Counted from the stretch's first letter, positions 1 to 64,000 are shown. The stretch: DNA of 64,000 bases from Planctomonas sp. JC2975 (GCF_012985205.1 NZ_JABEKS010000001.1:62001-126000); one strand, 5' to 3'. Program-made: numbers and translations. Notes: generated by a model not told the origin, from the letters alone.

Positions 1-146
1 GGGGCAGGACGACTAGCTCCGGCCGACGAGATGGCCGGTGGAGCGCGGCCGGATCCGTCGCATGCCGCGCCCGCACGTCGCGGCATCCGGGTTCGGCTCG
101 TACTCTGGAGGGGTTGGTGACCGACTTCGACCCGGGAAGGGACGCC

Positions 147-476
147 ATGACCACGCAGGACCCCGCCGGCGGCACGAGCCGCTCTGGTGAGAGGTCGCGG
201 GCAGCGGCATCCCGCACAGTCGCGAAGGCGCCGATGACGCTCGACGAGGCGATCAGGATCGAGCAGCAGTTGGAGCGCGGATCGCTGGACCTCTCGCTGC
301 CCGGCACGGGCGAGATCGTGGCTGAGGCGCACCGCGTGCGGTTGAAGGCGGAGCTGTGGGGCGCCGATCGCGCCGACGACCGGCGCCGACAGGCCAAGGG
401 GACCGTGGTCGTGGTCTGCGCCTTCATCGTCATCACGGTCGTCGGCCTCGTCGCCTGCCTCGCCGTCACGATCTGA
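147..476 (+). CDS. Hypothetical protein with C-terminal membrane anchor
   Basis: I do not recognise a family. The protein is 109 residues: a Ser/Arg/Ala-rich N-terminus, a charged helical middle with many Glu and Arg, then one hydrophobic segment at about residues 85-107 that ends the protein, so it looks like a tail-anchored membrane protein with a cytoplasmic N-terminus. An upstream in-frame GTG/ATG exists, but the ATG at 147 has a good ribosome site (GGGAAGGGA, about 5 nt before it) and is preferred. It stands alone, convergent with the MarR gene, and is followed by a tandem repeat. Function unknown. Confidence 0.6.
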   Translation: MTTQDPAGGTSRSGERSRAAASRTVAKAPMTLDEAIRIEQQLERGSLDLSLPGTGEIVAEAHRVRLKAELWGADRADDRRRQAKGTVVVVCAFIVITVVGLVACLAVTI

Positions 477-495
477 TCGTGCGCTCACGCGCCAT

Positions 496-583
496 GCGCG
501 CGAGCGTGCCAGTTCCTGCGCGCGAGCGTGCCCGTTCCTGCGCGCGAGCGTGCCCGTTCCTGCGCGCGAGAGTGCCCGTTTCT
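496..583. repeat. Four tandem copies of a 22-bp repeat
   Basis: Four head-to-tail 22-bp units start at 496, 518, 540 and 562 (unit begins GCGCGCGAGCGTGCC and ends GTTCCT). Copies 1 and 2 differ by one base, copies 2 and 3 are identical, and copy 4 has two changes. A decayed fifth unit may follow. The array fills the space between the ends of two convergent genes. 22 is not a multiple of three, which argues against a coding repeat. Confidence 0.85.
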
Positions 584-651
584 TCGCTCGGGCGCACGCT
601 TCTCGGCACGAGCGCACACGATGTCCGCCGCCATCGACACGACCGGTCGGT

Positions 652-1146
652 TCAGTCCGCCTCGGAGAACTCCGCGGCGGCGCGCCGACCGGCGTCCGCG
701 GTGCGCTGCAAGAAGCCGGAGATGAGCTCGAGCTCGGCTGGGGAGTAGGCGTCGCAGACGGCATCCAGCTGGGAGTTCATGCCGTCGTAGTGCTGGAACA
801 CCTCGCCGATCGTTTCGCGACGCACCGAGATGACGACGGCCCTGCGGTCGTCGGCGGCACGTTCGCGTTGGATCCAGCCACCCTTCTCGAGGCGGTCGAT
901 GACACCCGTCATCGTCGCCGGATGCACTCCGGCCCGTCGTGCGAGGGCGCTCGGGCTGGCCGGACCGTGCTGCGCGAGGAAGTCGAGGCAGTCGAGGTCC
1001 ACATCGCGCAGTTCCACCTGCGCCGAGACGTGGTGCGAGAGCAGTGCGATCTGGTTGTTCGCATCGCGGAAGCGCCGCTTGAGCTCGCCGGTGAGCCGTC
1101 TGCGCGTGCGTGCGTCGCTCTTCGGCGCGTCGTCCTTCTCGCCCAT
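652..1146 (-). CDS. MarR family transcriptional regulator
   Basis: A 164-residue DNA-binding repressor of the MarR type. The winged-helix region is visible at about residues 50-115: a helix pair around LDFLAQHGPASPSALARRAG, the recognition helix HPATMTGVIDRLEKGG, then a wing with the typical D-R-R motif (AADDRRAVVISV). Flanking helices would form the dimer interface. It is divergent from the NAD(P)-binding protein gene at 1212, whose promoter region carries repeated elements, so it probably controls that gene and itself. An in-frame ATG at 1164 would add six residues, but it lies inside the putative operator, so I chose 1146. The ligand is unknown. Confidence 0.85.
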   Translation of the reverse strand: MGEKDDAPKSDARTRRRLTGELKRRFRDANNQIALLSHHVSAQVELRDVDLDCLDFLAQHGPASPSALARRAGVHPATMTGVIDRLEKGGWIQRERAADDRRAVVISVRRETIGEVFQHYDGMNSQLDAVCDAYSPAELELISGFLQRTADAGRRAAAEFSEAD

Positions 1147-1156
1147 AGCTATTCTC

Positions 1157-1185
1157 GTTTCCATATAGTACGGTTTCCATAATAT
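1157..1185 (+). promoter_or_regulatory. Divergent MarR-type control region
   Basis: The 9-bp sequence GTTTCCATA occurs twice (1157-1165 and 1173-1181), 16 bp apart, between the divergent MarR and NAD(P)-binding genes. The second copy overlaps a possible -10 box TAATAT (1180-1185) for the rightward gene; TTTCCA at 1158-1163 is a possible -35. The AT-rich stretch stands out from its surroundings, which suits a repressor site. The site is inferred from position and repetition only. Confidence 0.5.
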
Positions 1186-1211
1186 CGGAATTCGGTGACA
1201 AGGAGAATCTA

Positions 1212-1994
1212 GTGAACATCGTGGTTTTCGGTGCCAACGGCCCGACGGGTCGGCTGGTCGTCCGCCTCGCGCTCGAGCGGGGCCACGCCGTCACGGCTGT
1301 CACGCGCAACCCGGGGTTCTTCCCGTTCGGCGACGCACGGCTTCGCGTCGTAGCGGGGGATGTGCTGGAGCCGGAGACGATCCGTCCGCTGCTCGCCGGC
1401 CAGGATGCCGTCCTCTCAGCGCTCGGCGTTCCCTACAGCAAGGAGGAGATCGCGACCTACTCGAGCGGCGGACGCTCGATGATCGACGCCATGCATGAGC
1501 ACGGCGTCCGTCGCCTCGTCTGCGTCAGCTCCAGCGCTGTCGACCTCGCAGCCGGCCCGCACGGAGGGTTCTTCTTCGAGCGAGTCCTGCAGCCGTTCGT
1601 GACCAACGTGCTCGGCAAGACGCTGTACGACGACATGAAGCGCATGGAGCGCATCGTCGTCGCCAGCGACATCGACTGGACAGTGATGCGTCCGTCCGGC
1701 CTCTTCGACGCCGACGCGGTGAGCGACTACAGGGCCGCCGAACGGTACGTGCCGCAGAAATTCACCTCGCGCATCGACCTTGCGGATGCCATGGTGCGGC
1801 AGCTCGACGACCGCGGCTTCGTGCGCACCACCGTCGCAGTCGGCACCGTGGCAGGCACGCCTTCGGTGGCGCAGCTGATGATGCGCGAGGCGTTCAAGCG
1901 TCCGCCGCGACCCGCGGAGCCGGGTGCCCCCGCTGTCGAGTCGCGGGGCGGCGCGGCCTCCCGTTCGGCGACCGGCAAGGAGGCGACGGAATGA
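1212..1994 (+). CDS. NAD(P)-binding (NmrA/SDR-like) oxidoreductase
   Basis: A 260-residue Rossmann-fold protein of the atypical short-chain dehydrogenase/NmrA group. The N-terminus carries the nucleotide-binding glycine motif (VVFGANGPTGRLVVRLAL, G-x-x-G-x-x-G type), followed by GHAVTAVTRNP and a D-V region typical of cofactor binding. A YDDMKRMERIV segment takes the place of the classical YxxxK helix. The start is GTG at 1212, with an AAGGAGA ribosome site 7 nt upstream. It overlaps the start of the downstream peroxiredoxin-like gene by four bases (ATGA), so the two are translationally coupled. It is probably repressed by the divergent MarR protein. The substrate cannot be read from sequence. 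Confidence 0.85.
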   Translation: MNIVVFGANGPTGRLVVRLALERGHAVTAVTRNPGFFPFGDARLRVVAGDVLEPETIRPLLAGQDAVLSALGVPYSKEEIATYSSGGRSMIDAMHEHGVRRLVCVSSSAVDLAAGPHGGFFFERVLQPFVTNVLGKTLYDDMKRMERIVVASDIDWTVMRPSGLFDADAVSDYRAAERYVPQKFTSRIDLADAMVRQLDDRGFVRTTVAVGTVAGTPSVAQLMMREAFKRPPRPAEPGAPAVESRGGAASRSATGKEATE

Positions 1995-2568
1995 CCAGGA
2001 TCGCGGTCGGTGACGTGGTCGCGCGCCGGCAGCTGACGAGCATCAAGGGCAGAGAGTTCACTGTTCCCGTCGAGGACAGGATCGTCCATCTCCAGTTCCG
2101 TCGTTTCGCGGGATGTCCGGTGTGCAATCTCCACCTCCATCAGGTCGCCGGGCGCCTGGACGAACTCGTCTCCGCCGGCATCCTCGAGGTCGCGTTCTTC
2201 CACTCGAAGCCGGAGACCATGCGCGACTTCCAGGACGAGCTGCCGTTCGACGCGTCGCCGACCCGGAGAAGCTGCTGTACCGCGAATTCGGCGTGGAGCG
2301 CATCACGTGGTCGACAGCCTGGCGCGCTGCGCGTGCTCCGCACGTGCTCGGCACGGCCGTGCGTGCGCTCGCCTGGACGCGCCGGCGGCGCGGACTTCGG
2401 GGATCGGTCGGTGAAGGCGAGAACGTGCTCGGCCTGCCGGCGGAGTTCCTCATCGATATGGACGGCACCGTGCTGGCGGCGCACTACGGCCGAACGGTGG
2501 ACGACCACTGGTCGGTCGACGAGATCCTGGAGCACGTGGCTGCACTCCGGCCGGCGGGACGGAACTGA
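1991..2568 (+). pseudogene. Frameshifted peroxiredoxin-like (AhpC/TSA) gene
   Basis: The first 87 codons read as the N-terminal half of a peroxiredoxin-like protein with a C-P-V-C motif (FAGCPVCNLHLHQ), ending at PFD. The frame then breaks at about 2252. The second half continues in the +2 frame as VADPEKLLYREFGVE through to AEFLIDMDGTVLAAHYGR and a stop at 2568. One missing base between 2251 and 2254 would restore a protein of about 192 residues. In the first frame the reading runs on without homology. The gene is coupled by an ATGA overlap to the oxidoreductase upstream. It may be a true mutation or a sequencing error. Confidence 0.8.
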
Positions 2569-2632
2569 CCCCCGAGCGCGGTCGCGGTTCTCGCGAATCG
2601 TTTGCACGAGGGCGGTGAGCAGCCCCCGCGGC

Positions 2633-3835
2633 TCAGACGATCCGCCGCACGACCCGTATGCGCCGCAGCAGCCACGCCGCACCCCAGCTCATCGGCGCAC
2701 CGATCGCGAAGAGCAGACCGGCCCAGGCCGCCGACGGCCAGTTCAGGCCCATGATCGCGACGGCGACCCACGTCAGCACGAGCGGGTGAAGCAGGTAGAC
2801 GAGAAACGTCTGGTCGGAGAGGAACCGGGTGAGCCGTGTAGCCGGTCCGCTGAGCCACGTTCTGAAGACGACGACGAGAAGCACGGTGATGCCGATGGCG
2901 AAGAGCGCCGATCCGATGGCTTGCTCCGCGCTCGCCGCGAGATGAGCCGCATCGATGCGGGTCCCGAGCGACGCGACGAACAGAGCGGCCCCGATGAGCA
3001 TCGCGGGCATCGCCGGCAGCGCCCACCACCTGGGGAACGCTGCGAGCCAGCCCCTGCGGGCCGCGAGGGCACCGACCGTGAAGAACACCAGGTACTGAGG
3101 CAGGAAGGTCGGAGAGGGAAGCCCGACGAACGGCCAGTAGGTGCCCAATGGCACCAGCCACTGCCAGACGAACGTGAGCGCCGCGACAGCGACGACCACG
3201 ACACCCAGCCCGAGGATCCGAGGCGAACGCGGAGATCCGTCGGGCGCAGCAGCCGTCGGCCGCATCGATCCCGCGGATGACCGGTCCGTCGCTGGCCGGT
3301 TCGGGTGGATGGATCGCAGGAGCCTCAAGGCCACGTATCCGAGGCCGAAGACGAGCAGCACTTCCAGGAACCAGGCCACACCGGGATCGCCGTCGAAGGC
3401 GAGATACCCGGGCAACGAGAAGTTCTGGTGCGCAGCTGCAGCCTGCTGCGCCCTCACGATGCCGCCCGGCAGCAGGCAGAGCGGGCGGATCACGACGATG
3501 TACGCGACCAGCGGGATCCCGAGCCGCACCAGACGGTCTCTGATGTACAGCGCCGGACCGCGACGATCGTAGGCGCGCGGAGTGAAGTATCCCGCGAGCA
3601 GGAAGAAGACGCCCATGAAGAAGAGCTGGTTGATGAGCATGACGACCGACAGCGCCGTCGCCGAGGGATCCCGTCCGCCGAAGTCGACATACCAGTCCGC
3701 GATGGTCGAGTAGGTGTCGGCACTGTGATGCGCTACGACCAAGACCGTGAGCGCGAAGCGGAGCCGATCCATCCAAACGATGCGACCGACATCGGTGGCG
3801 GTGGTCACGATGGCTGGATCGACCATCGTGCTCAT
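2633..3835 (-). CDS. Acyltransferase 3 family integral membrane protein
   Basis: A 400-residue membrane protein with about ten hydrophobic segments. The start is typical of the acyltransferase-3 (OafA/NodX-like) family: MDRLRFALTVLVVAHHS, carrying the R and H residues found in the first helix. Members O-acylate sugars or other surface molecules using a cytoplasmic acyl donor. An internal PATDRSSAGSM stretch forms a polar loop. The start at 3835 gives an ATGA overlap with the gene upstream, so it is the last gene of a PadR-permease prefix-acyltransferase operon. The substrate is unknown; the closest alternative is an uncharacterised membrane acyltransferase of the same fold. Confidence 0.8.
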   Translation of the reverse strand: MSTMVDPAIVTTATDVGRIVWMDRLRFALTVLVVAHHSADTYSTIADWYVDFGGRDPSATALSVVMLINQLFFMGVFFLLAGYFTPRAYDRRGPALYIRDRLVRLGIPLVAYIVVIRPLCLLPGGIVRAQQAAAAHQNFSLPGYLAFDGDPGVAWFLEVLLVFGLGYVALRLLRSIHPNRPATDRSSAGSMRPTAAAPDGSPRSPRILGLGVVVVAVAALTFVWQWLVPLGTYWPFVGLPSPTFLPQYLVFFTVGALAARRGWLAAFPRWWALPAMPAMLIGAALFVASLGTRIDAAHLAASAEQAIGSALFAIGITVLLVVVFRTWLSGPATRLTRFLSDQTFLVYLLHPLVLTWVAVAIMGLNWPSAAWAGLLFAIGAPMSWGAAWLLRRIRVVRRIV

Positions 3836-4338
3836 GGTCGTTCGCGGCCCGTGAGATCGCCAGGACGGTCGTCGCCGAGCCCAGAGCCCAGTCGAGCGTC
3901 GTGTCGGTCGACGACCGCGAAGAGTGCGGTGATGGCGACGAGCAGGTACATCGCGACGGTGATCGTCGTGCCGAGGGGCAGGAAGACGATCGCCCCGGGG
4001 TTGTCGCCGCTCACGGTCCGAACGACGACGAGCACCGCGTAGACGATCGGCAGCACGATGGCGCACGACCACCCGCAGGTTCTCGCCCACGCCCGGAAGA
4101 CGTGCCGGCTCAGCAGTACGCGCGATCCGGGGGAGTAGCGCTCGGCCAGGACCCCCGGTTCGCCGAGTTCGCGCAGCACCGCCCGTTCGGCTTCCGCCTC
4201 CGGCTCGCCCGCCTCGAGTCGTGCGTCGATCTCGTCGGCGATCAGGGCGCGCAGCTCGGCCTCCACGTCGTTCCGCTTGCGCTGCGGCACGCGTCTCGCG
4301 ACCGCTGCAATGTACTCGTTCGTTGCTTTCGTGCTCAT
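3832..4338 (-). CDS. Membrane protein with DUF1700/permease-prefix-like N-terminus
   Basis: 168 residues. The N-terminal 70 residues form a charged helical domain (YIAAVARRVPQRKRNDVEAE, then EAERAVLRELGEPGVLAERY) like the domain that precedes membrane segments in HAAS/DUF1700-type and permease-prefix proteins. Two hydrophobic helices follow at about residues 90-110 and 120-142, then a charged tail. Such proteins are nearly always encoded next to a PadR regulator, as here. The ATG at 4338 overlaps the PadR stop, and its own stop overlaps the acyltransferase start. The role is probably signalling or membrane stress; this is inferred from context. Confidence 0.7.
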   Translation of the reverse strand: MSTKATNEYIAAVARRVPQRKRNDVEAELRALIADEIDARLEAGEPEAEAERAVLRELGEPGVLAERYSPGSRVLLSRHVFRAWARTCGWSCAIVLPIVYAVLVVVRTVSGDNPGAIVFLPLGTTITVAMYLLVAITALFAVVDRHDARLGSGLGDDRPGDLTGRERP

Positions 4339-4697
4339 GATTGCGTGCCTTCCGTCGTGTCCAAGCTGTCGATGGCAGCGCCGAGTCGGCGCCATTCCGC
4401 CAGCAGTGACCGAGCAAGCAGCTCGCCGTCACGGCTGGTGCGGTAGAACTTGCGCGGCCGGCTCTCCGTCGTGTCCCATTCGCTGGTGAGCAGTCCCTGA
4501 CTTTCGAGTCGTCTGAGCAGGGGATACAGCGTGTTGCCTGCCACCGGGATACCCGCCTTGTCGAGCGTCTCCAAAAGTGCGTAGCCGTATCCGGGGTTGC
4601 GCAGCGCGAGCAGGCTCGCCAGAACCACGGATCCGCGGTTCAGCTCCTGCCGGTGCGCGTCCGAGATCTCTCGGCGCTGGAGTTCTTCTTCGTCCAC
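4335..4697 (-). CDS. PadR family transcriptional regulator
   Basis: A 120-residue winged-helix regulator of the short PadR type. The core runs ELNRGSVVLASLLALRNPGY, then GYALLETLDKAGIPVAGNTLYPLLRRLESQGLL, with the N-T-L-Y-P-L-L-R-R-L-E signature of the recognition helix, then the wing SRPRKFYRTSRDGELLARS. I chose GTG at 4697, because a TATAGT box lies 7 nt upstream of it and the longer reading would run through that box and its palindrome. It heads a three-gene operon joined by ATGA overlaps and is likely self-repressing. Confidence 0.85.
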   Translation of the reverse strand: MDEEELQRREISDAHRQELNRGSVVLASLLALRNPGYGYALLETLDKAGIPVAGNTLYPLLRRLESQGLLTSEWDTTESRPRKFYRTSRDGELLARSLLAEWRRLGAAIDSLDTTEGTQS

Positions 4698-4701
4698 GTG
4701 T

Positions 4702-4717
4702 CGCACTATACAGTGCG
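4702..4717 (-). promoter_or_regulatory. PadR promoter/operator palindrome
   Basis: A perfect 6-bp dyad (CGCACT-ATAC-AGTGCG) covers the leftward -10 box TATAGT (complement of 4705-4710). The box sits 7 nt before the GTG at 4697, implying a leaderless mRNA. A dimeric repressor here would block the polymerase directly; autoregulation is the simplest reading. Confidence 0.55.
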
Positions 4718-4780
4718 GCACACACTATTGCTAGTCACGCATCAAAGTGATCTCCGGAGGTTCCTTCTTCCGGCAGACCC

Positions 4781-4829
4781 TTGACGCAGAGATCGAGTCG
4801 TCGTAATGTACAACCAAATGGTTGTACAT
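4781..4829 (+). promoter_or_regulatory. ArsR promoter with overlapping perfect operator
   Basis: A near-consensus housekeeping promoter: TTGACG at 4781-4786, a 17-bp spacer, and TAATGT at 4804-4809. A perfect 11-bp inverted repeat (ATGTACAACCA, AA, TGGTTGTACAT; 4806-4829) starts inside the -10 box and covers the expected start site. This is the arrangement of an ArsR-family autorepressed promoter, and it sits directly ahead of an ArsR gene. Confidence 0.85.
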
Positions 4830-4835
4830 CTTGGA

Positions 4836-5261
4836 ATGGTGAGCGGATCACGGGCGGGCGCGCTGAGCGACGACGAGGTTGATCGCCTCTTCCACGCGCT
4901 GGCGGATGCCACGCGCCGCGACATCGTGGCGCGCACGCTTCGCACCGATCAGTCGATCTCCGCGCTGGCGAGTGGATACGCGATGAGCTTCGCGGCCGTG
5001 CAGAAGCACGTCGCGGTGCTCGAATCCGCCCACCTCGTGCGCAAGGAGCGACGCGGACGCGAACAGCTCGTGCGAGCGGAGCCGGAGACCATCCGTCGCG
5101 CGGGGGAACAGCTGCGCCGCTACGAGGCGATCTGGAATGAGCGGGCCGTGGCCATCGAGCGCATCCTGGCCGGTGACCTGGCCACCGCGCGTGCAGCCGG
5201 CGTGTCGTCGACCGACGGCGCTACCCGCGAGACCGACGAACGGAAGGACGCATCGCAGTGA
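4836..5261 (+). CDS. ArsR family winged-helix repressor
   Basis: 141 residues. The family core is clear: DRLFHALADATRRDIVARTL (first helices of ArsR/SmtB folds), SISALASGYAMSFAAVQKHV with the recognition helix, and the wing LVRKERRGREQLVRAEP. No metal-binding cysteines are present, so it belongs to the non-metal group that is usually paired with SRPBCC proteins. The open frame extends back to 4806, but that segment is the operator palindrome, so ATG 4836 is preferred. The stop overlaps the GTG of the SRPBCC gene (GTGA). It probably represses the whole ArsR-SRPBCC-VOC operon. Confidence 0.88.
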   Translation: MVSGSRAGALSDDEVDRLFHALADATRRDIVARTLRTDQSISALASGYAMSFAAVQKHVAVLESAHLVRKERRGREQLVRAEPETIRRAGEQLRRYEAIWNERAVAIERILAGDLATARAAGVSSTDGATRETDERKDASQ

Positions 5262-5758
5262 CTGTGATCAGCACCGCACGAGACGCCGAGAATCTGACGC
5301 TCACCTTCGTGGCGGAGTTCGACGCCCCGCCTGAGCGCGTCTGGCAGGTCTGGGAAGACCCACGGCAACTGGAGCTCTGGTGGGGGCCGCCGACGTGGCC
5401 GGCCACGTTCGACGCCCACGATCTGACGCCCGGCGGATCCTCCGCCTACTACATGACGGGTCCGAACGGCGAGAAGGCACACGGCTGGTGGCGCACCGTG
5501 GCGATCGATCCACCGAGACGACTCGAGTTCGACGACGGATTCTCGGACGAGAACGCCGTCCCCGACGACGGGATGCCCGTCACCCGCACCGAGGTCACGC
5601 TGGAGCCGACCTCGGACGGCACGCGCATGACATCCGTCAGCCGCTTCGCCAGCATCGAGCAACTCGAACAGCTGGTGCAGATGGGAATGCAGGAAGGGAT
5701 GCTGCAGGCGCTGGGCCAGATCGACGCGATCCTGGCCGACGGCGCTGTGGCCAGCTGA
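5258..5758 (+). CDS. SRPBCC/AHSA1 domain protein
   Basis: 166 residues with the AHSA1-type SRPBCC fold, a helix-grip domain that binds hydrophobic ligands. Landmarks are LTFVAEFDAPPERVWQVWED near the start, LELWWGPPTWPATF (the W-W-G-P-P motif of this subfamily), GWWRTVAIDPPRRLEFDDGF in the middle, and a long C-terminal helix with EQLVQMGMQEGMLQALGQID. The GTG at 5258 overlaps the ArsR stop. ArsR-SRPBCC pairs are common in actinobacteria, where the SRPBCC protein may sense or process a small ligand. The ligand is unknown. Confidence 0.85.
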   Translation: MTVISTARDAENLTLTFVAEFDAPPERVWQVWEDPRQLELWWGPPTWPATFDAHDLTPGGSSAYYMTGPNGEKAHGWWRTVAIDPPRRLEFDDGFSDENAVPDDGMPVTRTEVTLEPTSDGTRMTSVSRFASIEQLEQLVQMGMQEGMLQALGQIDAILADGAVAS

Positions 5759-5804
5759 GGGCTCGCTACGCGAACCCCGCACGAAAGGAAAAGGAAGAGG
5801 AACC

Positions 5805-6284
5805 ATGGCTGAGATCGCACCCATCCAGCCGTGCCTGTGGTTCAACGACCAGGCGCGCGAGGCGATGGAGTACTACGTGGAGGTGTTCCCGAACTCGCGG
5901 ATCATCTCGATCGAGGGATACCCGGACGAGTCGCTCGACGAGCATTTCGCGGGCATGTCGGGCAAGGTGCTCAACGGACGGTTCGCACTGAACGGGGTGG
6001 ACTTCACCTGCCTCGACGGCGGACCGCTGTTCACATTCAACGAATCCATTTCATTCGTCGTCTCGTGCGCGGACCAGGCCGAGATCGACAGGTACTGGGC
6101 GGCGCTCTCCCACGTTCCGGAGTCGGAGCAGTGCGGATGGTGCAAGGACAGGTTCGGCGTCAGCTGGCAGATCATCCCGGCGAACATGGGGGATCTGGTC
6201 CGGCGGCCAGAGCAGGTCCAGGTGATGATGGCGCAGAAGAAGATAGATATAGAGGCACTTCTCGCGGCAGGTTCTCAAGATTAG
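5805..6284 (+). CDS. VOC/PhnB-like protein, C-terminus rewritten by prophage
   Basis: 159 residues of the VOC fold, PhnB-like subgroup (often annotated 3-demethylubiquinone-9 3-methyltransferase, although enzyme activity is not established for such proteins). Visible landmarks are IQPCLWFNDQAREAMEYYVEVFPNSRI and DRFGVSWQIIPANMGDL. A strong AAGGAAAAGGAAGAGG region precedes the ATG. Codons up to MMAQKKI are host sequence; from 6245 the last 12 residues (DIEALLAAGSQD) come from the prophage. Without the prophage the gene would continue at 22975 and end VIADLENA at 23002. It is third in the ArsR-SRPBCC operon. Confidence 0.88.
   Translation: MAEIAPIQPCLWFNDQAREAMEYYVEVFPNSRIISIEGYPDESLDEHFAGMSGKVLNGRFALNGVDFTCLDGGPLFTFNESISFVVSCADQAEIDRYWAALSHVPESEQCGWCKDRFGVSWQIIPANMGDLVRRPEQVQVMMAQKKIDIEALLAAGSQD
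6225..6244 (+). other. attL core of prophage
   Basis: The 20-bp sequence ATGATGGCGCAGAAGAAGAT is repeated exactly at 22955-22974. It encodes M-M-A-Q-K-K near the C-terminus of the VOC protein. Identity stops at 6224 (G here, C at the other end) and at 6245 (A here, C at the other end), which fixes the boundaries. Confidence 0.92.
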
Positions 6285-6454
6285 TCGGAGGTGCCAGGCA
6301 CCTCGACAGCGCTCGGGCAGACGGGCACCACCTGGTCCTCAAGCGGCAACATCGGATCGGACTGCCAGCCGCACTGCACGCACTCGATGACGCGCGTTTC
6401 GGCGTAGCCGGGTTCGATCTCGATGAGGCGGAAGAGGTGCCCGCTATGGGTCAT
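6281..6454 (-). CDS. Small CxxC protein at prophage left edge
   Basis: 57 residues, family not recognised. It starts MTHSGHLFRLIEIEPGYAE and has a VIECVQCGW segment (C-x2-C) plus a later single Cys, compatible with half of a metal site. The ATG at 6454 is preceded by TACCCT with a 6-nt gap, the leaderless arrangement used elsewhere in this window, which supports a real gene. Its stop overlaps the VOC stop region by four bases, antisense to it, so it ends immediately inside attL. It faces away from the gene at 6540. A role in excision (a directionality factor) is possible from its position; nothing in the sequence proves it. Confidence 0.5.
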   Translation of the reverse strand: MTHSGHLFRLIEIEPGYAETRVIECVQCGWQSDPMLPLEDQVVPVCPSAVEVPGTSD

Positions 6455-6539
6455 GCGCCGAGGGTATCCAAGACTGTCGGGGGTGGTGAGTAGGGTTCGG
6501 TTCGCGGGCCGGGGGTCGGCTCGTGGATGGAGCAATTTA

Positions 6540-6989
6540 GTGTCTGAAGTTGAAATCGAATCCGAACCGGATGCAGCCGACATCGAGATGATGCCGATCG
6601 GTGCGTATGACCTGTACCTATCCGCGCTCATCTCGTGGGTTGTCGGTATCGATGATGAGCATGAAGAGGGAACTGCGAGCGTGACCCTGACGGTGCCCGG
6701 CGCCGTGGTGTCGGGTCAGATCATCTCGCGTGGCGCATGGCGCAAGGCCGTCGCCGCCCAAGTTGGCTCATTCAATGAGCCCGCTGGCAAGGGGCTTGAT
6801 GAACTCTTCGGAACGTTTGAAGAGGAGATTCCGAAGGGCCCGGAGGCCCGGAACGAGCGTCTCCACATTCACCTCGGTGATGTGAGCCTCTGGCAAGACG
6901 GGTCGAATGAACCCCTTCGGTTCAAGACTTGGCGCGGACGACTAACGCAGGTCAGCGGATGGAGCATCGGTTCCATTAGTCGCAACTAG
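6540..6989 (+). CDS. GvpU-like protein (prophage cargo)
   Basis: 149 residues. The sequence resembles proteins annotated as gas-vesicle accessory GvpU: a short N-terminal strand/helix region (YDLYLSALISWVVG), strands SVTLTVPGAVVSGQIISRGAW, then a C-terminal IHLGDVSLW and a W-R-G-R-L-x-x-V-S-G-W-S-I-G ending that is characteristic of that group. No other gas-vesicle genes are present. The start is GTG at 6540, with a weak GGAG 7 nt upstream; a longer frame from 6423 lacks support and overlaps the opposite gene. It runs against the rest of the phage and ends at a bidirectional terminator, as expected for a lysogeny-expressed moron. The family call is from memory of the motif. Confidence 0.6.
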   Translation: MSEVEIESEPDAADIEMMPIGAYDLYLSALISWVVGIDDEHEEGTASVTLTVPGAVVSGQIISRGAWRKAVAAQVGSFNEPAGKGLDELFGTFEEEIPKGPEARNERLHIHLGDVSLWQDGSNEPLRFKTWRGRLTQVSGWSIGSISRN

Positions 6990-6998
6990 GCGAGCCGA

Positions 6999-7038
6999 AA
7001 GAAGGGTCCCGCACAGTGAATGGTGCGGGACCCTTCTT
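6999..7038. terminator. Strong bidirectional terminator
   Basis: A perfect 16-bp inverted repeat (6999-7014 and 7023-7038) with an 8-nt loop (AGTGAATG). It lies between the convergent ends of the GvpU-like gene and the long leftward phage operon. The arms end AAG/CTT, giving short A and T runs on both strands. Confidence 0.9.
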
Positions 7039-7043
7039 CTCAG

Positions 7044-7823
7044 TTACTGGAGATTCATCCAGGCCGTACCATTCCATCGTTTGCCCGTGGAGATGGTTAC
7101 CCATGAGTTGCCGTTCCAGCGCTTCGCCGTGTCAGTCGTAGCGAACGCCGAGCCGTCCCATCGCTTGCCGCCTGAGAGCGTGAGAATACTGATGGTGCCG
7201 CCGAACGGCCCGGTTCCCGATGCGTTTGAGCCGCGGATGCGGATGTAGTAGGTCGTGCCCTTGTCGAGCCCTGTGAGCGTCGCGGGCGTGTTGGACGCGG
7301 AGAAGTTCAGGGGTGATCCGAATCCCGAGTCGTCGTCTGCCTGAATCGTGTACGTGCTCGGTGTGGACCCCGAGCCCATTGACCAATGCACGGTGACGGC
7401 GCCCGGTATGGTCTGGGTGTCCGCGGTCGGCGCGCTTGGGGCGGTCGGCGCGACGCCTGCTAGCCCCACGGAACTGGAGCCGGACGCACCTCCGCTGTTC
7501 GAGGTGCCGGGGATGCCGTTGAAGGTGAAGCTGAAGCCAAATGACCGGGTGCCGTCCGCATTGTGGGCGATGTTCTGCGAGCCGGAGTGCAGGACACGGT
7601 TTCCCGTGCCAGCGCTTCGCCAGGCGTAGCTGTAGCCGTACACTGCTCCGTCGATGTTCACCGTGCCAGTGGCGTTCTGGTCGGAGTACGAAGCCCCATA
7701 GCTATCCGAAGCGTTCAGCACCCACGACACAGGCGTGTAGTTGCCAGCGACGTTGTTGGCGCCAACCGAGACGACGAGCGCTAGGTGAATGCTGTTGCCG
7801 TTGAAGCCGTCCGCCTCCGCCAT
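7044..7823 (-). CDS. Phage tail/fibre protein with FN3 domain and KRWNG repeats
   Basis: 259 residues. The N-terminal 125 residues are rich in Gly, Ser and Asn (GANNVAGNYTPVSWVLNAS) and look like a beta-structured siphovirus tail/baseplate domain. A fibronectin type III module follows at about 127-217 (TAPSAPTADTQTIPGAVTVHW through YYIRIRGSNASG). The end has three short repeats, KRWDGSAF, KRWNGNSW and KRWNGTAW, each about 13-15 residues apart, a motif found at the ends of phage tail fibres. It is the last gene of the structural operon and probably sits at the tail tip and touches the host surface. Confidence 0.75.
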   Translation of the reverse strand: MAEADGFNGNSIHLALVVSVGANNVAGNYTPVSWVLNASDSYGASYSDQNATGTVNIDGAVYGYSYAWRSAGTGNRVLHSGSQNIAHNADGTRSFGFSFTFNGIPGTSNSGGASGSSSVGLAGVAPTAPSAPTADTQTIPGAVTVHWSMGSGSTPSTYTIQADDDSGFGSPLNFSASNTPATLTGLDKGTTYYIRIRGSNASGTGPFGGTISILTLSGGKRWDGSAFATTDTAKRWNGNSWVTISTGKRWNGTAWMNLQ

Positions 7824-7828
7824 CTACG

Positions 7829-8026
7829 TCACCAAAACCAAAGGTCGTTGACGTGCTCCGCAGTCGGCTGAGTTGCCTGCACGAAGACCGTGATGGCCTG
7901 CCTATTGGTCAGCTTCGCGAGTGTGTCGGTCACGTCGTTGATGGCGTCCGCGCCGTCCTTCACGAGGTCGGTGCTCGGATCAACAATGGGGTAGCCCGCT
8001 GCCGCCGCGTCATCTCCTGCTGCCAT
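7829..8026 (-). CDS. Small phage tail-region protein
   Basis: 65 residues: an acidic, Ala-rich N-terminus (MAAGDDAAAAGYPIVDPSTD), a helix (VKDGADAINDVTDTLAKL), then a strand-like ITVFVQATQPTAEHVNDLWFW ending. The C-terminal part resembles phrases seen at the ends of tail-fibre proteins (V-x-A-x-x-P-x-x-x-x-x-x-D-L-W). A good AGAAGGAG site precedes the ATG. It lies 12 nt after the tail-tip gene and 5 nt before the FN3 gene, so it is part of the tail-tip/fibre block. Specific function unknown. Confidence 0.65.
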   Translation of the reverse strand: MAAGDDAAAAGYPIVDPSTDLVKDGADAINDVTDTLAKLTNRQAITVFVQATQPTAEHVNDLWFW

Positions 8027-8038
8027 GTTCTGCTCCTT

Positions 8039-9877
8039 CTACGTCAGGTTGCTGAAGTCGTTGTTGAGGCCGTGCCAAGTCGTCGCGGCATTGCCCTCGC
8101 TCCACGTCACGGCATCCGGCGCGAGCACCCACGCGCCGTCCGGTGTATCGATGAGACCGCGGGTAGTGACATCCATTTCGGCGCCGCCGAGGTCGAAGCT
8201 GATGCGCGAGGCAACGCCCGTCTGTGTCTGCGTGTAGGGCGCAATGACACGCGCTCCCATGTACGGGCGCGCGCCGAAGTCGCTCATGGCCGTGGTACTC
8301 ATCACGCGACCACGACCCTGCCCCTTTGCCAGGATGTATGCCGCGACGCCCGGACCGGGGTATGAGCGATTCGCGTACTCGACAAGCCGCGTCGGCGAGC
8401 CTGTGCCGGCGGCGTCATAGTACGTTTCCGTATTCCCCTGGGGGTTCACCCATGTGTACTTCACAACGACGGAGCCATAGACCGTATCTGGTTGCGTGAG
8501 GTCGATGTCGTCGCTCAGCGCCGTGGCGTTGCTCTGCTGCACGACGACCGTTCCCGGCACGCTGTATGCGACACCATCAACGAGCCTCCAGCTTCCGCCC
8601 TCATCGCACAGCAGACGTCTCCCCGCGGCTCCTAGGACAGGCTCCAGCATCGACCAGTAGTTCTGTCCCGGACTGAGCGTGAGCGAGTCGGGCGTGCGGT
8701 CGATGAGCGGAGTGCGCGAGCTGCTGGACTGGTTTGCGGTACCGCTCCACGCGTAGCTGTAGAGGTCCGTCGCTGGCGTCGAGCCGTCGAAGTAGGTGAG
8801 GAGGTTCACTCCATCGGTTTCCTTGCCATCGCCCTCGACGAGCATGAGCGCGTCCCATTGGATTTGCTGACTCGCTGTGTTGCCGTTGTAGAGACGAATG
8901 AAGACAGCAGTCGACCCGAGCGGGATGGTCGCGGTGACGGACACCCGAGCCGTGGCACCAACCACATTCGGCAGCTGCGCCGATGCAAACAGGTCGTAGC
9001 CGCTCAGGAAGGTTCCGCCAGGTCGGATGGTGTGGATGACGAGGGCTCGGGCACGGTGGACATCTCCACTACCTCCGAGCGGGTAGTCGGTGCCGGTGCC
9101 CGCCGTCTTCACGCGTCCCGTGCCGATGAGCGTGTACGTGTGGCCGGGCTGCATCCCGAACGCGAAGTTTCCGGCAGCGAACGACGATGGGCCCAGAATC
9201 GCATAGCTGTCGGCCGCAGTCGGACTCCAGAGGTTGATGCTGTTGGTCCCGGAGGCGAACCAGCTCGTGTCATTCGTATCGACCGTGCAGTTGATCTGGG
9301 TGATGTCGTACCCGCCGGTAACGTTCGGGTTGTCGAGCATGTTCGTGACAGCGCTGGTAGTCGTCACATCGGCGTCGACTGAGCTGGAGTCGAGCGTGGC
9401 GCTCACGCCGGCAGCTGCCAGTACGTCGTTACATACGGCGATGAGGGAGCCCTGGTGCGCTCGAAAGCTCACCGGCTCTGTAGTGCGGTTAGCCTCTGTC
9501 TGGAGCTTGAATTCATCAGTCGTGAGCCGAACCGCGATCGTGCCGGCCTTCCAATCGACGTTGCGATCTTCGATGTTCAGAGCGGCGCTCACGTCGTTCT
9601 GTGAGTGCAGAACGCCGGTCGCCTCGTCGTATTCGTAGAGCGTTGCTACGAGCACCGCTTGAAGCCGGTTGCGCGGGTCCAGGGCATCGAGTGCGCCCTG
9701 ATCGATGGCAGGCGGAAGCGTCGGCTGCATCGGAAGAGTGAGCGTCAATTCGGCCAACAGATAGGGCGTGACGTTCTCGTCAAAGACGATCGTTCCGCCC
9801 TCCACGTTGTAGAAGTGCTGGACGGAGCCCGCGTCGGTAACTGACACGTTCACGGCCTGGTATCGAAGGACGGTCAT
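8039..9877 (-). CDS. Phage minor tail protein (tail-tip/hub type)
   Basis: 612 residues starting MTVLRYQAVNVSVTDAGSVQ. The N-terminal 160 residues and C-terminal 180 residues look like the two parts of a siphovirus tail-hub protein (LTYFDG...SLTLSPGQNYWSMLEPVLGAAG; then YMGARVIAPY and WVLAPDAVTW). In the middle (about 190-370) is a Gly/Ser/Thr-rich insert with carbohydrate-binding-module features (YDITQINCTVDTNDTSWF, FAAGNFAFGMQPGHTYTL, TAVFIRLYNGNTASQQIQWD). The start at 9877 gives an ATGA overlap with the upstream gene; the longer frame does not. It comes after the tape measure, as in other siphophages. Confidence 0.75.
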   Translation of the reverse strand: MTVLRYQAVNVSVTDAGSVQHFYNVEGGTIVFDENVTPYLLAELTLTLPMQPTLPPAIDQGALDALDPRNRLQAVLVATLYEYDEATGVLHSQNDVSAALNIEDRNVDWKAGTIAVRLTTDEFKLQTEANRTTEPVSFRAHQGSLIAVCNDVLAAAGVSATLDSSSVDADVTTTSAVTNMLDNPNVTGGYDITQINCTVDTNDTSWFASGTNSINLWSPTAADSYAILGPSSFAAGNFAFGMQPGHTYTLIGTGRVKTAGTGTDYPLGGSGDVHRARALVIHTIRPGGTFLSGYDLFASAQLPNVVGATARVSVTATIPLGSTAVFIRLYNGNTASQQIQWDALMLVEGDGKETDGVNLLTYFDGSTPATDLYSYAWSGTANQSSSSRTPLIDRTPDSLTLSPGQNYWSMLEPVLGAAGRRLLCDEGGSWRLVDGVAYSVPGTVVVQQSNATALSDDIDLTQPDTVYGSVVVKYTWVNPQGNTETYYDAAGTGSPTRLVEYANRSYPGPGVAAYILAKGQGRGRVMSTTAMSDFGARPYMGARVIAPYTQTQTGVASRISFDLGGAEMDVTTRGLIDTPDGAWVLAPDAVTWSEGNAATTWHGLNNDFSNLT

Positions 9878-10230
9878 GCGAGCGCCGTCCAATCGAATTC
9901 GACAACGAACGCGAGTTGCGTCGTAGCGTCCTGCGTAATGCTCACGTCCGAACTCGCCACAAGAACCTGATTGTTGAGGTAGTGGTCGGCATCCGTGAAT
10001 TCGACTCCGAGGCACACTGCTACGGCGAAGGCGTTAGCGTCCGCAGCCAACTCGAAGACCGCAGCAAGGTGACCAGTCAGGACGCCCTGCCCAATGTTCG
10101 TCACTTTGCTGTTTCCGAGCGCATCATTCAGCACCGCGTGAATGATGGTGCGCGGCGTGTACTTCCAGGTCAGGGTGTTGACGATGTTCGGCGAATAGAT
10201 GTTGCTCTGCGCATCCGTGAAGGTGCTCAT
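9874..10230 (-). CDS. Phage distal tail-like protein
   Basis: 118 residues beginning MSTFTDAQSNIYSPNIVNTL, mostly short beta-strand patterns (AAVFELAADANAFAVAVCLG, TTQLAFVVEFDWTALA). It lies between the tape measure and the tail hub, the slot usually held by the distal tail protein, but it is shorter than most (over 200 residues), so it may be only a core version. ATGA overlaps join it to both neighbours (10227-10230 and 9874-9877), fixing both ends. The function is assigned by position only. Confidence 0.6.
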   Translation of the reverse strand: MSTFTDAQSNIYSPNIVNTLTWKYTPRTIIHAVLNDALGNSKVTNIGQGVLTGHLAAVFELAADANAFAVAVCLGVEFTDADHYLNNQVLVASSDVSITQDATTQLAFVVEFDWTALA

Positions 10231-11801
10231 CCGATGTTCACTCCCCAAGATCCGCCGACACCGCTTGGCTTGTGCACCACGGGGAACACGTCAACTGAGA
10301 GGTAGTAGTTATCGAGATAGCGCTGAATCTCCGGCCCAACGCTGGACAGGTCAACGGATGGCACGAGCTTCTGGGCGTTCATCGTTCGCTGCGCCTGCAC
10401 CATCGCATCGGCCACCGAGCTTGTGAACTGTCCAGTGAAGGAACTACCGGTCTGCGCGCCGAGCGCGTTCGCGTTCTGGATGAACTGCTGTGACTGAGGC
10501 GAGTCGATGCCGTAGGTGTCCACGACCTCCTGGAAGTCAGCACGGTTCTGGGTCACGTATGCCTGTCCGTTCGCGTCCAAGCCGTCTTTCACGGCAGCGT
10601 TCCAGTCATCCAGGAATCGCTTATTGGCGTCCAGCGTCTTTTGCTGATTGGTGAGGATCTTGTCAGCGTCATCCTTGGAACGGTCCAAGATCTGATCGAG
10701 TGAACTTCCCGTACTCGAAAGGTCCGACTGGAGCGCACTCGTAAAGCCCTGAACGGCAGACTTCTTCTTATCGAGGTCGTCCGAAAGCTTCTTGCTCGCT
10801 GTCGAATAGTTCTCGTACTGCTTGACGGTGAGGCCCATTGCTGACGCCTGAGCCTCTTCGGCCGCCATGGCATCCTCGGCAGCCTTGATCTGCTCATCAA
10901 GTGACTTGGTGACCGTCTTGATTGCACCCTGCTTCGATGCGAGTTGCTGCATCTCCTTCGAGTACGCGCCGCCGTTCGCGCCAAGCTGGTGCTCTTGGTC
11001 CGAGTACTTCTCGGTCAGTTCAGCCAGCACCTTCTTCTGTGCTTCCATCGCGGGGATGGACTTGGCCACCATGGCTACCGTGATGTCACCGAAGGATGCG
11101 CCGATAGCATTCGTGTCCCGCTCAAGGTTCGACAGGTCAATGCCGTAATCCTTGGAACTGGCGACCCAATCGGCCAGCGCTTGGCTGAACTTGTCACCGG
11201 CCGGATGTGCCTTCTCCCATGCCGCAGCGAGATCCGCGGTCATCTCGGTGACGACCTTCTCGTCTTCAGCCGTTAGTTCGAGCTGGCCGGCGATGGAGGC
11301 AAGGAGCCCACCGAGCAAGGCAGCGGGCACCATCACCTCTGGGCCCATCATCATGCCCATACCGCCGATGGCCTGGGCTGCCGCATCCGCTGCCCCTGCG
11401 AGGCCACCCTGGCCGGATCCGAGCGACTCGGCGAGCATCGGAACGCCAAATCCGGCGTTCATCTGAAGGCCCTCGGCGAGCTTGGAACCTTCTTCGTTGA
11501 CCTTCTTGATGCCGCCAGCGGTTGCCTCCATCGGCTTCGAGAGGTCGAGGCCACCCGACGCAGCAGCAAGCTTCGCCTTGTTCACCTGTGTAATGAGATC
11601 CTGCGATGCCTTGGCGGCATCCTGCGTGGCAAGCTGAGCGGCCTTCATCGAGGACTCAAGCTGTTCAGCGGCCTGCGCACCGTCTGGGCCAAGTTTCTTC
11701 AGCTGATCGACCAGGCCGCCGTACTCGGTAGAGAGGTTCTTGACCGAGGCGACAGCGCTCTTGGTGTCACTGACGACACTGATGCTGATTGCTGCACCCA
11801 T
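10227..11801 (-). CDS. Tail tape measure protein (short)
   Basis: 524 residues, largely alpha-helical with heptad-like Ala, Lys, Gln and Glu spacing (SAVASVKNLSTEYGGLVDQL; ASSKDYGIDLSNLERD; EEAQASAMGLTVKQYENYST). A Gly/Met-rich hydrophobic stretch at about 130-175 (AAAQAIGGMGMMMGPEVMVP, ALLGGLLASIAGQL) is typical of tape measures that insert into the membrane during DNA entry. At about 1.5 angstrom per residue it predicts a tail of roughly 80 nm. It follows the tail-tube and assembly genes. Start and stop overlap both neighbours (TAATG at 11801). Confidence 0.8.
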   Translation of the reverse strand: MGAAISISVVSDTKSAVASVKNLSTEYGGLVDQLKKLGPDGAQAAEQLESSMKAAQLATQDAAKASQDLITQVNKAKLAAASGGLDLSKPMEATAGGIKKVNEEGSKLAEGLQMNAGFGVPMLAESLGSGQGGLAGAADAAAQAIGGMGMMMGPEVMVPAALLGGLLASIAGQLELTAEDEKVVTEMTADLAAAWEKAHPAGDKFSQALADWVASSKDYGIDLSNLERDTNAIGASFGDITVAMVAKSIPAMEAQKKVLAELTEKYSDQEHQLGANGGAYSKEMQQLASKQGAIKTVTKSLDEQIKAAEDAMAAEEAQASAMGLTVKQYENYSTASKKLSDDLDKKKSAVQGFTSALQSDLSSTGSSLDQILDRSKDDADKILTNQQKTLDANKRFLDDWNAAVKDGLDANGQAYVTQNRADFQEVVDTYGIDSPQSQQFIQNANALGAQTGSSFTGQFTSSVADAMVQAQRTMNAQKLVPSVDLSSVGPEIQRYLDNYYLSVDVFPVVHKPSGVGGSWGVNIG

Positions 11802-12328
11802 TAGTTGCTCTTCCCTTCAAACGCCTCGTACACGGTGCGCATGAACGTCTGTACCCAGAGCGATGCAATCCGCGGAATGAATTCGGCTGCTGCCGGATAG
11901 ACGGTCCATCCGTTGCGCCGAATGGGCATGAGCGGGTGCGTGGTGTGCCTGATGATCTGCTGCGTTTTGCCTTTTCGAGTTCGGCGCCGGTACGCGGTGA
12001 GCCGGTTACGGTTCGCGCCGAACTCTTCCTGACGTGCCAACTCGGCAGGCGTCGCGCCGCCTGTCATGCGCCGCGTGCTCGCTCCGGATTGCAGCATGAC
12101 GTTCTGGTTGCTGAACTGAAGCTTGGACGTTTCACCGAGCACAGTGCTCTGGAGGCTGTCGCCCGCCAGGTGCCGCGCAACGAGGCCAGTCCACTCTTCC
12201 TGACCGAGTAGTTTCGTCTCCTGCCGGATCTGCGTCTGCACGTTCTTGTCGAGGAGTTGGAGGCCCTTGACTGTGGCATCAAGGGCCTCACTGGTCTTCG
12301 TGCTGACGCTCAGCAGAGAGGTTGGCAC
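11801..12328 (-). CDS. Phage tail assembly or neck protein
   Basis: 175 residues, basic. It has an N-terminal helical half (TKTSEALDATVKGLQLLDKN, VQTQIRQETKLLGQEEWTGL) and a C-terminal half with EEFGANRNRLTAYRRRTRKG and a YPAAAEFIPRIASLWVQTFM ending. The pattern resembles small actinophage proteins of the HK97-gp10-like kind. In this genome it sits between the tail tube and tape measure, where assembly chaperones normally lie. I chose GTG 12328 because a longer frame would run deep into the tail-tube gene; the GTG is 8 nt after that gene's stop. No slippery frameshift extension was evident. Confidence 0.6.
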   Translation of the reverse strand: MPTSLLSVSTKTSEALDATVKGLQLLDKNVQTQIRQETKLLGQEEWTGLVARHLAGDSLQSTVLGETSKLQFSNQNVMLQSGASTRRMTGGATPAELARQEEFGANRNRLTAYRRRTRKGKTQQIIRHTTHPLMPIRRNGWTVYPAAAEFIPRIASLWVQTFMRTVYEAFEGKSN

Positions 12329-12335
12329 CGCTGAT

Positions 12336-12746
12336 CTACGCTCCCGCGGTGAGGGTCGGCCTGCCCTGAACGGGCAGTGTTGCAGTCGCCTCTGCAAAGG
12401 AGTTGACCTTCCCGCCGATGGCGCCTGGCACAACGATGAGAGTCACGCTGATGCTCGCCCCGCCGTCATCCGGGACGAACACCACGTCAATGCTGCTGCC
12501 CTCATTGGCAAGGAGGTAGTTGCTCAGCGACCCGGTGGTGTTCCAGTCCTGCATGTAGTCGAGCACACAGGTCCAGGTTGCCTTGCCAGCCTTCGTGAAG
12601 ACGGAGCCCGCCTTCAGGCCGGTCCACGTTGAGGTGGGCGTGGTCGGCGTGATAGTCACGCCAGAGAGTGCAGCTTCGTACGAGTCGGATGCCACCGTAA
12701 AGGTGCACTCCGACATGTAGAGCGGTTCGACCGCGATGCTAGCCAT
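12336..12746 (-). CDS. Major tail (tube) protein
   Basis: 136 residues, nearly all beta-strand: VEPLYMSECTFTVASDSYEA, TITPTTPTSTWTGLKAGSVF, TWTCVLDYMQDWNTTGSLSN, SIDVVFVPDDGGASISVTLI, and a final TATLPVQGRPTLTAGA. The length and the TWT-x-C-V-L-D-Y / L-L-A-N-E-G pattern match small siphovirus tube subunits that stack into rings along the tape measure. Order supports this: terminator gene upstream, assembly gene and tape measure downstream. The ATG at 12746 follows the upstream stop by 6 nt. Confidence 0.75.
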   Translation of the reverse strand: MASIAVEPLYMSECTFTVASDSYEAALSGVTITPTTPTSTWTGLKAGSVFTKAGKATWTCVLDYMQDWNTTGSLSNYLLANEGSSIDVVFVPDDGGASISVTLIVVPGAIGGKVNSFAEATATLPVQGRPTLTAGA

Positions 12747-12752
12747 GAGCGC

Positions 12753-13139
12753 CTAGCCTTTCTGGACTGTCAGGTCCGTTTCGATGTCATAGGACAGGTA
12801 TTGGGTGTTGAAGAGAGCCTTGGTAGCGGTCTTCGGGTGAACGTTCTTCGTGCCCATCAGCGCCGCCCACACGAGCAGAACGTTCGTGTCTAGCGAGGGC
12901 TCGGCGTTCGCCCATTCGGTGTGGTCGTCCACCACGGTCACGAGGGAACTCACCGTGAAGTGAGATTGAGGCGCCTCCGGCAACGGTGCAATGCTGCGTT
13001 GCTTGATGACGATGGCCGGCCGATCGAGGGAGTCGGGCACGTTTTCCACTGGCACCACGAGCCATTCAGGGAACGCGTCGCTCAGCGCCGAGACCAACAC
13101 CTCGCGCGGCGTCTGGCCGTTGATTACTACGTCGGTCAT
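12753..13139 (-). CDS. Tail terminator-like protein
   Basis: 128 residues: REVLVSALSDAFPEWLVVPV, DRPAIVIKQRSIAPLPEAPQ, then VSSLVTVVDDHTEW and a final SYDIETDLTVQKG. The pattern of an N-terminal helix, central strands and a C-terminal strand pair, together with the position between the head-tail adaptor and the tube protein, matches tail terminators that cap the tube and join it to the head. The start at 13139 overlaps the adaptor stop (ATGA). No catalytic features are expected or seen. Confidence 0.65.
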   Translation of the reverse strand: MTDVVINGQTPREVLVSALSDAFPEWLVVPVENVPDSLDRPAIVIKQRSIAPLPEAPQSHFTVSSLVTVVDDHTEWANAEPSLDTNVLLVWAALMGTKNVHPKTATKALFNTQYLSYDIETDLTVQKG

Positions 13140-13633
13140 GCGTCGGCCTGATCGGTGATCAAGTACAGGGTGTGCGGGTCCTTGACCGTGATCGCGTCGT
13201 ACTCCGCTTGAGTGAGCGACACGATGTTGGTGATTTCTCCGCCCGGAGCCGGGAGTGAACTGCTGCCGTCGCCGAAGCTTCCAAAAGGCTTCTTCGGGCG
13301 GATGACCTGCTTGACCACCCAGTCCATTGGGAAGATTCGCACCTGGAACGTGTCGTCACCGGCGCTTGCGTTCGCCGGGTCAACGCGATTCGCATTCCAT
13401 AGGTTGCGCAGCTGCATCCTCTGGCCCATCACGAGCGAAGCTGGAACAGCTCCCGTGATGTAGTCGCCGGGGAACGCGGCCGCGGAAGTGGCCGAGTTGA
13501 GGCGCCAGTTGTATCCGTTGTCGTACGCAAGTACTTGCGCCTTGGCAACTTCGAGAAGCTGCTCTAGTACGGAGTCGTTGGAGGGAGCATCCTTCCAGTC
13601 GGCTCGGATTGTGTCCGTTGTGTACCAGTCCAT
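13136..13633 (-). CDS. Head-tail adaptor with fibre-like C-terminal segment
   Basis: 165 residues. Residues 1-115 look like a head-tail adaptor (gp6/gp15-type): TIRADWKDAPSNDSVLEQLL, EVAKAQVLAYDNGYNW, MGQRMQLRNLWNANRVDPAN, FPMDWVVKQVIRPKKPFG. The last 30 residues (IVSLTQAEYDAITVKDPHTL, then YLITDQ) match a motif more usual at the ends of tail-fibre and minor structural proteins. The ribosome site GGAGGGAG is the strongest in the phage. It lies 21 nt after the capsid gene. The split nature of the protein is my inference from these two segments. Confidence 0.65.
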   Translation of the reverse strand: MDWYTTDTIRADWKDAPSNDSVLEQLLEVAKAQVLAYDNGYNWRLNSATSAAAFPGDYITGAVPASLVMGQRMQLRNLWNANRVDPANASAGDDTFQVRIFPMDWVVKQVIRPKKPFGSFGDGSSSLPAPGGEITNIVSLTQAEYDAITVKDPHTLYLITDQADA

Positions 13634-13654
13634 GAGGGTGCTCCCTCCTTTCGA

Positions 13655-15403
13655 TCAGTAGACGCCGTAGAAGCCGTCGGACAGGTGCGCCGAGATGGTG
13701 TCCGAAGCGGGCTTGGTCAGGCCGTAGGCGTACACGCCAACGTTGATGAGACCGTTTGCCACGTTGATGACCTGCGCCTGGAACGGGCTGCCAGGCAGCG
13801 TGTAGACCTCGGCTGCCGCCTTGGCGCCGGCAAGGGCCTTGATCGCCCGGTTTGTGCCGGAACCGTTGGTGCCCGTGGCCTGCTTCGCCTGCGCGAGCTT
13901 CGCGGTCGGGATCGGGCGAACCGTGATGTTCTCGATCTCGCCCTCGGAGACACCGAGCGCGGCCTTCAGGTAGCCCAGCACCTGAGTTGCCGGAGACTTC
14001 AGCATCGCGGTCCAGAGCGCATAGTCGAGGAGCACGAAGTCGGGCAGTTCGAGACGCGCAGCGTAGTAGCTCGTGAGCGAGTCCACGAGTGCCGAGGTGC
14101 CCGCGTCGATGTTGGACGGCACGGCGGCAGCAGCCGAGAGGTGCGGGCCAGCGATGACGGTAGCGCCGCCGTCGATGGAGCCCTCGACTACGTTCGTGAA
14201 CGCGAGGCTGTCGAGCCAGACCTGAACGTTCTTCGCCTGGAATCCGAAGTACTCCGAGAGGAATGCTTCGCCACCGCCGAAGTCGAAGTTCTCACGCGAG
14301 ACGGTGTTACCGCCGGCCGCGTACTGTGCCGGGATCATCGTCGGCTGAACGGCGGTGACACCGCTGGAGGCGATCTCTGCCCCGTTGCCTGCCCATGATC
14401 CGAGCGTCGGGAGCGCGGACCACTTGAACCCGGTCACGTTCCGCGAGACGAGCGTCTTCGGCGTGAGAAGGTCAGTGAGCAGCGGCTTCGGTACGACACG
14501 ACCCCAGTACTCGCCCGTCCACTGCGGAGCGAGGTCCTGATTCTGGATCGGGCTGGCGATGTTCGTCTGTGTCGCGTAGACGGCCTTCGCCTCATCGAAG
14601 AGAGACTCGGGCGTACGGAACACCTGATTGTGCAGGTCATCGCTGACACGCCCACCGCGGGCGATGCTCGCCATGACGGAGAACGCCTGCTCCGGGCTAA
14701 TGCCCTTCTTCTGGTCGCCACTGGCGAACACCGAAGCTTCGAGTGCCTCAAGCCGCTTTGTGGTCTCACTCTTGACCGGAGCCGCCGACGCGGTAACGGT
14801 CTCGGGGATAGTGGCTTCCGCCATCTCGTCCTCACTTTCCGACGCATCCGCGTCTTCGTCCTCGGCCGGAATGACCGTGGTGGTTTCGGTGGTCGTCACG
14901 ATGACCGTGGCGTCCAAGTCGTTGTCGTTGTCGGGATCGATCAGTGCCTCGGGCACGTCGTTGAAGGACGCGATGACCGTTGCCCCTTCGAAGGCCGGCG
15001 TGGCCACGAGGCCCGCGCCGAAGATGCGTCCCGCGATGGCCTTGCCCGCTCGGACGATGACACCCTTGGCCTCCATAGAGAGGGACTTGCGGGTGCCGCT
15101 GCGGATGTCCGCAAGTGCCTGATCGCCCTCTGCGGTCCTGGCTAGCTGGAAGGTGGCGTACACGCCATCGGCTCGCTCTTCGACGCTGAGCGCGCGTCCG
15201 ACCGGCTGCTCTCGGTCGTGCTCCACGTTCAGGCCGAGGATGCTCGGATCTGACGGCAGGCCAATCGCGCCGGCCTCAACAGTGAAGCCGCCGATGTTCG
15301 TCTTGCCGACGACGCCGAACGGGAGCAGTCGTCCAGTGACCGTGCGGTCATTCTCCGAGGCGAGTACGAGATCTCCGGAATCGAAGAGGATGGACTCACT
15401 CAT
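13655..15403 (-). CDS. Capsid maturation protease fused to major capsid protein
   Basis: 582 residues in two parts. Residues 1-145 are an HK97-type (S78) prohead protease: GRLLPFGVVGKTNIGGF, the His of NVEHDREQPVGRAL (H62) and the Ser of RKSLSMEAKG (S107/S109), then FGAGLVATPAF. An acidic Thr/Asp/Glu linker and a short coiled region (about 160-225) act as a scaffold-like delta domain. Residues 225-582 are the HK97-fold capsid protein (TPKTLVSRNVTGFKWSALPT, GGEAFLSEYFGFQAKNVQVW, LPDFVLLDYALWTAML). In most siphophages these are two genes. The ATG overlaps the stop region of a 30-residue gene and has GGAG 7 nt upstream. Confidence 0.88.
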   Translation of the reverse strand: MSESILFDSGDLVLASENDRTVTGRLLPFGVVGKTNIGGFTVEAGAIGLPSDPSILGLNVEHDREQPVGRALSVEERADGVYATFQLARTAEGDQALADIRSGTRKSLSMEAKGVIVRAGKAIAGRIFGAGLVATPAFEGATVIASFNDVPEALIDPDNDNDLDATVIVTTTETTTVIPAEDEDADASESEDEMAEATIPETVTASAAPVKSETTKRLEALEASVFASGDQKKGISPEQAFSVMASIARGGRVSDDLHNQVFRTPESLFDEAKAVYATQTNIASPIQNQDLAPQWTGEYWGRVVPKPLLTDLLTPKTLVSRNVTGFKWSALPTLGSWAGNGAEIASSGVTAVQPTMIPAQYAAGGNTVSRENFDFGGGEAFLSEYFGFQAKNVQVWLDSLAFTNVVEGSIDGGATVIAGPHLSAAAAVPSNIDAGTSALVDSLTSYYAARLELPDFVLLDYALWTAMLKSPATQVLGYLKAALGVSEGEIENITVRPIPTAKLAQAKQATGTNGSGTNRAIKALAGAKAAAEVYTLPGSPFQAQVINVANGLINVGVYAYGLTKPASDTISAHLSDGFYGVY

Positions 15404-15488
15404 TGCTCAACTCCGCCCGGGGAATGAGCACTTCGAATCCGTTGCGGAACACGAGGACGAGATCCTCGGGCTTGGGCTTACTTGGCAT
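15396..15488 (-). CDS. 30-residue micro-gene between portal and capsid
   Basis: A short frame reads MPSKPKPEDLVLVFRNGFEV, then LIPRAELSNE and a stop. It overlaps the end of portal by 11 nt and the start of the protease-capsid gene by 8 nt (ATGAGTGA), so its ribosomes would terminate on the next start. The sequence is well-behaved (charged head, strand LVLVFRNGFEVLI), unlike a random overlap. It may serve translational coupling, or be a small structural or scaffold peptide. No family is recognised. Confidence 0.55.
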   Translation of the reverse strand: MPSKPKPEDLVLVFRNGFEVLIPRAELSNE

Positions 15489-16566
15489 ACTTCACGCCGT
15501 CCTTTCCGTCGCGCTGCGCATCCGGCTGGGGCTGGTTGGGTGCTGGCTGTAGGGCCTTGTCGAGTGGTGTGGTGTCGAACTCGACCGTCTGGCCGTTCGG
15601 AGTCACGTCACCGAGGGACAACCGCGCCTCGATCGGGTCAAGGTAGAAGTGGGCGGTCTGCGTCATCAGGTCGGTGAAGGCGCCGAGCTCGGTCGTATAC
15701 GTCAGCGAGTCGATGGCCGAAGTGCTACCCAGTCGGGAGGCCGGAATGCCCGTGTGCTTTGCGATGTCGGCAGCAACTGCATTGCGCGCATCAAGGAGCC
15801 ACTGACCCGCGGGCTCACCCTCGGTCACGAGGTCAAAGCCATTGGGCACGTATGCGACGGTGGAACCGTCGCGCGACTCGCGCGCCTTCTTGTACCCGGT
15901 GAGCAAGTCGAGCTTTTCGGTGTCGTCCGGCTCCGTGTCGCCCTTGTTCACGAGCTTCGTAAGGGGGACGGAGACGCGGGCTCGTTCAGCAATGGTGTGC
16001 TCGAATTCCAGCGCCTGCCTCAGGGTGCGGGTACCCGTGTTCAGTAGACCGGGGACCATCGACTCAAAGAGGATGACGTCGGTGTCCTGCACGGGTTGCT
16101 CGTCGATGAGGATTGCCCCGCGGTCATCCCATGTCCACTTGCCGTACGGGATGTGGTGTGCAGTGAGCGGGAAGCCGTCAGCGCCGTTGACTCGCTTCCA
16201 CAGGCTGAAGCCCAGGAACATGAAGTCCGCGATGGTGCGCGAGTTACGCAGGTACCACGGCTGAACGTTCTTCCCGGTCTGGGTGAGCCAGGTGGGCTGT
16301 TTGCCGAGGTCGGCTCCGTTCTTCTTGGCCACCAATTCGAGGTTTCCGAAAGCCGAGATGAGAGTCGAGTGGGCTGCCGCAACGGCGGGAATGGTGAGTG
16401 CTTCCGGACGCGTGACTGGGAGCAAGTCGTGAGAGACCGTCTCACCGAAGATGTCCGCGATGACGATTGCGGCCTGATTGTTCGTCGGCGCATCCCATGC
16501 ACCGATCGAAAGCGGAGGGACAGCCGAAGGCATCAGACCGAAGCCGAGCCAGTTCAGCAAACCCAT
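15478..16566 (-). CDS. Phage portal protein (short)
   Basis: 362 residues, shorter than most portals (400-550). It begins MGLLNWLGFGLMPSAVPPLS as siphovirus portals do. The body includes IPAVAAAHSTLISAFGNLEL, WYLRNSRTIADFMFLGFSLW, VNGADGFPLTAHHIPYGKWT and HTGIPASRLGSTSAIDSLTY (the helix before the clip/stem region). A 12-subunit portal ring is the gate for DNA entry and the joining point for the neck. It follows terminase after 38 nt that lack a visible ribosome site and hold two copies of ACAGCTAG. Confidence 0.85.
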   Translation of the reverse strand: MGLLNWLGFGLMPSAVPPLSIGAWDAPTNNQAAIVIADIFGETVSHDLLPVTRPEALTIPAVAAAHSTLISAFGNLELVAKKNGADLGKQPTWLTQTGKNVQPWYLRNSRTIADFMFLGFSLWKRVNGADGFPLTAHHIPYGKWTWDDRGAILIDEQPVQDTDVILFESMVPGLLNTGTRTLRQALEFEHTIAERARVSVPLTKLVNKGDTEPDDTEKLDLLTGYKKARESRDGSTVAYVPNGFDLVTEGEPAGQWLLDARNAVAADIAKHTGIPASRLGSTSAIDSLTYTTELGAFTDLMTQTAHFYLDPIEARLSLGDVTPNGQTVEFDTTPLDKALQPAPNQPQPDAQRDGKDGVKYAK

Positions 16567-16604
16567 ACAGCTAGTCTACAGCTAGCTCACAGCAGTCTCG
16601 CAGA

Positions 16605-18113
16605 CTACACGAAGACGGTGCTTACCTTGCGCTTCGGCTTACGGTCATACAGATCGAGGGCGATGGAGCCAGCCTCAAGATCGAGGATGTCGGCGTCAGG
16701 GTCGCCGGCCGGCCTTCCAAGCAGCCAGTTCTGCCCGCTCATCCGCTTGACCACCACTCGCGCAGCGTCATCAAGTGTCGGCTGTCCCCAGTGGTGTAGC
16801 TCGCCCTGATCGATCGCCTTGATGAGTCCAGCTGCCGCCGTGCGCAGCATCGGAAAGTTGTACGGTTCCAGCTTCGGCCGAGGAGTCTGCAACTGCATGT
16901 AGTTCACCTCGGTCATCTCCACGCCCTTCACGTCATGGGCGATCGGAGCCTTGTACTTCCTGCTGAGGCCGAGCAGTCTCTCTGCCAGCCAGTCCACGCG
17001 TGGCCTATGGTCGATGGTCATCAGGCACGCCTTGCCGTCTTCGTCACGCCAGGCGGCAACGATGGATGCCGCCGACTGCGAGAGGTTCACGGCAAAGCCG
17101 AGCGTGAACCGGTCGGGCAACGCTGGCAGGTCACCCGGCACGAGCGCGCGCGACCAACGGTCGGGATGAATGAGGGAGTTGCCCCCGGTCGGGTCGGTGA
17201 AGATCCCCAGATACTCCCTCATGAACCGCTCAGTTCGGAACGTGGCGAAGTTGTCCTTGACACTCTCCAGCGTGGTCAGCGTGCCAACGCCGGGATGGTG
17301 AGCTTCCACGAGTTCACGAGCATGGGCGTTCGGGTGCGCCTCGTCGGGCTCCCAGGCTTCAACCTCTTCTACGAGCGTGTTCTGTGGTGCCCAGTAGGCC
17401 ACGCCAGCGTGCCGAGGGTCACCGGCCGTGGCTTTCGCGAGACCGTCCCAGAGCATGTTTCCGCGCTGGCTCTTACCGGCCGTGCCCGCGTAGATGAGCA
17501 TGGCGCCGGGTCGGGTGTCCTGCGTCGGTCCGGCAGCAGCGAGGATGTCCTGAGCCTTGTCGCCCTCAATCTCCCCAGCCTCGTCCAGCACGATGACGTC
17601 GAAGGCATCCGAGCGGAAAGACTCGGACTGTGGCCCGTAGACCTGCATAATGCTGCCGTTGGCGAAGCGGATGTGCTCGGTGCCCATGCCACTCGTGCAC
17701 TTGAACGGCCAAGACTTCTCATCGTCGCCGTATTGCCGCTTTGCCCATCGCTCCATCGGGGCCTTGATGTCTGTCAGGTACCGTCTGCGCGCCGCCTTGG
17801 CGTTGCTCATCACGGCATAGGCGGTCAGCAGGTCAGGCTCTTCCATGCATCGGCCAACGAGCCACTCCACGAGCGTTGTCGTCTTTGATGAACGCCTCGG
17901 CAGAATGACCGAGGTGAATCGCTTACCGAGAGCGAGAATGTCCGCCAGAAGCAATTGCTGAGGGAGCAGTGCATGGCCACGGCCGACGACTTCAGCGCCG
18001 ATGAGGAACTTGCGTCTCTCCTCCCCAACGCTCTCAGTCATCGCGAACGGTGTGACGTAATCAGGCGGGAGCACTTGGCTCTTGACGGCATCCCAGTCGA
18101 TTAGTTCAGTCAT
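16605..18113 (-). CDS. Terminase large subunit
   Basis: 502 residues. The ATPase half has a variant Walker A, LPRRSSKTTT (K77; the usual first Gly positions are replaced by Arg-Arg-Ser-Ser, as in many HK97-group terminases), an adenine region, and Walker B FDVIVLDEAGEIEG (D177, E178). The C-terminal half would be the RNase H-like nuclease (FAVNLSQSAASIVAAWRDED, VDWLAERLLGLSRKYKAPIA, MSGQNWLLGRP). It pumps phage DNA into the procapsid and cuts it. No separate small-terminase gene is evident upstream, only a 32-residue frame and a membrane protein. Confidence 0.88.
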   Translation of the reverse strand: MTELIDWDAVKSQVLPPDYVTPFAMTESVGEERRKFLIGAEVVGRGHALLPQQLLLADILALGKRFTSVILPRRSSKTTTLVEWLVGRCMEEPDLLTAYAVMSNAKAARRRYLTDIKAPMERWAKRQYGDDEKSWPFKCTSGMGTEHIRFANGSIMQVYGPQSESFRSDAFDVIVLDEAGEIEGDKAQDILAAAGPTQDTRPGAMLIYAGTAGKSQRGNMLWDGLAKATAGDPRHAGVAYWAPQNTLVEEVEAWEPDEAHPNAHARELVEAHHPGVGTLTTLESVKDNFATFRTERFMREYLGIFTDPTGGNSLIHPDRWSRALVPGDLPALPDRFTLGFAVNLSQSAASIVAAWRDEDGKACLMTIDHRPRVDWLAERLLGLSRKYKAPIAHDVKGVEMTEVNYMQLQTPRPKLEPYNFPMLRTAAAGLIKAIDQGELHHWGQPTLDDAARVVVKRMSGQNWLLGRPAGDPDADILDLEAGSIALDLYDRKPKRKVSTVFV

Positions 18114-18208
18114 CGAACAATCCGTGTATATTTCGTGCTGCCAACTGGCTGGGGGTTGTGACGGCCATCAGAAACTGACGCCGTTCGACTCGATGCCTGC
18201 CCGATCAT
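18110..18208 (-). CDS. 32-residue micro-gene coupled to terminase
   Basis: A frame of 32 codons (MIGQASSRTASVSDGRHNPQ, then PVGSTKYTRIVR) fits exactly between its neighbours. Its ATG overlaps the stop of the 18205 gene and its stop overlaps the terminase ATG, both as four-base ATGA overlaps. The chance of two such overlaps argues for a translated relay, whether or not the peptide has a function. It is basic and Ser-rich. It is too short to be a normal small terminase. Confidence 0.5.
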   Translation of the reverse strand: MIGQASSRTASVSDGRHNPQPVGSTKYTRIVR

Positions 18209-18444
18209 TGACTTGCCGCCACGATGCCCCACACCAAGCCGATGGCTGCACTGGCCACGAGCAGGCTGGCGATGGTCCACACCGCTCGACGGATGGAGGT
18301 GAGCAAGACTTCAACCTTCTGCTCGTGGGTGAGCACGGGCGCCAGTGCGGGCGCCGCCTGCGGGTCGACGGCGGGCTTCCCCGCAAGCATGTTGTCGATG
18401 CTGCTGTCAGTCCACTTGCTGTCCATGGTGTTGCTCCTCTTCAT
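18205..18444 (-). CDS. Single-pass membrane protein, possible holin
   Basis: 79 residues. A polar N-terminus (MDSKWTDSSIDNMLAGKPAV after an initial MKRSNT) and an amphipathic stretch (LTHEQKVEVLLTSIRRAVWT) lead into one C-terminal hydrophobic helix (TIASLLVASAAIGLVWGIVA). This is compatible with a small holin-type or membrane-associated phage protein, but one helix alone is weak evidence. The ATG at 18444 overlaps the stop of the HNH-like gene. It lies just before terminase, where some small phages place lysis genes. Confidence 0.6.
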   Translation of the reverse strand: MKRSNTMDSKWTDSSIDNMLAGKPAVDPQAAPALAPVLTHEQKVEVLLTSIRRAVWTIASLLVASAAIGLVWGIVAASQ

Positions 18445-18740
18445 ACGTCGGGCAGTCGCAGATTGCGCTGCACCTGTTGTCTACGTGCGGTACTGGTCTT
18501 GCGTGCGCCCAGCTTCCCGCCCGCTGAGCGGTTACATGAGCGATGCTCAGTCTGCACCTGGCTACTGCCAAGCCCGGTACTCAGGTCGATGACGTGTCCC
18601 AAGTCCCACGGCTCACTCGGTGCGATGGGCCTGTGACAACGACCACACACGGCCATACCTGCATCGACGGTGCGCTGATAGAGCGGACGGAGCTTGGCCG
18701 TGGTGTTGGACCACTTCGCCTTGCGATGCCACTGGCTCAT
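18441..18740 (-). CDS. HNH endonuclease-like protein
   Basis: 99 residues, basic. It has CGRCHRPIAPSEPWDLGHVI, giving a C-x2-C pair, and a D-x-G-H that matches the first His of HNH nucleases, followed by QTEHRSCNRSAGGK with H-x2-C-N-x2-x-G, the typical second half (E-H-x-x-C-N). HNH proteins next to terminase are common and can be needed for terminase cutting at cos sites, so this suggests cohesive ends. ATGA overlaps join it to both neighbours. The compact size is normal for phage HNH proteins. Confidence 0.75.
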   Translation of the reverse strand: MSQWHRKAKWSNTTAKLRPLYQRTVDAGMAVCGRCHRPIAPSEPWDLGHVIDLSTGLGSSQVQTEHRSCNRSAGGKLGARKTSTARRQQVQRNLRLPDV

Positions 18741-19006
18741 GCCGCGGCCTTCTTTCGCGGCAGTGGTCCGCGCTTGCGTGCTACCACTTCAGGCTCGGGC
18801 GCAAGGGTCGCGATCATCACGTAAGCAACGTCCCGTAACCCGTGCTCACGTCGAAGATGAAGTGTGGCGAGTGAGCGGGTGTTGGCTGCATGGAAATCAA
18901 TGCCGAGAGAGCCGCACTCATCGCACCATGCCACGCCGCTGAAGCCGGACCAGTCGAACACCACTGGACCAACGCGGTACACGCCGGGCCTGAGTGGTGG
19001 ATTCAC
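18737..19006 (-). CDS. Small zinc-finger-like phage protein
   Basis: 89 residues. The middle has CDECGSLGIDFHAANTRSLA, then TLHLRREHG: C-x2-C followed by spaced His residues, compatible with a single zinc finger. The C-terminus is basic (RKRGPLPRKKAAA). The GTG at 19006 is the first start after the divergent control region; GGGAGC lies almost against it, so the true start could be slightly downstream. It is the first gene of the late-type leftward run (zinc finger, HNH, membrane, terminase). Function unknown; DNA binding is likely. Confidence 0.65.
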   Translation of the reverse strand: MNPPLRPGVYRVGPVVFDWSGFSGVAWCDECGSLGIDFHAANTRSLATLHLRREHGLRDVAYVMIATLAPEPEVVARKRGPLPRKKAAA

Positions 19007-19099
19007 GCTCCCAGCTTACTATCAGTCAACACACAGGTCCAACGTCCCCTGAAGAGGGACAGTGCGCCGGGTGTGTGTTGGCCGATAGCGTCGCCAGTC
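19007..19099. promoter_or_regulatory. Divergent phage control region with inverted repeats
   Basis: A 93-bp gap between divergent genes. It contains CAACACAC (19027-19034) and its reverse complement GTGTGTTG (19073-19080), with an inner GTCCC/GGGAC hairpin between them. For the rightward gene a TAGCGT box (19086-19091) lies 8 nt before the ATG. This is the only divergent switch-like region inside the prophage apart from the left edge, so it is a candidate lysogeny control site. Confidence 0.5.
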
Positions 19100-19339
19100 A
19101 TGGGGACAACTAACGCGGCTCTCGTCTGGCTCAAGTGGCTTACCGGCGTGGGTTTGATCGTTGGCTTGATCTTGCTCTTCTGGGGCATGTACCTGATGGG
19201 CATGTCGCTCTTCCCGGAGTACGTCTCCACGGGCTCCCTCATGGTCACCGTGGGCGCGAGCTTGAGCGGTGTCGGGACACTGGCTCTGTTCGCGTTGCTG
19301 GCAGCGCTCGCCGTTCTTCACGAGGTCAAGAAGCGCTAG
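19100..19339 (+). CDS. Two-helix membrane protein of the prophage
   Basis: 79 residues with two clear hydrophobic segments: WLTGVGLIVGLILLFWGMYL (about 12-33) and VTVGASLSGVGTLALFALLA (about 48-70), ending in basic EVKKR. The ATG at 19100 has a TAGCGT box 8 nt upstream (leaderless); a longer frame lacks support. It is one of few rightward genes in the phage and is isolated by a divergent region and a hairpin, so it may be expressed in the lysogen, for example as a superinfection-exclusion protein. A two-helix holin is the other reading. Confidence 0.6.
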   Translation: MGTTNAALVWLKWLTGVGLIVGLILLFWGMYLMGMSLFPEYVSTGSLMVTVGASLSGVGTLALFALLAALAVLHEVKKR

Positions 19340-19371
19340 TTGCATTGATCCCCGCGCCCGAAACCCAGTCA

Positions 19372-19410
19372 CCACCAGTAGTCCCCCCTCCCTATAGGGG
19401 GGACTGGTGG
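19372..19410. terminator. Imperfect large hairpin between convergent phage genes
   Basis: Perfect 10-bp arms AGTCCCCCCT and AGGGGGGACT (19380-19389, 19396-19405) are extended by CCACC (19372-19376) and GGTGG (19406-19410), with a three-base AGT bulge on the left side only. It lies between the ends of convergent genes and may act on both strands. No T run follows. Confidence 0.65.
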
Positions 19411-19438
19411 GGACTACCGATGGGAGAAATCCCTAGGG

Positions 19439-20542
19439 CTACAGGGAGGGACTCAGGGAGTAGTGACGGGAGTTCCTCTCACCCTCACGAATGACCACCT
19501 GTCCGCAGTCAACGGCCGACTTCATGACATCCGACACTGTGTTCTTCGAGATACCCCGGAGGCCGAGAGCGACAATCTCAGACGTCTTCATCTCCCCGTG
19601 CTTCGCCAGGGCGTCACAGGCGAGCTGCACGAGCCGATCGGCTTTCATGGCCTGCATCTCGGCGCTGAAGGACAGGTGCCCGCGATCGTCCATCGTGACG
19701 AGGCCTTTCTCAACGTCCACGTCACGGCCGAAGGCATCGAAGTAGCGCCACGCGCGCGGGTCGGTCGGATCGTCACGAGTCAGACGCCAGATAGCGTCCG
19801 GCCAGTCTTCGAGCCGCGAGTCTCCACGCGCGTGCTCCGAGCCGTGCCCGTGGTGGTGAACAACAATCCCATCCTTGATCCCGGCCTCTGTCTTGAGTGC
19901 GTCAAACGCCTGGAGGATGACTCCGGCCTCGGTGTGCTCATTGAGCCCCAACGCATCTAGCAGCGGCCGAAGCGGGTCAAGGATGAGCGTGTCATATCCC
20001 TGAAGGCGCTTCGCCCACTCGGCTCGGACGTGTGCGTCGATGATGTTGAGGGAGGCAGCAGCACCACGAAGTGAGAAGATCCCTACGCGCTCCGGGTGTG
20101 CGATTCCCTGGCGACTCAGCCATCGCTGAATGTTGGTCGGTGAAAGCTCCAGATCGAGCACAGCGACTCGCCTTGTGGAGGTCGTGGTGAAGCGCCCGAG
20201 GAACGGCTCTCCGTCTACGAGTGAACGAATCAGGTTGTGCGTGACTGTCGTCTTGCCCGCCTTCTTCTGTGCCGAGAACATGACGTTTCCGCCGTCGTGA
20301 AGAAGGCCGTCGATGACGAAGGGCTCTTCGGGCAGGTCTTGCTGAAGGAGTTCATCGAGCGTGACCGCGGTCGGGATCGCGACCGCCTCAGCCTGCTCGG
20401 CGCGGTACTTCCGTTCTGCCCAGTTCCTGCTGCGTAGGCGCTGAAGTTCCTTCTCGGCCTGCTCGTCCGGTGCCATGCCGCGCTTGTCGAGAGCGGCCTC
20501 GATGTCCGACCGCACCACGCTGGGGATTACTACCGGGCTCAC
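19439..20542 (-). CDS. RepA-like replication ATPase
   Basis: 367 residues. A RecA-fold ATPase of the RepA/KaiC-like hexameric helicase group: Walker A FSAQKKAGKTTV (K97), then RRVAVLDLELSPTNIQRWLS, Walker B LQGYDTLILDPLRPLLDALG, and VVHHHGHGSEHARGDSRLED (the H-H-H-G-H motif after strand 4). The C-terminal 70 residues form a winged helix (TSEIVALGLRGISKNTVSDV, GQVVIREGERNSRHYSL), suggesting origin binding in the same chain. The GTG at 20542 overlaps the upstream stop (GTGA). In very small phages one such protein plus host factors can run replication. Confidence 0.8.
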   Translation of the reverse strand: MSPVVIPSVVRSDIEAALDKRGMAPDEQAEKELQRLRSRNWAERKYRAEQAEAVAIPTAVTLDELLQQDLPEEPFVIDGLLHDGGNVMFSAQKKAGKTTVTHNLIRSLVDGEPFLGRFTTTSTRRVAVLDLELSPTNIQRWLSRQGIAHPERVGIFSLRGAAASLNIIDAHVRAEWAKRLQGYDTLILDPLRPLLDALGLNEHTEAGVILQAFDALKTEAGIKDGIVVHHHGHGSEHARGDSRLEDWPDAIWRLTRDDPTDPRAWRYFDAFGRDVDVEKGLVTMDDRGHLSFSAEMQAMKADRLVQLACDALAKHGEMKTSEIVALGLRGISKNTVSDVMKSAVDCGQVVIREGERNSRHYSLSPSL

Positions 20543-20991
20543 GCCACGACTCCTTCCGGCTGAATGAAGACCTTCCGACGCGGGCCAGCTTGCGCCTCGA
20601 CGCGCTCTTGCGCCTCCCGCTCGCAACGCCGATGCTCCCAGTACTCGTCTTCGGAGTCGTACGCGAGTACCTCGTCGCGCGTCCGCTGAAACCACATGTC
20701 ATCCATGAGCCGATGCATTAAGCGTCGAGTGGCCCGCTCTGGCAATGGGCCGGCGTGCGGGAACTCGTCAGCGGCAGCGGCGCGTATGGCATCCGCTATT
20801 GCCGCCTGCGCCTTGCCGTTGCGAGCGAGTGCCAGGTGGACGTGCTCGCGGGTCAGCTGCCGATGCGTGCGGGCCATGAAGCCTGCAAGCCGCAGATGAG
20901 CCGCAACCTTCAGGTCAGGTGAATCGAATATTTCGTCAAGGCCGCCAAGGGCATCATTCGCCAGCGCGTGCCAATCATTTGGATGTTCCAC
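20539..20991 (-). CDS. Hypothetical phage protein before the RepA-like gene
   Basis: 150 residues, helical and charged: WHALANDALGGLDEIFDSPD, VAAHLRLAGFMARTHRQLTR, ALARNGKAQAAIADAIRAAA, then MHRLMDDMWFQRTRDEVLAY, and a basic/acidic tail. No family is recognised. The start is GTG at 20991, with AAGGA 6 nt upstream, behind a TATAAT promoter, so it is the first gene of the leftward run. Its stop overlaps the RepA-like gene. A replication accessory role or an early regulator is possible from its position. Confidence 0.65.
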   Translation of the reverse strand: MEHPNDWHALANDALGGLDEIFDSPDLKVAAHLRLAGFMARTHRQLTREHVHLALARNGKAQAAIADAIRAAAADEFPHAGPLPERATRRLMHRLMDDMWFQRTRDEVLAYDSEDEYWEHRRCEREAQERVEAQAGPRRKVFIQPEGVVA

Positions 20992-21042
20992 AGTTGTTCC
21001 TTCTTCTCATTGATTCCGTACTGCGGTCATCCTCCCGGGTCA

Positions 21043-21070
21043 ATTATATGGCCAATTTCGGAGGTGTCCC
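21043..21070 (-). promoter_or_regulatory. Leftward phage promoter with tandem operator-like repeats
   Basis: On the minus strand GGGACA (21065-21070), a 16-bp spacer and a perfect TATAAT (21043-21048) lie about 52 nt before the GTG at 20991. Next to the -35 box the + strand reads GGTGTCCCC twice in tandem (about 21063-21081). Such a direct repeat at -35 is a reasonable repressor or activator site. Confidence 0.7.
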
Positions 21071-21130
21071 CCGGTGTCCCCGGGACTAGTGGTGGCTCGA
21101 ATATGGCAATAGTGGCTGGAATACGAGAAG

Positions 21131-21175
21131 AGCCCCCTTGGACGCTTCTAGGCGGAACGCATGTCCAAGGGGGCT
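21131..21175 (-). terminator. Terminator after integrase operon
   Basis: Perfect 13-bp arms AGCCCCCTTGGAC (21131-21143) and GTCCAAGGGGGCT (21163-21175) around a 19-nt loop, about 70 nt after the stop of the gene at 21247 in its direction. It separates the integrase transcript from the promoter at 21043. No long T run, so efficiency is uncertain. Confidence 0.75.
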
Positions 21176-21246
21176 TCTGGAAGAAGGAAGTCAACTTGAG
21201 GGGAATCGACTTGCCACTCTCAGTATATTGGCGATTCAGGCATTAC

Positions 21247-21492
21247 TCACACGCGCTCACCGGCCCAGACGAGTTCAGCGTTAGCCTCGGTATTCAGCCA
21301 CTCGCGGAGCCGCTTTCGGTAGTCGCCCGTCACGTGCCGGGAGCGCTCGAACATGAGCGCACGAGCAAGCTCGTAGACGGTCGGCAACTCGCCGGCTCGG
21401 CAGCGGGCGCAATCCGACTCCGGGTCGACGATGTGCCAGCCTGCACCGTGTTCCAGGCCGCGTTCTTCTTGTTCTTCGGGTGCGGGGGTCAT
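21247..21492 (-). CDS. Small protein coupled to integrase
   Basis: 81 residues, acidic at the start (MTPAPEEQEERGLEHGAGWH), with SDCARCRAGE (C-x2-C) and then a helical region (ELPTVYELARALMFERSRHV, YRKRLREWLNTEANAELVW). No family is recognised. It overlaps the integrase stop by four bases, so it is made from the integrase mRNA. Recombination directionality factors for serine integrases are small and diverse and are often encoded nearby, which makes this a candidate, though its identity cannot be proved from sequence. Confidence 0.6.
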   Translation of the reverse strand: MTPAPEEQEERGLEHGAGWHIVDPESDCARCRAGELPTVYELARALMFERSRHVTGDYRKRLREWLNTEANAELVWAGERV

Positions 21493-22940
21493 TCTTTGTT
21501 CTCCGTTTCTTCCTGCGCTCGTGTTATGGGGATTGCGATGCCGGTCGCACTAAAGGCGACATCGTGAAAGGACAGAACGACTCGGCCCAGAATGTCCCGA
21601 ATAAGTGCCTGGCGCTTCTCGATGGGAGTGCCATTCCATTCCGGAAGCCAGGCGGGGAATGCTTCCGCGCCGTGAACGATTGCGACATCGCCGGTATCGA
21701 GTAAGGCGCGCTTGGCAATCTCACGTAGGCCAGCCCGATTGCTGGCAGCAGTCTCGGCGCCTATTCGCTCGTCAAGCGCAGCAATCTCCTTGCCTAGTGC
21801 CGCTATCCGCCTTACGGCCTCGGGAATGTCGGCGCCTTCTGTCTCGGCCAAGGTCTGCTGTAGTTTTCGTCGCCGCACGAGGTCCGCGCGCTCGGCTCCG
21901 AGACGGGTGAGATCGTCACTCGATCGCTCGGGCTCGGCAATCGTCAGGGCCATGAAGACAGCTTCAGCGAGGATGCGCTCTAGGCGGTCGGCATGGATGG
22001 CAGGATGCACAGCGCCGTCTTTGTCGGCCGTGCGGTGCCTCGGGCAGAAGTAGCGGGGCGTGCGTCCCTGCTGCTGTCGGTAGCGCAGGGGAGCGTGACA
22101 GACGGAGCACTCCACTATGCCTGATGCAAGGTGCCTGACCTTTGGTCCCCGTGCTGTTGCCGCCCGAGTCGGATGCTCGATGATGGCAACAACGGCGTCC
22201 CACTCGGTCCGATCCACTATGACCGCACCACCATCGCCGACGACCACGCCGTGATGAACTAATAGCCCGGCGTTGCTTGGTCGCATGAGCACTTGGCGTA
22301 CGGTAGTGACTTCCCAGCGGTTGCCGGATGCGGTGAGAACGCCCTCAGCGTTCCAGCGCTGGGCGACCGAATACAACGAGCTACCTTCGATCACCTGACG
22401 AGCGGCCCATCGAATCCAAGCGGCCTCGCTCTCCCGAATCGTGCGATCGGTCTCGAAGCCGAAAGCGCGCTTGCCGATGATTGGCTTGCCGCGTGCCACT
22501 CGATCAGCATTCGCGCGCAACTGCCGTTCAGACTTCCGCCGCACCTCGAACCGGGCTACGGAGGCGAGCATCGTTGCTCGAAACTCTCCATCAGCTGTCG
22601 TTAGGTCAATCTCGCCATCGACCGTTACGGCACTCAGGCCGTGATCTATCACGGTGTTCAGGTCGCGAGTTGAGCGGGCGAACCTGTCCAGGTCAACGCT
22701 GACCAGGGTGTCAACCGTGCCTGCTTTGGCATCCTGCAAGAGGCGATGCCATGCTGTGCCGTGCCCACGCTCCTTCGAAGCGCTCACGTCGTTGTCGATG
22801 TAGGCGCCGGCATCTATCCATCCCCGGGCGGTCACCAAGGCCAACGTGCGAGCGTCCTGCCGTTCGATACCTTCGTCTAGGTCCTTGGACTGGCGGAGAT
22901 AGCGCGCCGCCCTGCGGTTGCCTGCACCTGAATCTGCCAT
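21489..22940 (-). CDS. int: Large serine recombinase (phage integrase)
   Basis: 483 residues. The catalytic domain (about 10-145) has RRAARYLRQSKD with the nucleophile S18, then LVSVDLDRFARSTRDLNTVI and the long E helix. The recombinase domain (150-270) includes GKPIIGKRAFGFETDRTIRE and MRPSNAGLLVHHGVV. The zinc-ribbon domain has C278, C281, C299 and H302 (CSVCHAPLRYRQQ, YFCPRH) as likely ligands. A coiled-coil segment of Arg/Glu/Leu repeats follows (about 335-410), as needed for directionality. The ATG lies 14 bp from the attR core, typical for this enzyme class. It makes the unidirectional attP x attB exchange. Confidence 0.95.
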   Translation of the reverse strand: MADSGAGNRRAARYLRQSKDLDEGIERQDARTLALVTARGWIDAGAYIDNDVSASKERGHGTAWHRLLQDAKAGTVDTLVSVDLDRFARSTRDLNTVIDHGLSAVTVDGEIDLTTADGEFRATMLASVARFEVRRKSERQLRANADRVARGKPIIGKRAFGFETDRTIRESEAAWIRWAARQVIEGSSLYSVAQRWNAEGVLTASGNRWEVTTVRQVLMRPSNAGLLVHHGVVVGDGGAVIVDRTEWDAVVAIIEHPTRAATARGPKVRHLASGIVECSVCHAPLRYRQQQGRTPRYFCPRHRTADKDGAVHPAIHADRLERILAEAVFMALTIAEPERSSDDLTRLGAERADLVRRRKLQQTLAETEGADIPEAVRRIAALGKEIAALDERIGAETAASNRAGLREIAKRALLDTGDVAIVHGAEAFPAWLPEWNGTPIEKRQALIRDILGRVVLSFHDVAFSATGIAIPITRAQEETENKE

Positions 22941-22946
22941 GCGTCC

Positions 22947-22952
22947 ATAATT
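22947..22952 (-). promoter_or_regulatory. Possible integrase -10 box beside attR
   Basis: On the minus strand TGCAATTAT is an extended -10 (TG plus AATTAT) ending 6 nt before the integrase ATG, so the mRNA may be leaderless. The spacer and -35 region fall in the attR core and host DNA, so the upstream half of this promoter changes on integration and excision. No good -35 is seen in the integrated form. Confidence 0.4.
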
Positions 22953-22954
22953 GC

Positions 22955-22974
22955 ATGATGGCGCAGAAGAAGAT
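22955..22974 (+). other. attR core of prophage
   Basis: The same 20-bp core as attL. Right of it, at 22975-23002, lie the displaced last codons of the VOC gene (encoding VIADLENA and a TGA stop), in frame with the 5' part ending at 6244. Confidence 0.92.
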
Positions 22975-23002
22975 CGTGATCGCCGACCTCGAGAACGCGT
23001 GA
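22975..23002 (+). pseudogene. Orphaned 3' end of the VOC/PhnB-like gene
   Basis: 28 bp that complete the original VOC gene. Joining 5805-6244 to 22975-23002 gives a protein ending KKIVIADLENA, which fits the usual KK-hydrophobic-I-A-x-L-x-x-A ending of this family. It is now cut off by the prophage and has no start of its own. Confidence 0.85.
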
Positions 23003-23009
23003 CCCTGTC

Positions 23010-23042
23010 GTTCCGCCGGCGAGCGAGTGCCGCCGGCGGAAC
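23010..23042 (+). terminator. Original terminator of the ArsR-SRPBCC-VOC operon
   Basis: Perfect 11-bp arms GTTCCGCCGGC and GCCGGCGGAAC around an 11-nt loop, starting 8 nt after the displaced VOC stop. With the prophage in place it is almost 17 kb from the operon it served. Confidence 0.8.
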
Positions 23043-23172
23043 GGGTCGTCACCCGCGTGATGCTGAGCCGGTGGCACCCATGGCGAACGTCAGAACGGAT
23101 CCTCACGCATCGCACACGGGTGCCGGTCGGATCATGACGATCCGCTCACGCGGACCATCGTGCGGACGATGA

Positions 23173-23206
23173 GATGCCCCGGTGCGCAGACGCGCACCGG
23201 GGCATC
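23173..23206 (-). terminator. Terminator after clpC
   Basis: Perfect 14-bp arms GATGCCCCGGTGCG (23173-23186) and CGCACCGGGGCATC (23193-23206) with a 6-nt loop, about 58 nt past the clpC stop. There is no T run, as is common for actinobacterial terminators. Confidence 0.8.
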
Positions 23207-23264
23207 GGGTAAGCCGTCGAATCGTTTGGGGGGATCGACCCGGCGGCGGATCGTGGAGATCAGG

Positions 23265-25820
<2,556 letters not shown>

Positions 25821-25857
25821 TGATTCTCCTGTTGTTCCGGGTTGAATTCCGTTGACG

Positions 25858-25878
25858 CACTCGAACTTGAGTCGAGTG
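25858..25878 (-). promoter_or_regulatory. HspR/HAIR-like dyad upstream of clpC
   Basis: Perfect 7-bp arms CACTCGA and TCGAGTG flank ACTTGAG (minus strand CTCAAGT). The sequence contains a CTTGAGT/ACTCAAG half site as in HAIR operators bound by the heat-shock repressor HspR. It is placed about 38-58 nt before the clpC start. The spacing of the outer dyad differs from the classical HAIR, so the assignment is tentative. Confidence 0.5.
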
Positions 25879-25951
25879 TTATCAACTTCAACGCCGTAGC
25901 CTGCGTCTTATTCCCGAGCGGCGCCACCGATTCCGGAGCAGCACCACGGCC

Positions 25952-26006
25952 GGTCGAGCATGCCGGAACCAGCGGCTTCGGGCGTTTGGTTCCGACATGC
26001 TCGACC
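25952..26006 (-). terminator. Large terminator hairpin after the GH74-like gene
   Basis: 20-bp arms (25952-25971 and 25987-26006) with a single mismatch and a 15-nt loop. It lies 53 nt past the stop of the GH74-like gene and separates it from the clpC promoter. Confidence 0.85.
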
Positions 26007-26058
26007 AACGGTTCCGGTGGGCGCCGCGCGGTCGTCATGACGCGGCGCCCACCCGGCG

Positions 26059-28446
26059 TCAGCGCGCCGAGTCGTCCCCGACGACGATGCCGCGTCCGTT
26101 GGTCGCGATGTAGACGCGACCGAAGAGATCCGGATCGCCGGTGATCGCGGCGTTCGCCATGCCCCACTGATGCTGGTCGTCGTTGATGCGCTGCCATGAC
26201 GAGCCGCCGTCGATCGACCGGTAGAACCCGCGAACGCCTCCGCGAGATGCGGCGACGTAGACGGCGGCGGTCTTCGAGCCCGGCGCGGCCTTGCCGAATC
26301 CGACGGTGTCTGCGGCGTCGAATCCGCGCTGCGTCTTCCAGGTCGCGCCGCGGTCGGTCGAGCGCCACAGCCCATAGGCTCCCGTGCTCGATCCGCCGGC
26401 CAGCCACACCTCACCGGCTCGCCCTGGCACGGCGCCGAATCGCACCTGCCCCGTCGCGGGCAGCACGCCGGAGCTCACGACGGAGAACGTCGCGCCGCCG
26501 TCCGTCGAGCGGTAGAAGACTCCGGCAGCGAAGGCGTAGAACACGGCGGGTGCCGCTCTGTCCGCCTCGACTTGTGCTGAGGACGGCAGACCTGCCGTAC
26601 CCTGCCAGGTCGCGCCGTGGTCGGCCGAACGCAGTGCAGGGGCTCCTGGCGGGGCCCACACCACAGAGGCGCCATCCGCTCCGACAGCGATCGTGCCGGC
26701 AGCGGATGCTCCTGCCGCGGCGGGCGAAGCTGCCCAGGTGGCTCCCGAGTCCGTCGAGACGGCGGCGACGACGTTTCCGGATCCGTCCGTTCCGGCTCGC
26801 CCCAGCACGTCGGGCGCGAGGGATGCCGCGTCCACGCTCGTCGCCCCGCCGAAGTACGGCCCCCGGAACGTGTTCGTCACGGCGCGGATGTCGGTGTGCA
26901 CGAACCCGCCGAGGTCGGCCATGGCCGACACGAGCTGAACGGATCCGCCAGGGGCGACGAGATCCTGCACCGACGTCTCCTCGATGCCGGCGGCGAAGGG
27001 AGCGATGTCGATGACACCGCCCGCGCTGTCCCATTGCGTCAGGTTCTGCGTGCGATAGATCGTGGCGCCGGTGCCGTACATCGCCTCGTCGGGGTTGAAC
27101 GGATCGATCGCCATGGACTCCACCATCCAGCCGAGCTTCGGTGTCGGCTGCACCCACGGCGCGGGCGCGGTGATGGGCTGCCCGAACGCCAGCCACGGCA
27201 CCCCGGCGATCGACTGCGAGTAATGGCTGACCACGGAGGCGTTGCCGCTCGCGTCGTAGGCGTAGTCCCAGATCGGCGACCAGGTCGCACCGCGGTCGGT
27301 GCTGCGGAAGATCAGCACGTCCGGCCACCACTGGATCTGCGACGCCACCATGATCGTGTCCGGGTCGGTGCGATCGATCGTGAGGCCGGAGAAGCCGAAG
27401 TCCACTCCGACCGGCCGCTGCTGGGGTGTGATGTCCGTCCAGGTACCGTCATCGATGTCGTAGCGCCACACCGCGCCGTCGCCGCCGTCGTACGGTCCGC
27501 TCGTGGAACTCGTCGAGACGTAGAGAACGCGGCCCTTCTCGTCGATGACACCGTGGTGCGGAAGGTATCCGGTCGGCGTGCCTGGCACCGGATTCCAGAT
27601 GGCGCCGGCGTCCTCAGACACGTACAGCATGTGGTCGAGATCCGCGACCGCCGTGAAGATGCGCTTCGTCGGGGTGCCTCGCCGTGAGGATGCCGCGTCG
27701 AATGCGGTCCAGAGCACGCCCAGCTTCTGCGTCTCGTACGAGTTGCCCGAGCCCGGAACCGGAACCACGTCACCGGCGTCGGGGAACGAGGTCAGCTTAG
27801 TGAAGGTGTTGCCGACGTCGACGGATCGCCAGAGTCCCTGGCCGGATTCCGCGCCGTAGTAGAGCACGGAGCTCGCGTTGGGGTCGATCTGCAACCGCTC
27901 GCCCATACCCCTTCCCGGCATGTTCCCGCCCACCTTGAACGGGAGCGGCGTCGCCCGCCAGCTGGATCCGTAGTCGTCCGAACGCAGGATCGCGCCGTTG
28001 TTCGTGTCCCACTCGTTCGTGTACATGCCCACGGCGAGGTACACGCGACTGGTGTGGATCGGATCCGTCGCGAGGCTGAGAACGCCGAGCCGGTTCCAGT
28101 CCGCCCAGCCGACCTGGTCGGTGAGCGGGATCCAGCGGCCGGTCGTGCGGTCGAGCCGGTAGGCGCCTCCGATGTCGGTCCTGGCGTACACCAGGCCCCG
28201 CTGGGTGGGGTTGTAGACGATGCCCGGGACGAATCCGCCGCCCTCGATCTGCACGTTCGACCACGAGTACGACGGCTTCCGGGGGGATCCGTTGCCCTGC
28301 GTGTCCTCGCCTCGGTTGTCGTCCTGCCCCTGGCTGTCCTGCTCGGCATTGGCGGCCCCGGATGCGACGAACACGGATCCGCCCACCGCGATGGCTCCGG
28401 CTCCGAGGCCGGCGGCGAGCATGCTGCGACGGGTCACTTCGGTCAT
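26059..28446 (-). CDS. Secreted GH74-like (xyloglucanase-type) glycosidase
   Basis: 795 residues. The N-terminus has a twin-arginine signal peptide, TEVTRRSMLAAGLGAGAIAV, with likely cleavage after GAANA. The rest is a tandem seven-bladed beta-propeller pattern of GH74: YSWSNVQIEGGGFVPGIVYN at the start (the G-G-G-F-V-x-G-I motif is very typical), YARTDIGGAYRLD, and BNR-type repeats (RSTDRGATW, RSTDGGATF, RSIDGGSSW, RSADHGATW). GH74 enzymes cut xyloglucan, so export and plant-polymer use are expected. ATG 28446 is chosen because AAGGGAG lies 6 nt upstream; ATG 28452 would touch that site. It is monocistronic. Confidence 0.85.
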   Translation of the reverse strand: MTEVTRRSMLAAGLGAGAIAVGGSVFVASGAANAEQDSQGQDDNRGEDTQGNGSPRKPSYSWSNVQIEGGGFVPGIVYNPTQRGLVYARTDIGGAYRLDRTTGRWIPLTDQVGWADWNRLGVLSLATDPIHTSRVYLAVGMYTNEWDTNNGAILRSDDYGSSWRATPLPFKVGGNMPGRGMGERLQIDPNASSVLYYGAESGQGLWRSVDVGNTFTKLTSFPDAGDVVPVPGSGNSYETQKLGVLWTAFDAASSRRGTPTKRIFTAVADLDHMLYVSEDAGAIWNPVPGTPTGYLPHHGVIDEKGRVLYVSTSSTSGPYDGGDGAVWRYDIDDGTWTDITPQQRPVGVDFGFSGLTIDRTDPDTIMVASQIQWWPDVLIFRSTDRGATWSPIWDYAYDASGNASVVSHYSQSIAGVPWLAFGQPITAPAPWVQPTPKLGWMVESMAIDPFNPDEAMYGTGATIYRTQNLTQWDSAGGVIDIAPFAAGIEETSVQDLVAPGGSVQLVSAMADLGGFVHTDIRAVTNTFRGPYFGGATSVDAASLAPDVLGRAGTDGSGNVVAAVSTDSGATWAASPAAAGASAAGTIAVGADGASVVWAPPGAPALRSADHGATWQGTAGLPSSAQVEADRAAPAVFYAFAAGVFYRSTDGGATFSVVSSGVLPATGQVRFGAVPGRAGEVWLAGGSSTGAYGLWRSTDRGATWKTQRGFDAADTVGFGKAAPGSKTAAVYVAASRGGVRGFYRSIDGGSSWQRINDDQHQWGMANAAITGDPDLFGRVYIATNGRGIVVGDDSAR

Positions 28447-28637
28447 ATTCATCTCCCTTGATGCGAAGCCGAGGTCCGGCATTCTTGGCCAGATGGTATT
28501 GAACCGCTTCGACGGATTTCCATCATTATTTGCGGGATGCGCCGCACGCGGATCCATCGTTTCCGATCGAAGCGGATCGCGCAGGCGACGGCCGCATCGG
28601 ACCAGACAGCCGCACAGACGCCGGCACGAACGGAGGA

Positions 28638-28665
28638 GGGGCGCCGGTCTTCAGACCGACGCCCC
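28638..28665 (-). terminator. Terminator after the ExeM/NucH-like gene
   Basis: 13-bp arms (28638-28650 and 28653-28665) with one mismatch and a 2-nt centre, 23 nt past the stop of the nuclease gene. The rest of the 28447-28688 gap holds nothing I recognise. Confidence 0.7.
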
Positions 28666-28688
28666 ACCGCGTACTGACAGCCCGTGCG

Positions 28689-31600
28689 TTACGGAAGTCG
28701 CGCGTCGAGTGTCAGGATCCGCGTGGTCTGCGACGCACTGAAGTTGTCGTCACTGATCAGTGCGATGCCGGTCGAATGGTTCGGGCCGTGCGTCCCGGTC
28801 ACTGCTATGCCCTCGAAGTTGTCGAGAAGCGGGTTGGCCTGTGCCTCCTTCGCCGTCGCGCCGAGCGTCGGGCACTGCACGACGTCGGCCGCGAGCGACT
28901 TCTTGACGGCGAGCCGACCGGATGCCGCGGCGAGGTTCGCGACCGAGCTCACGTCGTGCGCATCCGTGAGCCCCTTCACGGCGTACAGCTTGACGGAGTT
29001 GCCGATCGCGGCCGACCAGGCGGCCTCCTCGACGACGAACTTGTCGTTGCCGTACGCGGTGATCTCCGGGATGCGCATGCCCGGCTCGGTGCGGTACTCC
29101 ACCTGCTTCTTCAGCGACCACGCACCGTGCCTGTCCTGCGTGTAGACGAGCAGACGGTGTGCCGTGGCGTCGCCGTCCGATGACACATCACCGGAGAGCG
29201 CGCCCTCCATGGCGGCCACGATGGTCTTGCCGTTCGGCGTGATGGTGAGACCTTCGAGCGTCGCGTTCGACGTGGCCTGGCCGAGCGCCGTCGTGCCCGT
29301 CACGGCGAACCGGTCGGGCACGGGCAGCGACGCCTTCTGGATACCGTCGCGTCCGAAGATCCGGATCGAGGGCTCCGTCTCGCTGCTGACGACGAAGTCG
29401 CCGTTCGGCAGCACTGCGAGGCCCTCGTTGTCGCTGTCCACGCCGTTGTACGGCGTGCCGTCCGCGCGCTTCAGCACGAGCGGGTCACGCGTGATCGTCG
29501 GGTGCGACGGATCCGACAGGAACCAGATGCGTGCCGGATCGCTCGCGTGGTTGTCGACGGCCGAGACCCATCCGCCCGACTTCGGATCGCGGGCGAGCGA
29601 GGACAGACCGCCGAGTTCCGTTCCGTTGTAGGTGGCCTTGTCGAGGGCGTCCGAGTAGCCGACGGCGATGGCATCCGGCCCGCACACCTGGTTCGCGTGG
29701 CCGGCGGGTGTCCACGGCTTGGCGCCTGCCGTGATGGCCACCTCCTGCGGATCGTGATCGCTCACCTGGTTCGCGAACTCGGAGTTGACGTGCACCACCT
29801 GGTAGTCCGGCTTGCCGACGCCCGGGGTGACCAGGATGTGGTCGAGGACCTCGGAGATCCCGTCGTACACGTACGTGTACTGCTGGTTCTTCGGCAACGT
29901 CGTGATCAGGTCCGTGAGGATCGGCTTGCCGGTGGCCGCACCCGTCAGGGTCTGCAGCGCCGGGCTGAACTGGTAGTCGTTCAGGTCTCCCGCGACGATG
30001 ACCTTCGCCTTCTTGTCCGCCTTCAGCACGGATGCCACGAAGTCGTGCACCTCGGTGGCCTGCTGCTTGCGCTGCGCGGCGGACGACTGCTCGGGGTACT
30101 GGTACCGTCCGTCGGCGTTCTGGTCGCCGAGCTTCGAGTCGAAGTGGTTGCCGATCACGAACACGTCCTGGCCGCGGAACGAGAACTCGCCCACGAGAGG
30201 CTTGCGGCTGTCCTGCCAGGCGTCGCTGGTCGGATCGATGCGGCCGGGGGAGAGGGTGAGCTGCGGCTCGCCCTTCACCTTCTCGACGGCGGTTCCGGTC
30301 GTCGAGCGGTCGACTGAGGAGCCGCCGCGGTCGACGAACGACACCCTGGTGGGGTCGAAGAGGAAGGCGACGCGGATGTTGCCACCCGGCTGCCCGCCGT
30401 CCTCGTCGTTCACGGGATCGATCTCCCGCCAGTCGTACAGCGGGCCGCCGGCAGCGTGGATCGCCGCCGTCAGCTTCGCGAGCGTCTGGTCGGATGCGAC
30501 GGTGCCGGAGTCCGTGGCGCCGTCGTTGTCCTGCACCTCTTCGAGCGCCACGATGTCGGGCGACGCGAGGTTGGTCACGACGCCTTGCGCGAGCCGGCTG
30601 TACTTGTCGGCGGCGTCGCTCGGGGCGAGGTTCTCGACGTTGTAGGTCGCGACGGACAGCTGGTCGTCTGCCGCCTTCTTCGCCACGACGGGCGCGAGTC
30701 CGCCAGCCTTCACCGATCCCAGCTGCGTCGCGGCGATCAGGTATCCGCCGTACAGCGAGTAGTCGATCGGGCCGACCGTTGCGCCTGCGAACACGTCGCC
30801 GACTGTGACGTTCGGGTTCGATCCGTCGGCGGGAACCACCTCGAGGCGACCTGACGGCGTCTGGTTCTCACCCGTGAGGAGCGTTCCACCGCGGTAGCTG
30901 ACATTCTGATCGGGCTTCGTCGTGACGTACTGCTCGCCATAGGCGTCGCTGGGGCCGACGACACGGGCGTCGTCCACCTCGACCCGCATGCCCTCGACCG
31001 ACTCGTAGTAGTCCAGGGCGGAACGGCTGGGCGTGATCGGCGTCGACTCGATGTTTCCGCCGTTCAGGTCGGGTGCGTACGTGTCGGGTACCGTGTCCGC
31101 GCCGATGACGATCGGTGCAGGAAGCGGGTTGCCGTGCGAGACGGTGTAGACGCTCGGGCTCTCGATCTCGGTGACCGAAAGGTTCGAGGTCTGCGACAGT
31201 GTGTCGCCGCTGCCCAGCGGGTAGTAGTCCTTCACCGTGCCCGAGAACAGCACGGAGTCGCCGGCCGTGACGCTCGGTGCGCTGCCGGTGTAGACGAAGA
31301 CGCCCTCGCTCGTTGCCGGGTTCGAGTCCGGCTCGGGATCCTGCACCCAGAACCCGCGGCTGGATCCGGATGTCCGTACCCCCGTCACCACGCCGGGAAC
31401 GTCGGTCACCTTCTGGCCGTCGAGCGGCGAGACGAAGCTCGTGCCCTGGATGTCGTGGATCCGCGTGGCCCCGGGAGTCGGGGGAGTCGTGGATCCGCCG
31501 TCGCCGCCGTCGGCGGCGTTCGCTGCGGCGGGCGTCGGCGCGCCTGCAGCGAAGTCGGTCTTGTTGTCGTCGGTGTCCGCAGCACTCGTGCGTTGCACGG

Positions 31601-32144
31601 ATGCGGAATTCGACGCACCGGTGGCCGGCGAGCCCTCGGCGAGAGCCGCAGCGCCGAATCCGACGAGGTCGACGGATGCCGCAAGGCACGACGACGAATC
31701 CGCACAGGTCAGCGCTGTCGTGCCCTGCACGAGAGCCACGCTGCCATCGGTGGCGGACAGGGCGATCGAGCCAGAGGCATCCGTCGCCGGCAGCGGGGTC
31801 GTGCCGCCGGTGCCCTTGGCCTCGCCGACGAGGTAGAACCCACCGGGAGCGAGGCTCCCGGTCAGCGGGGTCACCTGCCAGGTGCCCGTCGCGGACTTCG
31901 AGTGGTACTGCACCGACCATCCGCTGAGGTCGACGGCCGTGGTGCCGCGATTCGTCAGCTCGATGAAGTCATTCGTGTACGTGGACCCGGAGTTGCCTCC
32001 GCCTCCGTACACCTCGTTGATCAGGACGCCGCTCGACGGCGTCGCCTCCGCGGCCGCGGTGGCGACCAATGAACCCGAGAGCATCCCGAGTGCGGCGACC
32101 CCGACGGCCGCCCCTCTCCAGACGCGCGTGGCGTGTAAGCGCAT
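28689..32144 (-). CDS. Secreted LTD-nuclease-phytase-like fusion (ExeM/NucH type)
   Basis: 1151 residues. Sec signal (MRLHATRVWRGAAVGVAALG, cleavage near AAAEA). A lamin-tail domain at about 38-160 (VLINEVYGGGGNSGSTYTND, FIELTNRGTTAVDLSGW). An OB/DNA-binding-like section to about 480 (IHDIQGTSFVSPLDGQKVTD). An endonuclease/exonuclease/phosphatase domain at about 500-810 (LSVATYNVENLAPSDAADKY, IVALEEVQDNDG, VIVAGDLNDYQFSPALQ, SDHDPQEVAI), with the catalytic N, E, D-x-N and S-D-H residues. The last 320 residues form an esterase-like-of-phytase propeller (ELGGLSSLARDPKSGGW, DSDNEGLAVLPNGDFVVSSE, EGLTITPNGKTIVAAMEG). It degrades extracellular DNA and perhaps scavenges phosphate. No membrane anchor is seen. 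Confidence 0.85.
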   Translation of the reverse strand: MRLHATRVWRGAAVGVAALGMLSGSLVATAAAEATPSSGVLINEVYGGGGNSGSTYTNDFIELTNRGTTAVDLSGWSVQYHSKSATGTWQVTPLTGSLAPGGFYLVGEAKGTGGTTPLPATDASGSIALSATDGSVALVQGTTALTCADSSSCLAASVDLVGFGAAALAEGSPATGASNSASVQRTSAADTDDNKTDFAAGAPTPAAANAADGGDGGSTTPPTPGATRIHDIQGTSFVSPLDGQKVTDVPGVVTGVRTSGSSRGFWVQDPEPDSNPATSEGVFVYTGSAPSVTAGDSVLFSGTVKDYYPLGSGDTLSQTSNLSVTEIESPSVYTVSHGNPLPAPIVIGADTVPDTYAPDLNGGNIESTPITPSRSALDYYESVEGMRVEVDDARVVGPSDAYGEQYVTTKPDQNVSYRGGTLLTGENQTPSGRLEVVPADGSNPNVTVGDVFAGATVGPIDYSLYGGYLIAATQLGSVKAGGLAPVVAKKAADDQLSVATYNVENLAPSDAADKYSRLAQGVVTNLASPDIVALEEVQDNDGATDSGTVASDQTLAKLTAAIHAAGGPLYDWREIDPVNDEDGGQPGGNIRVAFLFDPTRVSFVDRGGSSVDRSTTGTAVEKVKGEPQLTLSPGRIDPTSDAWQDSRKPLVGEFSFRGQDVFVIGNHFDSKLGDQNADGRYQYPEQSSAAQRKQQATEVHDFVASVLKADKKAKVIVAGDLNDYQFSPALQTLTGAATGKPILTDLITTLPKNQQYTYVYDGISEVLDHILVTPGVGKPDYQVVHVNSEFANQVSDHDPQEVAITAGAKPWTPAGHANQVCGPDAIAVGYSDALDKATYNGTELGGLSSLARDPKSGGWVSAVDNHASDPARIWFLSDPSHPTITRDPLVLKRADGTPYNGVDSDNEGLAVLPNGDFVVSSETEPSIRIFGRDGIQKASLPVPDRFAVTGTTALGQATSNATLEGLTITPNGKTIVAAMEGALSGDVSSDGDATAHRLLVYTQDRHGAWSLKKQVEYRTEPGMRIPEITAYGNDKFVVEEAAWSAAIGNSVKLYAVKGLTDAHDVSSVANLAAASGRLAVKKSLAADVVQCPTLGATAKEAQANPLLDNFEGIAVTGTHGPNHSTGIALISDDNFSASQTTRILTLDARLP

Positions 32145-32294
32145 GCCTCATTCCCCTTCGACGCGTGTCACCCAACCAGGTGACAGTGAACCCTGAGTGA
32201 AGACACAGCAAAAGATCGCGTGTCCGGTTCGCTCATCCGTGCAGGTGCCCGCGATCGGTACGGTGATGACAGCATCCGATCAGCTGGAGGAACC

Positions 32295-32702
32295 ATGAGT
32301 GCAGCGGCCAGACGCCCGGCCGGCGTCACGCTCATCGCCGTCTTGGCCTGGATCGAGGGTGCGCTGAACATCCTCGCCGGAGTCTTCCTCCTCGTGTTCA
32401 AGAACGAGCCGAGCGTGCGCGTTGCCTGGGCGGGGGAGGGATCCCTCATCACGTCGGCGATCCTGAGCATCCTGTTCGGCGTCGTCGTCGTTCTCGTCGC
32501 CGGCGGGCTCTTGCGCGGCTCGCGCGGAGCACGCATCGTGGTCACGATCGTGCAGCTGTTCGCGATCGTGGGAGATGTCTTCACCGCCTGGGCGTACCCG
32601 GGACAGTTCGCGTGGTCGGCGGTCAGTGCCCTGATCTCGCTGATCATCATCATCCTGCTCTGGACGGGACGCGCGAACGACTTCTTCCGCTCGAACGGTT
32701 AG
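32295..32702 (+). CDS. Four-helix membrane protein of unknown function
   Basis: 135 residues with four hydrophobic helices: GVTLIAVLAWIEGALNILAG, LITSAILSILFGVVVVLVAG, VVTIVQLFAIVGDVFTAWAY and AWSAVSALISLIIIILLWTG. Single Arg/Lys clusters lie between helices 2 and 3. The pattern (hydrophobic helix, G-A-L-N-I-L-A-G) resembles small actinobacterial membrane proteins of unknown role. ATG 32295 has a GGAGGA ribosome site 5 nt upstream; the longer frame lacks one. It stands alone between the nuclease gene (divergent) and the MerR-thioredoxin pair. Confidence 0.7.
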   Translation: MSAAARRPAGVTLIAVLAWIEGALNILAGVFLLVFKNEPSVRVAWAGEGSLITSAILSILFGVVVVLVAGGLLRGSRGARIVVTIVQLFAIVGDVFTAWAYPGQFAWSAVSALISLIIIILLWTGRANDFFRSNG

Positions 32703-32760
32703 CGGACCTCCGGCGACTCGCTGCCGAGCGAGGCGGACGCGACGCGGCTCGCGCGTGCGC

Positions 32761-32782
32761 TTGACCCTGACCCAAGGGTCAA
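32761..32782 (+). promoter_or_regulatory. MerR operator and promoter
   Basis: A perfect 7-bp dyad TTGACCC and GGGTCAA (32761-32767, 32776-32782) with an 8-bp spacer. TTGACC also serves as -35, with TTTAGC or TTAGCG 18-19 bp later, the long spacer typical of MerR-controlled promoters. It lies about 50 nt before the merR start. Confidence 0.7.
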
Positions 32783-32830
32783 CGTTTAGCGTGAATTCCA
32801 CGGCGGATCCACCGCCGGCGGAAGGCAGTC

Positions 32831-33298
32831 ATGAAGATCGGCGAGGTCGCACGAACGGCCGGCGTGAGCGTCAAGACCGTGCGGCACTACGAGTCGCTCG
32901 GACTCGTCACCTCGAGAAGGCGCACCAACGGCTATCGGGACTATGCGGATGACGCGCCCCGCCTCGTCGCAGAAGCCCACGCACTCAGCAGGGCAGGCAT
33001 CCGCCTCGAGCAGACCAGACCGTTCCTGGACTGCCTGAGCTCCGGCAGTGACCACGCCGACGACTGCATCACCACGAGGCCGGCATACCGTGCGGCGATC
33101 GACGATCTCACCGAACGCATCGACGAGTTGAGCAGGCGGCGCGCCGCCCTCGAGGAACTGCTGGCGTCGGCCGAGGCGCGCGAGGAGCCCGGCTGCGAAT
33201 TCGCCGGTGGGGCCACCAGGAGCGTGTCGGCGGTCTCGCGGAGCCTGGAGATCACGCAGAGCGCAGGCATCACGAACAAGGGAGCACAGAACTCATGA
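32831..33298 (+). CDS. MerR family regulator
   Basis: 155 residues. The N-terminal MerR winged helix is textbook (MKIGEVARTAGVSVKTVRHY, ESLGLVTSRRRTNGYRDYAD). A coiled-coil dimer helix follows (RAAIDDLTERIDELSRRRAA, LEELLASAEA). Cysteines are at LDCLSS, DDCITT and PGCEFAG, which could bind metal or be redox-active. The downstream thioredoxin gene is coupled by an ATGA overlap, and the operator lies before it, so it probably activates its own operon with thioredoxin in response to thiol stress or metals. The inducer is not determinable. Confidence 0.85.
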   Translation: MKIGEVARTAGVSVKTVRHYESLGLVTSRRRTNGYRDYADDAPRLVAEAHALSRAGIRLEQTRPFLDCLSSGSDHADDCITTRPAYRAAIDDLTERIDELSRRRAALEELLASAEAREEPGCEFAGGATRSVSAVSRSLEITQSAGITNKGAQNS

Positions 33299-33615
33299 TC
33301 ATGGCCGACCAGACAACATTCGACGGCATAGTCGAGGAAGCCGCGTCGCCGGTACTCGTCTACTTCTGGGCGACCTGGTGCGGTCCCTGCCGTGTGCTCG
33401 GTCCCCTTCTCGAGCAGATCGAGGCCGACAACGACGGCACCTTCACGATCGTGAAGGTCAACGCCGACGACAGCCCGGCGCTCGCCGCCCGATTCGGCAT
33501 CATGGCGGTTCCGACCATGAAGCTGCTCGTCGACGGTCAGGTGACGAGAACCATCGTCGGCGCCAAGCCGCGAGCGGCGCTCATCGCTGAACTGTCGCCC
33601 GTGCTCGCGGCATAG
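33295..33615 (+). CDS. Thioredoxin
   Basis: 106 residues with the active-site WCGPC (C29 and C32) in VYFWATWCGPCRVLGPLLEQ, the cis-proline loop FGIMAVPTMKLLVDG, and standard thioredoxin length. A general disulfide reductase in the cytoplasm (no signal peptide). The start at 33295 overlaps the merR stop; the second in-frame ATG at 33301 is also possible. Operon context with a MerR regulator suggests induction on demand rather than the housekeeping copy, which usually lies near trxB. Confidence 0.92.
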   Translation: MIMADQTTFDGIVEEAASPVLVYFWATWCGPCRVLGPLLEQIEADNDGTFTIVKVNADDSPALAARFGIMAVPTMKLLVDGQVTRTIVGAKPRAALIAELSPVLAA

Positions 33616-33644
33616 GGGGTCTTTCGGCTCGCTAGGGTGGCCGA

Positions 33645-33752
33645 ATGCCGCGGCTCATCCATCTCAACGGCCCGTCGCGTGTCGGCAAGTCGACGCTCGT
33701 GGACGAGACCTACGAGCGGATGCTCGCGGTGCTGGGCGAAGACGCCCGCTGA
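33645..33752 (+). pseudogene. Internally deleted P-loop kinase remnant (35 codons)
   Basis: The open frame reads MPRLIHLNGPSRVGKSTLVD, then ETYERMLAVLGEDAR and a stop. The first 18 residues are a perfect P-loop kinase start (GPSRVGKST). The next residues look like the far C-terminal helix of the same kind of AAA/nucleotide kinase, so the whole middle is missing with the frame kept. TAGGGT lies 6 nt before the ATG, so the remnant may still be transcribed as a leaderless mRNA. It sits just past the thioredoxin stop and faces the ABC operon end. Confidence 0.6.
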
Positions 33753-33762
33753 CGAGAGCGCG

Positions 33763-34938
33763 CTAACGCGCGCGCACGACGACCGGCCGGCCCGTGAAGC
33801 GGATCCGCACCGCGGCGTCCGGCACCGGACGATCGCGCACGTCGTGCTGCACCGACACCAGCGTGCCGTCGTCCAGGCGCACGGTCGTGCGACGGATGGA
33901 TCCGAGAAAGCTCGAGGCGACGACCACGGCGGCGAGCCATCCGGATGCGGAGGACGAAGCTCCGGCGTCGGCGGACGGACGGGCGTCCGCCGAATCGTCC
34001 AGCTGCACGTCCTCAGGTCGGACCAGCACCGTCACCTCACCCGTCGCCCCGTCGCCGAGCACCGGGATCCGCTGACCGAACACGACCACGCCGTCGTCGT
34101 CCGCGATCCCGAGGAGCCGGTTGCTGAGGCCGACGAAGTCCGCCACGAACGGCGTCGAAGGCTGCAGGTACAGCTGCTCAGGCGTGCCGATCTGCTCGAC
34201 TGTTCCGGCGTTCATCACCGCGACCCGGTCGGCGACCGCGAGGGCCTCCTCCTGATCGTGCGTGACGAACACGGTCGTGATGCCGAGGTCGCGCTGGATG
34301 CGCCGGATCTGCTCGCGAAGCGACACCCGCACCTTCGCATCGAGAGCCGACAACGGCTCGTCCAGCAGCAGCACTCGAGGCCGCGTGACGAGCGCCCTGG
34401 CGAGAGCGACGCGCTGCTGTTGTCCGCCAGACAGCTCGTGCGCATAGCGTTCGCCGTAGTCCGCAAGCCCGACCAGGTCGAGAGCCTCGGCGGCCCGAGC
34501 GGCGCGGCGGCGGGAATCCACCTTGCGCATGCGCAGGCCGAACTCGACGTTCTGGCGTGCAGTGAGATGCGGGAAGAGCGAGTACGACTGGAACACCATC
34601 CCGATGTCGCGCTTGTTCGCCGGCACCTTCGCCACGTCGGAGCCGTCGATGAGGATGCTCCCCGCATCCGCCTGCTCCAGCCCTGACAGGGCTCGCAGCA
34701 TGGTGGTCTTGCCGCAGCCGGACGGGCCGAGAAGCGCGACGAACTCCCCGGGATGGATGCTCAGGCTCGCGCCCTGCAGGGCACGATGAGTCCCGTAGGT
34801 CTTCACGAGGTCGACGAGCTCGACGGCGGTGCCCGCAATGGTGAGCGGTCCCGTGCTCTCGGGACCGCGTCGCGAACCCGCGCCGGCAGTCGTGCTGGAG
34901 GCGGCGGAGTGATCGGTGGTTTCTGATGCGATGGTCAT
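33763..34938 (-). CDS. ABC transporter ATPase (phosphonate-type)
   Basis: 391 residues of the PotA/FbpC-like group. Walker A GPSGCGKTT, Q-loop VFQSYSLFPHL, signature LSGGQQQRVALARAL, Walker B VLLLDEPLSALDAKV and switch His in FVTHDQEEALAVAD are all intact. After about residue 260 there is a TOBE-like C-terminal domain (EVTVLVRPEDVQLDD; STTVRLDDGTL pattern) with a Ser/Ala-rich insert (ADARPSADAGASSSASGW). It powers uptake with the two permeases encoded upstream. ATG 34938 overlaps the stop of permease 2. It is the last gene of the oxidoreductase-SBP-permease operon. Confidence 0.88.
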   Translation of the reverse strand: MTIASETTDHSAASSTTAGAGSRRGPESTGPLTIAGTAVELVDLVKTYGTHRALQGASLSIHPGEFVALLGPSGCGKTTMLRALSGLEQADAGSILIDGSDVAKVPANKRDIGMVFQSYSLFPHLTARQNVEFGLRMRKVDSRRRAARAAEALDLVGLADYGERYAHELSGGQQQRVALARALVTRPRVLLLDEPLSALDAKVRVSLREQIRRIQRDLGITTVFVTHDQEEALAVADRVAVMNAGTVEQIGTPEQLYLQPSTPFVADFVGLSNRLLGIADDDGVVVFGQRIPVLGDGATGEVTVLVRPEDVQLDDSADARPSADAGASSSASGWLAAVVVASSFLGSIRRTTVRLDDGTLVSVQHDVRDRPVPDAAVRIRFTGRPVVVRAR

Positions 34939-35753
34939 CGTGCGCTCCTTCTGGTGCGACGGAAGGTGCCGATCCGGCCGATCACGAGCAGCAGCACGAA
35001 CGCGAACACCAGCGCGAACACGGCGAAGATCGCCGCGACGTAGGGATCGGTCTGCTGCAGCAGGAACAGCGCGGTCTGGAAGGTGGTCTGGTTCAGGAAC
35101 GAGGCGATCGTGAACTCGCCGAGCACGACCGCGATGGTGAGGAAGCAGGCGGACAGGATGCCGCGCCGGAGATTGGGAAGGATGACCCGTCCGAGCACGG
35201 AGATCCATCCGGCGCCGAGCGACCGGGCGGCCTCACCCAGAACGACGACGTCGAGGGCCGCGATGTTCGCCTGGATGGGCCGGTATGCGTAGGGGAGCAC
35301 GATGATCCCGATCGCGAGCGACAACGTCCAGGGGACGCTGCCGAAGACTCCGGCCACGACCTGGTAGACCGGAACGAATCCGACGACGAGCACGACGGTC
35401 GGGACGGTGATCGGAAGCAGGCAGACGAACTCGATGGCCCGGCGCATCCGCGGATACCGCAGCTCGACGAGCACCATGGTCGGCAGCAGCACGAGCAGCA
35501 CGATGGCCACCGTGATGAGGCAGATCACCAGCGAGTTGGCGATGCCCTCGAAAAGCTGGTCGTAGGTGAGCTCCTGGCTTGGATCGAAGATCGCCGTGTA
35601 GTGCACGAGCGTGAACTCGCCAGGGCTGCCGGAGACGCGGAACGTGAAGAGGAGCATCGCGCCGATCGGCAGGATGAAGAGGATGCCGGCGATGATCAGC
35701 ACGATCGTGCTGGACACCTTGCCCGGTGTCGCTCCGATGCGGGCCGTTGTCAT
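34935..35753 (-). CDS. ABC transporter permease (second)
   Basis: 272 residues, about six transmembrane helices, start MTTARIGATPGKVSSTIVLI. The binding-protein-dependent transport EAA loop is EAARSLGAGWISVLGRVILPNLRRG (shown in part as AARSLGAGWISVLGRVILP). It pairs with the upstream permease to form the channel. ATGA overlaps with the neighbours on both sides (35750-35753 and 34935-34938) fix the ends. Confidence 0.85.
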   Translation of the reverse strand: MTTARIGATPGKVSSTIVLIIAGILFILPIGAMLLFTFRVSGSPGEFTLVHYTAIFDPSQELTYDQLFEGIANSLVICLITVAIVLLVLLPTMVLVELRYPRMRRAIEFVCLLPITVPTVVLVVGFVPVYQVVAGVFGSVPWTLSLAIGIIVLPYAYRPIQANIAALDVVVLGEAARSLGAGWISVLGRVILPNLRRGILSACFLTIAVVLGEFTIASFLNQTTFQTALFLLQQTDPYVAAIFAVFALVFAFVLLLVIGRIGTFRRTRRSAR

Positions 35754-36661
35754 CGCTCCCACCTCCGTGCCCTGCGCTGCAGCGCCGAGTACGCGGCCAT
35801 CACCACGACCATCACGACGATCATGCCGAGAGCGAGTACGCCGGCAGTGTTGGAGACGCCGACGATGGTCTCGCTGGTCAGCTGCTGCTTGATCGCCAAC
35901 GGAACGATGCCTCCCTGGTCGATGAGGGCGGCCGCCGTCGCGAACGAGGAGAACGCATTCGCGAAGAGCAGGATCGTCGAGCCCCAGAACGCCGGAGCGA
36001 GGATCGGGAACGCGACCCGCCACCAGTACGTGAATCTGGACGCCCCGAGGGTTGCGGCCGCCTCGCCCCACTGCTGCTTGAGGCCCTCCATGGCGGGCAT
36101 GAACGTGATCACCATGAGAGGGATCGAGAAGTAGAGGTACGGGAAGACGAGACCCCCGACCTGGTAGAGCAGGGGGCCGTGGCTGTTGATGTCGAAGCCG
36201 AACGTCTGCTTCAAGAACAGGGTCATCACGCCCTGCAGGCCCATCAGCGCGATGAACGCGAACGCCAGCATGATGCCGCCGAATTGGGCGAGCACGCTGG
36301 AGGCCGAATCCACGACGGTGCGGAGCGTCCCGGTCGGCTTCGCGCCGAGCAGCGCCCAGCACAGCACGGCTCCGACGACCGCGCCGACGAGTGCGACGAC
36401 GGCCGACACCCAGAACGAGTTCACGAAGTCGCCGATGATCGTCGGGTTGGCGAACGCGGCGAGGTTCGCGAAGGTGAAGGTCCCGGCGTCGGTGAAGAAT
36501 CCGCTGGCAACGGCATAGACCGTTGGGACGGCCAGGAACAACAGGACGTAGATCGCGAACGGCGTGAAGCCCAGCCACCCTGCCCCGCGGCGCCGGGACC
36601 TCAGGGTCCCGGCGCCGGTGGTGCTGGTGGCCGTCGCGATCTCAGTGGATGCGGCGGTCAT
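35750..36661 (-). CDS. ABC transporter permease (first)
   Basis: 303 residues with about six transmembrane segments (FTPFAIYVLLFLAVPTVYAV, VSAVVALVGAVVGAVLCWAL, LAFAFIALMGLQGVMTLFLK and others). The EAA-type loop is AAATLGASRFTYWWRVAFPI. Two permeases of different sequence plus one ATPase and a polyamine/iron-type binding protein match phosphonate (PhnSTUV-like) transporters as well as spermidine ones. The start is 31 nt after the binding protein stop. Confidence 0.85.
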   Translation of the reverse strand: MTAASTEIATATSTTGAGTLRSRRRGAGWLGFTPFAIYVLLFLAVPTVYAVASGFFTDAGTFTFANLAAFANPTIIGDFVNSFWVSAVVALVGAVVGAVLCWALLGAKPTGTLRTVVDSASSVLAQFGGIMLAFAFIALMGLQGVMTLFLKQTFGFDINSHGPLLYQVGGLVFPYLYFSIPLMVITFMPAMEGLKQQWGEAAATLGASRFTYWWRVAFPILAPAFWGSTILLFANAFSSFATAAALIDQGGIVPLAIKQQLTSETIVGVSNTAGVLALGMIVVMVVVMAAYSALQRRARRWER

Positions 36662-36692
36662 CGCATTCCTTCCTTCGTGGAAGCAGGCAGGA

Positions 36693-37886
36693 TCAGCCGA
36701 CGGTGGACGACCACTTGGACGACAGCAGGGTCCCGGCCGCGGTCGCCTGGTCGGCAGTGAGCTGCACGAAGCTCTTCGGCGGTTCGCCGACCGTCTTCAG
36801 GGTGCCCTCGTCAACGGTCTTCTTCGAGATCATCGCCTGCAGCGTCGCCGGGTAGGCGCCGGATGCCAGGTACAGGTTCTGCACCTCTGGACTGTAGATG
36901 TACTCCTCCCAGAGGCGAGCGGCTGCCGGGTTCGGCGCGTCCGCGTTGATCGCCTGGTTGTAGTAGCTGCCCAGAGCCGTTCCCGGGAGCACGACGGTCT
37001 TCCAGTTGGGGTTGCCGGCCGATCCGCCGGCGGGACCCCACGCCAGGTTGTTGTAGCTCCACTGGATGACCACCGGGGTCTCGCCCGAGTTGACGGTCGC
37101 CTGGGTCGGCAGCACCGACAGGAAGTTGCCCGCCTGCTTGAGCTTGCCGAAGAAGTCGATGCCCGGCTGGATGTCGTCGGCCTTGCCGCCCGACTGCAGG
37201 TCGGCCCAGTAGACGGCGCTCGCCGCCTCGTTCGCCTGGGTCGGGTCGCCCTTGATGGCGACCTTTCCCTTGTAGTCGGCGCCCAGCAGATCGCTGAGCT
37301 TCTTCGGCGCCGTCTTGATGACCTTCGAGTCGTAGCCGACCGACATCAGGCCCGTGTAGTCGTAGTACCACTTGCCCTTGGGATCCTTGAAGTCCGCCGG
37401 CAGGTCCGACCAGGTCGCCACCTTGTAGTCGGCCATCAGGTCGAGGTTCTGGTCGAGCACAGCGGTGCCGATGTCGAAGACGTCCGGTGCAGTGGTCTGC
37501 CCCTTCTGCGACGTGGCTGCGGAGACCTCGTCGGCGCTCGACCCGTTCGGGTTCTCCGAGTTGATCTTGATCTTCGGGTACTTCTTCTCGAAGCCGGCGA
37601 TGATCTTGCCGTAGTTGGCCCACGACGGCGGCAGGGTGATCACGTTGAGGTGGCCCTCGGCGTTGGCTGCGGCGACGAGGCCGGCCATTCCGCCGAACGC
37701 CTCGGCGCTGGTCGCCTTCTGGGCCTGCGCTGAGGTGAGCGTCTTGGCGTTAGCGGCGTCGGCCGTGTTCGCTCCGCCGGAGCAGGCGGTCAGGGCCACG
37801 GCGACGACGGCAGCCATCGTGCCGGCGATGGCGAGCCGGCGAGCGACTCGCGAGCCCGCTCCGCGGGTGGTCGCGTGTTCTTCCAT
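36693..37886 (-). CDS. ABC substrate-binding lipoprotein (phosphonate-type)
   Basis: 397 residues. Lipoprotein signal MEEHATTRGAGSRVARRLAI with lipobox LTACSGG (Cys at about 35). The mature protein has the iron/spermidine-type binding fold: LNVITLPPSWANYGKIIAGF, EKKYPKIKINSENPNGSSAD, APDVFDIGTAVLDQN, WYYDYTGLMSVGYDSKVIK, and the hinge strands GETPVVIQWSYNNLAW. Anchored outside the membrane, it hands substrate to the two permeases. Clustering with a TIGR03364-type oxidoreductase suggests an aminophosphonate ligand. It lies 104 nt after the oxidoreductase gene. Confidence 0.85.
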   Translation of the reverse strand: MEEHATTRGAGSRVARRLAIAGTMAAVVAVALTACSGGANTADAANAKTLTSAQAQKATSAEAFGGMAGLVAAANAEGHLNVITLPPSWANYGKIIAGFEKKYPKIKINSENPNGSSADEVSAATSQKGQTTAPDVFDIGTAVLDQNLDLMADYKVATWSDLPADFKDPKGKWYYDYTGLMSVGYDSKVIKTAPKKLSDLLGADYKGKVAIKGDPTQANEAASAVYWADLQSGGKADDIQPGIDFFGKLKQAGNFLSVLPTQATVNSGETPVVIQWSYNNLAWGPAGGSAGNPNWKTVVLPGTALGSYYNQAINADAPNPAAARLWEEYIYSPEVQNLYLASGAYPATLQAMISKKTVDEGTLKTVGEPPKSFVQLTADQATAAGTLLSSKWSSTVG

Positions 37887-37990
37887 GGGAGTGTCCTTCC
37901 AGGTTTCCTTGTTCGGGTTGTCTCTTGGTCGTCGGTGAGGTGAGGTGCGCGACCCCGTCGGTGCGGTCGGCGAGTTGTGGGAATGGGCGT

Positions 37991-39193
37991 TCAGGCCCGG
38001 TGCGGTGCGAGCACGAACTCGTCGAGTACGGCGCTGGCGAGACCGAAACCCGTGGTCATCCCGATCCCGCTGGTCACGGTGGCGACCGCGACGCCCGGCT
38101 CGGGGTTCGCCATCAGGAAGGGGCCGCTCTGCGCGGCGGCATAAACGCCTCGCCAACGGCGCCGCACCCTCAGGTGTTCGGCTCCGAACAGGCGGTGGAA
38201 TCGATCCAGCAGCAGGTCGTCGAGCTCCTCGTCTTCGAACGGCGTCAGCGTGGTGGCGTAGTGGTGGGTGTCGCCGATCACGAGGCGTCCATCGGGACGC
38301 TGGGTGAACATGAGGTTCACGGTGTGCTCGAGGAGCTCGGGATCTGACTCGGTCAGTTCGGCGCGCAGGCGGGCCGCGGCCTCGGTCGAGGCGAAGCCGT
38401 CGTACCGCAGCAGTGACGTCCCGGTGAACACGCCAGGTGCGGTGCGGATGCCGTCGGGCGCGTCGATCTCCAGCATCCGCAGACGGCAGCGCTGCACGCC
38501 GGTCTGTTCCGCGAGGTCCGGGTAGTGCCGGTCGACGTCGTGGCCGACGGCGAGCACGACGGAGTCGGCCGTGTACTCGGCACGAGTGGTGCGCACGAAG
38601 CCGCCGGTGACTTCCAGGGCGTTCTCCCCGAACCTGAACTGCACGCCGATGTCTGCCAGATGACGGGCCAGGGCAGGCACGGCGTCGGGCGAGTCGACCC
38701 TCAGGTCGTTCGGCAGGTGTGCACCGGCGAGGAGGCCGGGCGTCTCGAAGCCCGCGAGCGAAGCGGCCTCACCTGGTGTCAGCATCCGAACCTCGTCGTC
38801 GCGACCGGCGGCGAACTCCTCCAGCACAGCGAGTTCGGCGGCCGTGCGCGCCAGCACGAGCGTTCCGTCCGTGCGCACCGGGATTCCCGCCTCTGACCCG
38901 ACGCGCAACCACTCTTCGCGGGCATCCAGCGCGTACTCCCGCGCGAGTCCCGCCTGGGCTGTGGTGCAGATGTGCCCGAAGTTGCGGATGCTGGCCCCCA
39001 CCGCGCGCTCGTCGCGTTCGATCACGAGCACGGACATCCCGCGGCGAGCGGCGTGCCAGGCGTGGGCGAGCCCGATGATGCCGGCACCCACGACGAGCAG
39101 GTCGACATGCCGGGAATCGTCCTCGATCGCATCGAGGTGCGCAGCGTCAGCGCGATCGAGATGTCGGTCGGCGGGGGAGTGATGGGGGCTCAC
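37991..39193 (-). CDS. FAD-dependent oxidoreductase, aminophosphonate type (TIGR03364)
   Basis: 400 residues of the DAAO/glycine oxidase fold. FAD-binding VDLLVVGAGIIGLAHAWHAA (G-x-G-x-x-G), then GMSVLVIERDERAVGASIRN. The family signature in SIRNFGHICTTAQAGLA, and a C-terminal YAAAQSGPFLMANPEPGVAV then GIGMTTGFGLASAVLDE, support TIGR03364. In studied relatives this enzyme oxidatively deaminates or demethylates 2-aminoethylphosphonate derivatives to phosphonoacetaldehyde. The partner is the HAD enzyme at 40144. The GTG at 39193 has no clear ribosome site, so the true start could be a few codons downstream. Divergent from gntR. Confidence 0.82.
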   Translation of the reverse strand: MSPHHSPADRHLDRADAAHLDAIEDDSRHVDLLVVGAGIIGLAHAWHAARRGMSVLVIERDERAVGASIRNFGHICTTAQAGLAREYALDAREEWLRVGSEAGIPVRTDGTLVLARTAAELAVLEEFAAGRDDEVRMLTPGEAASLAGFETPGLLAGAHLPNDLRVDSPDAVPALARHLADIGVQFRFGENALEVTGGFVRTTRAEYTADSVVLAVGHDVDRHYPDLAEQTGVQRCRLRMLEIDAPDGIRTAPGVFTGTSLLRYDGFASTEAAARLRAELTESDPELLEHTVNLMFTQRPDGRLVIGDTHHYATTLTPFEDEELDDLLLDRFHRLFGAEHLRVRRRWRGVYAAAQSGPFLMANPEPGVAVATVTSGIGMTTGFGLASAVLDEFVLAPHRA

Positions 39194-39254
39194 GTCACAG
39201 AGTCTGCGTGCTGCCTAGGCGTGCGATCGACCGATTCCATCGACTTGTCATGAG

Positions 39255-39358
39255 ATGTTCACCGATCGCTTCATCGTCCGCATTCATGGGCCAACGGAAG
39301 GTGAACATTCGGTGTCGGACTTCTCGCCGGCTGGTGAGTTGACAACATCTATAGTCAA
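39255..39358. promoter_or_regulatory. GntR operator region of the phosphonate island
   Basis: Two inverted repeats lie between the divergent units. TTGAC and GTCAA (39339-39343, 39354-39358) straddle the rightward -10 TATAGT (39350-39355), which is 6 nt before the gntR ATG. The second, ATGTTCACC and GGTGAACAT (39255-39263, 39300-39308), has 9-bp arms 36 bp apart. Looping or cooperative binding by GntR is plausible. Confidence 0.6.
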
Positions 39359-39361
39359 GCT

Positions 39362-40147
39362 ATGAGGGTGCCACTCCACGAACTGGTCCGCACGTCGATC
39401 CGGGACCGGATCCTGAGCGGCGATCTCGCACCTGGCGACGCCTTGCCCAGCGAGGCGGAATTGTGCGCACGGTTCGGGGCGTCAAGAGGGCCCATCAGGC
39501 AGGCGATGTCGGCGCTGAGTGCCGAGGGCCTGATCGAGACCAGCCAGGGGAGAGTGCCGACGGTCACACGCGCACCGCTCGCCCAGTCCATCGACGACTT
39601 CTTCTCGTTCTCGGCCTGGGTGAGCGCCATCGGACACAGGCCGGGGCAGCACACCATCGAACTCGCGTTGCGCCGTCCGGATCCGGTCCTGGCCTCACAG
39701 CTCCGCATCGAAACGGATGACCTCGCTGTGCAGCTGCTGCGCATCCGCTCGATCGATGGCGAGCCCGCCATGCTGGAGCGCACGGCGTTCGTGGCCGAGG
39801 TCGGCCGACTGCTGTTCGACTTCGACACAGACGCCGGATCGCTCTTCGACTACCTGATCGACCGCGGGGTTCCGCTCGACCACGGCGAGCACACCATCGA
39901 TGCGATCGCGGCGGACGCCGTCGATTCCGAGCACCTGCACGTCGCGCAGGGTACGCCGCTGCTGCGTGTTCGCAGGGTGACCACGTCGGCAGACGGCGAC
40001 GTCCTGGAGGTCTCGGATGACCGCTACCGCACCGACCGCGCCGACCTCGTCGTGCGCAACGCAAGGACGCATCAGCCGCAACGGCCGTTCGTCGCCCGTC
40101 AGCTCACCACCGCAACCGACCGTCCCGACCAGGGGAGCACTTCGTGA
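39362..40147 (+). CDS. GntR (HutC/UTRA type) regulator
   Basis: 261 residues. N-terminal GntR winged helix: LHELVRTSIRDRILSGDLAP, GDALPSEAELCARFGASRGP, IRQAMSALSAEGLIETSQGR. A UTRA ligand-binding domain follows (about 95-245) with QLLRIRSIDGEPAMLERTAF, GVPLDHGEHTIDAIAADAVD, TPLLRVRRVTTSADGDVLEV, SDDRYRTDRADLVVRN, as in HutC-subfamily regulators such as PhnF. The mRNA appears leaderless. Its stop overlaps the phosphonatase-like gene (GTGA). It probably senses a phosphonate or metabolite and represses both directions. Confidence 0.88.
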   Translation: MRVPLHELVRTSIRDRILSGDLAPGDALPSEAELCARFGASRGPIRQAMSALSAEGLIETSQGRVPTVTRAPLAQSIDDFFSFSAWVSAIGHRPGQHTIELALRRPDPVLASQLRIETDDLAVQLLRIRSIDGEPAMLERTAFVAEVGRLLFDFDTDAGSLFDYLIDRGVPLDHGEHTIDAIAADAVDSEHLHVAQGTPLLRVRRVTTSADGDVLEVSDDRYRTDRADLVVRNARTHQPQRPFVARQLTTATDRPDQGSTS

Positions 40148-40839
40148 CCATCAGACTCGTCTCGCTCGACATGGCAGGCACCACGATCGATGAAGGCGGT
40201 GTCGTCTACGACGTGCTCGCCTCCAGCGTCGCGAATGCTGTCGGCCGACCCGTTCCGTCCGAGATGCTCGCCGCCTGGACCGGAACGGACAAGCGCGAGG
40301 CCATCATCGGCCTGCTCACCGACCTCGGTGCCGACCCTGGGCGAGCGGACGAGGTGTTCGCCGCGTTCTCGGGCCGGCTCGACGACGCGTATGCCGCAAC
40401 TCCTGCGCAGCTCTTCCCCGGCGTGCGCAAGGCCGTGCGGAGACTGCGCAAGCGCGGCGTGAAGGTCGCACTCCAGACCGGATACACGCGCGCGGTCGCC
40501 GAGCCGCTCCTGGTGGCAGCCGGGTGGCGGATCGGTGAGGACATCGACGCTCTCGTCACGGCCGATGATGTCACGGCATCCCGTCCTGCTCCCTACCTCG
40601 TGTTCCGCACCATGGAGGCGACGGGAGTGCGCAGCGTCGCTGAGGTCCTTGTCGCAGGTGATACGGCCAATGACCTCGGCGCCGGCGTGAACGCCGGGGC
40701 GCGGTACGTGGTGGGGGTGCTCACGGGTGCGGCCGACGCGGCGAGGCTGGGCAGGCATCCGCACACCCACTTGCTGCCCGGAGTCGCAGACATTCCTGCG
40801 CTGCTGCAAGATGCCGACGAGTTTTCGGACGAGGGCTGA
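40144..40839 (+). CDS. HAD phosphonatase-like hydrolase (TIGR03351)
   Basis: 231 residues of the haloacid dehalogenase superfamily. Motif I VSLDMAGTTIDEGG (nucleophile D9 and acid A-G-T variant, exactly as in phosphonatases), a cap domain (about 15-90), motif II VALQTGYTR, motif III Lys/Arg in DVTASRPAPYLVF, and motif IV VAGDTANDLGAGVNAG. It is expected to cleave the C-P bond of phosphonoacetaldehyde or to hydrolyse a related phosphoester. The catalytic cap lysine of true PhnX (Schiff base) is not obvious. The GTG overlaps the GntR stop. Divergent from the oxidoreductase operon. Confidence 0.85.
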   Translation: MTIRLVSLDMAGTTIDEGGVVYDVLASSVANAVGRPVPSEMLAAWTGTDKREAIIGLLTDLGADPGRADEVFAAFSGRLDDAYAATPAQLFPGVRKAVRRLRKRGVKVALQTGYTRAVAEPLLVAAGWRIGEDIDALVTADDVTASRPAPYLVFRTMEATGVRSVAEVLVAGDTANDLGAGVNAGARYVVGVLTGAADAARLGRHPHTHLLPGVADIPALLQDADEFSDEG

Positions 40840-41016
40840 CGCCGGCGGATGCCGCGGGTAGCGTGAGGCGCAGAACGCGCGTGAACGGCGTCCGTCGTCA
40901 TCCGATCGGTCCGCGTCCGCGTGTGAAGGACAGAGCGCCACACCACCACACGATGCGGTCGGGCCGCGGATGTCGGCACCGGATACCCGGCTGAGACCGA
41001 TGAAGGAGATCCAGTC

Positions 41017-41430
41017 ATGTCCGTCGTCCTCAATCCCTATCTGAGCTTCCGCGACAACGCGCGTCAGGCGATGGAGTTCTACCAATCCGTCTTCGGCGGC
41101 GACCTCACCGTGAGCACGTTCCGCGACTTCCACATGACGGAGGACGAGAGCGAGCTCGACAAGGTCATGCACTCCCAGCTCACAGCTCCCGGCGGCATCA
41201 CGCTGATGGGTTCCGACACGCCGAACCGCATGGAGTACGCGCCGGGCGGCGCGATCACCGTTTCCCTGAGCGGCGACGACGAGCCGACCCTGCGCCGCTA
41301 CTGGGACGGCCTGTCTCAGGGAGCGACCATCACGGAGCCGCTCGCCCAGGCGCCGTGGGGAGACTGGTTCGGCATGCTGGTCGACCGGTTCGGCGTGGCC
41401 TGGATGGCAAACATCTCCGGCCAAGCCTGA
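41017..41430 (+). CDS. VOC/PhnB-like protein
   Basis: 137 residues: LNPYLSFRDNARQAMEFYQS, VFGGDLTVSTFRDFHMTEDE, DKVMHSQLTAPGGITLMGSD, EYAPGGAITVSLSGDDEP, WGDWFGMLVDRFGVAWMANI. The same broad family as the prophage-interrupted gene (VOC fold, PhnB/glyoxalase-like), but a different subgroup and complete. AAGGAGA lies 9 nt upstream of the ATG. Clear enzyme function has not been assigned to this group. It sits just before the LigD-type polymerase gene and could be unrelated to phosphonates despite the PhnB name. Confidence 0.85.
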   Translation: MSVVLNPYLSFRDNARQAMEFYQSVFGGDLTVSTFRDFHMTEDESELDKVMHSQLTAPGGITLMGSDTPNRMEYAPGGAITVSLSGDDEPTLRRYWDGLSQGATITEPLAQAPWGDWFGMLVDRFGVAWMANISGQA

Positions 41431-41441
41431 TACTGGAGCGC

Positions 41442-42494
41442 ATGGCAGACGAGACCACGCTCGACGTCGACGGGCCGCACGGCCCGCGGTCGGTGCGCAT
41501 CAGTCACCCGGGACGCATCGTGTACCCGGAGGCGGGGATCACCAAACTCGACCTCGCGCAGTACGCCGTCACCGTCGCGGATCCGTTCCTGAAGGCGAAC
41601 GGCGACAGGCCCGTCTCGCTGCAGCGGTTCCGCGACACGATCGACGGCGAGCAGTTCTTCTCGAAGAACCCGCCGCGCGGCACGCCGTCGTACGTGCGCG
41701 ACGTGACTGTCGTGTATCCGAGCAAGCGCTCGCATCCGCAACTCGTGCTGGATGAGCCGGCTGCGATCGTCTGGGCGGTGCAGATGGGCACCGTCGTCTT
41801 CCATCCGTGGGCGTCTCGCGCCGGGGATTCGGACGATCCCGACCAGTTGCGCATCGATCTCGACCCGCAGCCCGGCACCGACTTCACCGACGCCGTCCCG
41901 GCCGCCATCGAGCTCCGCACGGTGCTCTCGGATGCCGGTCTCGAGGCGTACGTCAAGACGTCCGGCAATCGCGGGCTGCACGTGTTCGCACCGATTCGCC
42001 CCGAACACGAGTTCCTGGAGGTCAGGCACGCGGTCATCGCCGCTGCCCGCGAGCTGGAACGCCGCATGCCGGATGCCGTCACCACCGCCTGGTGGAAGGA
42101 GGAGCGCGGCGAGAAGATCTTCGTCGACTTCAACCAGGCGAACCGCGACCGCACGATGGCCGGCGCATACAGCCCGCGTGCGCTCGCGCACGCACCTGTG
42201 TCGTGCCCCGTCACGTGGGACGAGCTGGAGGGAGTGGATCCGCGCGCCTTCACGGTCCTCACGATGCCTCAGCGGCTGGCGGACGTCGGCGACCCATGGG
42301 CTGACTTCGGCGAGCGCCCGGGCGGCATCGACGTGCTGTTGTCGTGGTGGGACCGCGACGTGGCGAACGGCCTCGGCGAGATGCCGTTCCCGCCCGATTT
42401 CCCGAAGATGCCGGGCGAGCCGCCACGCGTGCAGCCGAGCAAGAAGGTCGCCGACAACTGGGACGCCGACGGCAATCGAGTCAGCGAGGGGTAG
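41442..42494 (+). CDS. Stand-alone LigD-type polymerase (primase-polymerase)
   Basis: 350 residues, the size of polymerase-only LigD relatives (LigPol/PrimPol-like). Signature pieces: IVYPEAGITKLDLAQYAVTV, DGEQFFSKNPPRGTPSYVRD, AIVWAVQMGTVVFHPWASRA, LRIDLDPQPGTDF (catalytic D-x-D), VKTSGNRGLHVFAPI, and WWKEERGEKIFVDFNQANRD. It fills gaps with NTPs in end joining. No ligase or phosphoesterase domain is attached, but a ligase gene follows convergently. ATG 41442 follows the VOC stop by 11 nt. Confidence 0.9.
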   Translation: MADETTLDVDGPHGPRSVRISHPGRIVYPEAGITKLDLAQYAVTVADPFLKANGDRPVSLQRFRDTIDGEQFFSKNPPRGTPSYVRDVTVVYPSKRSHPQLVLDEPAAIVWAVQMGTVVFHPWASRAGDSDDPDQLRIDLDPQPGTDFTDAVPAAIELRTVLSDAGLEAYVKTSGNRGLHVFAPIRPEHEFLEVRHAVIAAARELERRMPDAVTTAWWKEERGEKIFVDFNQANRDRTMAGAYSPRALAHAPVSCPVTWDELEGVDPRAFTVLTMPQRLADVGDPWADFGERPGGIDVLLSWWDRDVANGLGEMPFPPDFPKMPGEPPRVQPSKKVADNWDADGNRVSEG

Positions 42495-42523
42495 ACGCTT
42501 CGCCGATCGAAGAGCGTTCGCCG

Positions 42524-43582
42524 CTACTTCAGCACGCGTGACAGGTCGTACGCTGCCGGCACCTCGAGTTGGTCGAACCTGCACGATTCGGGCTCGCGGT
42601 CGTCCCGCCACCTCTCGAACTGCACGGTGTGGCGGAAGCGCATCCCCTCGAGCTGGTCGTACCGCACCTCGAGTACGCGTTCCGGGCGCAGCTTGACGAA
42701 TGAGACGTCCTTGCTGGAGGAGAAGCGACTGCGTTCGCCTTCACCGGTGACGGCGTTGCCGTCCGCGTCGCGTTCCACGAGCGGTGCCAGTTCGTCAACG
42801 AGCTCCAGTCGTCGCTTGTCGCTGAACGCGGATGCCCCGCCGACGCTACGCAGCATTCCGTCGGCGTCGTAGAGCCCCAGCAGCAACGATCCGACGCCGT
42901 GTCCGCTGGCGTGCACGCGGTATCCGAGCAGCACCACATCGGCCGTGCGGTGGTGCTTCACCTTGAGCATGGTCCTCTTGCCCGGCGCATACGGTGCGTT
43001 CAGCGGCTTGGCGACGACGCCGTCCAACCCGGCGCCCTCGAACTCGACGAGCCAGCGTCGGGCGAGGCCGACATCCGTTGTCGTCTGGCACAGGTGCAGC
43101 GGATGGGCCCAATCCGCCGCGAGCGACTCCAACGCGTCACGTCGCTCGGCGAACAGACGGTCCATGAGATCGTCGCCCTCGAGCTCGAGCAGATCGAACG
43201 CGACGAACATCGCCGGTGTGGTCTCCGACAGCATCGCGATGCGGCTCGCGGCCGGATGGATGCGCTGCGACAGTGCCTCCCAGTCCAGCCGCTCGGAGCC
43301 GGGTTCGCCGCGTTGCAGCACGATCTCCCCGTCCAGCACGCAGTGCGGCAGCTGGGCGGCGAATGCGGCGACAAGCTCGGGGAAGTACCGGGTGAGCGGC
43401 TTGGATCCGCGGCTGCCGATCTCGACTTCTCGGTCACCGCTCGCGTCGGGCTCGCTCACCGCGACGATGCCGCGGAAGCCGTCCCACTTCGGTTCGTAGG
43501 ACAGACCGCCCGCCACCGAGTCCTGATCCGGAACGGCGGGGATCGCCTTGGCGAGCATGGGTGCTGGGAGTGTTTCGGCCAT
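42524..43582 (-). CDS. ATP-dependent DNA ligase (LigC-like)
   Basis: 352 residues. Nucleotidyltransferase motif I with the adenylated Lys in SYEPKWDGFRG (K32), motif III FVAFDLLELEGDDLMDR, motif IV GLDGVVAKPLNAPYAPGKRT, motif V MLKVKHHRTADVVLLGY, then an OB-fold C-terminus (FSSSKDVSFVKLRPERVLEV, RFRHTVQFERWRDDREPESC). The size fits single-domain LigC-type ligases, which seal nicks in repair. It converges on the polymerase gene, an arrangement seen with backup end-joining sets. Confidence 0.9.
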   Translation of the reverse strand: MAETLPAPMLAKAIPAVPDQDSVAGGLSYEPKWDGFRGIVAVSEPDASGDREVEIGSRGSKPLTRYFPELVAAFAAQLPHCVLDGEIVLQRGEPGSERLDWEALSQRIHPAASRIAMLSETTPAMFVAFDLLELEGDDLMDRLFAERRDALESLAADWAHPLHLCQTTTDVGLARRWLVEFEGAGLDGVVAKPLNAPYAPGKRTMLKVKHHRTADVVLLGYRVHASGHGVGSLLLGLYDADGMLRSVGGASAFSDKRRLELVDELAPLVERDADGNAVTGEGERSRFSSSKDVSFVKLRPERVLEVRYDQLEGMRFRHTVQFERWRDDREPESCRFDQLEVPAAYDLSRVLK

Positions 43583-43620
43583 GTGCCGATCATGCCCCGA
43601 AGCGCGCGCTCGGCACAGGG

Positions 43621-44508
43621 TCAGCCTCCGGATGTCCGAACGGATGACGCACCCGAGGTGCCGGCAGCATCCGCCGTCCACAGGTGCATGGTGGCGTACG
43701 CGCGCCACGGGCGCCAGCGCTCGCCGAGCTCAAGGGCCTCGGCGGGCGAGACGCCCCCGAGCGCTCTGCGCAGCACGAGATCGCCGACCGGATACGCGTC
43801 GGGATCCCGCAGCACGCGCAGCGCCAGGTAGTCGACCGTCCAGGGTCCGATGCCCGGCAGGGCGAGCAGTTCGGCCCGCACTGCGCCGGGGTCGCTGGAA
43901 CGTCCGATCCGGAGCCCTGAGGCGAACGCGCCCGCGAGGGCGATCACCGTGCGGGCCCGAGCGAGCGGGATCCCGACCGCCGCGCGAAGCTCCTCGAGCT
44001 CTGCGGCTGCGACGATCGCAGCATCCGGGAACTCGATGAGCCCGTCGGCTCCAGGGGACCCGTACGCCAAGGCCAAGCGTCCGGTGAACGTGCGGCACGC
44101 CGCGAGCGACACCTGCTGACCGAGCACCGTCTGCACGGCCGCCTCGAAGCCGTCAGGATGCCCGATCACGCGCACCGCCGGCCGCTCCCGGACCAGCGGA
44201 CCGAGCACCGGATCGGGATCGAATGCCCTGGTGATGCGATCGAGGTCCGTGTCGAGGTCGAACCACTCCCTGACGAGTTCGACCGTCTCCGGATCCGCCG
44301 CGCCGCGGACGGCGACACCCTCCGCACGGATGTCGACTGCGACGGGGGCGACGCCGGATGCCGTGCGCACCAGCCTCGTGACCGTTCCGGCGACCGGATC
44401 GATGCGTTCGACCCCCGGCACGCTGTGGTTCACGAGCGATCGCATCACGACGTCGCGGTCGAGCCTGCCGGACAGCACGATGTCGTCGTGCGGAACGACG
44501 TCGCTCAC
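43621..44508 (-). CDS. DNA-3-methyladenine glycosylase II (AlkA-like)
   Basis: 295 residues. The helix-hairpin-helix with a Gly/Pro-rich loop (LLALPGIGPWTVDYLALRVL) is followed by catalytic Asp D243 in YPVGDLVLRRAL. The N-terminal AlkA-type domain is PHDDIVLSGRLDRDVVMRSL and so on (SFDP-x-x-L-x-like), and VQTVLGQQVSLAACRTFTGR precedes the HhH. It removes alkylated purines. The GTG at 44508 overlaps the Ogt stop. Last gene of a sigma-ogt-alkA operon. Confidence 0.88.
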   Translation of the reverse strand: MSDVVPHDDIVLSGRLDRDVVMRSLVNHSVPGVERIDPVAGTVTRLVRTASGVAPVAVDIRAEGVAVRGAADPETVELVREWFDLDTDLDRITRAFDPDPVLGPLVRERPAVRVIGHPDGFEAAVQTVLGQQVSLAACRTFTGRLALAYGSPGADGLIEFPDAAIVAAAELEELRAAVGIPLARARTVIALAGAFASGLRIGRSSDPGAVRAELLALPGIGPWTVDYLALRVLRDPDAYPVGDLVLRRALGGVSPAEALELGERWRPWRAYATMHLWTADAAGTSGASSVRTSGG

Positions 44509-45083
44509 GCCGCAGCCTCGAGCTGCAGGAGGGCGCGCTTGGCGTCCAATCCGCCTGCGTATCCGCCGAGGGATCCGTCGCCGCGCAGCACACGGTGGCA
44601 CGGCACGACCACCGGCAGCGGGTTCGTGGCGCAGGCCGTGCCAACGGCACGGAACGCGCGGGGGCGACCGGCGGCATCCGCGAGCTGACCATAGCTGGCC
44701 GTGTGCCCGTACGCGATGGTGGGCAGCAGCCGCTGCACCTCGCCGCGGAACCCGCGGCTGAGGCTGTGGTCGAGCGGCAGGTCGAACTCGGTACGTCGGC
44801 GCTCGAAGTATTCGCCGAGCTCGGCGACCGCCTTCTCGAGCCGCAACGGCGCCTCCAGCACACGGGGGCTCACGCGGTCGGCGAGGGTCTGCAGCACGGT
44901 GTCGAATCCCTCTCGTTCGAACGCTATGCGCACGATCCCGTTCGAGGTGGCCGCGACGAGCAGCCGTCCGATCGGCGAGTCCGTGTACCGGTAAGCCACA
45001 TCGAGGAGGCCGCGCTCGCCGGCCTCGCGTTCCAGCCTGTCGTGCAGGGCGCTGAGCCGCTCCTGCATGTCGTTCGTGGTCAT
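44505..45083 (-). CDS. ogt: Methylated-DNA-protein-cysteine methyltransferase (Ogt)
   Basis: 192 residues. The acceptor Cys is in LPVVVPCHRVLRGDGSLGGY (C162 in PCHR), preceded by IAYGHTASYGQLADAAGRPR and ACATNPLP, the helix-turn-helix and finger of Ogt/AGT proteins. It transfers the methyl group from O6-methylguanine to itself. The N-terminus lacks the Ada metal-binding domain. An ATGA overlap with the sigma gene upstream and GTGA with alkA downstream suggest one mRNA. Confidence 0.93.
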   Translation of the reverse strand: MTTNDMQERLSALHDRLEREAGERGLLDVAYRYTDSPIGRLLVAATSNGIVRIAFEREGFDTVLQTLADRVSPRVLEAPLRLEKAVAELGEYFERRRTEFDLPLDHSLSRGFRGEVQRLLPTIAYGHTASYGQLADAAGRPRAFRAVGTACATNPLPVVVPCHRVLRGDGSLGGYAGGLDAKRALLQLEAAA

Positions 45084-45595
45084 CGCTTCGCTCCCATCGT
45101 GCGCCGAAGCGAGCGGATGCCGTCTGCCGCCGCACGTCTCGCCGCTTCGGTCGATCCGCCGATGATGTCCGCGACCTCCTGGTACCTCAGTCCGCCCAGG
45201 TAGTGATAGGTCACCGCCTGACGCTGACGCTCAGGGAGCGTCGACACGGCTCGCGCCACCTGCGCCGACTCTTCGCGGGACTCCGCCGCGATCTCGGGGA
45301 TCCCGAGCGCGCTGCGATCCTCTGGCAGCTCTTCGACGGTGATCGGACGCCTGCCCTTGGCGCGCAGCAGGTCGATGCACTTGCGTCGTGCGATCGTCAC
45401 CAGCCACGCCTCGACGTTCGCGTCGCCGGGGAGGCGCGGATAGGCGTCCAGTGCCGCAAGGAAGGTCTCCGACCACGCGTCGTCCGCGTCGTGCACCGGC
45501 AGGATCGATCGGCACACGCGCAGCACCACGCCGCCGTGCGTGTGCACGACGTTCTCGAACGGCATGGGCATCATCACACGGTAGACGCTGCCCAC
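45080..45595 (-). CDS. Sigma-70 family (ECF-like) factor of the alkylation operon
   Basis: 171 residues. Region 2 is ENVVHTHGGVVLRVCRSILP, VHDADDAWSETFLAALDAYP, VEAWLVTIARRKCIDLLRAK; region 4 is VSTLPERQRQAVTYHYLGGL, RYQEVADIIGGSTEAARRAA, DGIRSLRRTM. No anti-sigma gene is beside it, and regions 2 and 4 are joined by a short linker. Several starts (GTG 45595, then GTG/ATG up to 10 codons on) are possible. Being in one operon with ogt and alkA, it likely activates DNA-alkylation repair, an actinobacterial counterpart of Ada control. Confidence 0.8.
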   Translation of the reverse strand: MGSVYRVMMPMPFENVVHTHGGVVLRVCRSILPVHDADDAWSETFLAALDAYPRLPGDANVEAWLVTIARRKCIDLLRAKGRRPITVEELPEDRSALGIPEIAAESREESAQVARAVSTLPERQRQAVTYHYLGGLRYQEVADIIGGSTEAARRAAADGIRSLRRTMGAKR

Positions 45596-45610
45596 GACGA
45601 AAGCGTGAGG

Positions 45611-46639
45611 TCACTCCGCGAGAAGCTCGCGGACCAGCGGGATCACCTTCGTCGCGTACAGCTCGATCGAGTGCACGAGCAGTTCGTGGGGCATCGGCCC
45701 GTTCGCGTACTTGAGGTCGAAGCGGTCGACCCCCAGCACACGGATCGCCTCAGCCATCCGCTTCGCGACGGTCTCCGGAGAACCGACGTAGAGCGATCCG
45801 TGGCGCACCTCGCTGATGTACTGCTCCTTGCTCTGCGGAGCCCAGCCGCGCTCGGCGCCGATCCGGTCCATGGTCGCCTTCTGGTACGGATACAGCTGGT
45901 CCATGGCGAGCTCGTCGGTGTCGGCGATGAACCCGGGGGAGTGCATGGCCAACGGCATCGGGTCGCGACCCATCTGCTCCTGCGCACGCTTGTACAGATC
46001 GACATAGGGAGCGAACCGCCCGGCGTTGCCGCCGATGATGGCCAACGCCATGGGGATCCCGTACCGAACAGACCGGATCACGCTCTCCGGGCTGCCGCCG
46101 ACCCCCACCCATGCCTTCAGGCGGCCGGATTCGGTCTTCGGGTAGACCTGCTGGTCCGTCAGCGGCGCCCGCACCGTGCCTGCCCACGTGACGGGATCCT
46201 CGTCGCGCAGCAGGCTGAACAGCTCCAGCTTCTCCTCGAAGAGCTTCTCGTACTGCGACAGGTCGTAGCCGAACAGGGGGAACGACTCGGTGAACGATCC
46301 GCGTCCGAGCGTTACCTCCGCCCGGCCGTTCGAGAGCGCGTCCAGGGTCGCGAATCGCTCGTACACCCGCACCGGATCATCCGAGCTGAGCACGGTCACT
46401 GCCGTGCCGACGGTGATGTTCTTCGTGCGGGCGGCGATCGCGGACAGCACGATGTCCGGCGCGCTCACCGCGAAGTCCGCGCGGTGGTGCTCTCCGATGC
46501 CGAAGGCATCGATCCCGAGCTCGTCCGCGAGCACGGCCTCGTCGATGACATCGCGGATCGTCTGCGCACCTGGACCCTGCTTGCCGTCCTCGTCGAGGGG
46601 GACATCCCCGAATGTGTCCAGTCCGAACTGCACGGTCAC
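45611..46639 (-). CDS. LLM-class flavin-dependent oxidoreductase
   Basis: 342 residues with a bacterial luciferase-like TIM barrel: FGLDTFGDVPLDEDGKQGPG at the start, DAFGIGEHHRADFAVSAPDI, ITVGTAVTVLSSDDPVRVYE, LSNGRAEVTLGRGSFTESFP, GSPETVAKRMAEAIRVLGVD. It uses FMNH2 or F420; the cofactor cannot be told from these motifs. Its stop is 15 nt from the sigma gene start, so it may lead the same transcript, although function need not be shared. The start is GTG at 46639. Confidence 0.85.
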   Translation of the reverse strand: MTVQFGLDTFGDVPLDEDGKQGPGAQTIRDVIDEAVLADELGIDAFGIGEHHRADFAVSAPDIVLSAIAARTKNITVGTAVTVLSSDDPVRVYERFATLDALSNGRAEVTLGRGSFTESFPLFGYDLSQYEKLFEEKLELFSLLRDEDPVTWAGTVRAPLTDQQVYPKTESGRLKAWVGVGGSPESVIRSVRYGIPMALAIIGGNAGRFAPYVDLYKRAQEQMGRDPMPLAMHSPGFIADTDELAMDQLYPYQKATMDRIGAERGWAPQSKEQYISEVRHGSLYVGSPETVAKRMAEAIRVLGVDRFDLKYANGPMPHELLVHSIELYATKVIPLVRELLAE

Positions 46640-46840
46640 AGCGACCCCTTTTCATACGTCTCAGGTGTATGCGAATGCATGGAGCGGCAACGCTGCCGGC
46701 TCCATCATCATTCCCGCCGGGCCATCGCGCGTGCAGCCGCTCTTCCGCACTCCACGTTCGACGGGACCATCCCTTGCCCCATCGCGACGCGACGCGCAAG
46801 GGGTGGGAGACCCCGCCGCCGTCGGCGTAGCGTGACGAGC

Positions 46841-47995
46841 ATGGATGCCCTCGGGCTGGCGAAGAAGCACTCCGATCGTCTGTCGAAGCGCACGGACAAG
46901 CTCGTGAAGTCGCGCACGCGGCACGACGAGCCGGATCCCTCTGCCGCGGAGCCGACCCGTGCACAGGCGGCGCAGCGCAAACGCGAGGCGAAGGCAGCGT
47001 CATCCGCCCGCTACGGTCGCATGCCATGGAGCTACGTGCTCTCGCGCACACTGCGCGAATACGGGCGAGACGGATGCTCCGACCTCGCCGCCGGCCTCAC
47101 CTACTTCTCCGTCCTCTCGGCTCTTCCCGCGCTCCTCGCACTCGTCTCCGTGCTCGGCCTCCTCGGCGCCGGACACCAGGGATCCAAGACCCTCCTCGAG
47201 GTCGTCGACGCCGTCGCACCGCAGCAGGTGCAACCGGTGCTTTCCGAGCTCGTCACCCAACTGACCTCGTCGACGGCAGCGGGCATCGGACTCGTGGTCG
47301 GCATCGTCGGCGCTGTCTGGTCGGCGTCCGGCTATGTCGGGGCCTTCACCCGGGCCGTCAATCGCATCTACGGCGTCTCCGAGGGACGCAGCACCGTTGT
47401 GCTGCGCTCGCAGCAGGTGCTGATCACGGTCGTCGTACTCGTTCTCGTCGTGCTCGTGGTGCTCTCCCTCGTGCTGAGCGGACCGCTGGCACGCACGATC
47501 GGCACGGCACTCGGCGTCGGAGACGCCGTGTTCACGACCTGGGAGGTGATCAAGTGGCCGCTGATCGGCGTCTCGGTGATCCTGGCCGTTGTCGTGCTCT
47601 TCTTCGGCGCACCGAACCTGCGTCACCTGCGCCTTCGCTACGTCGCGACCGGCGCGGCCGTCGCCGTCGTCGTCATGGTGCTCGGATCGCTCGCGTTCGG
47701 CTTCTACACCGCGACTTTCGCGAGCTACAACCGCATCTACGGCACGGTCGGCGGGCTGCTCGTCGCACTGTTGTGGGTCTGGCTGGCGAACCTGGCTCTC
47801 GTCATCGGCGCCGAACTGGGATCCGAACTGCATCGCGGGCACGAGCTCTCGCTCGGCCTGCCGGCGGAGACGGCGGTGCTGCTGAGCGTTCGAGGCAAGT
47901 CGGCATCCGAGAAGGCGGCAGCGAAGCTGCGCGGCGATGTGGCGGTCGGTGCTGCCATCCGCACTGCGGTGGCCGCACAGCGTTCAGTCGTGTGA
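46841..47995 (+). CDS. YihY/virulence factor BrkB family membrane protein
   Basis: 384 residues. A basic N-terminus (KKHSDRLSKRTDKLVKSRTR) then six membrane helices with family motifs GCSDLAAGLTYFSVLSALPA, AVWSASGYVGAFTRAVNRIY, RLRYVATGAAVAVVVMVLGS, YNRIYGTVGGLLVALLWVWL, ALVIGAELGSELHRGHELSL. Once called RNase BN, but no nuclease function is supported. ATG 46841 has TAGCGT 7 nt upstream (leaderless); the frame continues far upstream without sense. Monocistronic. Confidence 0.85.
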   Translation: MDALGLAKKHSDRLSKRTDKLVKSRTRHDEPDPSAAEPTRAQAAQRKREAKAASSARYGRMPWSYVLSRTLREYGRDGCSDLAAGLTYFSVLSALPALLALVSVLGLLGAGHQGSKTLLEVVDAVAPQQVQPVLSELVTQLTSSTAAGIGLVVGIVGAVWSASGYVGAFTRAVNRIYGVSEGRSTVVLRSQQVLITVVVLVLVVLVVLSLVLSGPLARTIGTALGVGDAVFTTWEVIKWPLIGVSVILAVVVLFFGAPNLRHLRLRYVATGAAVAVVVMVLGSLAFGFYTATFASYNRIYGTVGGLLVALLWVWLANLALVIGAELGSELHRGHELSLGLPAETAVLLSVRGKSASEKAAAKLRGDVAVGAAIRTAVAAQRSVV

Positions 47996-48137
47996 GTGCG
48001 GATTTCCGCCGAGATCGTCCCGAACCGGGATACCCTGACACCGTTCCCTCCGTGCCCGTCCTTTCGGCGACACCATCGGCGATCAGACTCGCCGGACCAC
48101 CGCACTGCCACAGCACCACCGGACAAGGGAGACAGCG

Positions 48138-48452
48138 ATGATCGCGTCCATCCTCGAGAACGACACCGTGCACTTCGACCACAGGGGCGTCGGATACGTC
48201 ATCCATCGCCTCGGTCCCGAGGACTGGGCGGTGCGTTCGGACGACGGACGCACCATCGGATCCCTGACGGTCATGTCGCCCGAAGGCGAGGAGCACGAAC
48301 CCGTGTACGGCGGCGTGATCGCTGGGCAGACCGAGACGGACTACGAGGGCTCCGACTGGGAGTCGATCGTCCGCGGTCTGGTCAACGAGGCGCTCGAGGC
48401 TGACGAACGTGCCGCGGCGGGCGAGGCGGTCAGGGCGCAGCCCGGCGCCTGA
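48138..48452 (+). CDS. Hypothetical protein
   Basis: 104 residues, acidic: MIASILENDTVHFDHRGVGY, VIHRLGPEDWAVRSDDGRTI, GSLTVMSPEGEEHEPVYGGV, then EGSDWESIVRGLVNEALEAD. It looks like a small globular beta-rich protein with a C-terminal helix. A good AAGGGAGA ribosome site precedes the ATG. No family is recognised. It stands between yihY and the LigD gene. Confidence 0.65.
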   Translation: MIASILENDTVHFDHRGVGYVIHRLGPEDWAVRSDDGRTIGSLTVMSPEGEEHEPVYGGVIAGQTETDYEGSDWESIVRGLVNEALEADERAAAGEAVRAQPGA

Positions 48453-48542
48453 ACCGCGGCCGCGACTGCGACCACCCGGCAGCCGTCGGAGCGCCGGCCT
48501 GATCCGAGCCCAGCGACCTTCTGTCGCGCCCGGGTTCTCCGT

Positions 48543-50972
48543 TCACGAGCTCTCGCGCACGACGTCCTTCGGATCCTTGTCGGTGCGCCATCCGCGCCAC
48601 GACGGTTGACGGAGCCTGCCGCCCCTGGTCCATTCGGCGAACTCCACCTCGCCGACGAACACGGGTTCGACCCACCGCACCCCGCGGGCATCGGCGGCGG
48701 GAATGTCGTCGAACGGGTCCGTATCGCTGGCGACACCGACGAGTCGCTCGGCGATCTCGTCCAGCTCCGCGTCACCGAATCCGGTCCCCACCTTTCCGAC
48801 GTAGGCGAGTGCGTCCCCGTCCGGGATGCCGAGCAGGAGCGATCCGACCCCGTTCTCGCGTCGGCCTTCGCCCGGCTTCCATCCGCCGACGACGACCTCT
48901 TGCGTGGAGTGATGCTTCACCTTGATCCACGAGGTGGATCGCCGCCCCGCAGCGTAGGTGGACCTGCGGTCCTTCGCGACGATGCCCTCGTATCCGGCGG
49001 AACGGCTCTGCTTCATCGCTGCATCGATCGGCCCGTCGACAGTGTCCGGCACCTGGAGCACGCCCCGGTGCCGGTCGGCGACGACGTGCTCGAGCGCCGC
49101 GCGTCGCACCTCGTACTCCTCGCCGGTGATGTCGTGCCCGTCGAGTTCCAGGATGTCGAACACGTAGTACCGCACGGGTACCCGGTTCGCGACGCGTGAG
49201 ATCTCGGCCTCGTCCTGCAGGTTCATCCGCTGCTGGAGCAGGCCGAAATCGGGACGCCCGTCGTCGAGCGCGACGATCTCACCGTCGATCACGACGGGGG
49301 AGCGCACGCCGTCCGCGATCCCGGTCAGCTCGGGATACTGCGCCGTCACATCGTTCCCGTTGCGGGTCACGAGGCGAACGGCGCCGTCGGTCACGTACGC
49401 GATTGCCCGGATGCCGTCCCACTTGTCCTCGAACGCCCACCGCTCAGGGTCGTGCTCGAGCTCGGCCTGAGTGCCGAGGGTCGCGAGCATGGGGGAGTAG
49501 TCCTTGCGCACGCGGTCGGCGACCATGCGATGGATCAGCCAGTTCTTGTCGTCTCCGGATCCGCCGGCGCCGGACTTGCCCGTGTGGATGAGCGCGACCT
49601 TCACCGGCTTACCGCCGAGACCGCCGTCCGGCGACGGATGCAGCGTGACGATGACCTCCTCGCCCCCGCGCCACTTCTCCAGGTCGTAGACGCCGGAGTC
49701 CCAGATGTCGACGTGACCTGCGCCGTATTCCCCGTGCGGAATGTCCCCGTGGAAGCCGCCGTAGTCGAGCGGATGATCCTCGACGTGCACCGCGAGATGA
49801 TTCGTCTTCGTGTCCGTCGGCACGCCTTTGGGCAACGCCCAGCTGACCAGCACTCCATCGCGCTCCAGGCGGAAGTCGTAGTGCAGCCGTCTCGCGGCAT
49901 GCTTCTGGATCACGAACGAGCGACCGGATGTCGTGGCCGGGGTTCCGGCAGGCACGGGTTCGGGCGTCTTGTCGGCATCGCGCTTGCTGCGGTAGACGGT
50001 CAGCCGATCCCGAGCCCTTCCAGCATCGCCTCGCTCGGGCTTCTGGGCGCCGGCGTCGATCGCGTGCGGACGAGCATCCGCCAAGGGATCGCCCTTCTTC
50101 GCAACGCGGTCGAGCACTTCCTCGTAGTCGAGTTGACGCAGCTTCGGCGATGCGAGCTCCCGCCAGGTCCTGGGCGTCGCGACGGTCGGATGGGCGCGTC
50201 CGCGCAGCGAATACGGCGCGATCGTCGTCTTGTTGGAGTTGTTCTGGCTCCAGTCGATGAAGACCTTGCCCGCCCGATCGACGCGCTTCATCGTGCTGAT
50301 CACCTCGCCACGATGGTCGGCCTCGAGTGCACGCGCCAGTTCGTGGGCCACCTGCGACGCCTGGTCGGACGTCTGCCTGCCGTCCAGTCGCGCGTAGAGG
50401 TGGATGCCCTTGCTCCCGCTCGTCACGGGAACCGGGTCCAGCCCCATGCCGGACAGGATGTCCCGCGCCCAGCCGGCGACCTCCGCGCACTCCAGCAGGC
50501 CAACGCCATCGCCGGGGTCGAGGTCCAGCACCAGCCGATCGGGATTGCGCCGCGCGCCACGCGGGCCTGCCTGCCACTGCGGCACGTGGATCTCGAGCGC
50601 GGCGATCTGCCCCAGCCAGGTCAGCACGGCGGGCTCGTTCACGAGCGGATACACGTTCACGTGATCGCTGTGCTGGATGCTCACGCGGGGCACCCAGGCC
50701 GGCGTCCCCTCATCCAGGTTCTTCTGGAAGAACGGCTGCCCGGGATGCTCCGCCGTCCCGACCCCGTTCACCCATCGCTTGCGCGTGGCCGGTCTGCCAT
50801 GGGCGTGCTCGATCAGGTGATCGGCGATCCTGGCGTAGTACGACAGCACGTCGCCCTTGGTGGTGCCGGTCTCCGGATACAGCACCTTGTCCAGGTTCGA
50901 AAGCTTGATCCGATGCCCGTCGACCTCCACCACGGTCGGCCCTGCACCGTCCGAAGCGCCCCCCGCTGTCAT
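48543..50972 (-). CDS. ligD: Three-domain LigD (polymerase-phosphoesterase-ligase)
   Basis: 809 residues in the mycobacterial order. Polymerase about 10-300 with LVLDLDPGD (D150, D152) and VPVTSGSKGIHLYARLDG. 3'-phosphoesterase about 350-500 with H358, H364 and D366 in IQKHAARRLHYDFRLERDGV, and HPLDYGGFHGDIPHGEYGAG. Ligase about 510-809 with K517 in WAFEDKWDGIRAIAY and VIDGEIVALDDGRPDFGLLQ. It is the main bacterial end-joining enzyme, recruited by Ku. ATG 50972 is preferred over a longer frame that overlaps the Ku promoter. Divergent from ku with 67 bp between them. Confidence 0.95.
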   Translation of the reverse strand: MTAGGASDGAGPTVVEVDGHRIKLSNLDKVLYPETGTTKGDVLSYYARIADHLIEHAHGRPATRKRWVNGVGTAEHPGQPFFQKNLDEGTPAWVPRVSIQHSDHVNVYPLVNEPAVLTWLGQIAALEIHVPQWQAGPRGARRNPDRLVLDLDPGDGVGLLECAEVAGWARDILSGMGLDPVPVTSGSKGIHLYARLDGRQTSDQASQVAHELARALEADHRGEVISTMKRVDRAGKVFIDWSQNNSNKTTIAPYSLRGRAHPTVATPRTWRELASPKLRQLDYEEVLDRVAKKGDPLADARPHAIDAGAQKPERGDAGRARDRLTVYRSKRDADKTPEPVPAGTPATTSGRSFVIQKHAARRLHYDFRLERDGVLVSWALPKGVPTDTKTNHLAVHVEDHPLDYGGFHGDIPHGEYGAGHVDIWDSGVYDLEKWRGGEEVIVTLHPSPDGGLGGKPVKVALIHTGKSGAGGSGDDKNWLIHRMVADRVRKDYSPMLATLGTQAELEHDPERWAFEDKWDGIRAIAYVTDGAVRLVTRNGNDVTAQYPELTGIADGVRSPVVIDGEIVALDDGRPDFGLLQQRMNLQDEAEISRVANRVPVRYYVFDILELDGHDITGEEYEVRRAALEHVVADRHRGVLQVPDTVDGPIDAAMKQSRSAGYEGIVAKDRRSTYAAGRRSTSWIKVKHHSTQEVVVGGWKPGEGRRENGVGSLLLGIPDGDALAYVGKVGTGFGDAELDEIAERLVGVASDTDPFDDIPAADARGVRWVEPVFVGEVEFAEWTRGGRLRQPSWRGWRTDKDPKDVVRESS

Positions 50973-51039
50973 GGGAACGACGTTACGCCTGAGGGTCCAA
51001 GGGTTGTCGAACCGCGTCTCGGGCGGTGCAATAGACGGT

Positions 51040-51915
51040 ATGCGAGCCATCGGCAAGCGCGTCATCGCGTTCGGACTGGTCAACGTGCCGGTGAAGATCT
51101 ACAGCGCGACGGAAGACCACGACGTGTCGCTGCACCAGGTGCACGACAAGGATGGCGGACGCATCCGCTACCAGCGTCGCTGCGAGATCGACGGGGAGAT
51201 CGTCCCGTACGAGCACATCGTGAAGGCTTACGACTCCGGCGACCAGACGGTTGTGCTGACGGATGAGGACCTCTCGTCCTTGCCGGAGGAGCGCAGCAAC
51301 GAGATCGAAGTGGTCGAGTTCGTTCCCGACGACCAGGTCGATCCGATCATGTTCGAGCGCAGCTACTTCCTCGAGCCCGATTCCCGCTCCTCGAAGGCGT
51401 ACGTGCTCCTCCGGCAGACCCTGGAGGCCACCAACCGCACCGCCATCGTCAAGTTCGCATTGCGCCAGAAGACGCGACTCGGTGCGCTGCGCGTGCGAGA
51501 CGGCATCCTCATGTTGCAGGGCTTGCTCTGGGCCGACGAGGTGCGACAACCGGAGTTCTCGAGCCTGTCGGAGACCGTGCAGATCACCGACAAAGAGCTC
51601 GACATGTCGTCGAAGCTCGTGGCGAGCTACGAGAGCGACTTCGAGCCGGAGAAGTACGACGACGACTACCAGATCCAGCTCCAGAAGCTCATCGACGCCA
51701 AGCTCGAGCAGGGCGACACCATCGACACCGAGGCCACGTTCGGCCAAGAGTCAGAGGGGGAGAAGGGCGAGGTCCTCGACCTCATGGAGGCGCTGAGGCG
51801 CAGTGTCGAGAAGAACCGCGGCGAGAAGGGGAGTGCGGCATCGGCCGGGAAGGCCGGCGGTTCTAAGGTGAGCGGCGAGCGGGCGACCCGCGGATCCCGC
51901 AAGAAGGCGGGCTGA
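51040..51915 (+). CDS. ku: Ku end-joining protein
   Basis: 291 residues. Core motifs MRAIGKRVIAFGLVNVPVKI, DVSLHQVHDKDGGRIRYQRR, CEIDGEIVPYEHIVKAYDSG, DPIMFERSYFLEPD, FALRQKTRLGALRVRDGILM. A basic C-terminal tail (SKVSGERATRGSRKKAG) is usual in actinobacteria and can bind DNA. It forms a homodimer ring on broken ends and recruits LigD. ATG 51040. Divergent from ligD, so both may share a control region. Confidence 0.95.
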   Translation: MRAIGKRVIAFGLVNVPVKIYSATEDHDVSLHQVHDKDGGRIRYQRRCEIDGEIVPYEHIVKAYDSGDQTVVLTDEDLSSLPEERSNEIEVVEFVPDDQVDPIMFERSYFLEPDSRSSKAYVLLRQTLEATNRTAIVKFALRQKTRLGALRVRDGILMLQGLLWADEVRQPEFSSLSETVQITDKELDMSSKLVASYESDFEPEKYDDDYQIQLQKLIDAKLEQGDTIDTEATFGQESEGEKGEVLDLMEALRRSVEKNRGEKGSAASAGKAGGSKVSGERATRGSRKKAG

Positions 51916-52077
51916 CGCAGACCGTGCGTCATCTCCGGACACGACGGGGATCGGCTCATCGGCGGGCCGCGTTCGGCTGGAAGACTGGGCGGATGAGGTC
52001 CTGCACGTCTTCGTCCGTCCCCGAACGCCGATGCGTACTCGCAGCGCGCGTGCTCAGCGAGACGGCGGTCTAGCAGC

Positions 52078-52962
52078 ATGGTGCTGGAGAGACGTCCGCT
52101 CGGAAGCGGCGACGGCTGGGTGAACGGTCCGGACGGCCGCCGATTCTGGGGCACGTTCGGCGCGGCTGGACTGCTGGTCACGCTTCCCGATGCCGGGGTG
52201 CTGCTCCAGCATCGCGCGGAGTGGAGCCACTTCGGCGGCACGTGGGGTCTGCCCGGCGGCGCACGCCACAAAGGGGAGAGCGCGCAGCAAGGCGCCATTC
52301 GGGAGGCCTCGGAGGAGGCCGGAGTCCCTTCGGCGTCGGTGCGACCGCGGTTCCTCTCCCTGCTCGACCTCGGCTGGTGGTCCTACTCCACGGTCGTGGC
52401 GGCGACGAGCGAGTTCTTCGAGCCGGTGATCGGCGATGCCGAGAGCATCGAGGTGTGCTGGGTCCCCGTCGACGAGGTAGCGTCGTTGCCTTTGCACCCG
52501 GGATTCGCCGAGCGCTGGCCGCAGCTGCGCGACGACCTGGGCCGCGATCCCGTCGTCATCGTCGACGCCGCCAATGTCGTGGGGTCCCGACCCGACGGCT
52601 GGTGGCGCGACCGCGCGGGTGCCGCGGCACGGCTCGTGCACCGGCTGGCGACCCTGGACCAGGTGGGCTGGCCCGCCGACGCGCTCGGTCTGCCCCATCA
52701 CGCGTGGTGGCCGAGCGTCGTGGTGGTGCTAGAAGGCGAGGCGAAGCGGATGCCCGACTCCGAGCATCCGAATTCCCTCACCATCGTTCGCGCCGAAACC
52801 GACGGAGATTCCGCGATCGTGGAACAGGTGCGCTCGCTGTCGCGGCCGGATCAGGCGATCGTCGTCACCGCGGACAGGGGACTCGCAGATCGGGTGACAG
52901 CCCTCGGCGCTTCAACGGCATCGCCCGGCGGCCTGCTGCGAGCGTTCGACGCCCTCGCCTGA
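52078..52962 (+). CDS. NUDIX hydrolase with C-terminal NYN/PIN-like domain
   Basis: 294 residues, two parts. Residues 1-150 are a NUDIX domain: GTWGLPGGARHKGESAQQGA then IREASEEAGV fits the G-x5-E-x7-R-E-U-x-E-E-x-G-U box. From about 158 a NYN/PIN-like fold starts: DPVVIVDAANVVGSRPDGWW (the D-A-A-N-V motif of NYN RNases, normally N-x-D-N), RDRAGAAARLVHRLATLD, SVVVVLEGEAKRM, and VVTADRGLADRVTALG with conserved Asp residues. The fusion suggests a nucleotide- and RNA-related quality-control role. Placed after ku but not coupled to it. Confidence 0.8.
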   Translation: MVLERRPLGSGDGWVNGPDGRRFWGTFGAAGLLVTLPDAGVLLQHRAEWSHFGGTWGLPGGARHKGESAQQGAIREASEEAGVPSASVRPRFLSLLDLGWWSYSTVVAATSEFFEPVIGDAESIEVCWVPVDEVASLPLHPGFAERWPQLRDDLGRDPVVIVDAANVVGSRPDGWWRDRAGAAARLVHRLATLDQVGWPADALGLPHHAWWPSVVVVLEGEAKRMPDSEHPNSLTIVRAETDGDSAIVEQVRSLSRPDQAIVVTADRGLADRVTALGASTASPGGLLRAFDALA

Positions 52963-53001
52963 GACGCTCCGCCCGGCGCGGGATCGGGCTACCGCTGGCC
53001 G

Positions 53002-53463
53002 TCAGCCCAGGGGGACGGTCACGTCCTCGGCGAGCGATTCCTTCCACCTCACGAGCGCGCGGACCGTCGAACTGGCGTCCTGCGCCAGTCGCTCCATGGC
53101 GTCGTCGGGCACGAAGTAGTTCACGGCGACCCAGCCGCGCACGGTCTCCGACCCGTCGGATGCGAGTTCCCGCAGCACGTCGCACGGAGTCGCCTCGTTG
53201 CGCGCGACGCAGCCACGCACCCCGGCGTCCGGATCGTGAGCCAGGGTCTCGAACAGGTCGGCCGGCGTGTTGTAGTTGCTCGCAACGCTCTCCCGGATCT
53301 TCGGGTTCTCGTGCTGGGCGAGCAGTCGCAGCCGGCGGATCTTGCTGTCCGTCAACGGCGGCATGGGATGCAGTGCGGCAGCCTCCTCCGCCGTCAGCAT
53401 GGCGGGCGCTGCACGCCGCATCGCCTCACGCTGGGCAGGAGTGTTGAACCGGATGCACGACAT
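53002..53463 (-). CDS. Leucine-rich-variant (LRV/HEAT-like) repeat protein
   Basis: 153 residues. After a short N-terminal region the protein is made of a 26-residue repeat, three full copies plus one partial: LAQHENPKIRESVASNYNTP, LAHDPDAGVRGCVARNEATP, LASDGSETVRGWVAVNYFVP, LAQDASSTVRALVRW. The V-R-x-x-V-A-x-N-x-x-x-P spacing is that of LRV repeats, which form an alpha superhelix for protein binding. The iron-sulfur cysteine cluster of AzoLRV proteins is absent. The start is uncertain: ATG 53463 or GTG 53472. Confidence 0.75.
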   Translation of the reverse strand: MSCIRFNTPAQREAMRRAAPAMLTAEEAAALHPMPPLTDSKIRRLRLLAQHENPKIRESVASNYNTPADLFETLAHDPDAGVRGCVARNEATPCDVLRELASDGSETVRGWVAVNYFVPDDAMERLAQDASSTVRALVRWKESLAEDVTVPLG

Positions 53464-53541
53464 GCCCTCCACGTTAATCCAGGCGCACGATACCGTGGCG
53501 AGGCGCGGCGCAGGTTGGAGCTCCGGCGACGCGTGCCGGGA

Positions 53542-54366
53542 TCAGCGTGTGGCTGCCTCAGCCGCCCTGCGCCGCGGCGGCCACGGGACGATCGGCGACG
53601 TCGTGGCCTGGTAATCCGCGTACTCCGGATACCGCCTGCGCGAAATGCTCTCCGTGAACACGGTCGAACCGATGAACAGCGCTGTGAGGAGGACAGCGCC
53701 GAGCACCGTCCATTGCAGCACGGATCCGGCGGCGATCGCCCCGAAGAAGAACACCACCCACCACTGCGCCTGCTCGAAGAAGAAGTTGGGGTGCCGCGAG
53801 AAGCGGAACAGGCCCGACTGGAGGAAGCGCGGAGACGGCTCGCGTCCTGCCACGACTTCCGACGCCTTCCAATGGTGGAAGTCCCATTGCTGCTGATCGG
53901 CAACGGTCTCCCCGACGAGGAAGGCGAGGAACACGACGACAGCGACGACGTCCAGCACAGTGAACGGCGTGCGATGCTGGTACGCCGTCCACGCGGGGAG
54001 CGTGATCAGAAAGAGCAGCACGTTCTGGTAGATCACGATGAAGAAGAGGTTGAACAGGAACCACTTCCAGCCAGCGATCCTCGAGCGCAGGAACGCCCAG
54101 CGATAGTCCTCGCCGCCCGGTGCGTAGCCGCCCTTGCGGGCGAAGTTGAAGGTGAGGCGCGCTCCCCACAGCGTGACGAGCGCGGCCATCACATCCAGCC
54201 GCACGTCCGTCATCCCTGCGGCCACGGCATAGACCCACACATAGGCGACGGGGACCAGCGACCAGATCCGGTCGACCCAGGAGTATTCCTTCGTGATCAA
54301 CGACAGCACCCACGTCGCGACGCAGATGGCGGCGAGGATCCACAGGCACACGATCACGGGGGACAT
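53542..54366 (-). CDS. DUF1295 (steroid 5-alpha-reductase-like) membrane protein
   Basis: 274 residues, six or more hydrophobic segments. Motifs typical of the DUF1295 group: YSWVDRIWSLVPVAYVWVYA, LWGARLTFNFARKGGYAPGG, EDYRWAFLRSRIAGWKWFLF, and near the end FRFSRHPNFFFEQAQWWVVF with SRRRYPEYADYQATTSPIVP, like the C-terminal half of steroid reductases and isoprenylcysteine methyltransferases (S-R-H-P-N, Y-x-x-Y). NADPH-dependent reductase activity on a lipid is possible but unproved. Confidence 0.8.
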   Translation of the reverse strand: MSPVIVCLWILAAICVATWVLSLITKEYSWVDRIWSLVPVAYVWVYAVAAGMTDVRLDVMAALVTLWGARLTFNFARKGGYAPGGEDYRWAFLRSRIAGWKWFLFNLFFIVIYQNVLLFLITLPAWTAYQHRTPFTVLDVVAVVVFLAFLVGETVADQQQWDFHHWKASEVVAGREPSPRFLQSGLFRFSRHPNFFFEQAQWWVVFFFGAIAAGSVLQWTVLGAVLLTALFIGSTVFTESISRRRYPEYADYQATTSPIVPWPPRRRAAEAATR

Positions 54367-54531
54367 GCTTCGGATTCTAGGGCCGCCGCCGTCCCCGCCA
54401 GCGCACACAGGTGCGGCGCGGAGCGCTACGAGGCCAGGGGACAGCCGGCGTCATCCCAGGAGCCTCCGCAACCCGTCACCCGATCGAGGGTCGTCAGCGA
54501 TCACGGCCGAGGCAGCCTAAGATTGCGAGGC

Positions 54532-55164
54532 GTGGCACAGGCATCCGGCACGGTCTCCTCGCGAGTGCTGACCGTCCCCAATCTGCTGAGCTTCTTCCGG
54601 CTCGCGCTGGTTCCTGTCTTCCTGTGGTTCGTCATCGCCGCCTGGGATGCGTGGGCGCTTGTCGTGCTCATCATCGCCAGCGTGACGGACTTCTTCGACG
54701 GATATCTGGCCCGACGCCTCGGCCAGGTATCGCGCCTCGGCCAGTTGCTCGACCCGGCAGCGGATCGGCTGTACATCTTCGCCGCCCTGATCGGCCTCGC
54801 CTGGCGGGACCTGCTGCCGTGGTGGCTCGTGATCGCGATCATCGCCAGGGACGTGATGCTCCTCATCCTCGGCATCGTGCTGGCGAACCACGGACACGGT
54901 CCGCTCCCCGTGCACCATCTCGGCAAGGTGGCGACGTTCGCGCTCCTCGTGGCGCTCCCTGTGCTGATGCTGGGCGAGGCCTTCCACGAGATCGCCTGGG
55001 CGTCGCAGCCCATCGGCTGGGCGATAGCCCTTTGGGGTGCGTTCCTGTACTGGTGGGCCGGCATCCTCTATGTTCGCGAAACCGCCCGGGTGGTGCGGCG
55101 CGCGCCTGCCAACGATGGCGTGGCATCCGATACGCTTTCCGGAGAGGAGGTCGACGGTGGCTGA
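54532..55164 (+). CDS. CDP-alcohol phosphatidyltransferase
   Basis: 210 residues, about five membrane helices. The family signature is complete: DFFDGYLARRLGQVSRLGQL then LDPAADR (D-G-x2-A-R-x8-G-x3-D-x3-D). It exchanges CMP of CDP-diacylglycerol for an alcohol (glycerol-3-phosphate, inositol phosphate or phosphatidylglycerol; the exact acceptor cannot be told). The GTG at 54532 is the true start: TAAGAT ends 8 nt upstream (leaderless). It overlaps the FHA gene by 8 nt and leads the garA operon, an arrangement common in actinobacteria. Confidence 0.88.
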   Translation: MAQASGTVSSRVLTVPNLLSFFRLALVPVFLWFVIAAWDAWALVVLIIASVTDFFDGYLARRLGQVSRLGQLLDPAADRLYIFAALIGLAWRDLLPWWLVIAIIARDVMLLILGIVLANHGHGPLPVHHLGKVATFALLVALPVLMLGEAFHEIAWASQPIGWAIALWGAFLYWWAGILYVRETARVVRRAPANDGVASDTLSGEEVDGG

Positions 55165-55630
55165 GCAGAACGACCCGAACCGCGAAGCGCAGCGAGCCGG
55201 GGGAGACGACACGACCGCGGGCTTCGGTGAGGAATTCGCCGCAGCGATGAACGCGCAGGCGGCTGGAGTCACTCCCGAAGAGCGCGAGGCTATAGGTGCA
55301 TTGCCGAGCGGATCGGCCCTCTTGATCGTGCGACGCGGACCCAACACGGGTGCGCGGTTCCTCTTGGACGCCGACATCACGACGGCCGGCCGGCACCCCG
55401 ATGCCGACATCTTCCTCGACGACGTGACGGTGTCACGTCGGCATGCGGAGTTCATCCGCCACGGGAACGTGTTCGAGGTCAAGGACCTCGGGTCGCTCAA
55501 CGGCACGTACTTCGATGGCGTCCGCGTGGAGAGCGCCATCCTGAGCGACGGTGCCGAGGTGCAGATCGGCAAGTTCCGGCTCACGTTCTACGCCGCCCGC
55601 TCCGACCTGGACGCGTCAGCGTCGGCCTGA
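55157..55630 (+). CDS. garA: FHA-domain regulator GarA/OdhI
   Basis: 157 residues. The FHA domain (about 53-145) has GARFLLDADITTAGRHPDAD, DDVTVSRRHAEFIRHGNVFE, VKDLGSLNGTYFDGVRVESA with the phosphothreonine-binding G-R, S-x-x-H and N-G. The N-terminal tail holds GGDDTTAGFG (T19-T20), the place of the phosphorylated ETT motif that turns GarA/OdhI from 2-oxoglutarate-dehydrogenase inhibitor to silent form. RBS GAGG 7 nt before the GTG at 55157. In the usual garA-ftsR-merR order. Confidence 0.9.
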   Translation: MAEQNDPNREAQRAGGDDTTAGFGEEFAAAMNAQAAGVTPEEREAIGALPSGSALLIVRRGPNTGARFLLDADITTAGRHPDADIFLDDVTVSRRHAEFIRHGNVFEVKDLGSLNGTYFDGVRVESAILSDGAEVQIGKFRLTFYAARSDLDASASA

Positions 55631-56337
55631 TGTCCCGCGAGTCCACCCAGGCGCGCGAATCCGCGGCAGCCCGTGGACCGCTCCTCGGCATCGGTCAGGT
55701 GCTTGCGCAGCTGACCCCGGACTTCCCGGACCTGGCGCCGTCCAAACTGCGGTTCCTCGAGGAGCAGGGGCTCGTCACGCCCGCTCGCACGGCATCGGGG
55801 TACCGCAAGTTCTGCGCGGATGACGTCGAGCGACTCCGCACCATCCTCACCCTGCAGCGAGAGCACTATTTGCCGCTGAAGGTGATCCGCGGATATCTCG
55901 CCGAGCAGGACGCCGGCCGCACCCCGATCATCCCCGGTGCGACGGGCCCCACACGGCCGAGCATTCTCTCAACGGGCCGACGCTTCAGCAGGGAAGAACT
56001 GTTGAGCGAAGCGGATGCCGCTCCCGCGCTTCTTCAGGAGGCTATCGCCTCATCGCTCATCGTCCCCGCCGACGTGTACGGAGAGGACCAGCTCACCGTG
56101 CTCAAGGCGCTCGTCGAACTGCACCGGAGCGGAATCGAGCCGCGCCACCTGCGTGGCCTGCGGGCTTCGGCCGAGCGGGACATCGGTCTCATCGAGACTG
56201 CGCTGGCACCCGTCGCACGGCGTTCCGACACGAGCGCGCGTGCCCGTGCCGGCGAACTCGGCCGGGAACTCGCAGACGATCTGGAAACGGTGCGATCGGG
56301 CATCGTTCGAGCCGCCCTCGCGCGGCTGGCGCAGTGA
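55630..56337 (+). CDS. ftsR: MerR-like cell-division regulator FtsR
   Basis: 235 residues. An N-terminal MerR-type winged helix (LGIGQVLAQLTPDFPDLAPS, KLRFLEEQGLVTPARTASGY, RKFCADDVERLRTILTLQRE). A long C-terminal region (IEPRHLRGLRASAERDIGLI and others) matches FtsR, the actinobacterial activator of ftsZ, in place directly after garA. The ATG overlaps the garA stop (TGATG). No cofactor cysteines for metal sensing. Confidence 0.85.
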   Translation: MSRESTQARESAAARGPLLGIGQVLAQLTPDFPDLAPSKLRFLEEQGLVTPARTASGYRKFCADDVERLRTILTLQREHYLPLKVIRGYLAEQDAGRTPIIPGATGPTRPSILSTGRRFSREELLSEADAAPALLQEAIASSLIVPADVYGEDQLTVLKALVELHRSGIEPRHLRGLRASAERDIGLIETALAPVARRSDTSARARAGELGRELADDLETVRSGIVRAALARLAQ

Positions 56338-56458
56338 GTGGCGCGCGACCGCGACACGCCGACCTGTTCGACCGGATGTCGTTGCTCGCCTCCGCGGGCA
56401 CGGTTACCGTTGACTGTACGCCGCTGAGACGACGTATCCGGGGTGAGAGGGACAGCGC

Positions 56459-57007
56459 ATGACCGAAGTTCGTCGAAACGACGACGCTCGCTACGACCTC
56501 GGGTTCCTCTTCACCGACGGGCTCCCAGAGATGGATGACGTGACGGGTTACCGCGGCGCAGTCGCTGCGCGGGCCGCGGGCATCAGCTATCGACAGCTCG
56601 ACTACTGGGCACGTACGGGACTCGTCGAGCCCACCGTCCGCGGGGCCGCCGGCAGCGGATCGCAACGGCTCTACGGATTCCGCGACATCCTCGTGCTCAA
56701 GCTCGTGAAGCGCCTCCTCGACACCGGGATCTCACTGCAGCAGATCCGCACCGCCGTCGAGCAGTTGCGGCGAGAGGGCGTCAGCGACCTGGCGCAGACC
56801 ACCCTCATGAGCGATGGCGCCAGCGTTTACCTCTGCACGTCGGACGACGAGGTCATCGATCTTGTGGGCCGTGGGCAGGGAGTTTTCGGGATCGCCGTCG
56901 GCAAGGTGCTGCGCGAGGTCGAGACCAGCCTGGTCGAGCTGGATGTGCAGGCAACTGACTCCATGGACGAGCTCGCCCAGCGTCGCGCATCGAAGAAGAT
57001 CTCGTAG
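56459..57007 (+). CDS. MerR family regulator (garA cluster)
   Basis: 182 residues. It starts MTEVRRNDDARYDLGFLFTD, then the winged helix VAARAAGISYRQLDYWARTG, LVEPTVRGAAGSGSQRLYGF, RDILVLKLVKRLLDTGISLQ, QIRTAVEQLRREGVSDLAQT. The C-terminal half has strands (LMSDGASVYLCTSDDEVIDL, VGRGQGVFGIAVGKVL) like the second MerR protein of the mycobacterial garA locus. The nuclease gene (bfn type) that usually lies before it is absent. The start is after a 121-bp gap; ribosome site GAGAGGGACA. Confidence 0.83.
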   Translation: MTEVRRNDDARYDLGFLFTDGLPEMDDVTGYRGAVAARAAGISYRQLDYWARTGLVEPTVRGAAGSGSQRLYGFRDILVLKLVKRLLDTGISLQQIRTAVEQLRREGVSDLAQTTLMSDGASVYLCTSDDEVIDLVGRGQGVFGIAVGKVLREVETSLVELDVQATDSMDELAQRRASKKIS

Positions 57008-57113
57008 CCCCCGCTCCCTGAGCGAGCACGGCGGTCGTCACGGTTCCCCAGGTGCTGGCGACGAGTCGAGGGACACTGTTCCGAGCACGCGCACACGTCG
57101 GCGCTGCGGTTTT

Positions 57114-57129
57114 CGTGAGCAGCCTCACG
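57114..57129. terminator. Weak hairpin between merR and parA-like genes
   Basis: CGTGAG-CAGC-CTCACG followed by GCGCCGCTTTT on the + strand. It may end the garA-operon transcript. The rest of 57008-57196 shows nothing recognisable. Confidence 0.35.
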
Positions 57130-57196
57130 CGCCGCTTTTGACCGCCGTGTCAGCCCACGACGACCCCACGGCTAGAAGGGATGAGTCGGCTGGCCG

Positions 57197-58000
57197 CTAA
57201 TTGTCGGCGTAGTCGCCCATGCGTGCCGTCCTGAGCACGCGCTCGAGGAGCATGTCGAAGTTGTGTGCCATCTCCTGGGCGCTCTCGCCCGGCCACACAT
57301 GAAGCGGCTTCGCAGCACCCTGAGCCTGCTGCAACGATGTGCGCTCCGGCAGCTGGGGCGACAGCACCAGCGGGCCGAACATGTCGCGCAACTCTTTGAT
57401 GCGGAACTGGTGCTCGAGTGACTGAACGCGGGCGCGGTTCACGATGATGCCGAGCGGCTGCAAGCGGGGGGAGAGTCCGCGACGGATCTCTTCGATGGCG
57501 CGAAGCGCGCGGTCCGCTGCCGCGACGGAGAAGAGGCCGGGTTCGGTGACGACCGACACGCGGTCACTCGCCGCCCATGCGGTGCGCGTGAGTGCGTTGA
57601 GCGAAGGAGCGCAGTCGATGAGAACCAGGTCGTAGTCGTGCTCGACGTTGGCGAGGGCCTCTTCGAGCTTCCAGATGTCGCGGATCGAAGGGTGCGGTCC
57701 GTCGAAGTTGATGGCCGACGGGCTGCCGATCATCACGTCGACCTTGCCCGGATGCCCTCGCGTCCATCCACTCGGTGCGATCGCCGCTCGCACGACCTTC
57801 TCCTTCGGAGAGGCGAGCACATCCGCCACGTTGAGGTGGCCGGCGATCGTGATGTCCATGCCGGTTGAGACATCGGACTGCGGGTCGAGATCCACCACCA
57901 GAGTGCGCAGTCCCTTGGCGAATGCCGCCGAAGCGAGCCCCAAGGTCACCGTGGTCTTTCCGACACCGCCCTTGAGTGAGCTGACGCTGAGCACATGCAC
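57197..58000 (-). CDS. ParA/Soj-type ATPase
   Basis: 267 residues. A deviant Walker A typical of ParA/MinD (SVSSLKGGVGKTTVTLGLAS, K-G-G-V-G-K-T), A' motif LRTLVVDLDPQSDVSTGMDI, Walker B YDLVLIDCAPSLNALTRTAW. The GTG at 58000 is preferred: TAACGT ends 8 nt upstream (leaderless); the longer frame runs into the pyruvate carboxylase start region. No ParB is next to it, so it is an orphan, perhaps positioning a cell-surface or metabolic complex. Divergent from pyc. Confidence 0.88.
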   Translation of the reverse strand: MHVLSVSSLKGGVGKTTVTLGLASAAFAKGLRTLVVDLDPQSDVSTGMDITIAGHLNVADVLASPKEKVVRAAIAPSGWTRGHPGKVDVMIGSPSAINFDGPHPSIRDIWKLEEALANVEHDYDLVLIDCAPSLNALTRTAWAASDRVSVVTEPGLFSVAAADRALRAIEEIRRGLSPRLQPLGIIVNRARVQSLEHQFRIKELRDMFGPLVLSPQLPERTSLQQAQGAAKPLHVWPGESAQEMAHNFDMLLERVLRTARMGDYADN

Positions 58001-58079
58001 GAGAGGCAACGTTACCGTCAGTAGTCTTGGAGAACCTAACCGTTCGCTGAGCGGCGCGTGCCCCGCCAGAGAGGCCTTA

Positions 58080-61000
58080 ATGTTCACGAAAATCTTGGTG
58101 GCCAACCGCGGGGAGATCGCCATCCGCGCGTTCCGAGCCGCATACGAACTCGGTGCGAAGACGGTCGCGGTGTTCCCTTACGAGGACCGCAACTCGCTCC
58201 ATCGCATGAAAGCGGACGAGGCCTACGAGATCGGCGAACCCGGGCATCCGGTACGGGCTTACCTCGACGTCGACGAGATCATCCGGGTCGCGAGGGAGTC
58301 GGGCGCCGACGCGATCTACCCTGGCTACGGGTTCCTCTCGGAGAACCCCGGCCTCGCTGAGGCGGCCGCAGCAGCCGGCATCACCTTCATCGGACCGAAC
58401 GCCGACGTGCTGCGCATGGCCGGCAACAAGGTCACGGCGAAAGAGCACGCGATCGCGGCCGGCGTTCCGGTCCTGGCCTCGACGCCGCCGTCGAAGGACA
58501 TCGAGGAACTCCTTGCGGGAGCTGAGGCCGTCGGCTTCCCCATCTTCGCCAAGGCCGTCGCAGGAGGCGGCGGCCGCGGCATGCGGCGCGTGAACACGCT
58601 CGCGGAGCTGCGACCCGCTCTCGAAGAGGCCATGCGCGAGGCGGACAGCGCTTTCGGCGACCCCACGATGTTCCTCGAGCAGGCCGTGCTTCGGCCACGA
58701 CACATCGAGGTGCAGGTGCTTGCGGATGCCACGGGCCGCACCGTTCACCTGTTCGAGCGCGACTGCTCGGTGCAGCGTCGGCACCAGAAGGTCCTGGAGA
58801 TCGCGCCCGCGCCGAACCTGCCGGACGACATCCGTCAGTCCCTCTACAGGGACGCCATCGCGTTCGCATCCTCGATCGGCTACGTCAACGCCGGGACCGT
58901 CGAGTTCCTACTCGACACCGCGGGAGAGCGAGCCGGCCGACACGTGTTCATCGAGATGAACCCGCGCATCCAGGTGGAGCACACGGTCACGGAGGAGGTG
59001 ACCGACGTCGACCTCGTGCAGTCGCAGATGCGCATTGCGGCGGGCGAGACGCTCACCGACCTGGGGCTGCACCAGGAGACCATCCAGCTGCACGGTGCAG
59101 CCATCCAGTGCCGGATCACCACGGAGGACCCGACGCAGGGCTTCCGCCCTGACACCGGGACCATCACGACGTATCGATCTCCCGGCGGAGGCGGAATCCG
59201 TCTCGACGGTGGAACCGTTGCCGCGGGCGCCCAGATCAGTCCGCACTTCGACTCCATGCTCGCGAAACTCACCTGCCGAGGGCGGGACTACGGTGCGGCG
59301 ATCCTGCGTGCGCGCCGTGCGCTGGCGGAGTTCCGCATCCGCGGGGTCGCCACCAACATCCCATTCCTTCAGGCGGTGCTCGACGATCCATCATTCGTCG
59401 CCGGCGATCTCAGCACGTCGTTCATCGAGGAGCGGCCGCAGCTCTTCCGCGGCCGCGTGTCGAAAGACCGGGGCACGAAGCTGCTCAACTGGCTCGTGGA
59501 CGTCACGGTCAACCAGCCGAACGGCCCGCGTCCGCAGGTGGCCGACCCCGCGGCGAAGCTGCCTGTCGTCGACCTCGATGTTCCTGCACCGGACGGGTCG
59601 AGGCAGCGCCTGCTGGAGCTGGGGCCCGCCGGATTCGCGCGCGAGCTGCGAGCGCAGACCGCGCTGGCGGTGACCGACACCACATTCCGCGACGCGCATC
59701 AGTCGTTGCTGGCGACGCGCGTGCGCACCAAGGACCTCACGGCGGTCGCGCCGTACGTCGCGCGTCTGACGCCTCAGCTCCTGTCCGTCGAGGCGTGGGG
59801 CGGAGCCACCTACGACGTCGCGCTGCGTTTCCTCGGCGAGGACCCGTGGGAGCGTCTCGCCGCCCTCCGCGAGTCACTGCCCAACATCAACATCCAGATG
59901 CTCCTGCGCGGGCGCAACACCGTCGGGTACACCCCGTATCCGACGGAGGTGACGGATGCGTTCGTGCGCGAGGCCGCATCCACGGGCGTCGACATCTTCC
60001 GCATCTTCGATGCCCTCAATGACGTCAGCCAGATGCGACCGGCCATCGACGCTGTGCTCGGCACGGGGACGGCGATCGCTGAGGTCGCGGTCTGCTACAC
60101 GGGCGACGTGCTCGATCCGGCGGAGAACCTTTACACCCTCGACTATTACCTGCGGCTTGCGGACAAGATCGTCGAAGCGGGTGCGCACGTTCTGGCCATC
60201 AAGGACATGGCCGGCCTCCTCCGTCCCGAGGCGGCGGCGCTGCTCGTGCGCTCCTTCCGGGATCGGTTCGACCTGCCGGTGCATGTGCACACGCACGACA
60301 CGGCGGGAGGTCAGCTCGCAACTCTTCTGGCCGCCAGTGCCGCTGGTGCGGATGCCGTCGACGTCGCGAGCGCACCGATGGCAGGCACGACGAGCCAGCC
60401 ACCGGCATCCGCTCTGGTCGCGGCACTTGCGCACACCGGGCGCGACACGGGCATCGAGCTCAGGAACGTCACGGATCTCGAGCCATACTGGGCGGCTGTT
60501 CGCGGCATCTACGCGCCGTTCGAGTCGGGTCTGCCCGGACCGACCGGACGCGTGTACACCCACGAGATCCCCGGTGGACAGCTCTCGAACCTGCGCCAGC
60601 AGGCCAAGGCCCTCGGCCTGGCCGATGACTTCGAACTGATCGAGGACATGTACGCGGCCGCGAACCGCATCCTCGGGCGCATCCCGAAGGTCACGCCGTC
60701 GTCCAAAGTCGTCGGCGACCTGGCACTGCACCTGGCCGCCGTGCACGCAGACCCCGACGAGTTCGAACGGAACCCGCAGAACTACGACGTTCCCGACTCG
60801 GTCGTCGGCTTCATGGCGGGGGAGTTGGGCGACCTTCCAGGCGGATGGCCCGAGCCGTTCCGCAGCAAGGTGCTCGAAGGAAAGGACGTTCGCGTCGGCG
60901 TCACGCCGCTCACGGCCGAGGAGCGCGAGGGACTCGCCGGCGACGCCACGACCCGTCGCGCCACGCTGAACCGTCTGCTTTTCCCAGCACCTGCCAGGCA

Positions 61001-61484
61001 GTTCGAGCAGGTCAGGGAGCTGTTCGGCGATGTCTCGGTGCTCGACACCGCCGACTACCTCTACGGGCTCGAGTCGGGTACCGAGCACGTCATCCGGCTC
61101 GGTCGAGGCGTGCAGCTCTATGCGGGCCTCGAGGCGATCGGCGAAGCGGATGACAAGGGCATCCGCACGGTGATGACCACCTTGAACGGACAGTTGCGGC
61201 CCGTCTTCGTGCGCGATCGCTCGATCACCGTGGAGTCCAAGGCTGCGGAGAAGGCGGATGCGTCCATCCCCGGACACGTCGCAGCACCGTTCTCCGGTGT
61301 GATCACGCTCCAGGTGCAGGTCGGTGATCGCGTGACGGCCGGCGCCCCCGTTGCCTCCATCGAGGCCATGAAGATGGAGGCGGCGATCGCTTCGCCGGTG
61401 TCCGGTACCGTCACCAGGCTCGCCGTGCCCGGAACGCAACAGGTGGACGCCGGCGACCTGCTCATCGTCGTGACGCCGGCCTGA
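58080..61484 (+). CDS. pyc: Pyruvate carboxylase
   Basis: 1134 residues, full length. Biotin carboxylase about 1-460 (VANRGEIAIRAFRAAYELGA, KAVAGGGGRGMRRVNTLAEL, FIEMNPRIQVEHTVTEEVTD). Carboxyltransferase about 530-830 (DTTFRDAHQSLLATRVRTKD, IFRIFDALNDV, HTHDTAGGQLATLLAASAAG with the metal ligands). Biotin carrier at the end with EAMKMEAAI (K1098). It makes oxaloacetate from pyruvate to feed the TCA cycle. ATG 58080 with AGAGG 6 nt upstream. Divergent from the ParA gene with 79 bp between them. Confidence 0.97.
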   Translation: MFTKILVANRGEIAIRAFRAAYELGAKTVAVFPYEDRNSLHRMKADEAYEIGEPGHPVRAYLDVDEIIRVARESGADAIYPGYGFLSENPGLAEAAAAAGITFIGPNADVLRMAGNKVTAKEHAIAAGVPVLASTPPSKDIEELLAGAEAVGFPIFAKAVAGGGGRGMRRVNTLAELRPALEEAMREADSAFGDPTMFLEQAVLRPRHIEVQVLADATGRTVHLFERDCSVQRRHQKVLEIAPAPNLPDDIRQSLYRDAIAFASSIGYVNAGTVEFLLDTAGERAGRHVFIEMNPRIQVEHTVTEEVTDVDLVQSQMRIAAGETLTDLGLHQETIQLHGAAIQCRITTEDPTQGFRPDTGTITTYRSPGGGGIRLDGGTVAAGAQISPHFDSMLAKLTCRGRDYGAAILRARRALAEFRIRGVATNIPFLQAVLDDPSFVAGDLSTSFIEERPQLFRGRVSKDRGTKLLNWLVDVTVNQPNGPRPQVADPAAKLPVVDLDVPAPDGSRQRLLELGPAGFARELRAQTALAVTDTTFRDAHQSLLATRVRTKDLTAVAPYVARLTPQLLSVEAWGGATYDVALRFLGEDPWERLAALRESLPNINIQMLLRGRNTVGYTPYPTEVTDAFVREAASTGVDIFRIFDALNDVSQMRPAIDAVLGTGTAIAEVAVCYTGDVLDPAENLYTLDYYLRLADKIVEAGAHVLAIKDMAGLLRPEAAALLVRSFRDRFDLPVHVHTHDTAGGQLATLLAASAAGADAVDVASAPMAGTTSQPPASALVAALAHTGRDTGIELRNVTDLEPYWAAVRGIYAPFESGLPGPTGRVYTHEIPGGQLSNLRQQAKALGLADDFELIEDMYAAANRILGRIPKVTPSSKVVGDLALHLAAVHADPDEFERNPQNYDVPDSVVGFMAGELGDLPGGWPEPFRSKVLEGKDVRVGVTPLTAEEREGLAGDATTRRATLNRLLFPAPARQFEQVRELFGDVSVLDTADYLYGLESGTEHVIRLGRGVQLYAGLEAIGEADDKGIRTVMTTLNGQLRPVFVRDRSITVESKAAEKADASIPGHVAAPFSGVITLQVQVGDRVTAGAPVASIEAMKMEAAIASPVSGTVTRLAVPGTQQVDAGDLLIVVTPA

Positions 61485-61583
61485 CCTGAGCAAGCACCGT
61501 CCCCGTTTGGGGGGCAAGCGCTTTCTCCCTGCGGTCGGGCACCCCGGCACTAAACTGGGTGCTCGACGCAGGGGGAGGCGCTC

Positions 61584-63065
61584 GTGGCTGTAAGCAGCAG
61601 GAAGAGCGGAACCGCACGGGGAGCGGTGGCAACCAAGGCCAAGCCGGACGGGGACGCGCCCGCAGACGCGACGACCGTCGATGAAACCGATGCCGATGAC
61701 GTCGACGTCGACGTGAACGACGGCGATGGGGCCGAGATCGACGAATCGGACGTCGGGGACCCTCAGCCCGGTGGCGTGTCGAGACTCGAGGACTCCGACC
61801 TCGTTCGTGACGAGGAGAGCCTCGAGGGCCGCGACATCGTCGTCACCGAATCCGGAAGCATCAGCGTGGTGGTTGATCTGCCGCCGGCGCCGAGAGAGCA
61901 TCCACCGATCGAGGAGAGCGCCGTCGCCATCGACGACGTCTCGATCGATCCGGCAAAACCACTGCACACGCAGACGGCGTCGGTCACCATCGTGACGGCT
62001 CACCCGTTGCAGCGCGAACCGCTGCCGCCGAGGCGTACGCCGCTTCCGACCCACGTCGAGGTCGACGTGTCTCCTGGGTGGCAGCCGTCGCGACGGGGGC
62101 GCCGTGTCGGCGAGGTCTCCGCCGTGCCGGAGTCGTCGGCGATGCTCACCGCGGATCGCCTGCTCGTGCCCGGCCGGTTCGGTCGTCCGGCACCGGAAGG
62201 AGCAGGACGTCTCCTGCTCTACAAGGCCACCTTCGGAGTCGTCAATCTCGGGGACTCGCCCAAGGTGCGGGAGCGAAAAGAACTCGATCGGCGCATCCAG
62301 CGTCCGCTCGAGGGTGGGGCCCGGTTCGTCCCCGTCCTCACCCGCAAAGGCGGCGTCGGCAAGACCACGGTCTCCGCACTTCTCGGCATGGCACTCGCCG
62401 ACCGCCGCGACGATCGCATCGTGGCGATCGACGCCAACCCCGACCGTGGCACGCTCTCGGAGCGCGTTGCCAAGCAGACGGATGCCACGGTGCGCGACGT
62501 CGTGCACCGCGCCGCCTCGATCACCGGCTACACCGACTTCTCCACGCTCGTCTCACGGGATGTGACCCGCCTCGACGTCCTGGCATCGGATACGGACCCG
62601 CAGCTGTCTGAGGCGTTCGACGAGAACGACTACAACGTCGTCGCCGACCTGGCTTCGCGTTTCTACTCGATCGTGCTCACGGATTGCGGCACCGGGATCG
62701 TCCACTCCGTGATGCGTCCGACTCTTCGACGGGCGGACTCGATCGTGATCGTGTCAGGAGGAAGCGTCGACGAGGCACGCCTCGCATCCGAGACGCTCAC
62801 CTGGCTCGAGGTGAACGGCTACGAGGAGCTCGTTCGCAACGCGATCATCGCGCTGAACACGGCGACCCAGGGGACCAGCCTCGTCAACGTCGAGGAGATC
62901 GAGGCGCACTTCCAGTCGCGGGTCCGCGACGTCGTACGCATTCCGTACGACCCGCGGCTGGCGGCTGGTGCCGCCATCGACTACCACCGGCTGCGCCCGG
63001 CGACTCGCCATGCAGCCAGGGTGCTCGCCGCTCTCGTGGTCGAGGGGCTTCCCGCCAACAGATGA
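61584..63065 (+). CDS. ParA/MinD-like ATPase with long acidic N-terminus
   Basis: 493 residues. The first 230 residues are low-complexity and acidic (PADATTVDETDADDVDVDVN, DGDGAEIDESDVGDPQPG) and then Pro/Arg-rich. The ATPase starts at about 248: FVPVLTRKGGVGKTTVSALL (K-G-G-V-G-K-T), RIVAIDANPDRGTLSERVAK, IVLTDCGTGIVHSVMRPTLR, then a switch-like SIVIVSGGSVDEARLASETL. Such ATPases with disordered heads occur in secretion/type VII and cell-pole systems of actinobacteria. RBS GGGGGAGG before the GTG at 61584. No partner gene is next to it. Confidence 0.83.
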   Translation: MAVSSRKSGTARGAVATKAKPDGDAPADATTVDETDADDVDVDVNDGDGAEIDESDVGDPQPGGVSRLEDSDLVRDEESLEGRDIVVTESGSISVVVDLPPAPREHPPIEESAVAIDDVSIDPAKPLHTQTASVTIVTAHPLQREPLPPRRTPLPTHVEVDVSPGWQPSRRGRRVGEVSAVPESSAMLTADRLLVPGRFGRPAPEGAGRLLLYKATFGVVNLGDSPKVRERKELDRRIQRPLEGGARFVPVLTRKGGVGKTTVSALLGMALADRRDDRIVAIDANPDRGTLSERVAKQTDATVRDVVHRAASITGYTDFSTLVSRDVTRLDVLASDTDPQLSEAFDENDYNVVADLASRFYSIVLTDCGTGIVHSVMRPTLRRADSIVIVSGGSVDEARLASETLTWLEVNGYEELVRNAIIALNTATQGTSLVNVEEIEAHFQSRVRDVVRIPYDPRLAAGAAIDYHRLRPATRHAARVLAALVVEGLPANR

Positions 63066-63165
63066 GCGGGCATCAGCTCCCAGGGTGCGTCTGACGATTC
63101 TCGGGCGGCGCTCTCACGGCGACGTGGCCTCCGAGCGGTCAGGCAGGCCCCAATAGAATGGGCGG

Positions 63166-63657
63166 ATGCCCGAACGCCCCATCCGTCTCTACGGCGATCC
63201 CGTGCTCAGCATGGTCTCCGACCCCATCGACTCGATCGACGACGGCGTGCGCGCGCTCATCGACGACCTCATGGACAGCGTCGTGGTCGAGGGCCGTGCG
63301 GGAGTCGCCGCCTGCCAGATCGGTGTAGGCCTGCGGGCGTTCAGCTATAACGTCGACGGCGTCGTCGGCTACCTGATCAACCCGGAGATCATCGAGCTCG
63401 GAGACGAGGTCGAAGAGATCGAGGAGGGATGCCTCTCCGTTCCCGGACTCTGGTTCCCGACGCCCCGCGCCACCTACGCCAAGGCCCGAGGGATCGATCT
63501 CGACGGCAACGAGGTCATCGTGGAAGGCACCGGCGTGCTCGCACAGGCTCTGCAGCACGAGACGGATCACCTCGACGGCATCGTCTACCTCAAGCGGCTC
63601 CTGCCAGAGCGTCGTCGTGAGGCGCTGCGCAAGGTCCGCGAGAGCACCTGGTTCTGA
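63166..63657 (+). CDS. def: Peptide deformylase
   Basis: 163 residues. All three motifs: GRAGVAACQIGVG (motif 1, with A-C-Q where A-P-Q is usual), EEGCLSVPGLWFP (motif 2, metal ligand C89) and LQHETDHLDGIVY (motif 3, H131-E132-x2-H135). It removes formyl groups from nascent proteins. TAGAAT (63154-63159) lies 6 nt before the ATG, implying a leaderless mRNA. Ends just before a hairpin and the long tandem repeat. Confidence 0.95.
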   Translation: MPERPIRLYGDPVLSMVSDPIDSIDDGVRALIDDLMDSVVVEGRAGVAACQIGVGLRAFSYNVDGVVGYLINPEIIELGDEVEEIEEGCLSVPGLWFPTPRATYAKARGIDLDGNEVIVEGTGVLAQALQHETDHLDGIVYLKRLLPERRREALRKVRESTWF

Positions 63658-63665
63658 GTCTTCTT

Positions 63666-63690
63666 GTGCGCCGGTCCCCGCCCGGCGCAC
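63666..63690 (+). terminator. Terminator after def
   Basis: Perfect 9-bp arms GTGCGCCGG (63666-63674) and CCGGCGCAC (63682-63690) around a 7-nt loop, 9 nt past the def stop. Confidence 0.75.
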
Positions 63691-63695
63691 CGCGG

Positions 63696-64000
63696 TTGGC
63701 TACTTAGGTGGCCCGTCCGGCGCCGTCCACGCCGCCGCCTTGTGGAGCGTGCTGCGTTTGCTCGTGGTTCGCCTGATGGTCGGTGACCGAGAAGGCGTGC
63801 CGTGGTCGGCTGTTCAGGTGGCCCGTCCGGCGCCGTGCATGCCGCCGCCTTGTGGAGCGTGTTGGGTTCGTTCGTGGTGCGCCTGAGGTCGATGACCAAG
63901 ACGGGGCAGCGTAGTCGGCTGTTCAGGTAGCGGGTACGGCGCCGTGCACGCCGCGGCCTTCGGAGCGTGGTGGGTTTGTTGTGGTGCGTCGGAGGTCGGT
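63696..64000. repeat. Long tandem repeat, 108-110 bp unit
   Basis: Three units start at 63696, 63806 and 63914 (110 and 108 bp apart), the last cut by the window end. Each opens with T-x-GGCTxxTxAGGT, continues GGCGCCGT, then GCCGCCGCCTT, GGAGCGTG and a GTGGTxCGxCTGA block. Units 1 and 2 are closest; unit 3 has drifted. Frames are broken between units, so the array is probably non-coding. It fills the end of the window after def; no gene is seen in it. Confidence 0.85.

Follow-up and report, generated by a model that had tools for sequence, protein, structure and literature searches.

A serine-integrase mini-siphovirus prophage without recognisable lysis genes and its possible satellite-like life cycle

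Among phages, the closest relatives of the element analysed here are small actinophages. Phages of Arthrobacter cluster FE/AN and of Gordonia, among them BlueFeather, Decurro, Coeur and EricDab, share with it a size of 15-17 kb, a capsid-protease fusion and the head-tail gene order; unlike it, BlueFeather has a lysin and a holin and lacks an integrase (PMC7954295). The closest isolate, Microbacterium phage PensacolaC28 (PP978844; PMC11895466), is also 16.7 kb long and was announced as lytic, despite a tyrosine-integrase locus. Its TerL, portal, capsid-protease fusion, tail and HNH homologues stand in the same order as those of our element, with merely ~25-35% protein identity, whereas an M23-type endolysin, membrane proteins, two HTH genes and the tyrosine-integrase locus set it apart. 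Small (<20 kb) prophages are already on record from Curtobacterium, which belongs to the host’s family (Evseev et al. 2023, PMC9862828). They too are integrated and siphoviral, some of them under 20 kb, but the untrimmed ones all carry tyrosine integrases, Cro/CII-like genes and lysins (PMC9862828).

Here we describe a prophage in a 64,000-nucleotide stretch of Planctomonas sp. JC2975 DNA (the window). Members of the mini-siphovirus group measure about 14-18 kb, combine a capsid-protease fusion with the order TerL-portal-MCP-tail, and carry a lysis cassette (endolysin plus holin). The window prophage has the size (16,730 bp between att copies), the fusion and the order; no such lysis cassette was recognised in it.

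Integration, gene map and relatives

As the initial annotation had reported, the element is bounded by a perfect 20-bp direct repeat, ATGATGGCGCAGAAGAAGAT, found exactly at both ends with a spacing of 16,730 bp (Table 1). By simple arithmetic, a random 18.5-kb stretch of equal composition would hold ~5e-4 such repeat pairs by chance. Joining the short flanks of the prophage restores an uninterrupted host-gene 3’ end, as read in congeners, and the empty site, an uninterrupted PhnB/VOC-type gene end, is present in three of four other genomes of the host genus that were compared. The GC content is 58-64% in the prophage and 65-72% in its flanks. The 16,730-bp element between the repeats is a genuine integrated prophage, showing in its att repeats and empty site the site-specific integration of a temperate phage. 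Because three congeners have the empty site and the GC content differs from that of the host, it is unlikely that these are domesticated particle genes kept by vertical descent. Most of the provirus has already been deposited in IMG/VR, where IMGVR_UViG_2887710099_000001 corresponds exactly to window 6540-25820.

Read from right to left, the gene order is serine integrase, small early genes, AAA_25 protein, HNH endonuclease, TerL, portal, capsid-protease fusion, adaptor, terminator, major tail protein, tape measure, tail-tip proteins and minor tail protein, all open and on the minus strand; one small gene encoding two TM helices lies on the plus strand within this block. Two further claims of the initial annotation hold. 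There is a serine integrase at one end; it has Resolvase, Recombinase and Zn-ribbon domains and starts 15 bp from the right repeat. A head-and-tail set is present as well, and its genes for TerL, portal, capsid, major tail protein, tape measure and minor tail protein are uninterrupted and ordered. Its prediction of an ~80-nm tail is plausible, since 524 aa x 0.15 nm gives ~79 nm and PensacolaC28, with a 560-aa tape measure, has a measured tail of 90 nm. When the serine integrase was compared with phages, every one of the best 40 records was >42 kb; against plasmids TerL gave only distant partial matches, and promoter and terminator scans yielded no signal above chance.

Table 1 Features of the prophage and its insertion site, in window coordinates
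Feature	Position	Strand	Evidence and remarks
Host gene, PF06983 (3-dmu-9_3-mt/PhnB-like)	5805..6284	+	Pfam 6.9e-44; final dozen codons come from the prophage
attL core repeat	6225..6244		Exact 20-bp repeat; within 3’ end of host PhnB/VOC-type gene; empty site in 3 congeners
57-aa ORF adjoining attL	6281..6454	-	ORF call
GvpU-like 149-aa accessory gene	6540..6989	+	NF041667 4.8e-11, under curated cut-off; no Pfam match; occupies the lysis-cassette position, on the opposite strand
Minor tail protein with fn3 domain	7044..7823	-	phrog_6977 3e-13; fn3
65-aa tail-region protein	7829..8026	-	81% identity to L022 counterpart
612-aa tail-tip region protein	8039..9877	-	Family-conserved; tblastn in relatives
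118-aa conserved tail-region protein (PensacolaC28 gp9-like)	9874..10230	-	Local HMM
Tape measure protein, 524 aa	10227..11801	-	Position and homology to PensacolaC28-type tape measure family
Conserved protein preceding tape measure	11801..12328	-	Comparison with relatives
Major tail protein	12336..12746	-	phrog_4574 4.6e-9
Tail-terminator position protein	12753..13139	-	Synteny with L002/L003
Head-to-tail adaptor position protein, Phage_tail_C tip motif	13136..13633	-	PF24243 3.7e-13; synteny
Major capsid-protease fusion protein	13655..15403	-	phrog_2263 1e-40 and phrog_3270; FE/CW/AN-type phage fusion proteins
Portal protein	15478..16566	-	phrog_12 1.3e-7; 75-84% to close relatives
Terminase large subunit (TerL)	16605..18113	-	phrog_9 4.2e-20; PensacolaC28 34%
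79-aa protein, one predicted TM helix	18205..18444	-	ORF and TM prediction
HNH endonuclease	18441..18740	-	phrog_1808 1.1e-5
81-aa protein, function not assigned	18737..18982	-	ORF
79-aa protein, two predicted TM helices	19100..19339	+	ORF and TM prediction; opposite strand
AAA_25 (RepA/primase-helicase-like) replication protein	19439..20518	-	PF13481 7.8e-24
150-aa early protein, function not assigned	20539..20991	-	ORF
81-aa ORF overlapping integrase stop	21247..21492	-	Candidate directionality factor or regulator (a guess from position only)
Large serine integrase	21489..22940	-	phrog_95 2.6e-86; PF00239, PF07508, PF13408
attR core repeat	22955..22974		Exact 20-bp repeat; followed by original 3’ end of host gene; serine integrase adjoins

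The capsid and TerL proteins were searched against actinophages, as had been proposed. The best TerL match was PensacolaC28, and both TerL and the capsid fusion matched small actinophages of the capsid-protease-fusion group (clusters FE, AN and CW), which upholds the assignment to the mini-siphoviruses. The idea that a temperate member would be a novel link to lysogeny did not survive: PensacolaC28 itself carries genes for a tyrosine integrase and HTH proteins, the small Curtobacterium prophages were in print before, and integrated relatives are common. About 55 of these were found, nearly all in Microbacteriaceae, and their loci were annotated using iterated HMMs and gene calls based simply on codon usage. 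TerL relatives occur in two other genomes of the host genus, in 17 of 400 genomes of the family (the window’s own counted) and in 35 of 296 genomes of one genus; a single-protein TerL search of genome contigs gave no match. The module running from HNH through TerL, portal and MCP to the tape measure is kept in the other fetched loci of the family and in many more of the one genus. Integrated relatives being frequent and their gene order conserved, temperate mini-siphoviruses are common in Microbacteriaceae. Phages most of which have become known as lytic isolates thus occur widely as prophages in one bacterial family.

Lysis genes and the two types of element

The initial annotation had called the prophage complete-looking, a description that fails at the lysis region: no endolysin or holin is recognisable, and the lysis cassette of PensacolaC28 and of the sister element L022 is not there. 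Between the last tail gene (end 7044) and attL lie only the opposite-strand GvpU-like gene and the 57-aa ORF, neither an endolysin nor a holin, and HMM, Pfam and PHROG searches with control lysins found neither recognisably anywhere in the prophage. Nor was an XRE/cI-type repressor matched, although a repressor of another type is possible. We considered whether a lysin might be hidden among the tail proteins. The minor tail protein was rejected as a candidate because its homologues in L022 and PensacolaC28 adjoin separate lysin genes; it matches tail families with fn3. The 612-aa protein was rejected because lysis-plus relatives carry a homologue of it as well. An ordinary, complete temperate mini-siphovirus, as first proposed, would account for the full complement of head, tail, packaging and integrase genes, but with no recognisable endolysin, holin or repressor this explanation is very improbable, and it is doubtful that the prophage could form plaques autonomously without lysis genes.

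Among the relatives, two types of element can be told apart. In the commoner one, lysin and holin-like genes and an XRE-type repressor are present, and a tyrosine integrase usually follows right after the lysis genes. The second type, to which the window prophage belongs, has a serine integrase at the opposite end and often a replication protein, either AAA_25 or a primase of the D5 type; no lysin was recognised in it. Eleven elements make up the serine-integrase set (the window prophage, L026, L028, L031, L103, L104, L105, L107, L108, L111 and L115). Scattered across the structural-gene tree and found in several genera, they have intact structural genes and several insertion sites, seven of the 11 in or beside dprA; in L107 and L108 no gene at all separates the last tail gene from a dprA fragment. 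HMMs built from the lysins of relatives recognised a lysin in none of the 11 serine-integrase elements versus 35 of the 45 others (Fisher 2.4e-6). Eight independent comparisons were available; in phylogenetically independent pairs the association of lysin with integrase was 4:0 at the median, which is not significant (p = 0.125). Ten non-serine elements likewise had no recognised lysin, some of their loci being cut by contig or fetch limits.

The 103 non-core ORFs of the 11 elements were then compared with general databases. Pfam matched 17 families, with zero peptidoglycan hydrolases, and PHROG gave zero among the 25 families listed of 48; many of the 20 control lysins matched endolysin or peptidase PHROGs. 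At the thresholds used, Pfam left the putative lysins of L022, L025, L034 and L037 unmatched. Because some divergent lysins escape Pfam in this way, the absence of lysins from the 11 elements is well supported but not proved. These results bear on a smaller rival, in which the prophage would be temperate and autonomous and would lyse its host through a gene that escaped recognition, for example one for a small membrane protein (18205-18444 or 19100-19339) or for an enzyme of a novel kind. It encodes two small TM proteins, a holin-family protein is kept without an endolysin in three of the 11 elements (L104, L105 and L115), and L149, the nearest relative, ends in a small single-TM protein. Against this, no non-core family beyond integrase, HNH, tail and replication proteins is common to most of the 11, and the isolated relatives inspected, PensacolaC28 and BlueFeather, have annotated endolysins. 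We consider an overlooked lysis gene unlikely.

Origin and persistence of the lysis-less state

A tree of 56 elements, two phage isolates among them, was built from the portal, capsid, major tail and g160 proteins. On this tree the serine/no-lysis state requires 8-10 changes. The window prophage has a lysis-plus element, L022, as its sister, and the end branches of the two are equal at 0.22 each; L022 belongs to the same genus and keeps a CHAP-like lysin, holin-like proteins and a repressor. L149, which is metagenomic, has a tyrosine-type integrase. Beyond its last tail gene, only the small protein with a single TM helix and part of a tRNA match were seen, with no endolysin; the ends of L149 are contig ends, and the tRNA hit, with E = 0.53, is weak and cut at the contig end. 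Since the tyrosine integrase lies directly downstream of the lysis genes in most lysis-plus relatives, one swap would remove lysis too, and the state may have arisen by exchange of the lysis and tyrosine-integrase region for a serine-integrase/replication module.

Such a loss might simply have stranded the prophage. According to this serious rival, lysis cassette and repressor were lost by recombination, and the element is decaying, intact only through the recency of the loss. The retention of lysis genes in L022 fits this, as do the ten non-serine relatives without a recognised lysin and the frequency of remnant prophages among Actinobacteria (PMC10023795). However, every structural gene is open, the serine integrase and accessory genes have been retained, and the lysis-less state is a recurrent one: 11 elements from several genera show it, their structural genes being intact and dN/dS not raised in the measured pairs. 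For structural genes, ratios taken from pairwise dN and dS, and so including the time before lysis loss, were ~0.19 for window-L149, 0.30 for L108-L115 and 0.46 for L107-L108, compared with 0.43-0.52 for lysis-plus pairs. In lysis-less pairs, as in lysis-plus ones, purifying selection acts on these genes. Altogether, we regard decay as less likely than not, though it has to be taken seriously. Should the elements prove to be no more than stranded prophages, the recurrent association of serine integrase with loss of lysis would still point to exchange of the lysis-integrase block as a repeated route of prophage inactivation.

Proposed life cycle and comparison with known satellites

The reading we prefer, plausible but tentatively held, is that of a lysis-less, satellite-like temperate mini-siphovirus that would build its own virions and be released through another phage or host autolysis. 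The serine integrase would excise the element from the 3’ end of the PhnB-like gene, the AAA_25 protein would support replication, TerL and HNH would package the genome, and self-made virions with tails of ~80 nm would assemble. Release would then depend on lysis by another phage or prophage or on host autolysins, and it is this borrowing from outside that would make the element functionally satellite-like. We are more hesitant about the broader proposal, a doubtful but possible one, of a widespread Microbacteriaceae class that has kept heads, tails, packaging and serine integrase, has given up lysis and classical repression, and is helper-dependent solely for release.

As for dependence on a helper phage, the missing lysis genes are what might point to it, and they alone. 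The same genome contains a second siphoprophage of roughly 33 kb, near 444-477 kb of contig C1, which is a possible helper; it carries genes for an integrase, a cI-type protein, TerL, a portal and tail proteins. Resident prophages with a large portal were found in two of 11 serine-integrase genomes, two of 14 lysis-plus genomes and none of 15 others. They are not enriched, and therefore a resident helper is not supported as a general rule.

Satellite dependence is usually pictured as the borrowing of capsids, tails or replication from a helper. If our reading is true, a class that borrows lysis alone would stand at the other end of the range of dependence, and release would be a separable function. 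Our literature search found no report of a lysis-less prophage of comparable kind. Nearest in concept are two described systems. Firstly, the Streptomyces satellites MulchRoom and MiniFlayer (PMC10690885) are likewise actinobacterial, have their own capsid and packaging genes and rely on another phage, as is proposed here. They lack key replication genes, however, and parasitise virulent phages (PMC10690885), whereas the window prophage, with no known helper, has the AAA_25 replication-type protein and so departs from their pattern of virion genes without replication genes. Secondly, capsid-forming PICIs, as described in PMC10690885, resemble it in having their own capsid, terminase, HNH and integrase. 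Capsid-forming PICIs have no tail genes and take tails from their helper (PMC10690885), while the window prophage encodes its own.

Insertion sites of the serine-integrase elements

The sites occupied by the 11 serine-integrase mini-prophages are mostly competence or pilus genes, as named from the flanking proteins. Seven of the 11 lie in dprA (L028, L103, L105, L107, L108 and L115) or beside it (L111), while the site is comEC for L026 and the tad/pilus region for L031 and L104.

Genes at the lysis position and accessory genes

After the tail genes, in the place where other relatives carry the lysis cassette, six elements (L109, L110, L111, L116, L118 and L119) encode a sigma-70-like gene, and all six are without a recognised lysin. 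The gene matched PF04545/PF08281 in all four elements scanned, and those of the remaining two are homologues of these. Near this position, the serine-integrase element L028 encodes a CAP12/Pycsar-type TIR effector (PF10137, 1.2e-19). A holin-family protein is present without any recognisable endolysin in three serine-integrase elements, and the window element carries a GvpU-like accessory gene, other gas-vesicle genes being absent from it.

Coordinates of individual features
Feature	Locus	Position
Holin-family protein	L104	17082-17408
Holin-family protein	L105	1876-2193
Holin-family protein	L115	1977-2312
TIR effector	L028	334-1236
GvpU-like gene	window	6540-6989
Second siphoprophage (L143, L144)	G000:C1	about 443.8-477 kb

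Related and co-resident prophages

A close relative was observed on a 5.3-kb Humibacter albus contig (L151, L152; 5,266 bp) with TerL, portal and a partial capsid gene; the remainder of this element was not found. The genome carrying the window prophage also harbours a second siphoprophage of ~33 kb, which encodes a tyrosine integrase, a cI-type gene, TerL, an HK97-type portal and a holin-like protein.
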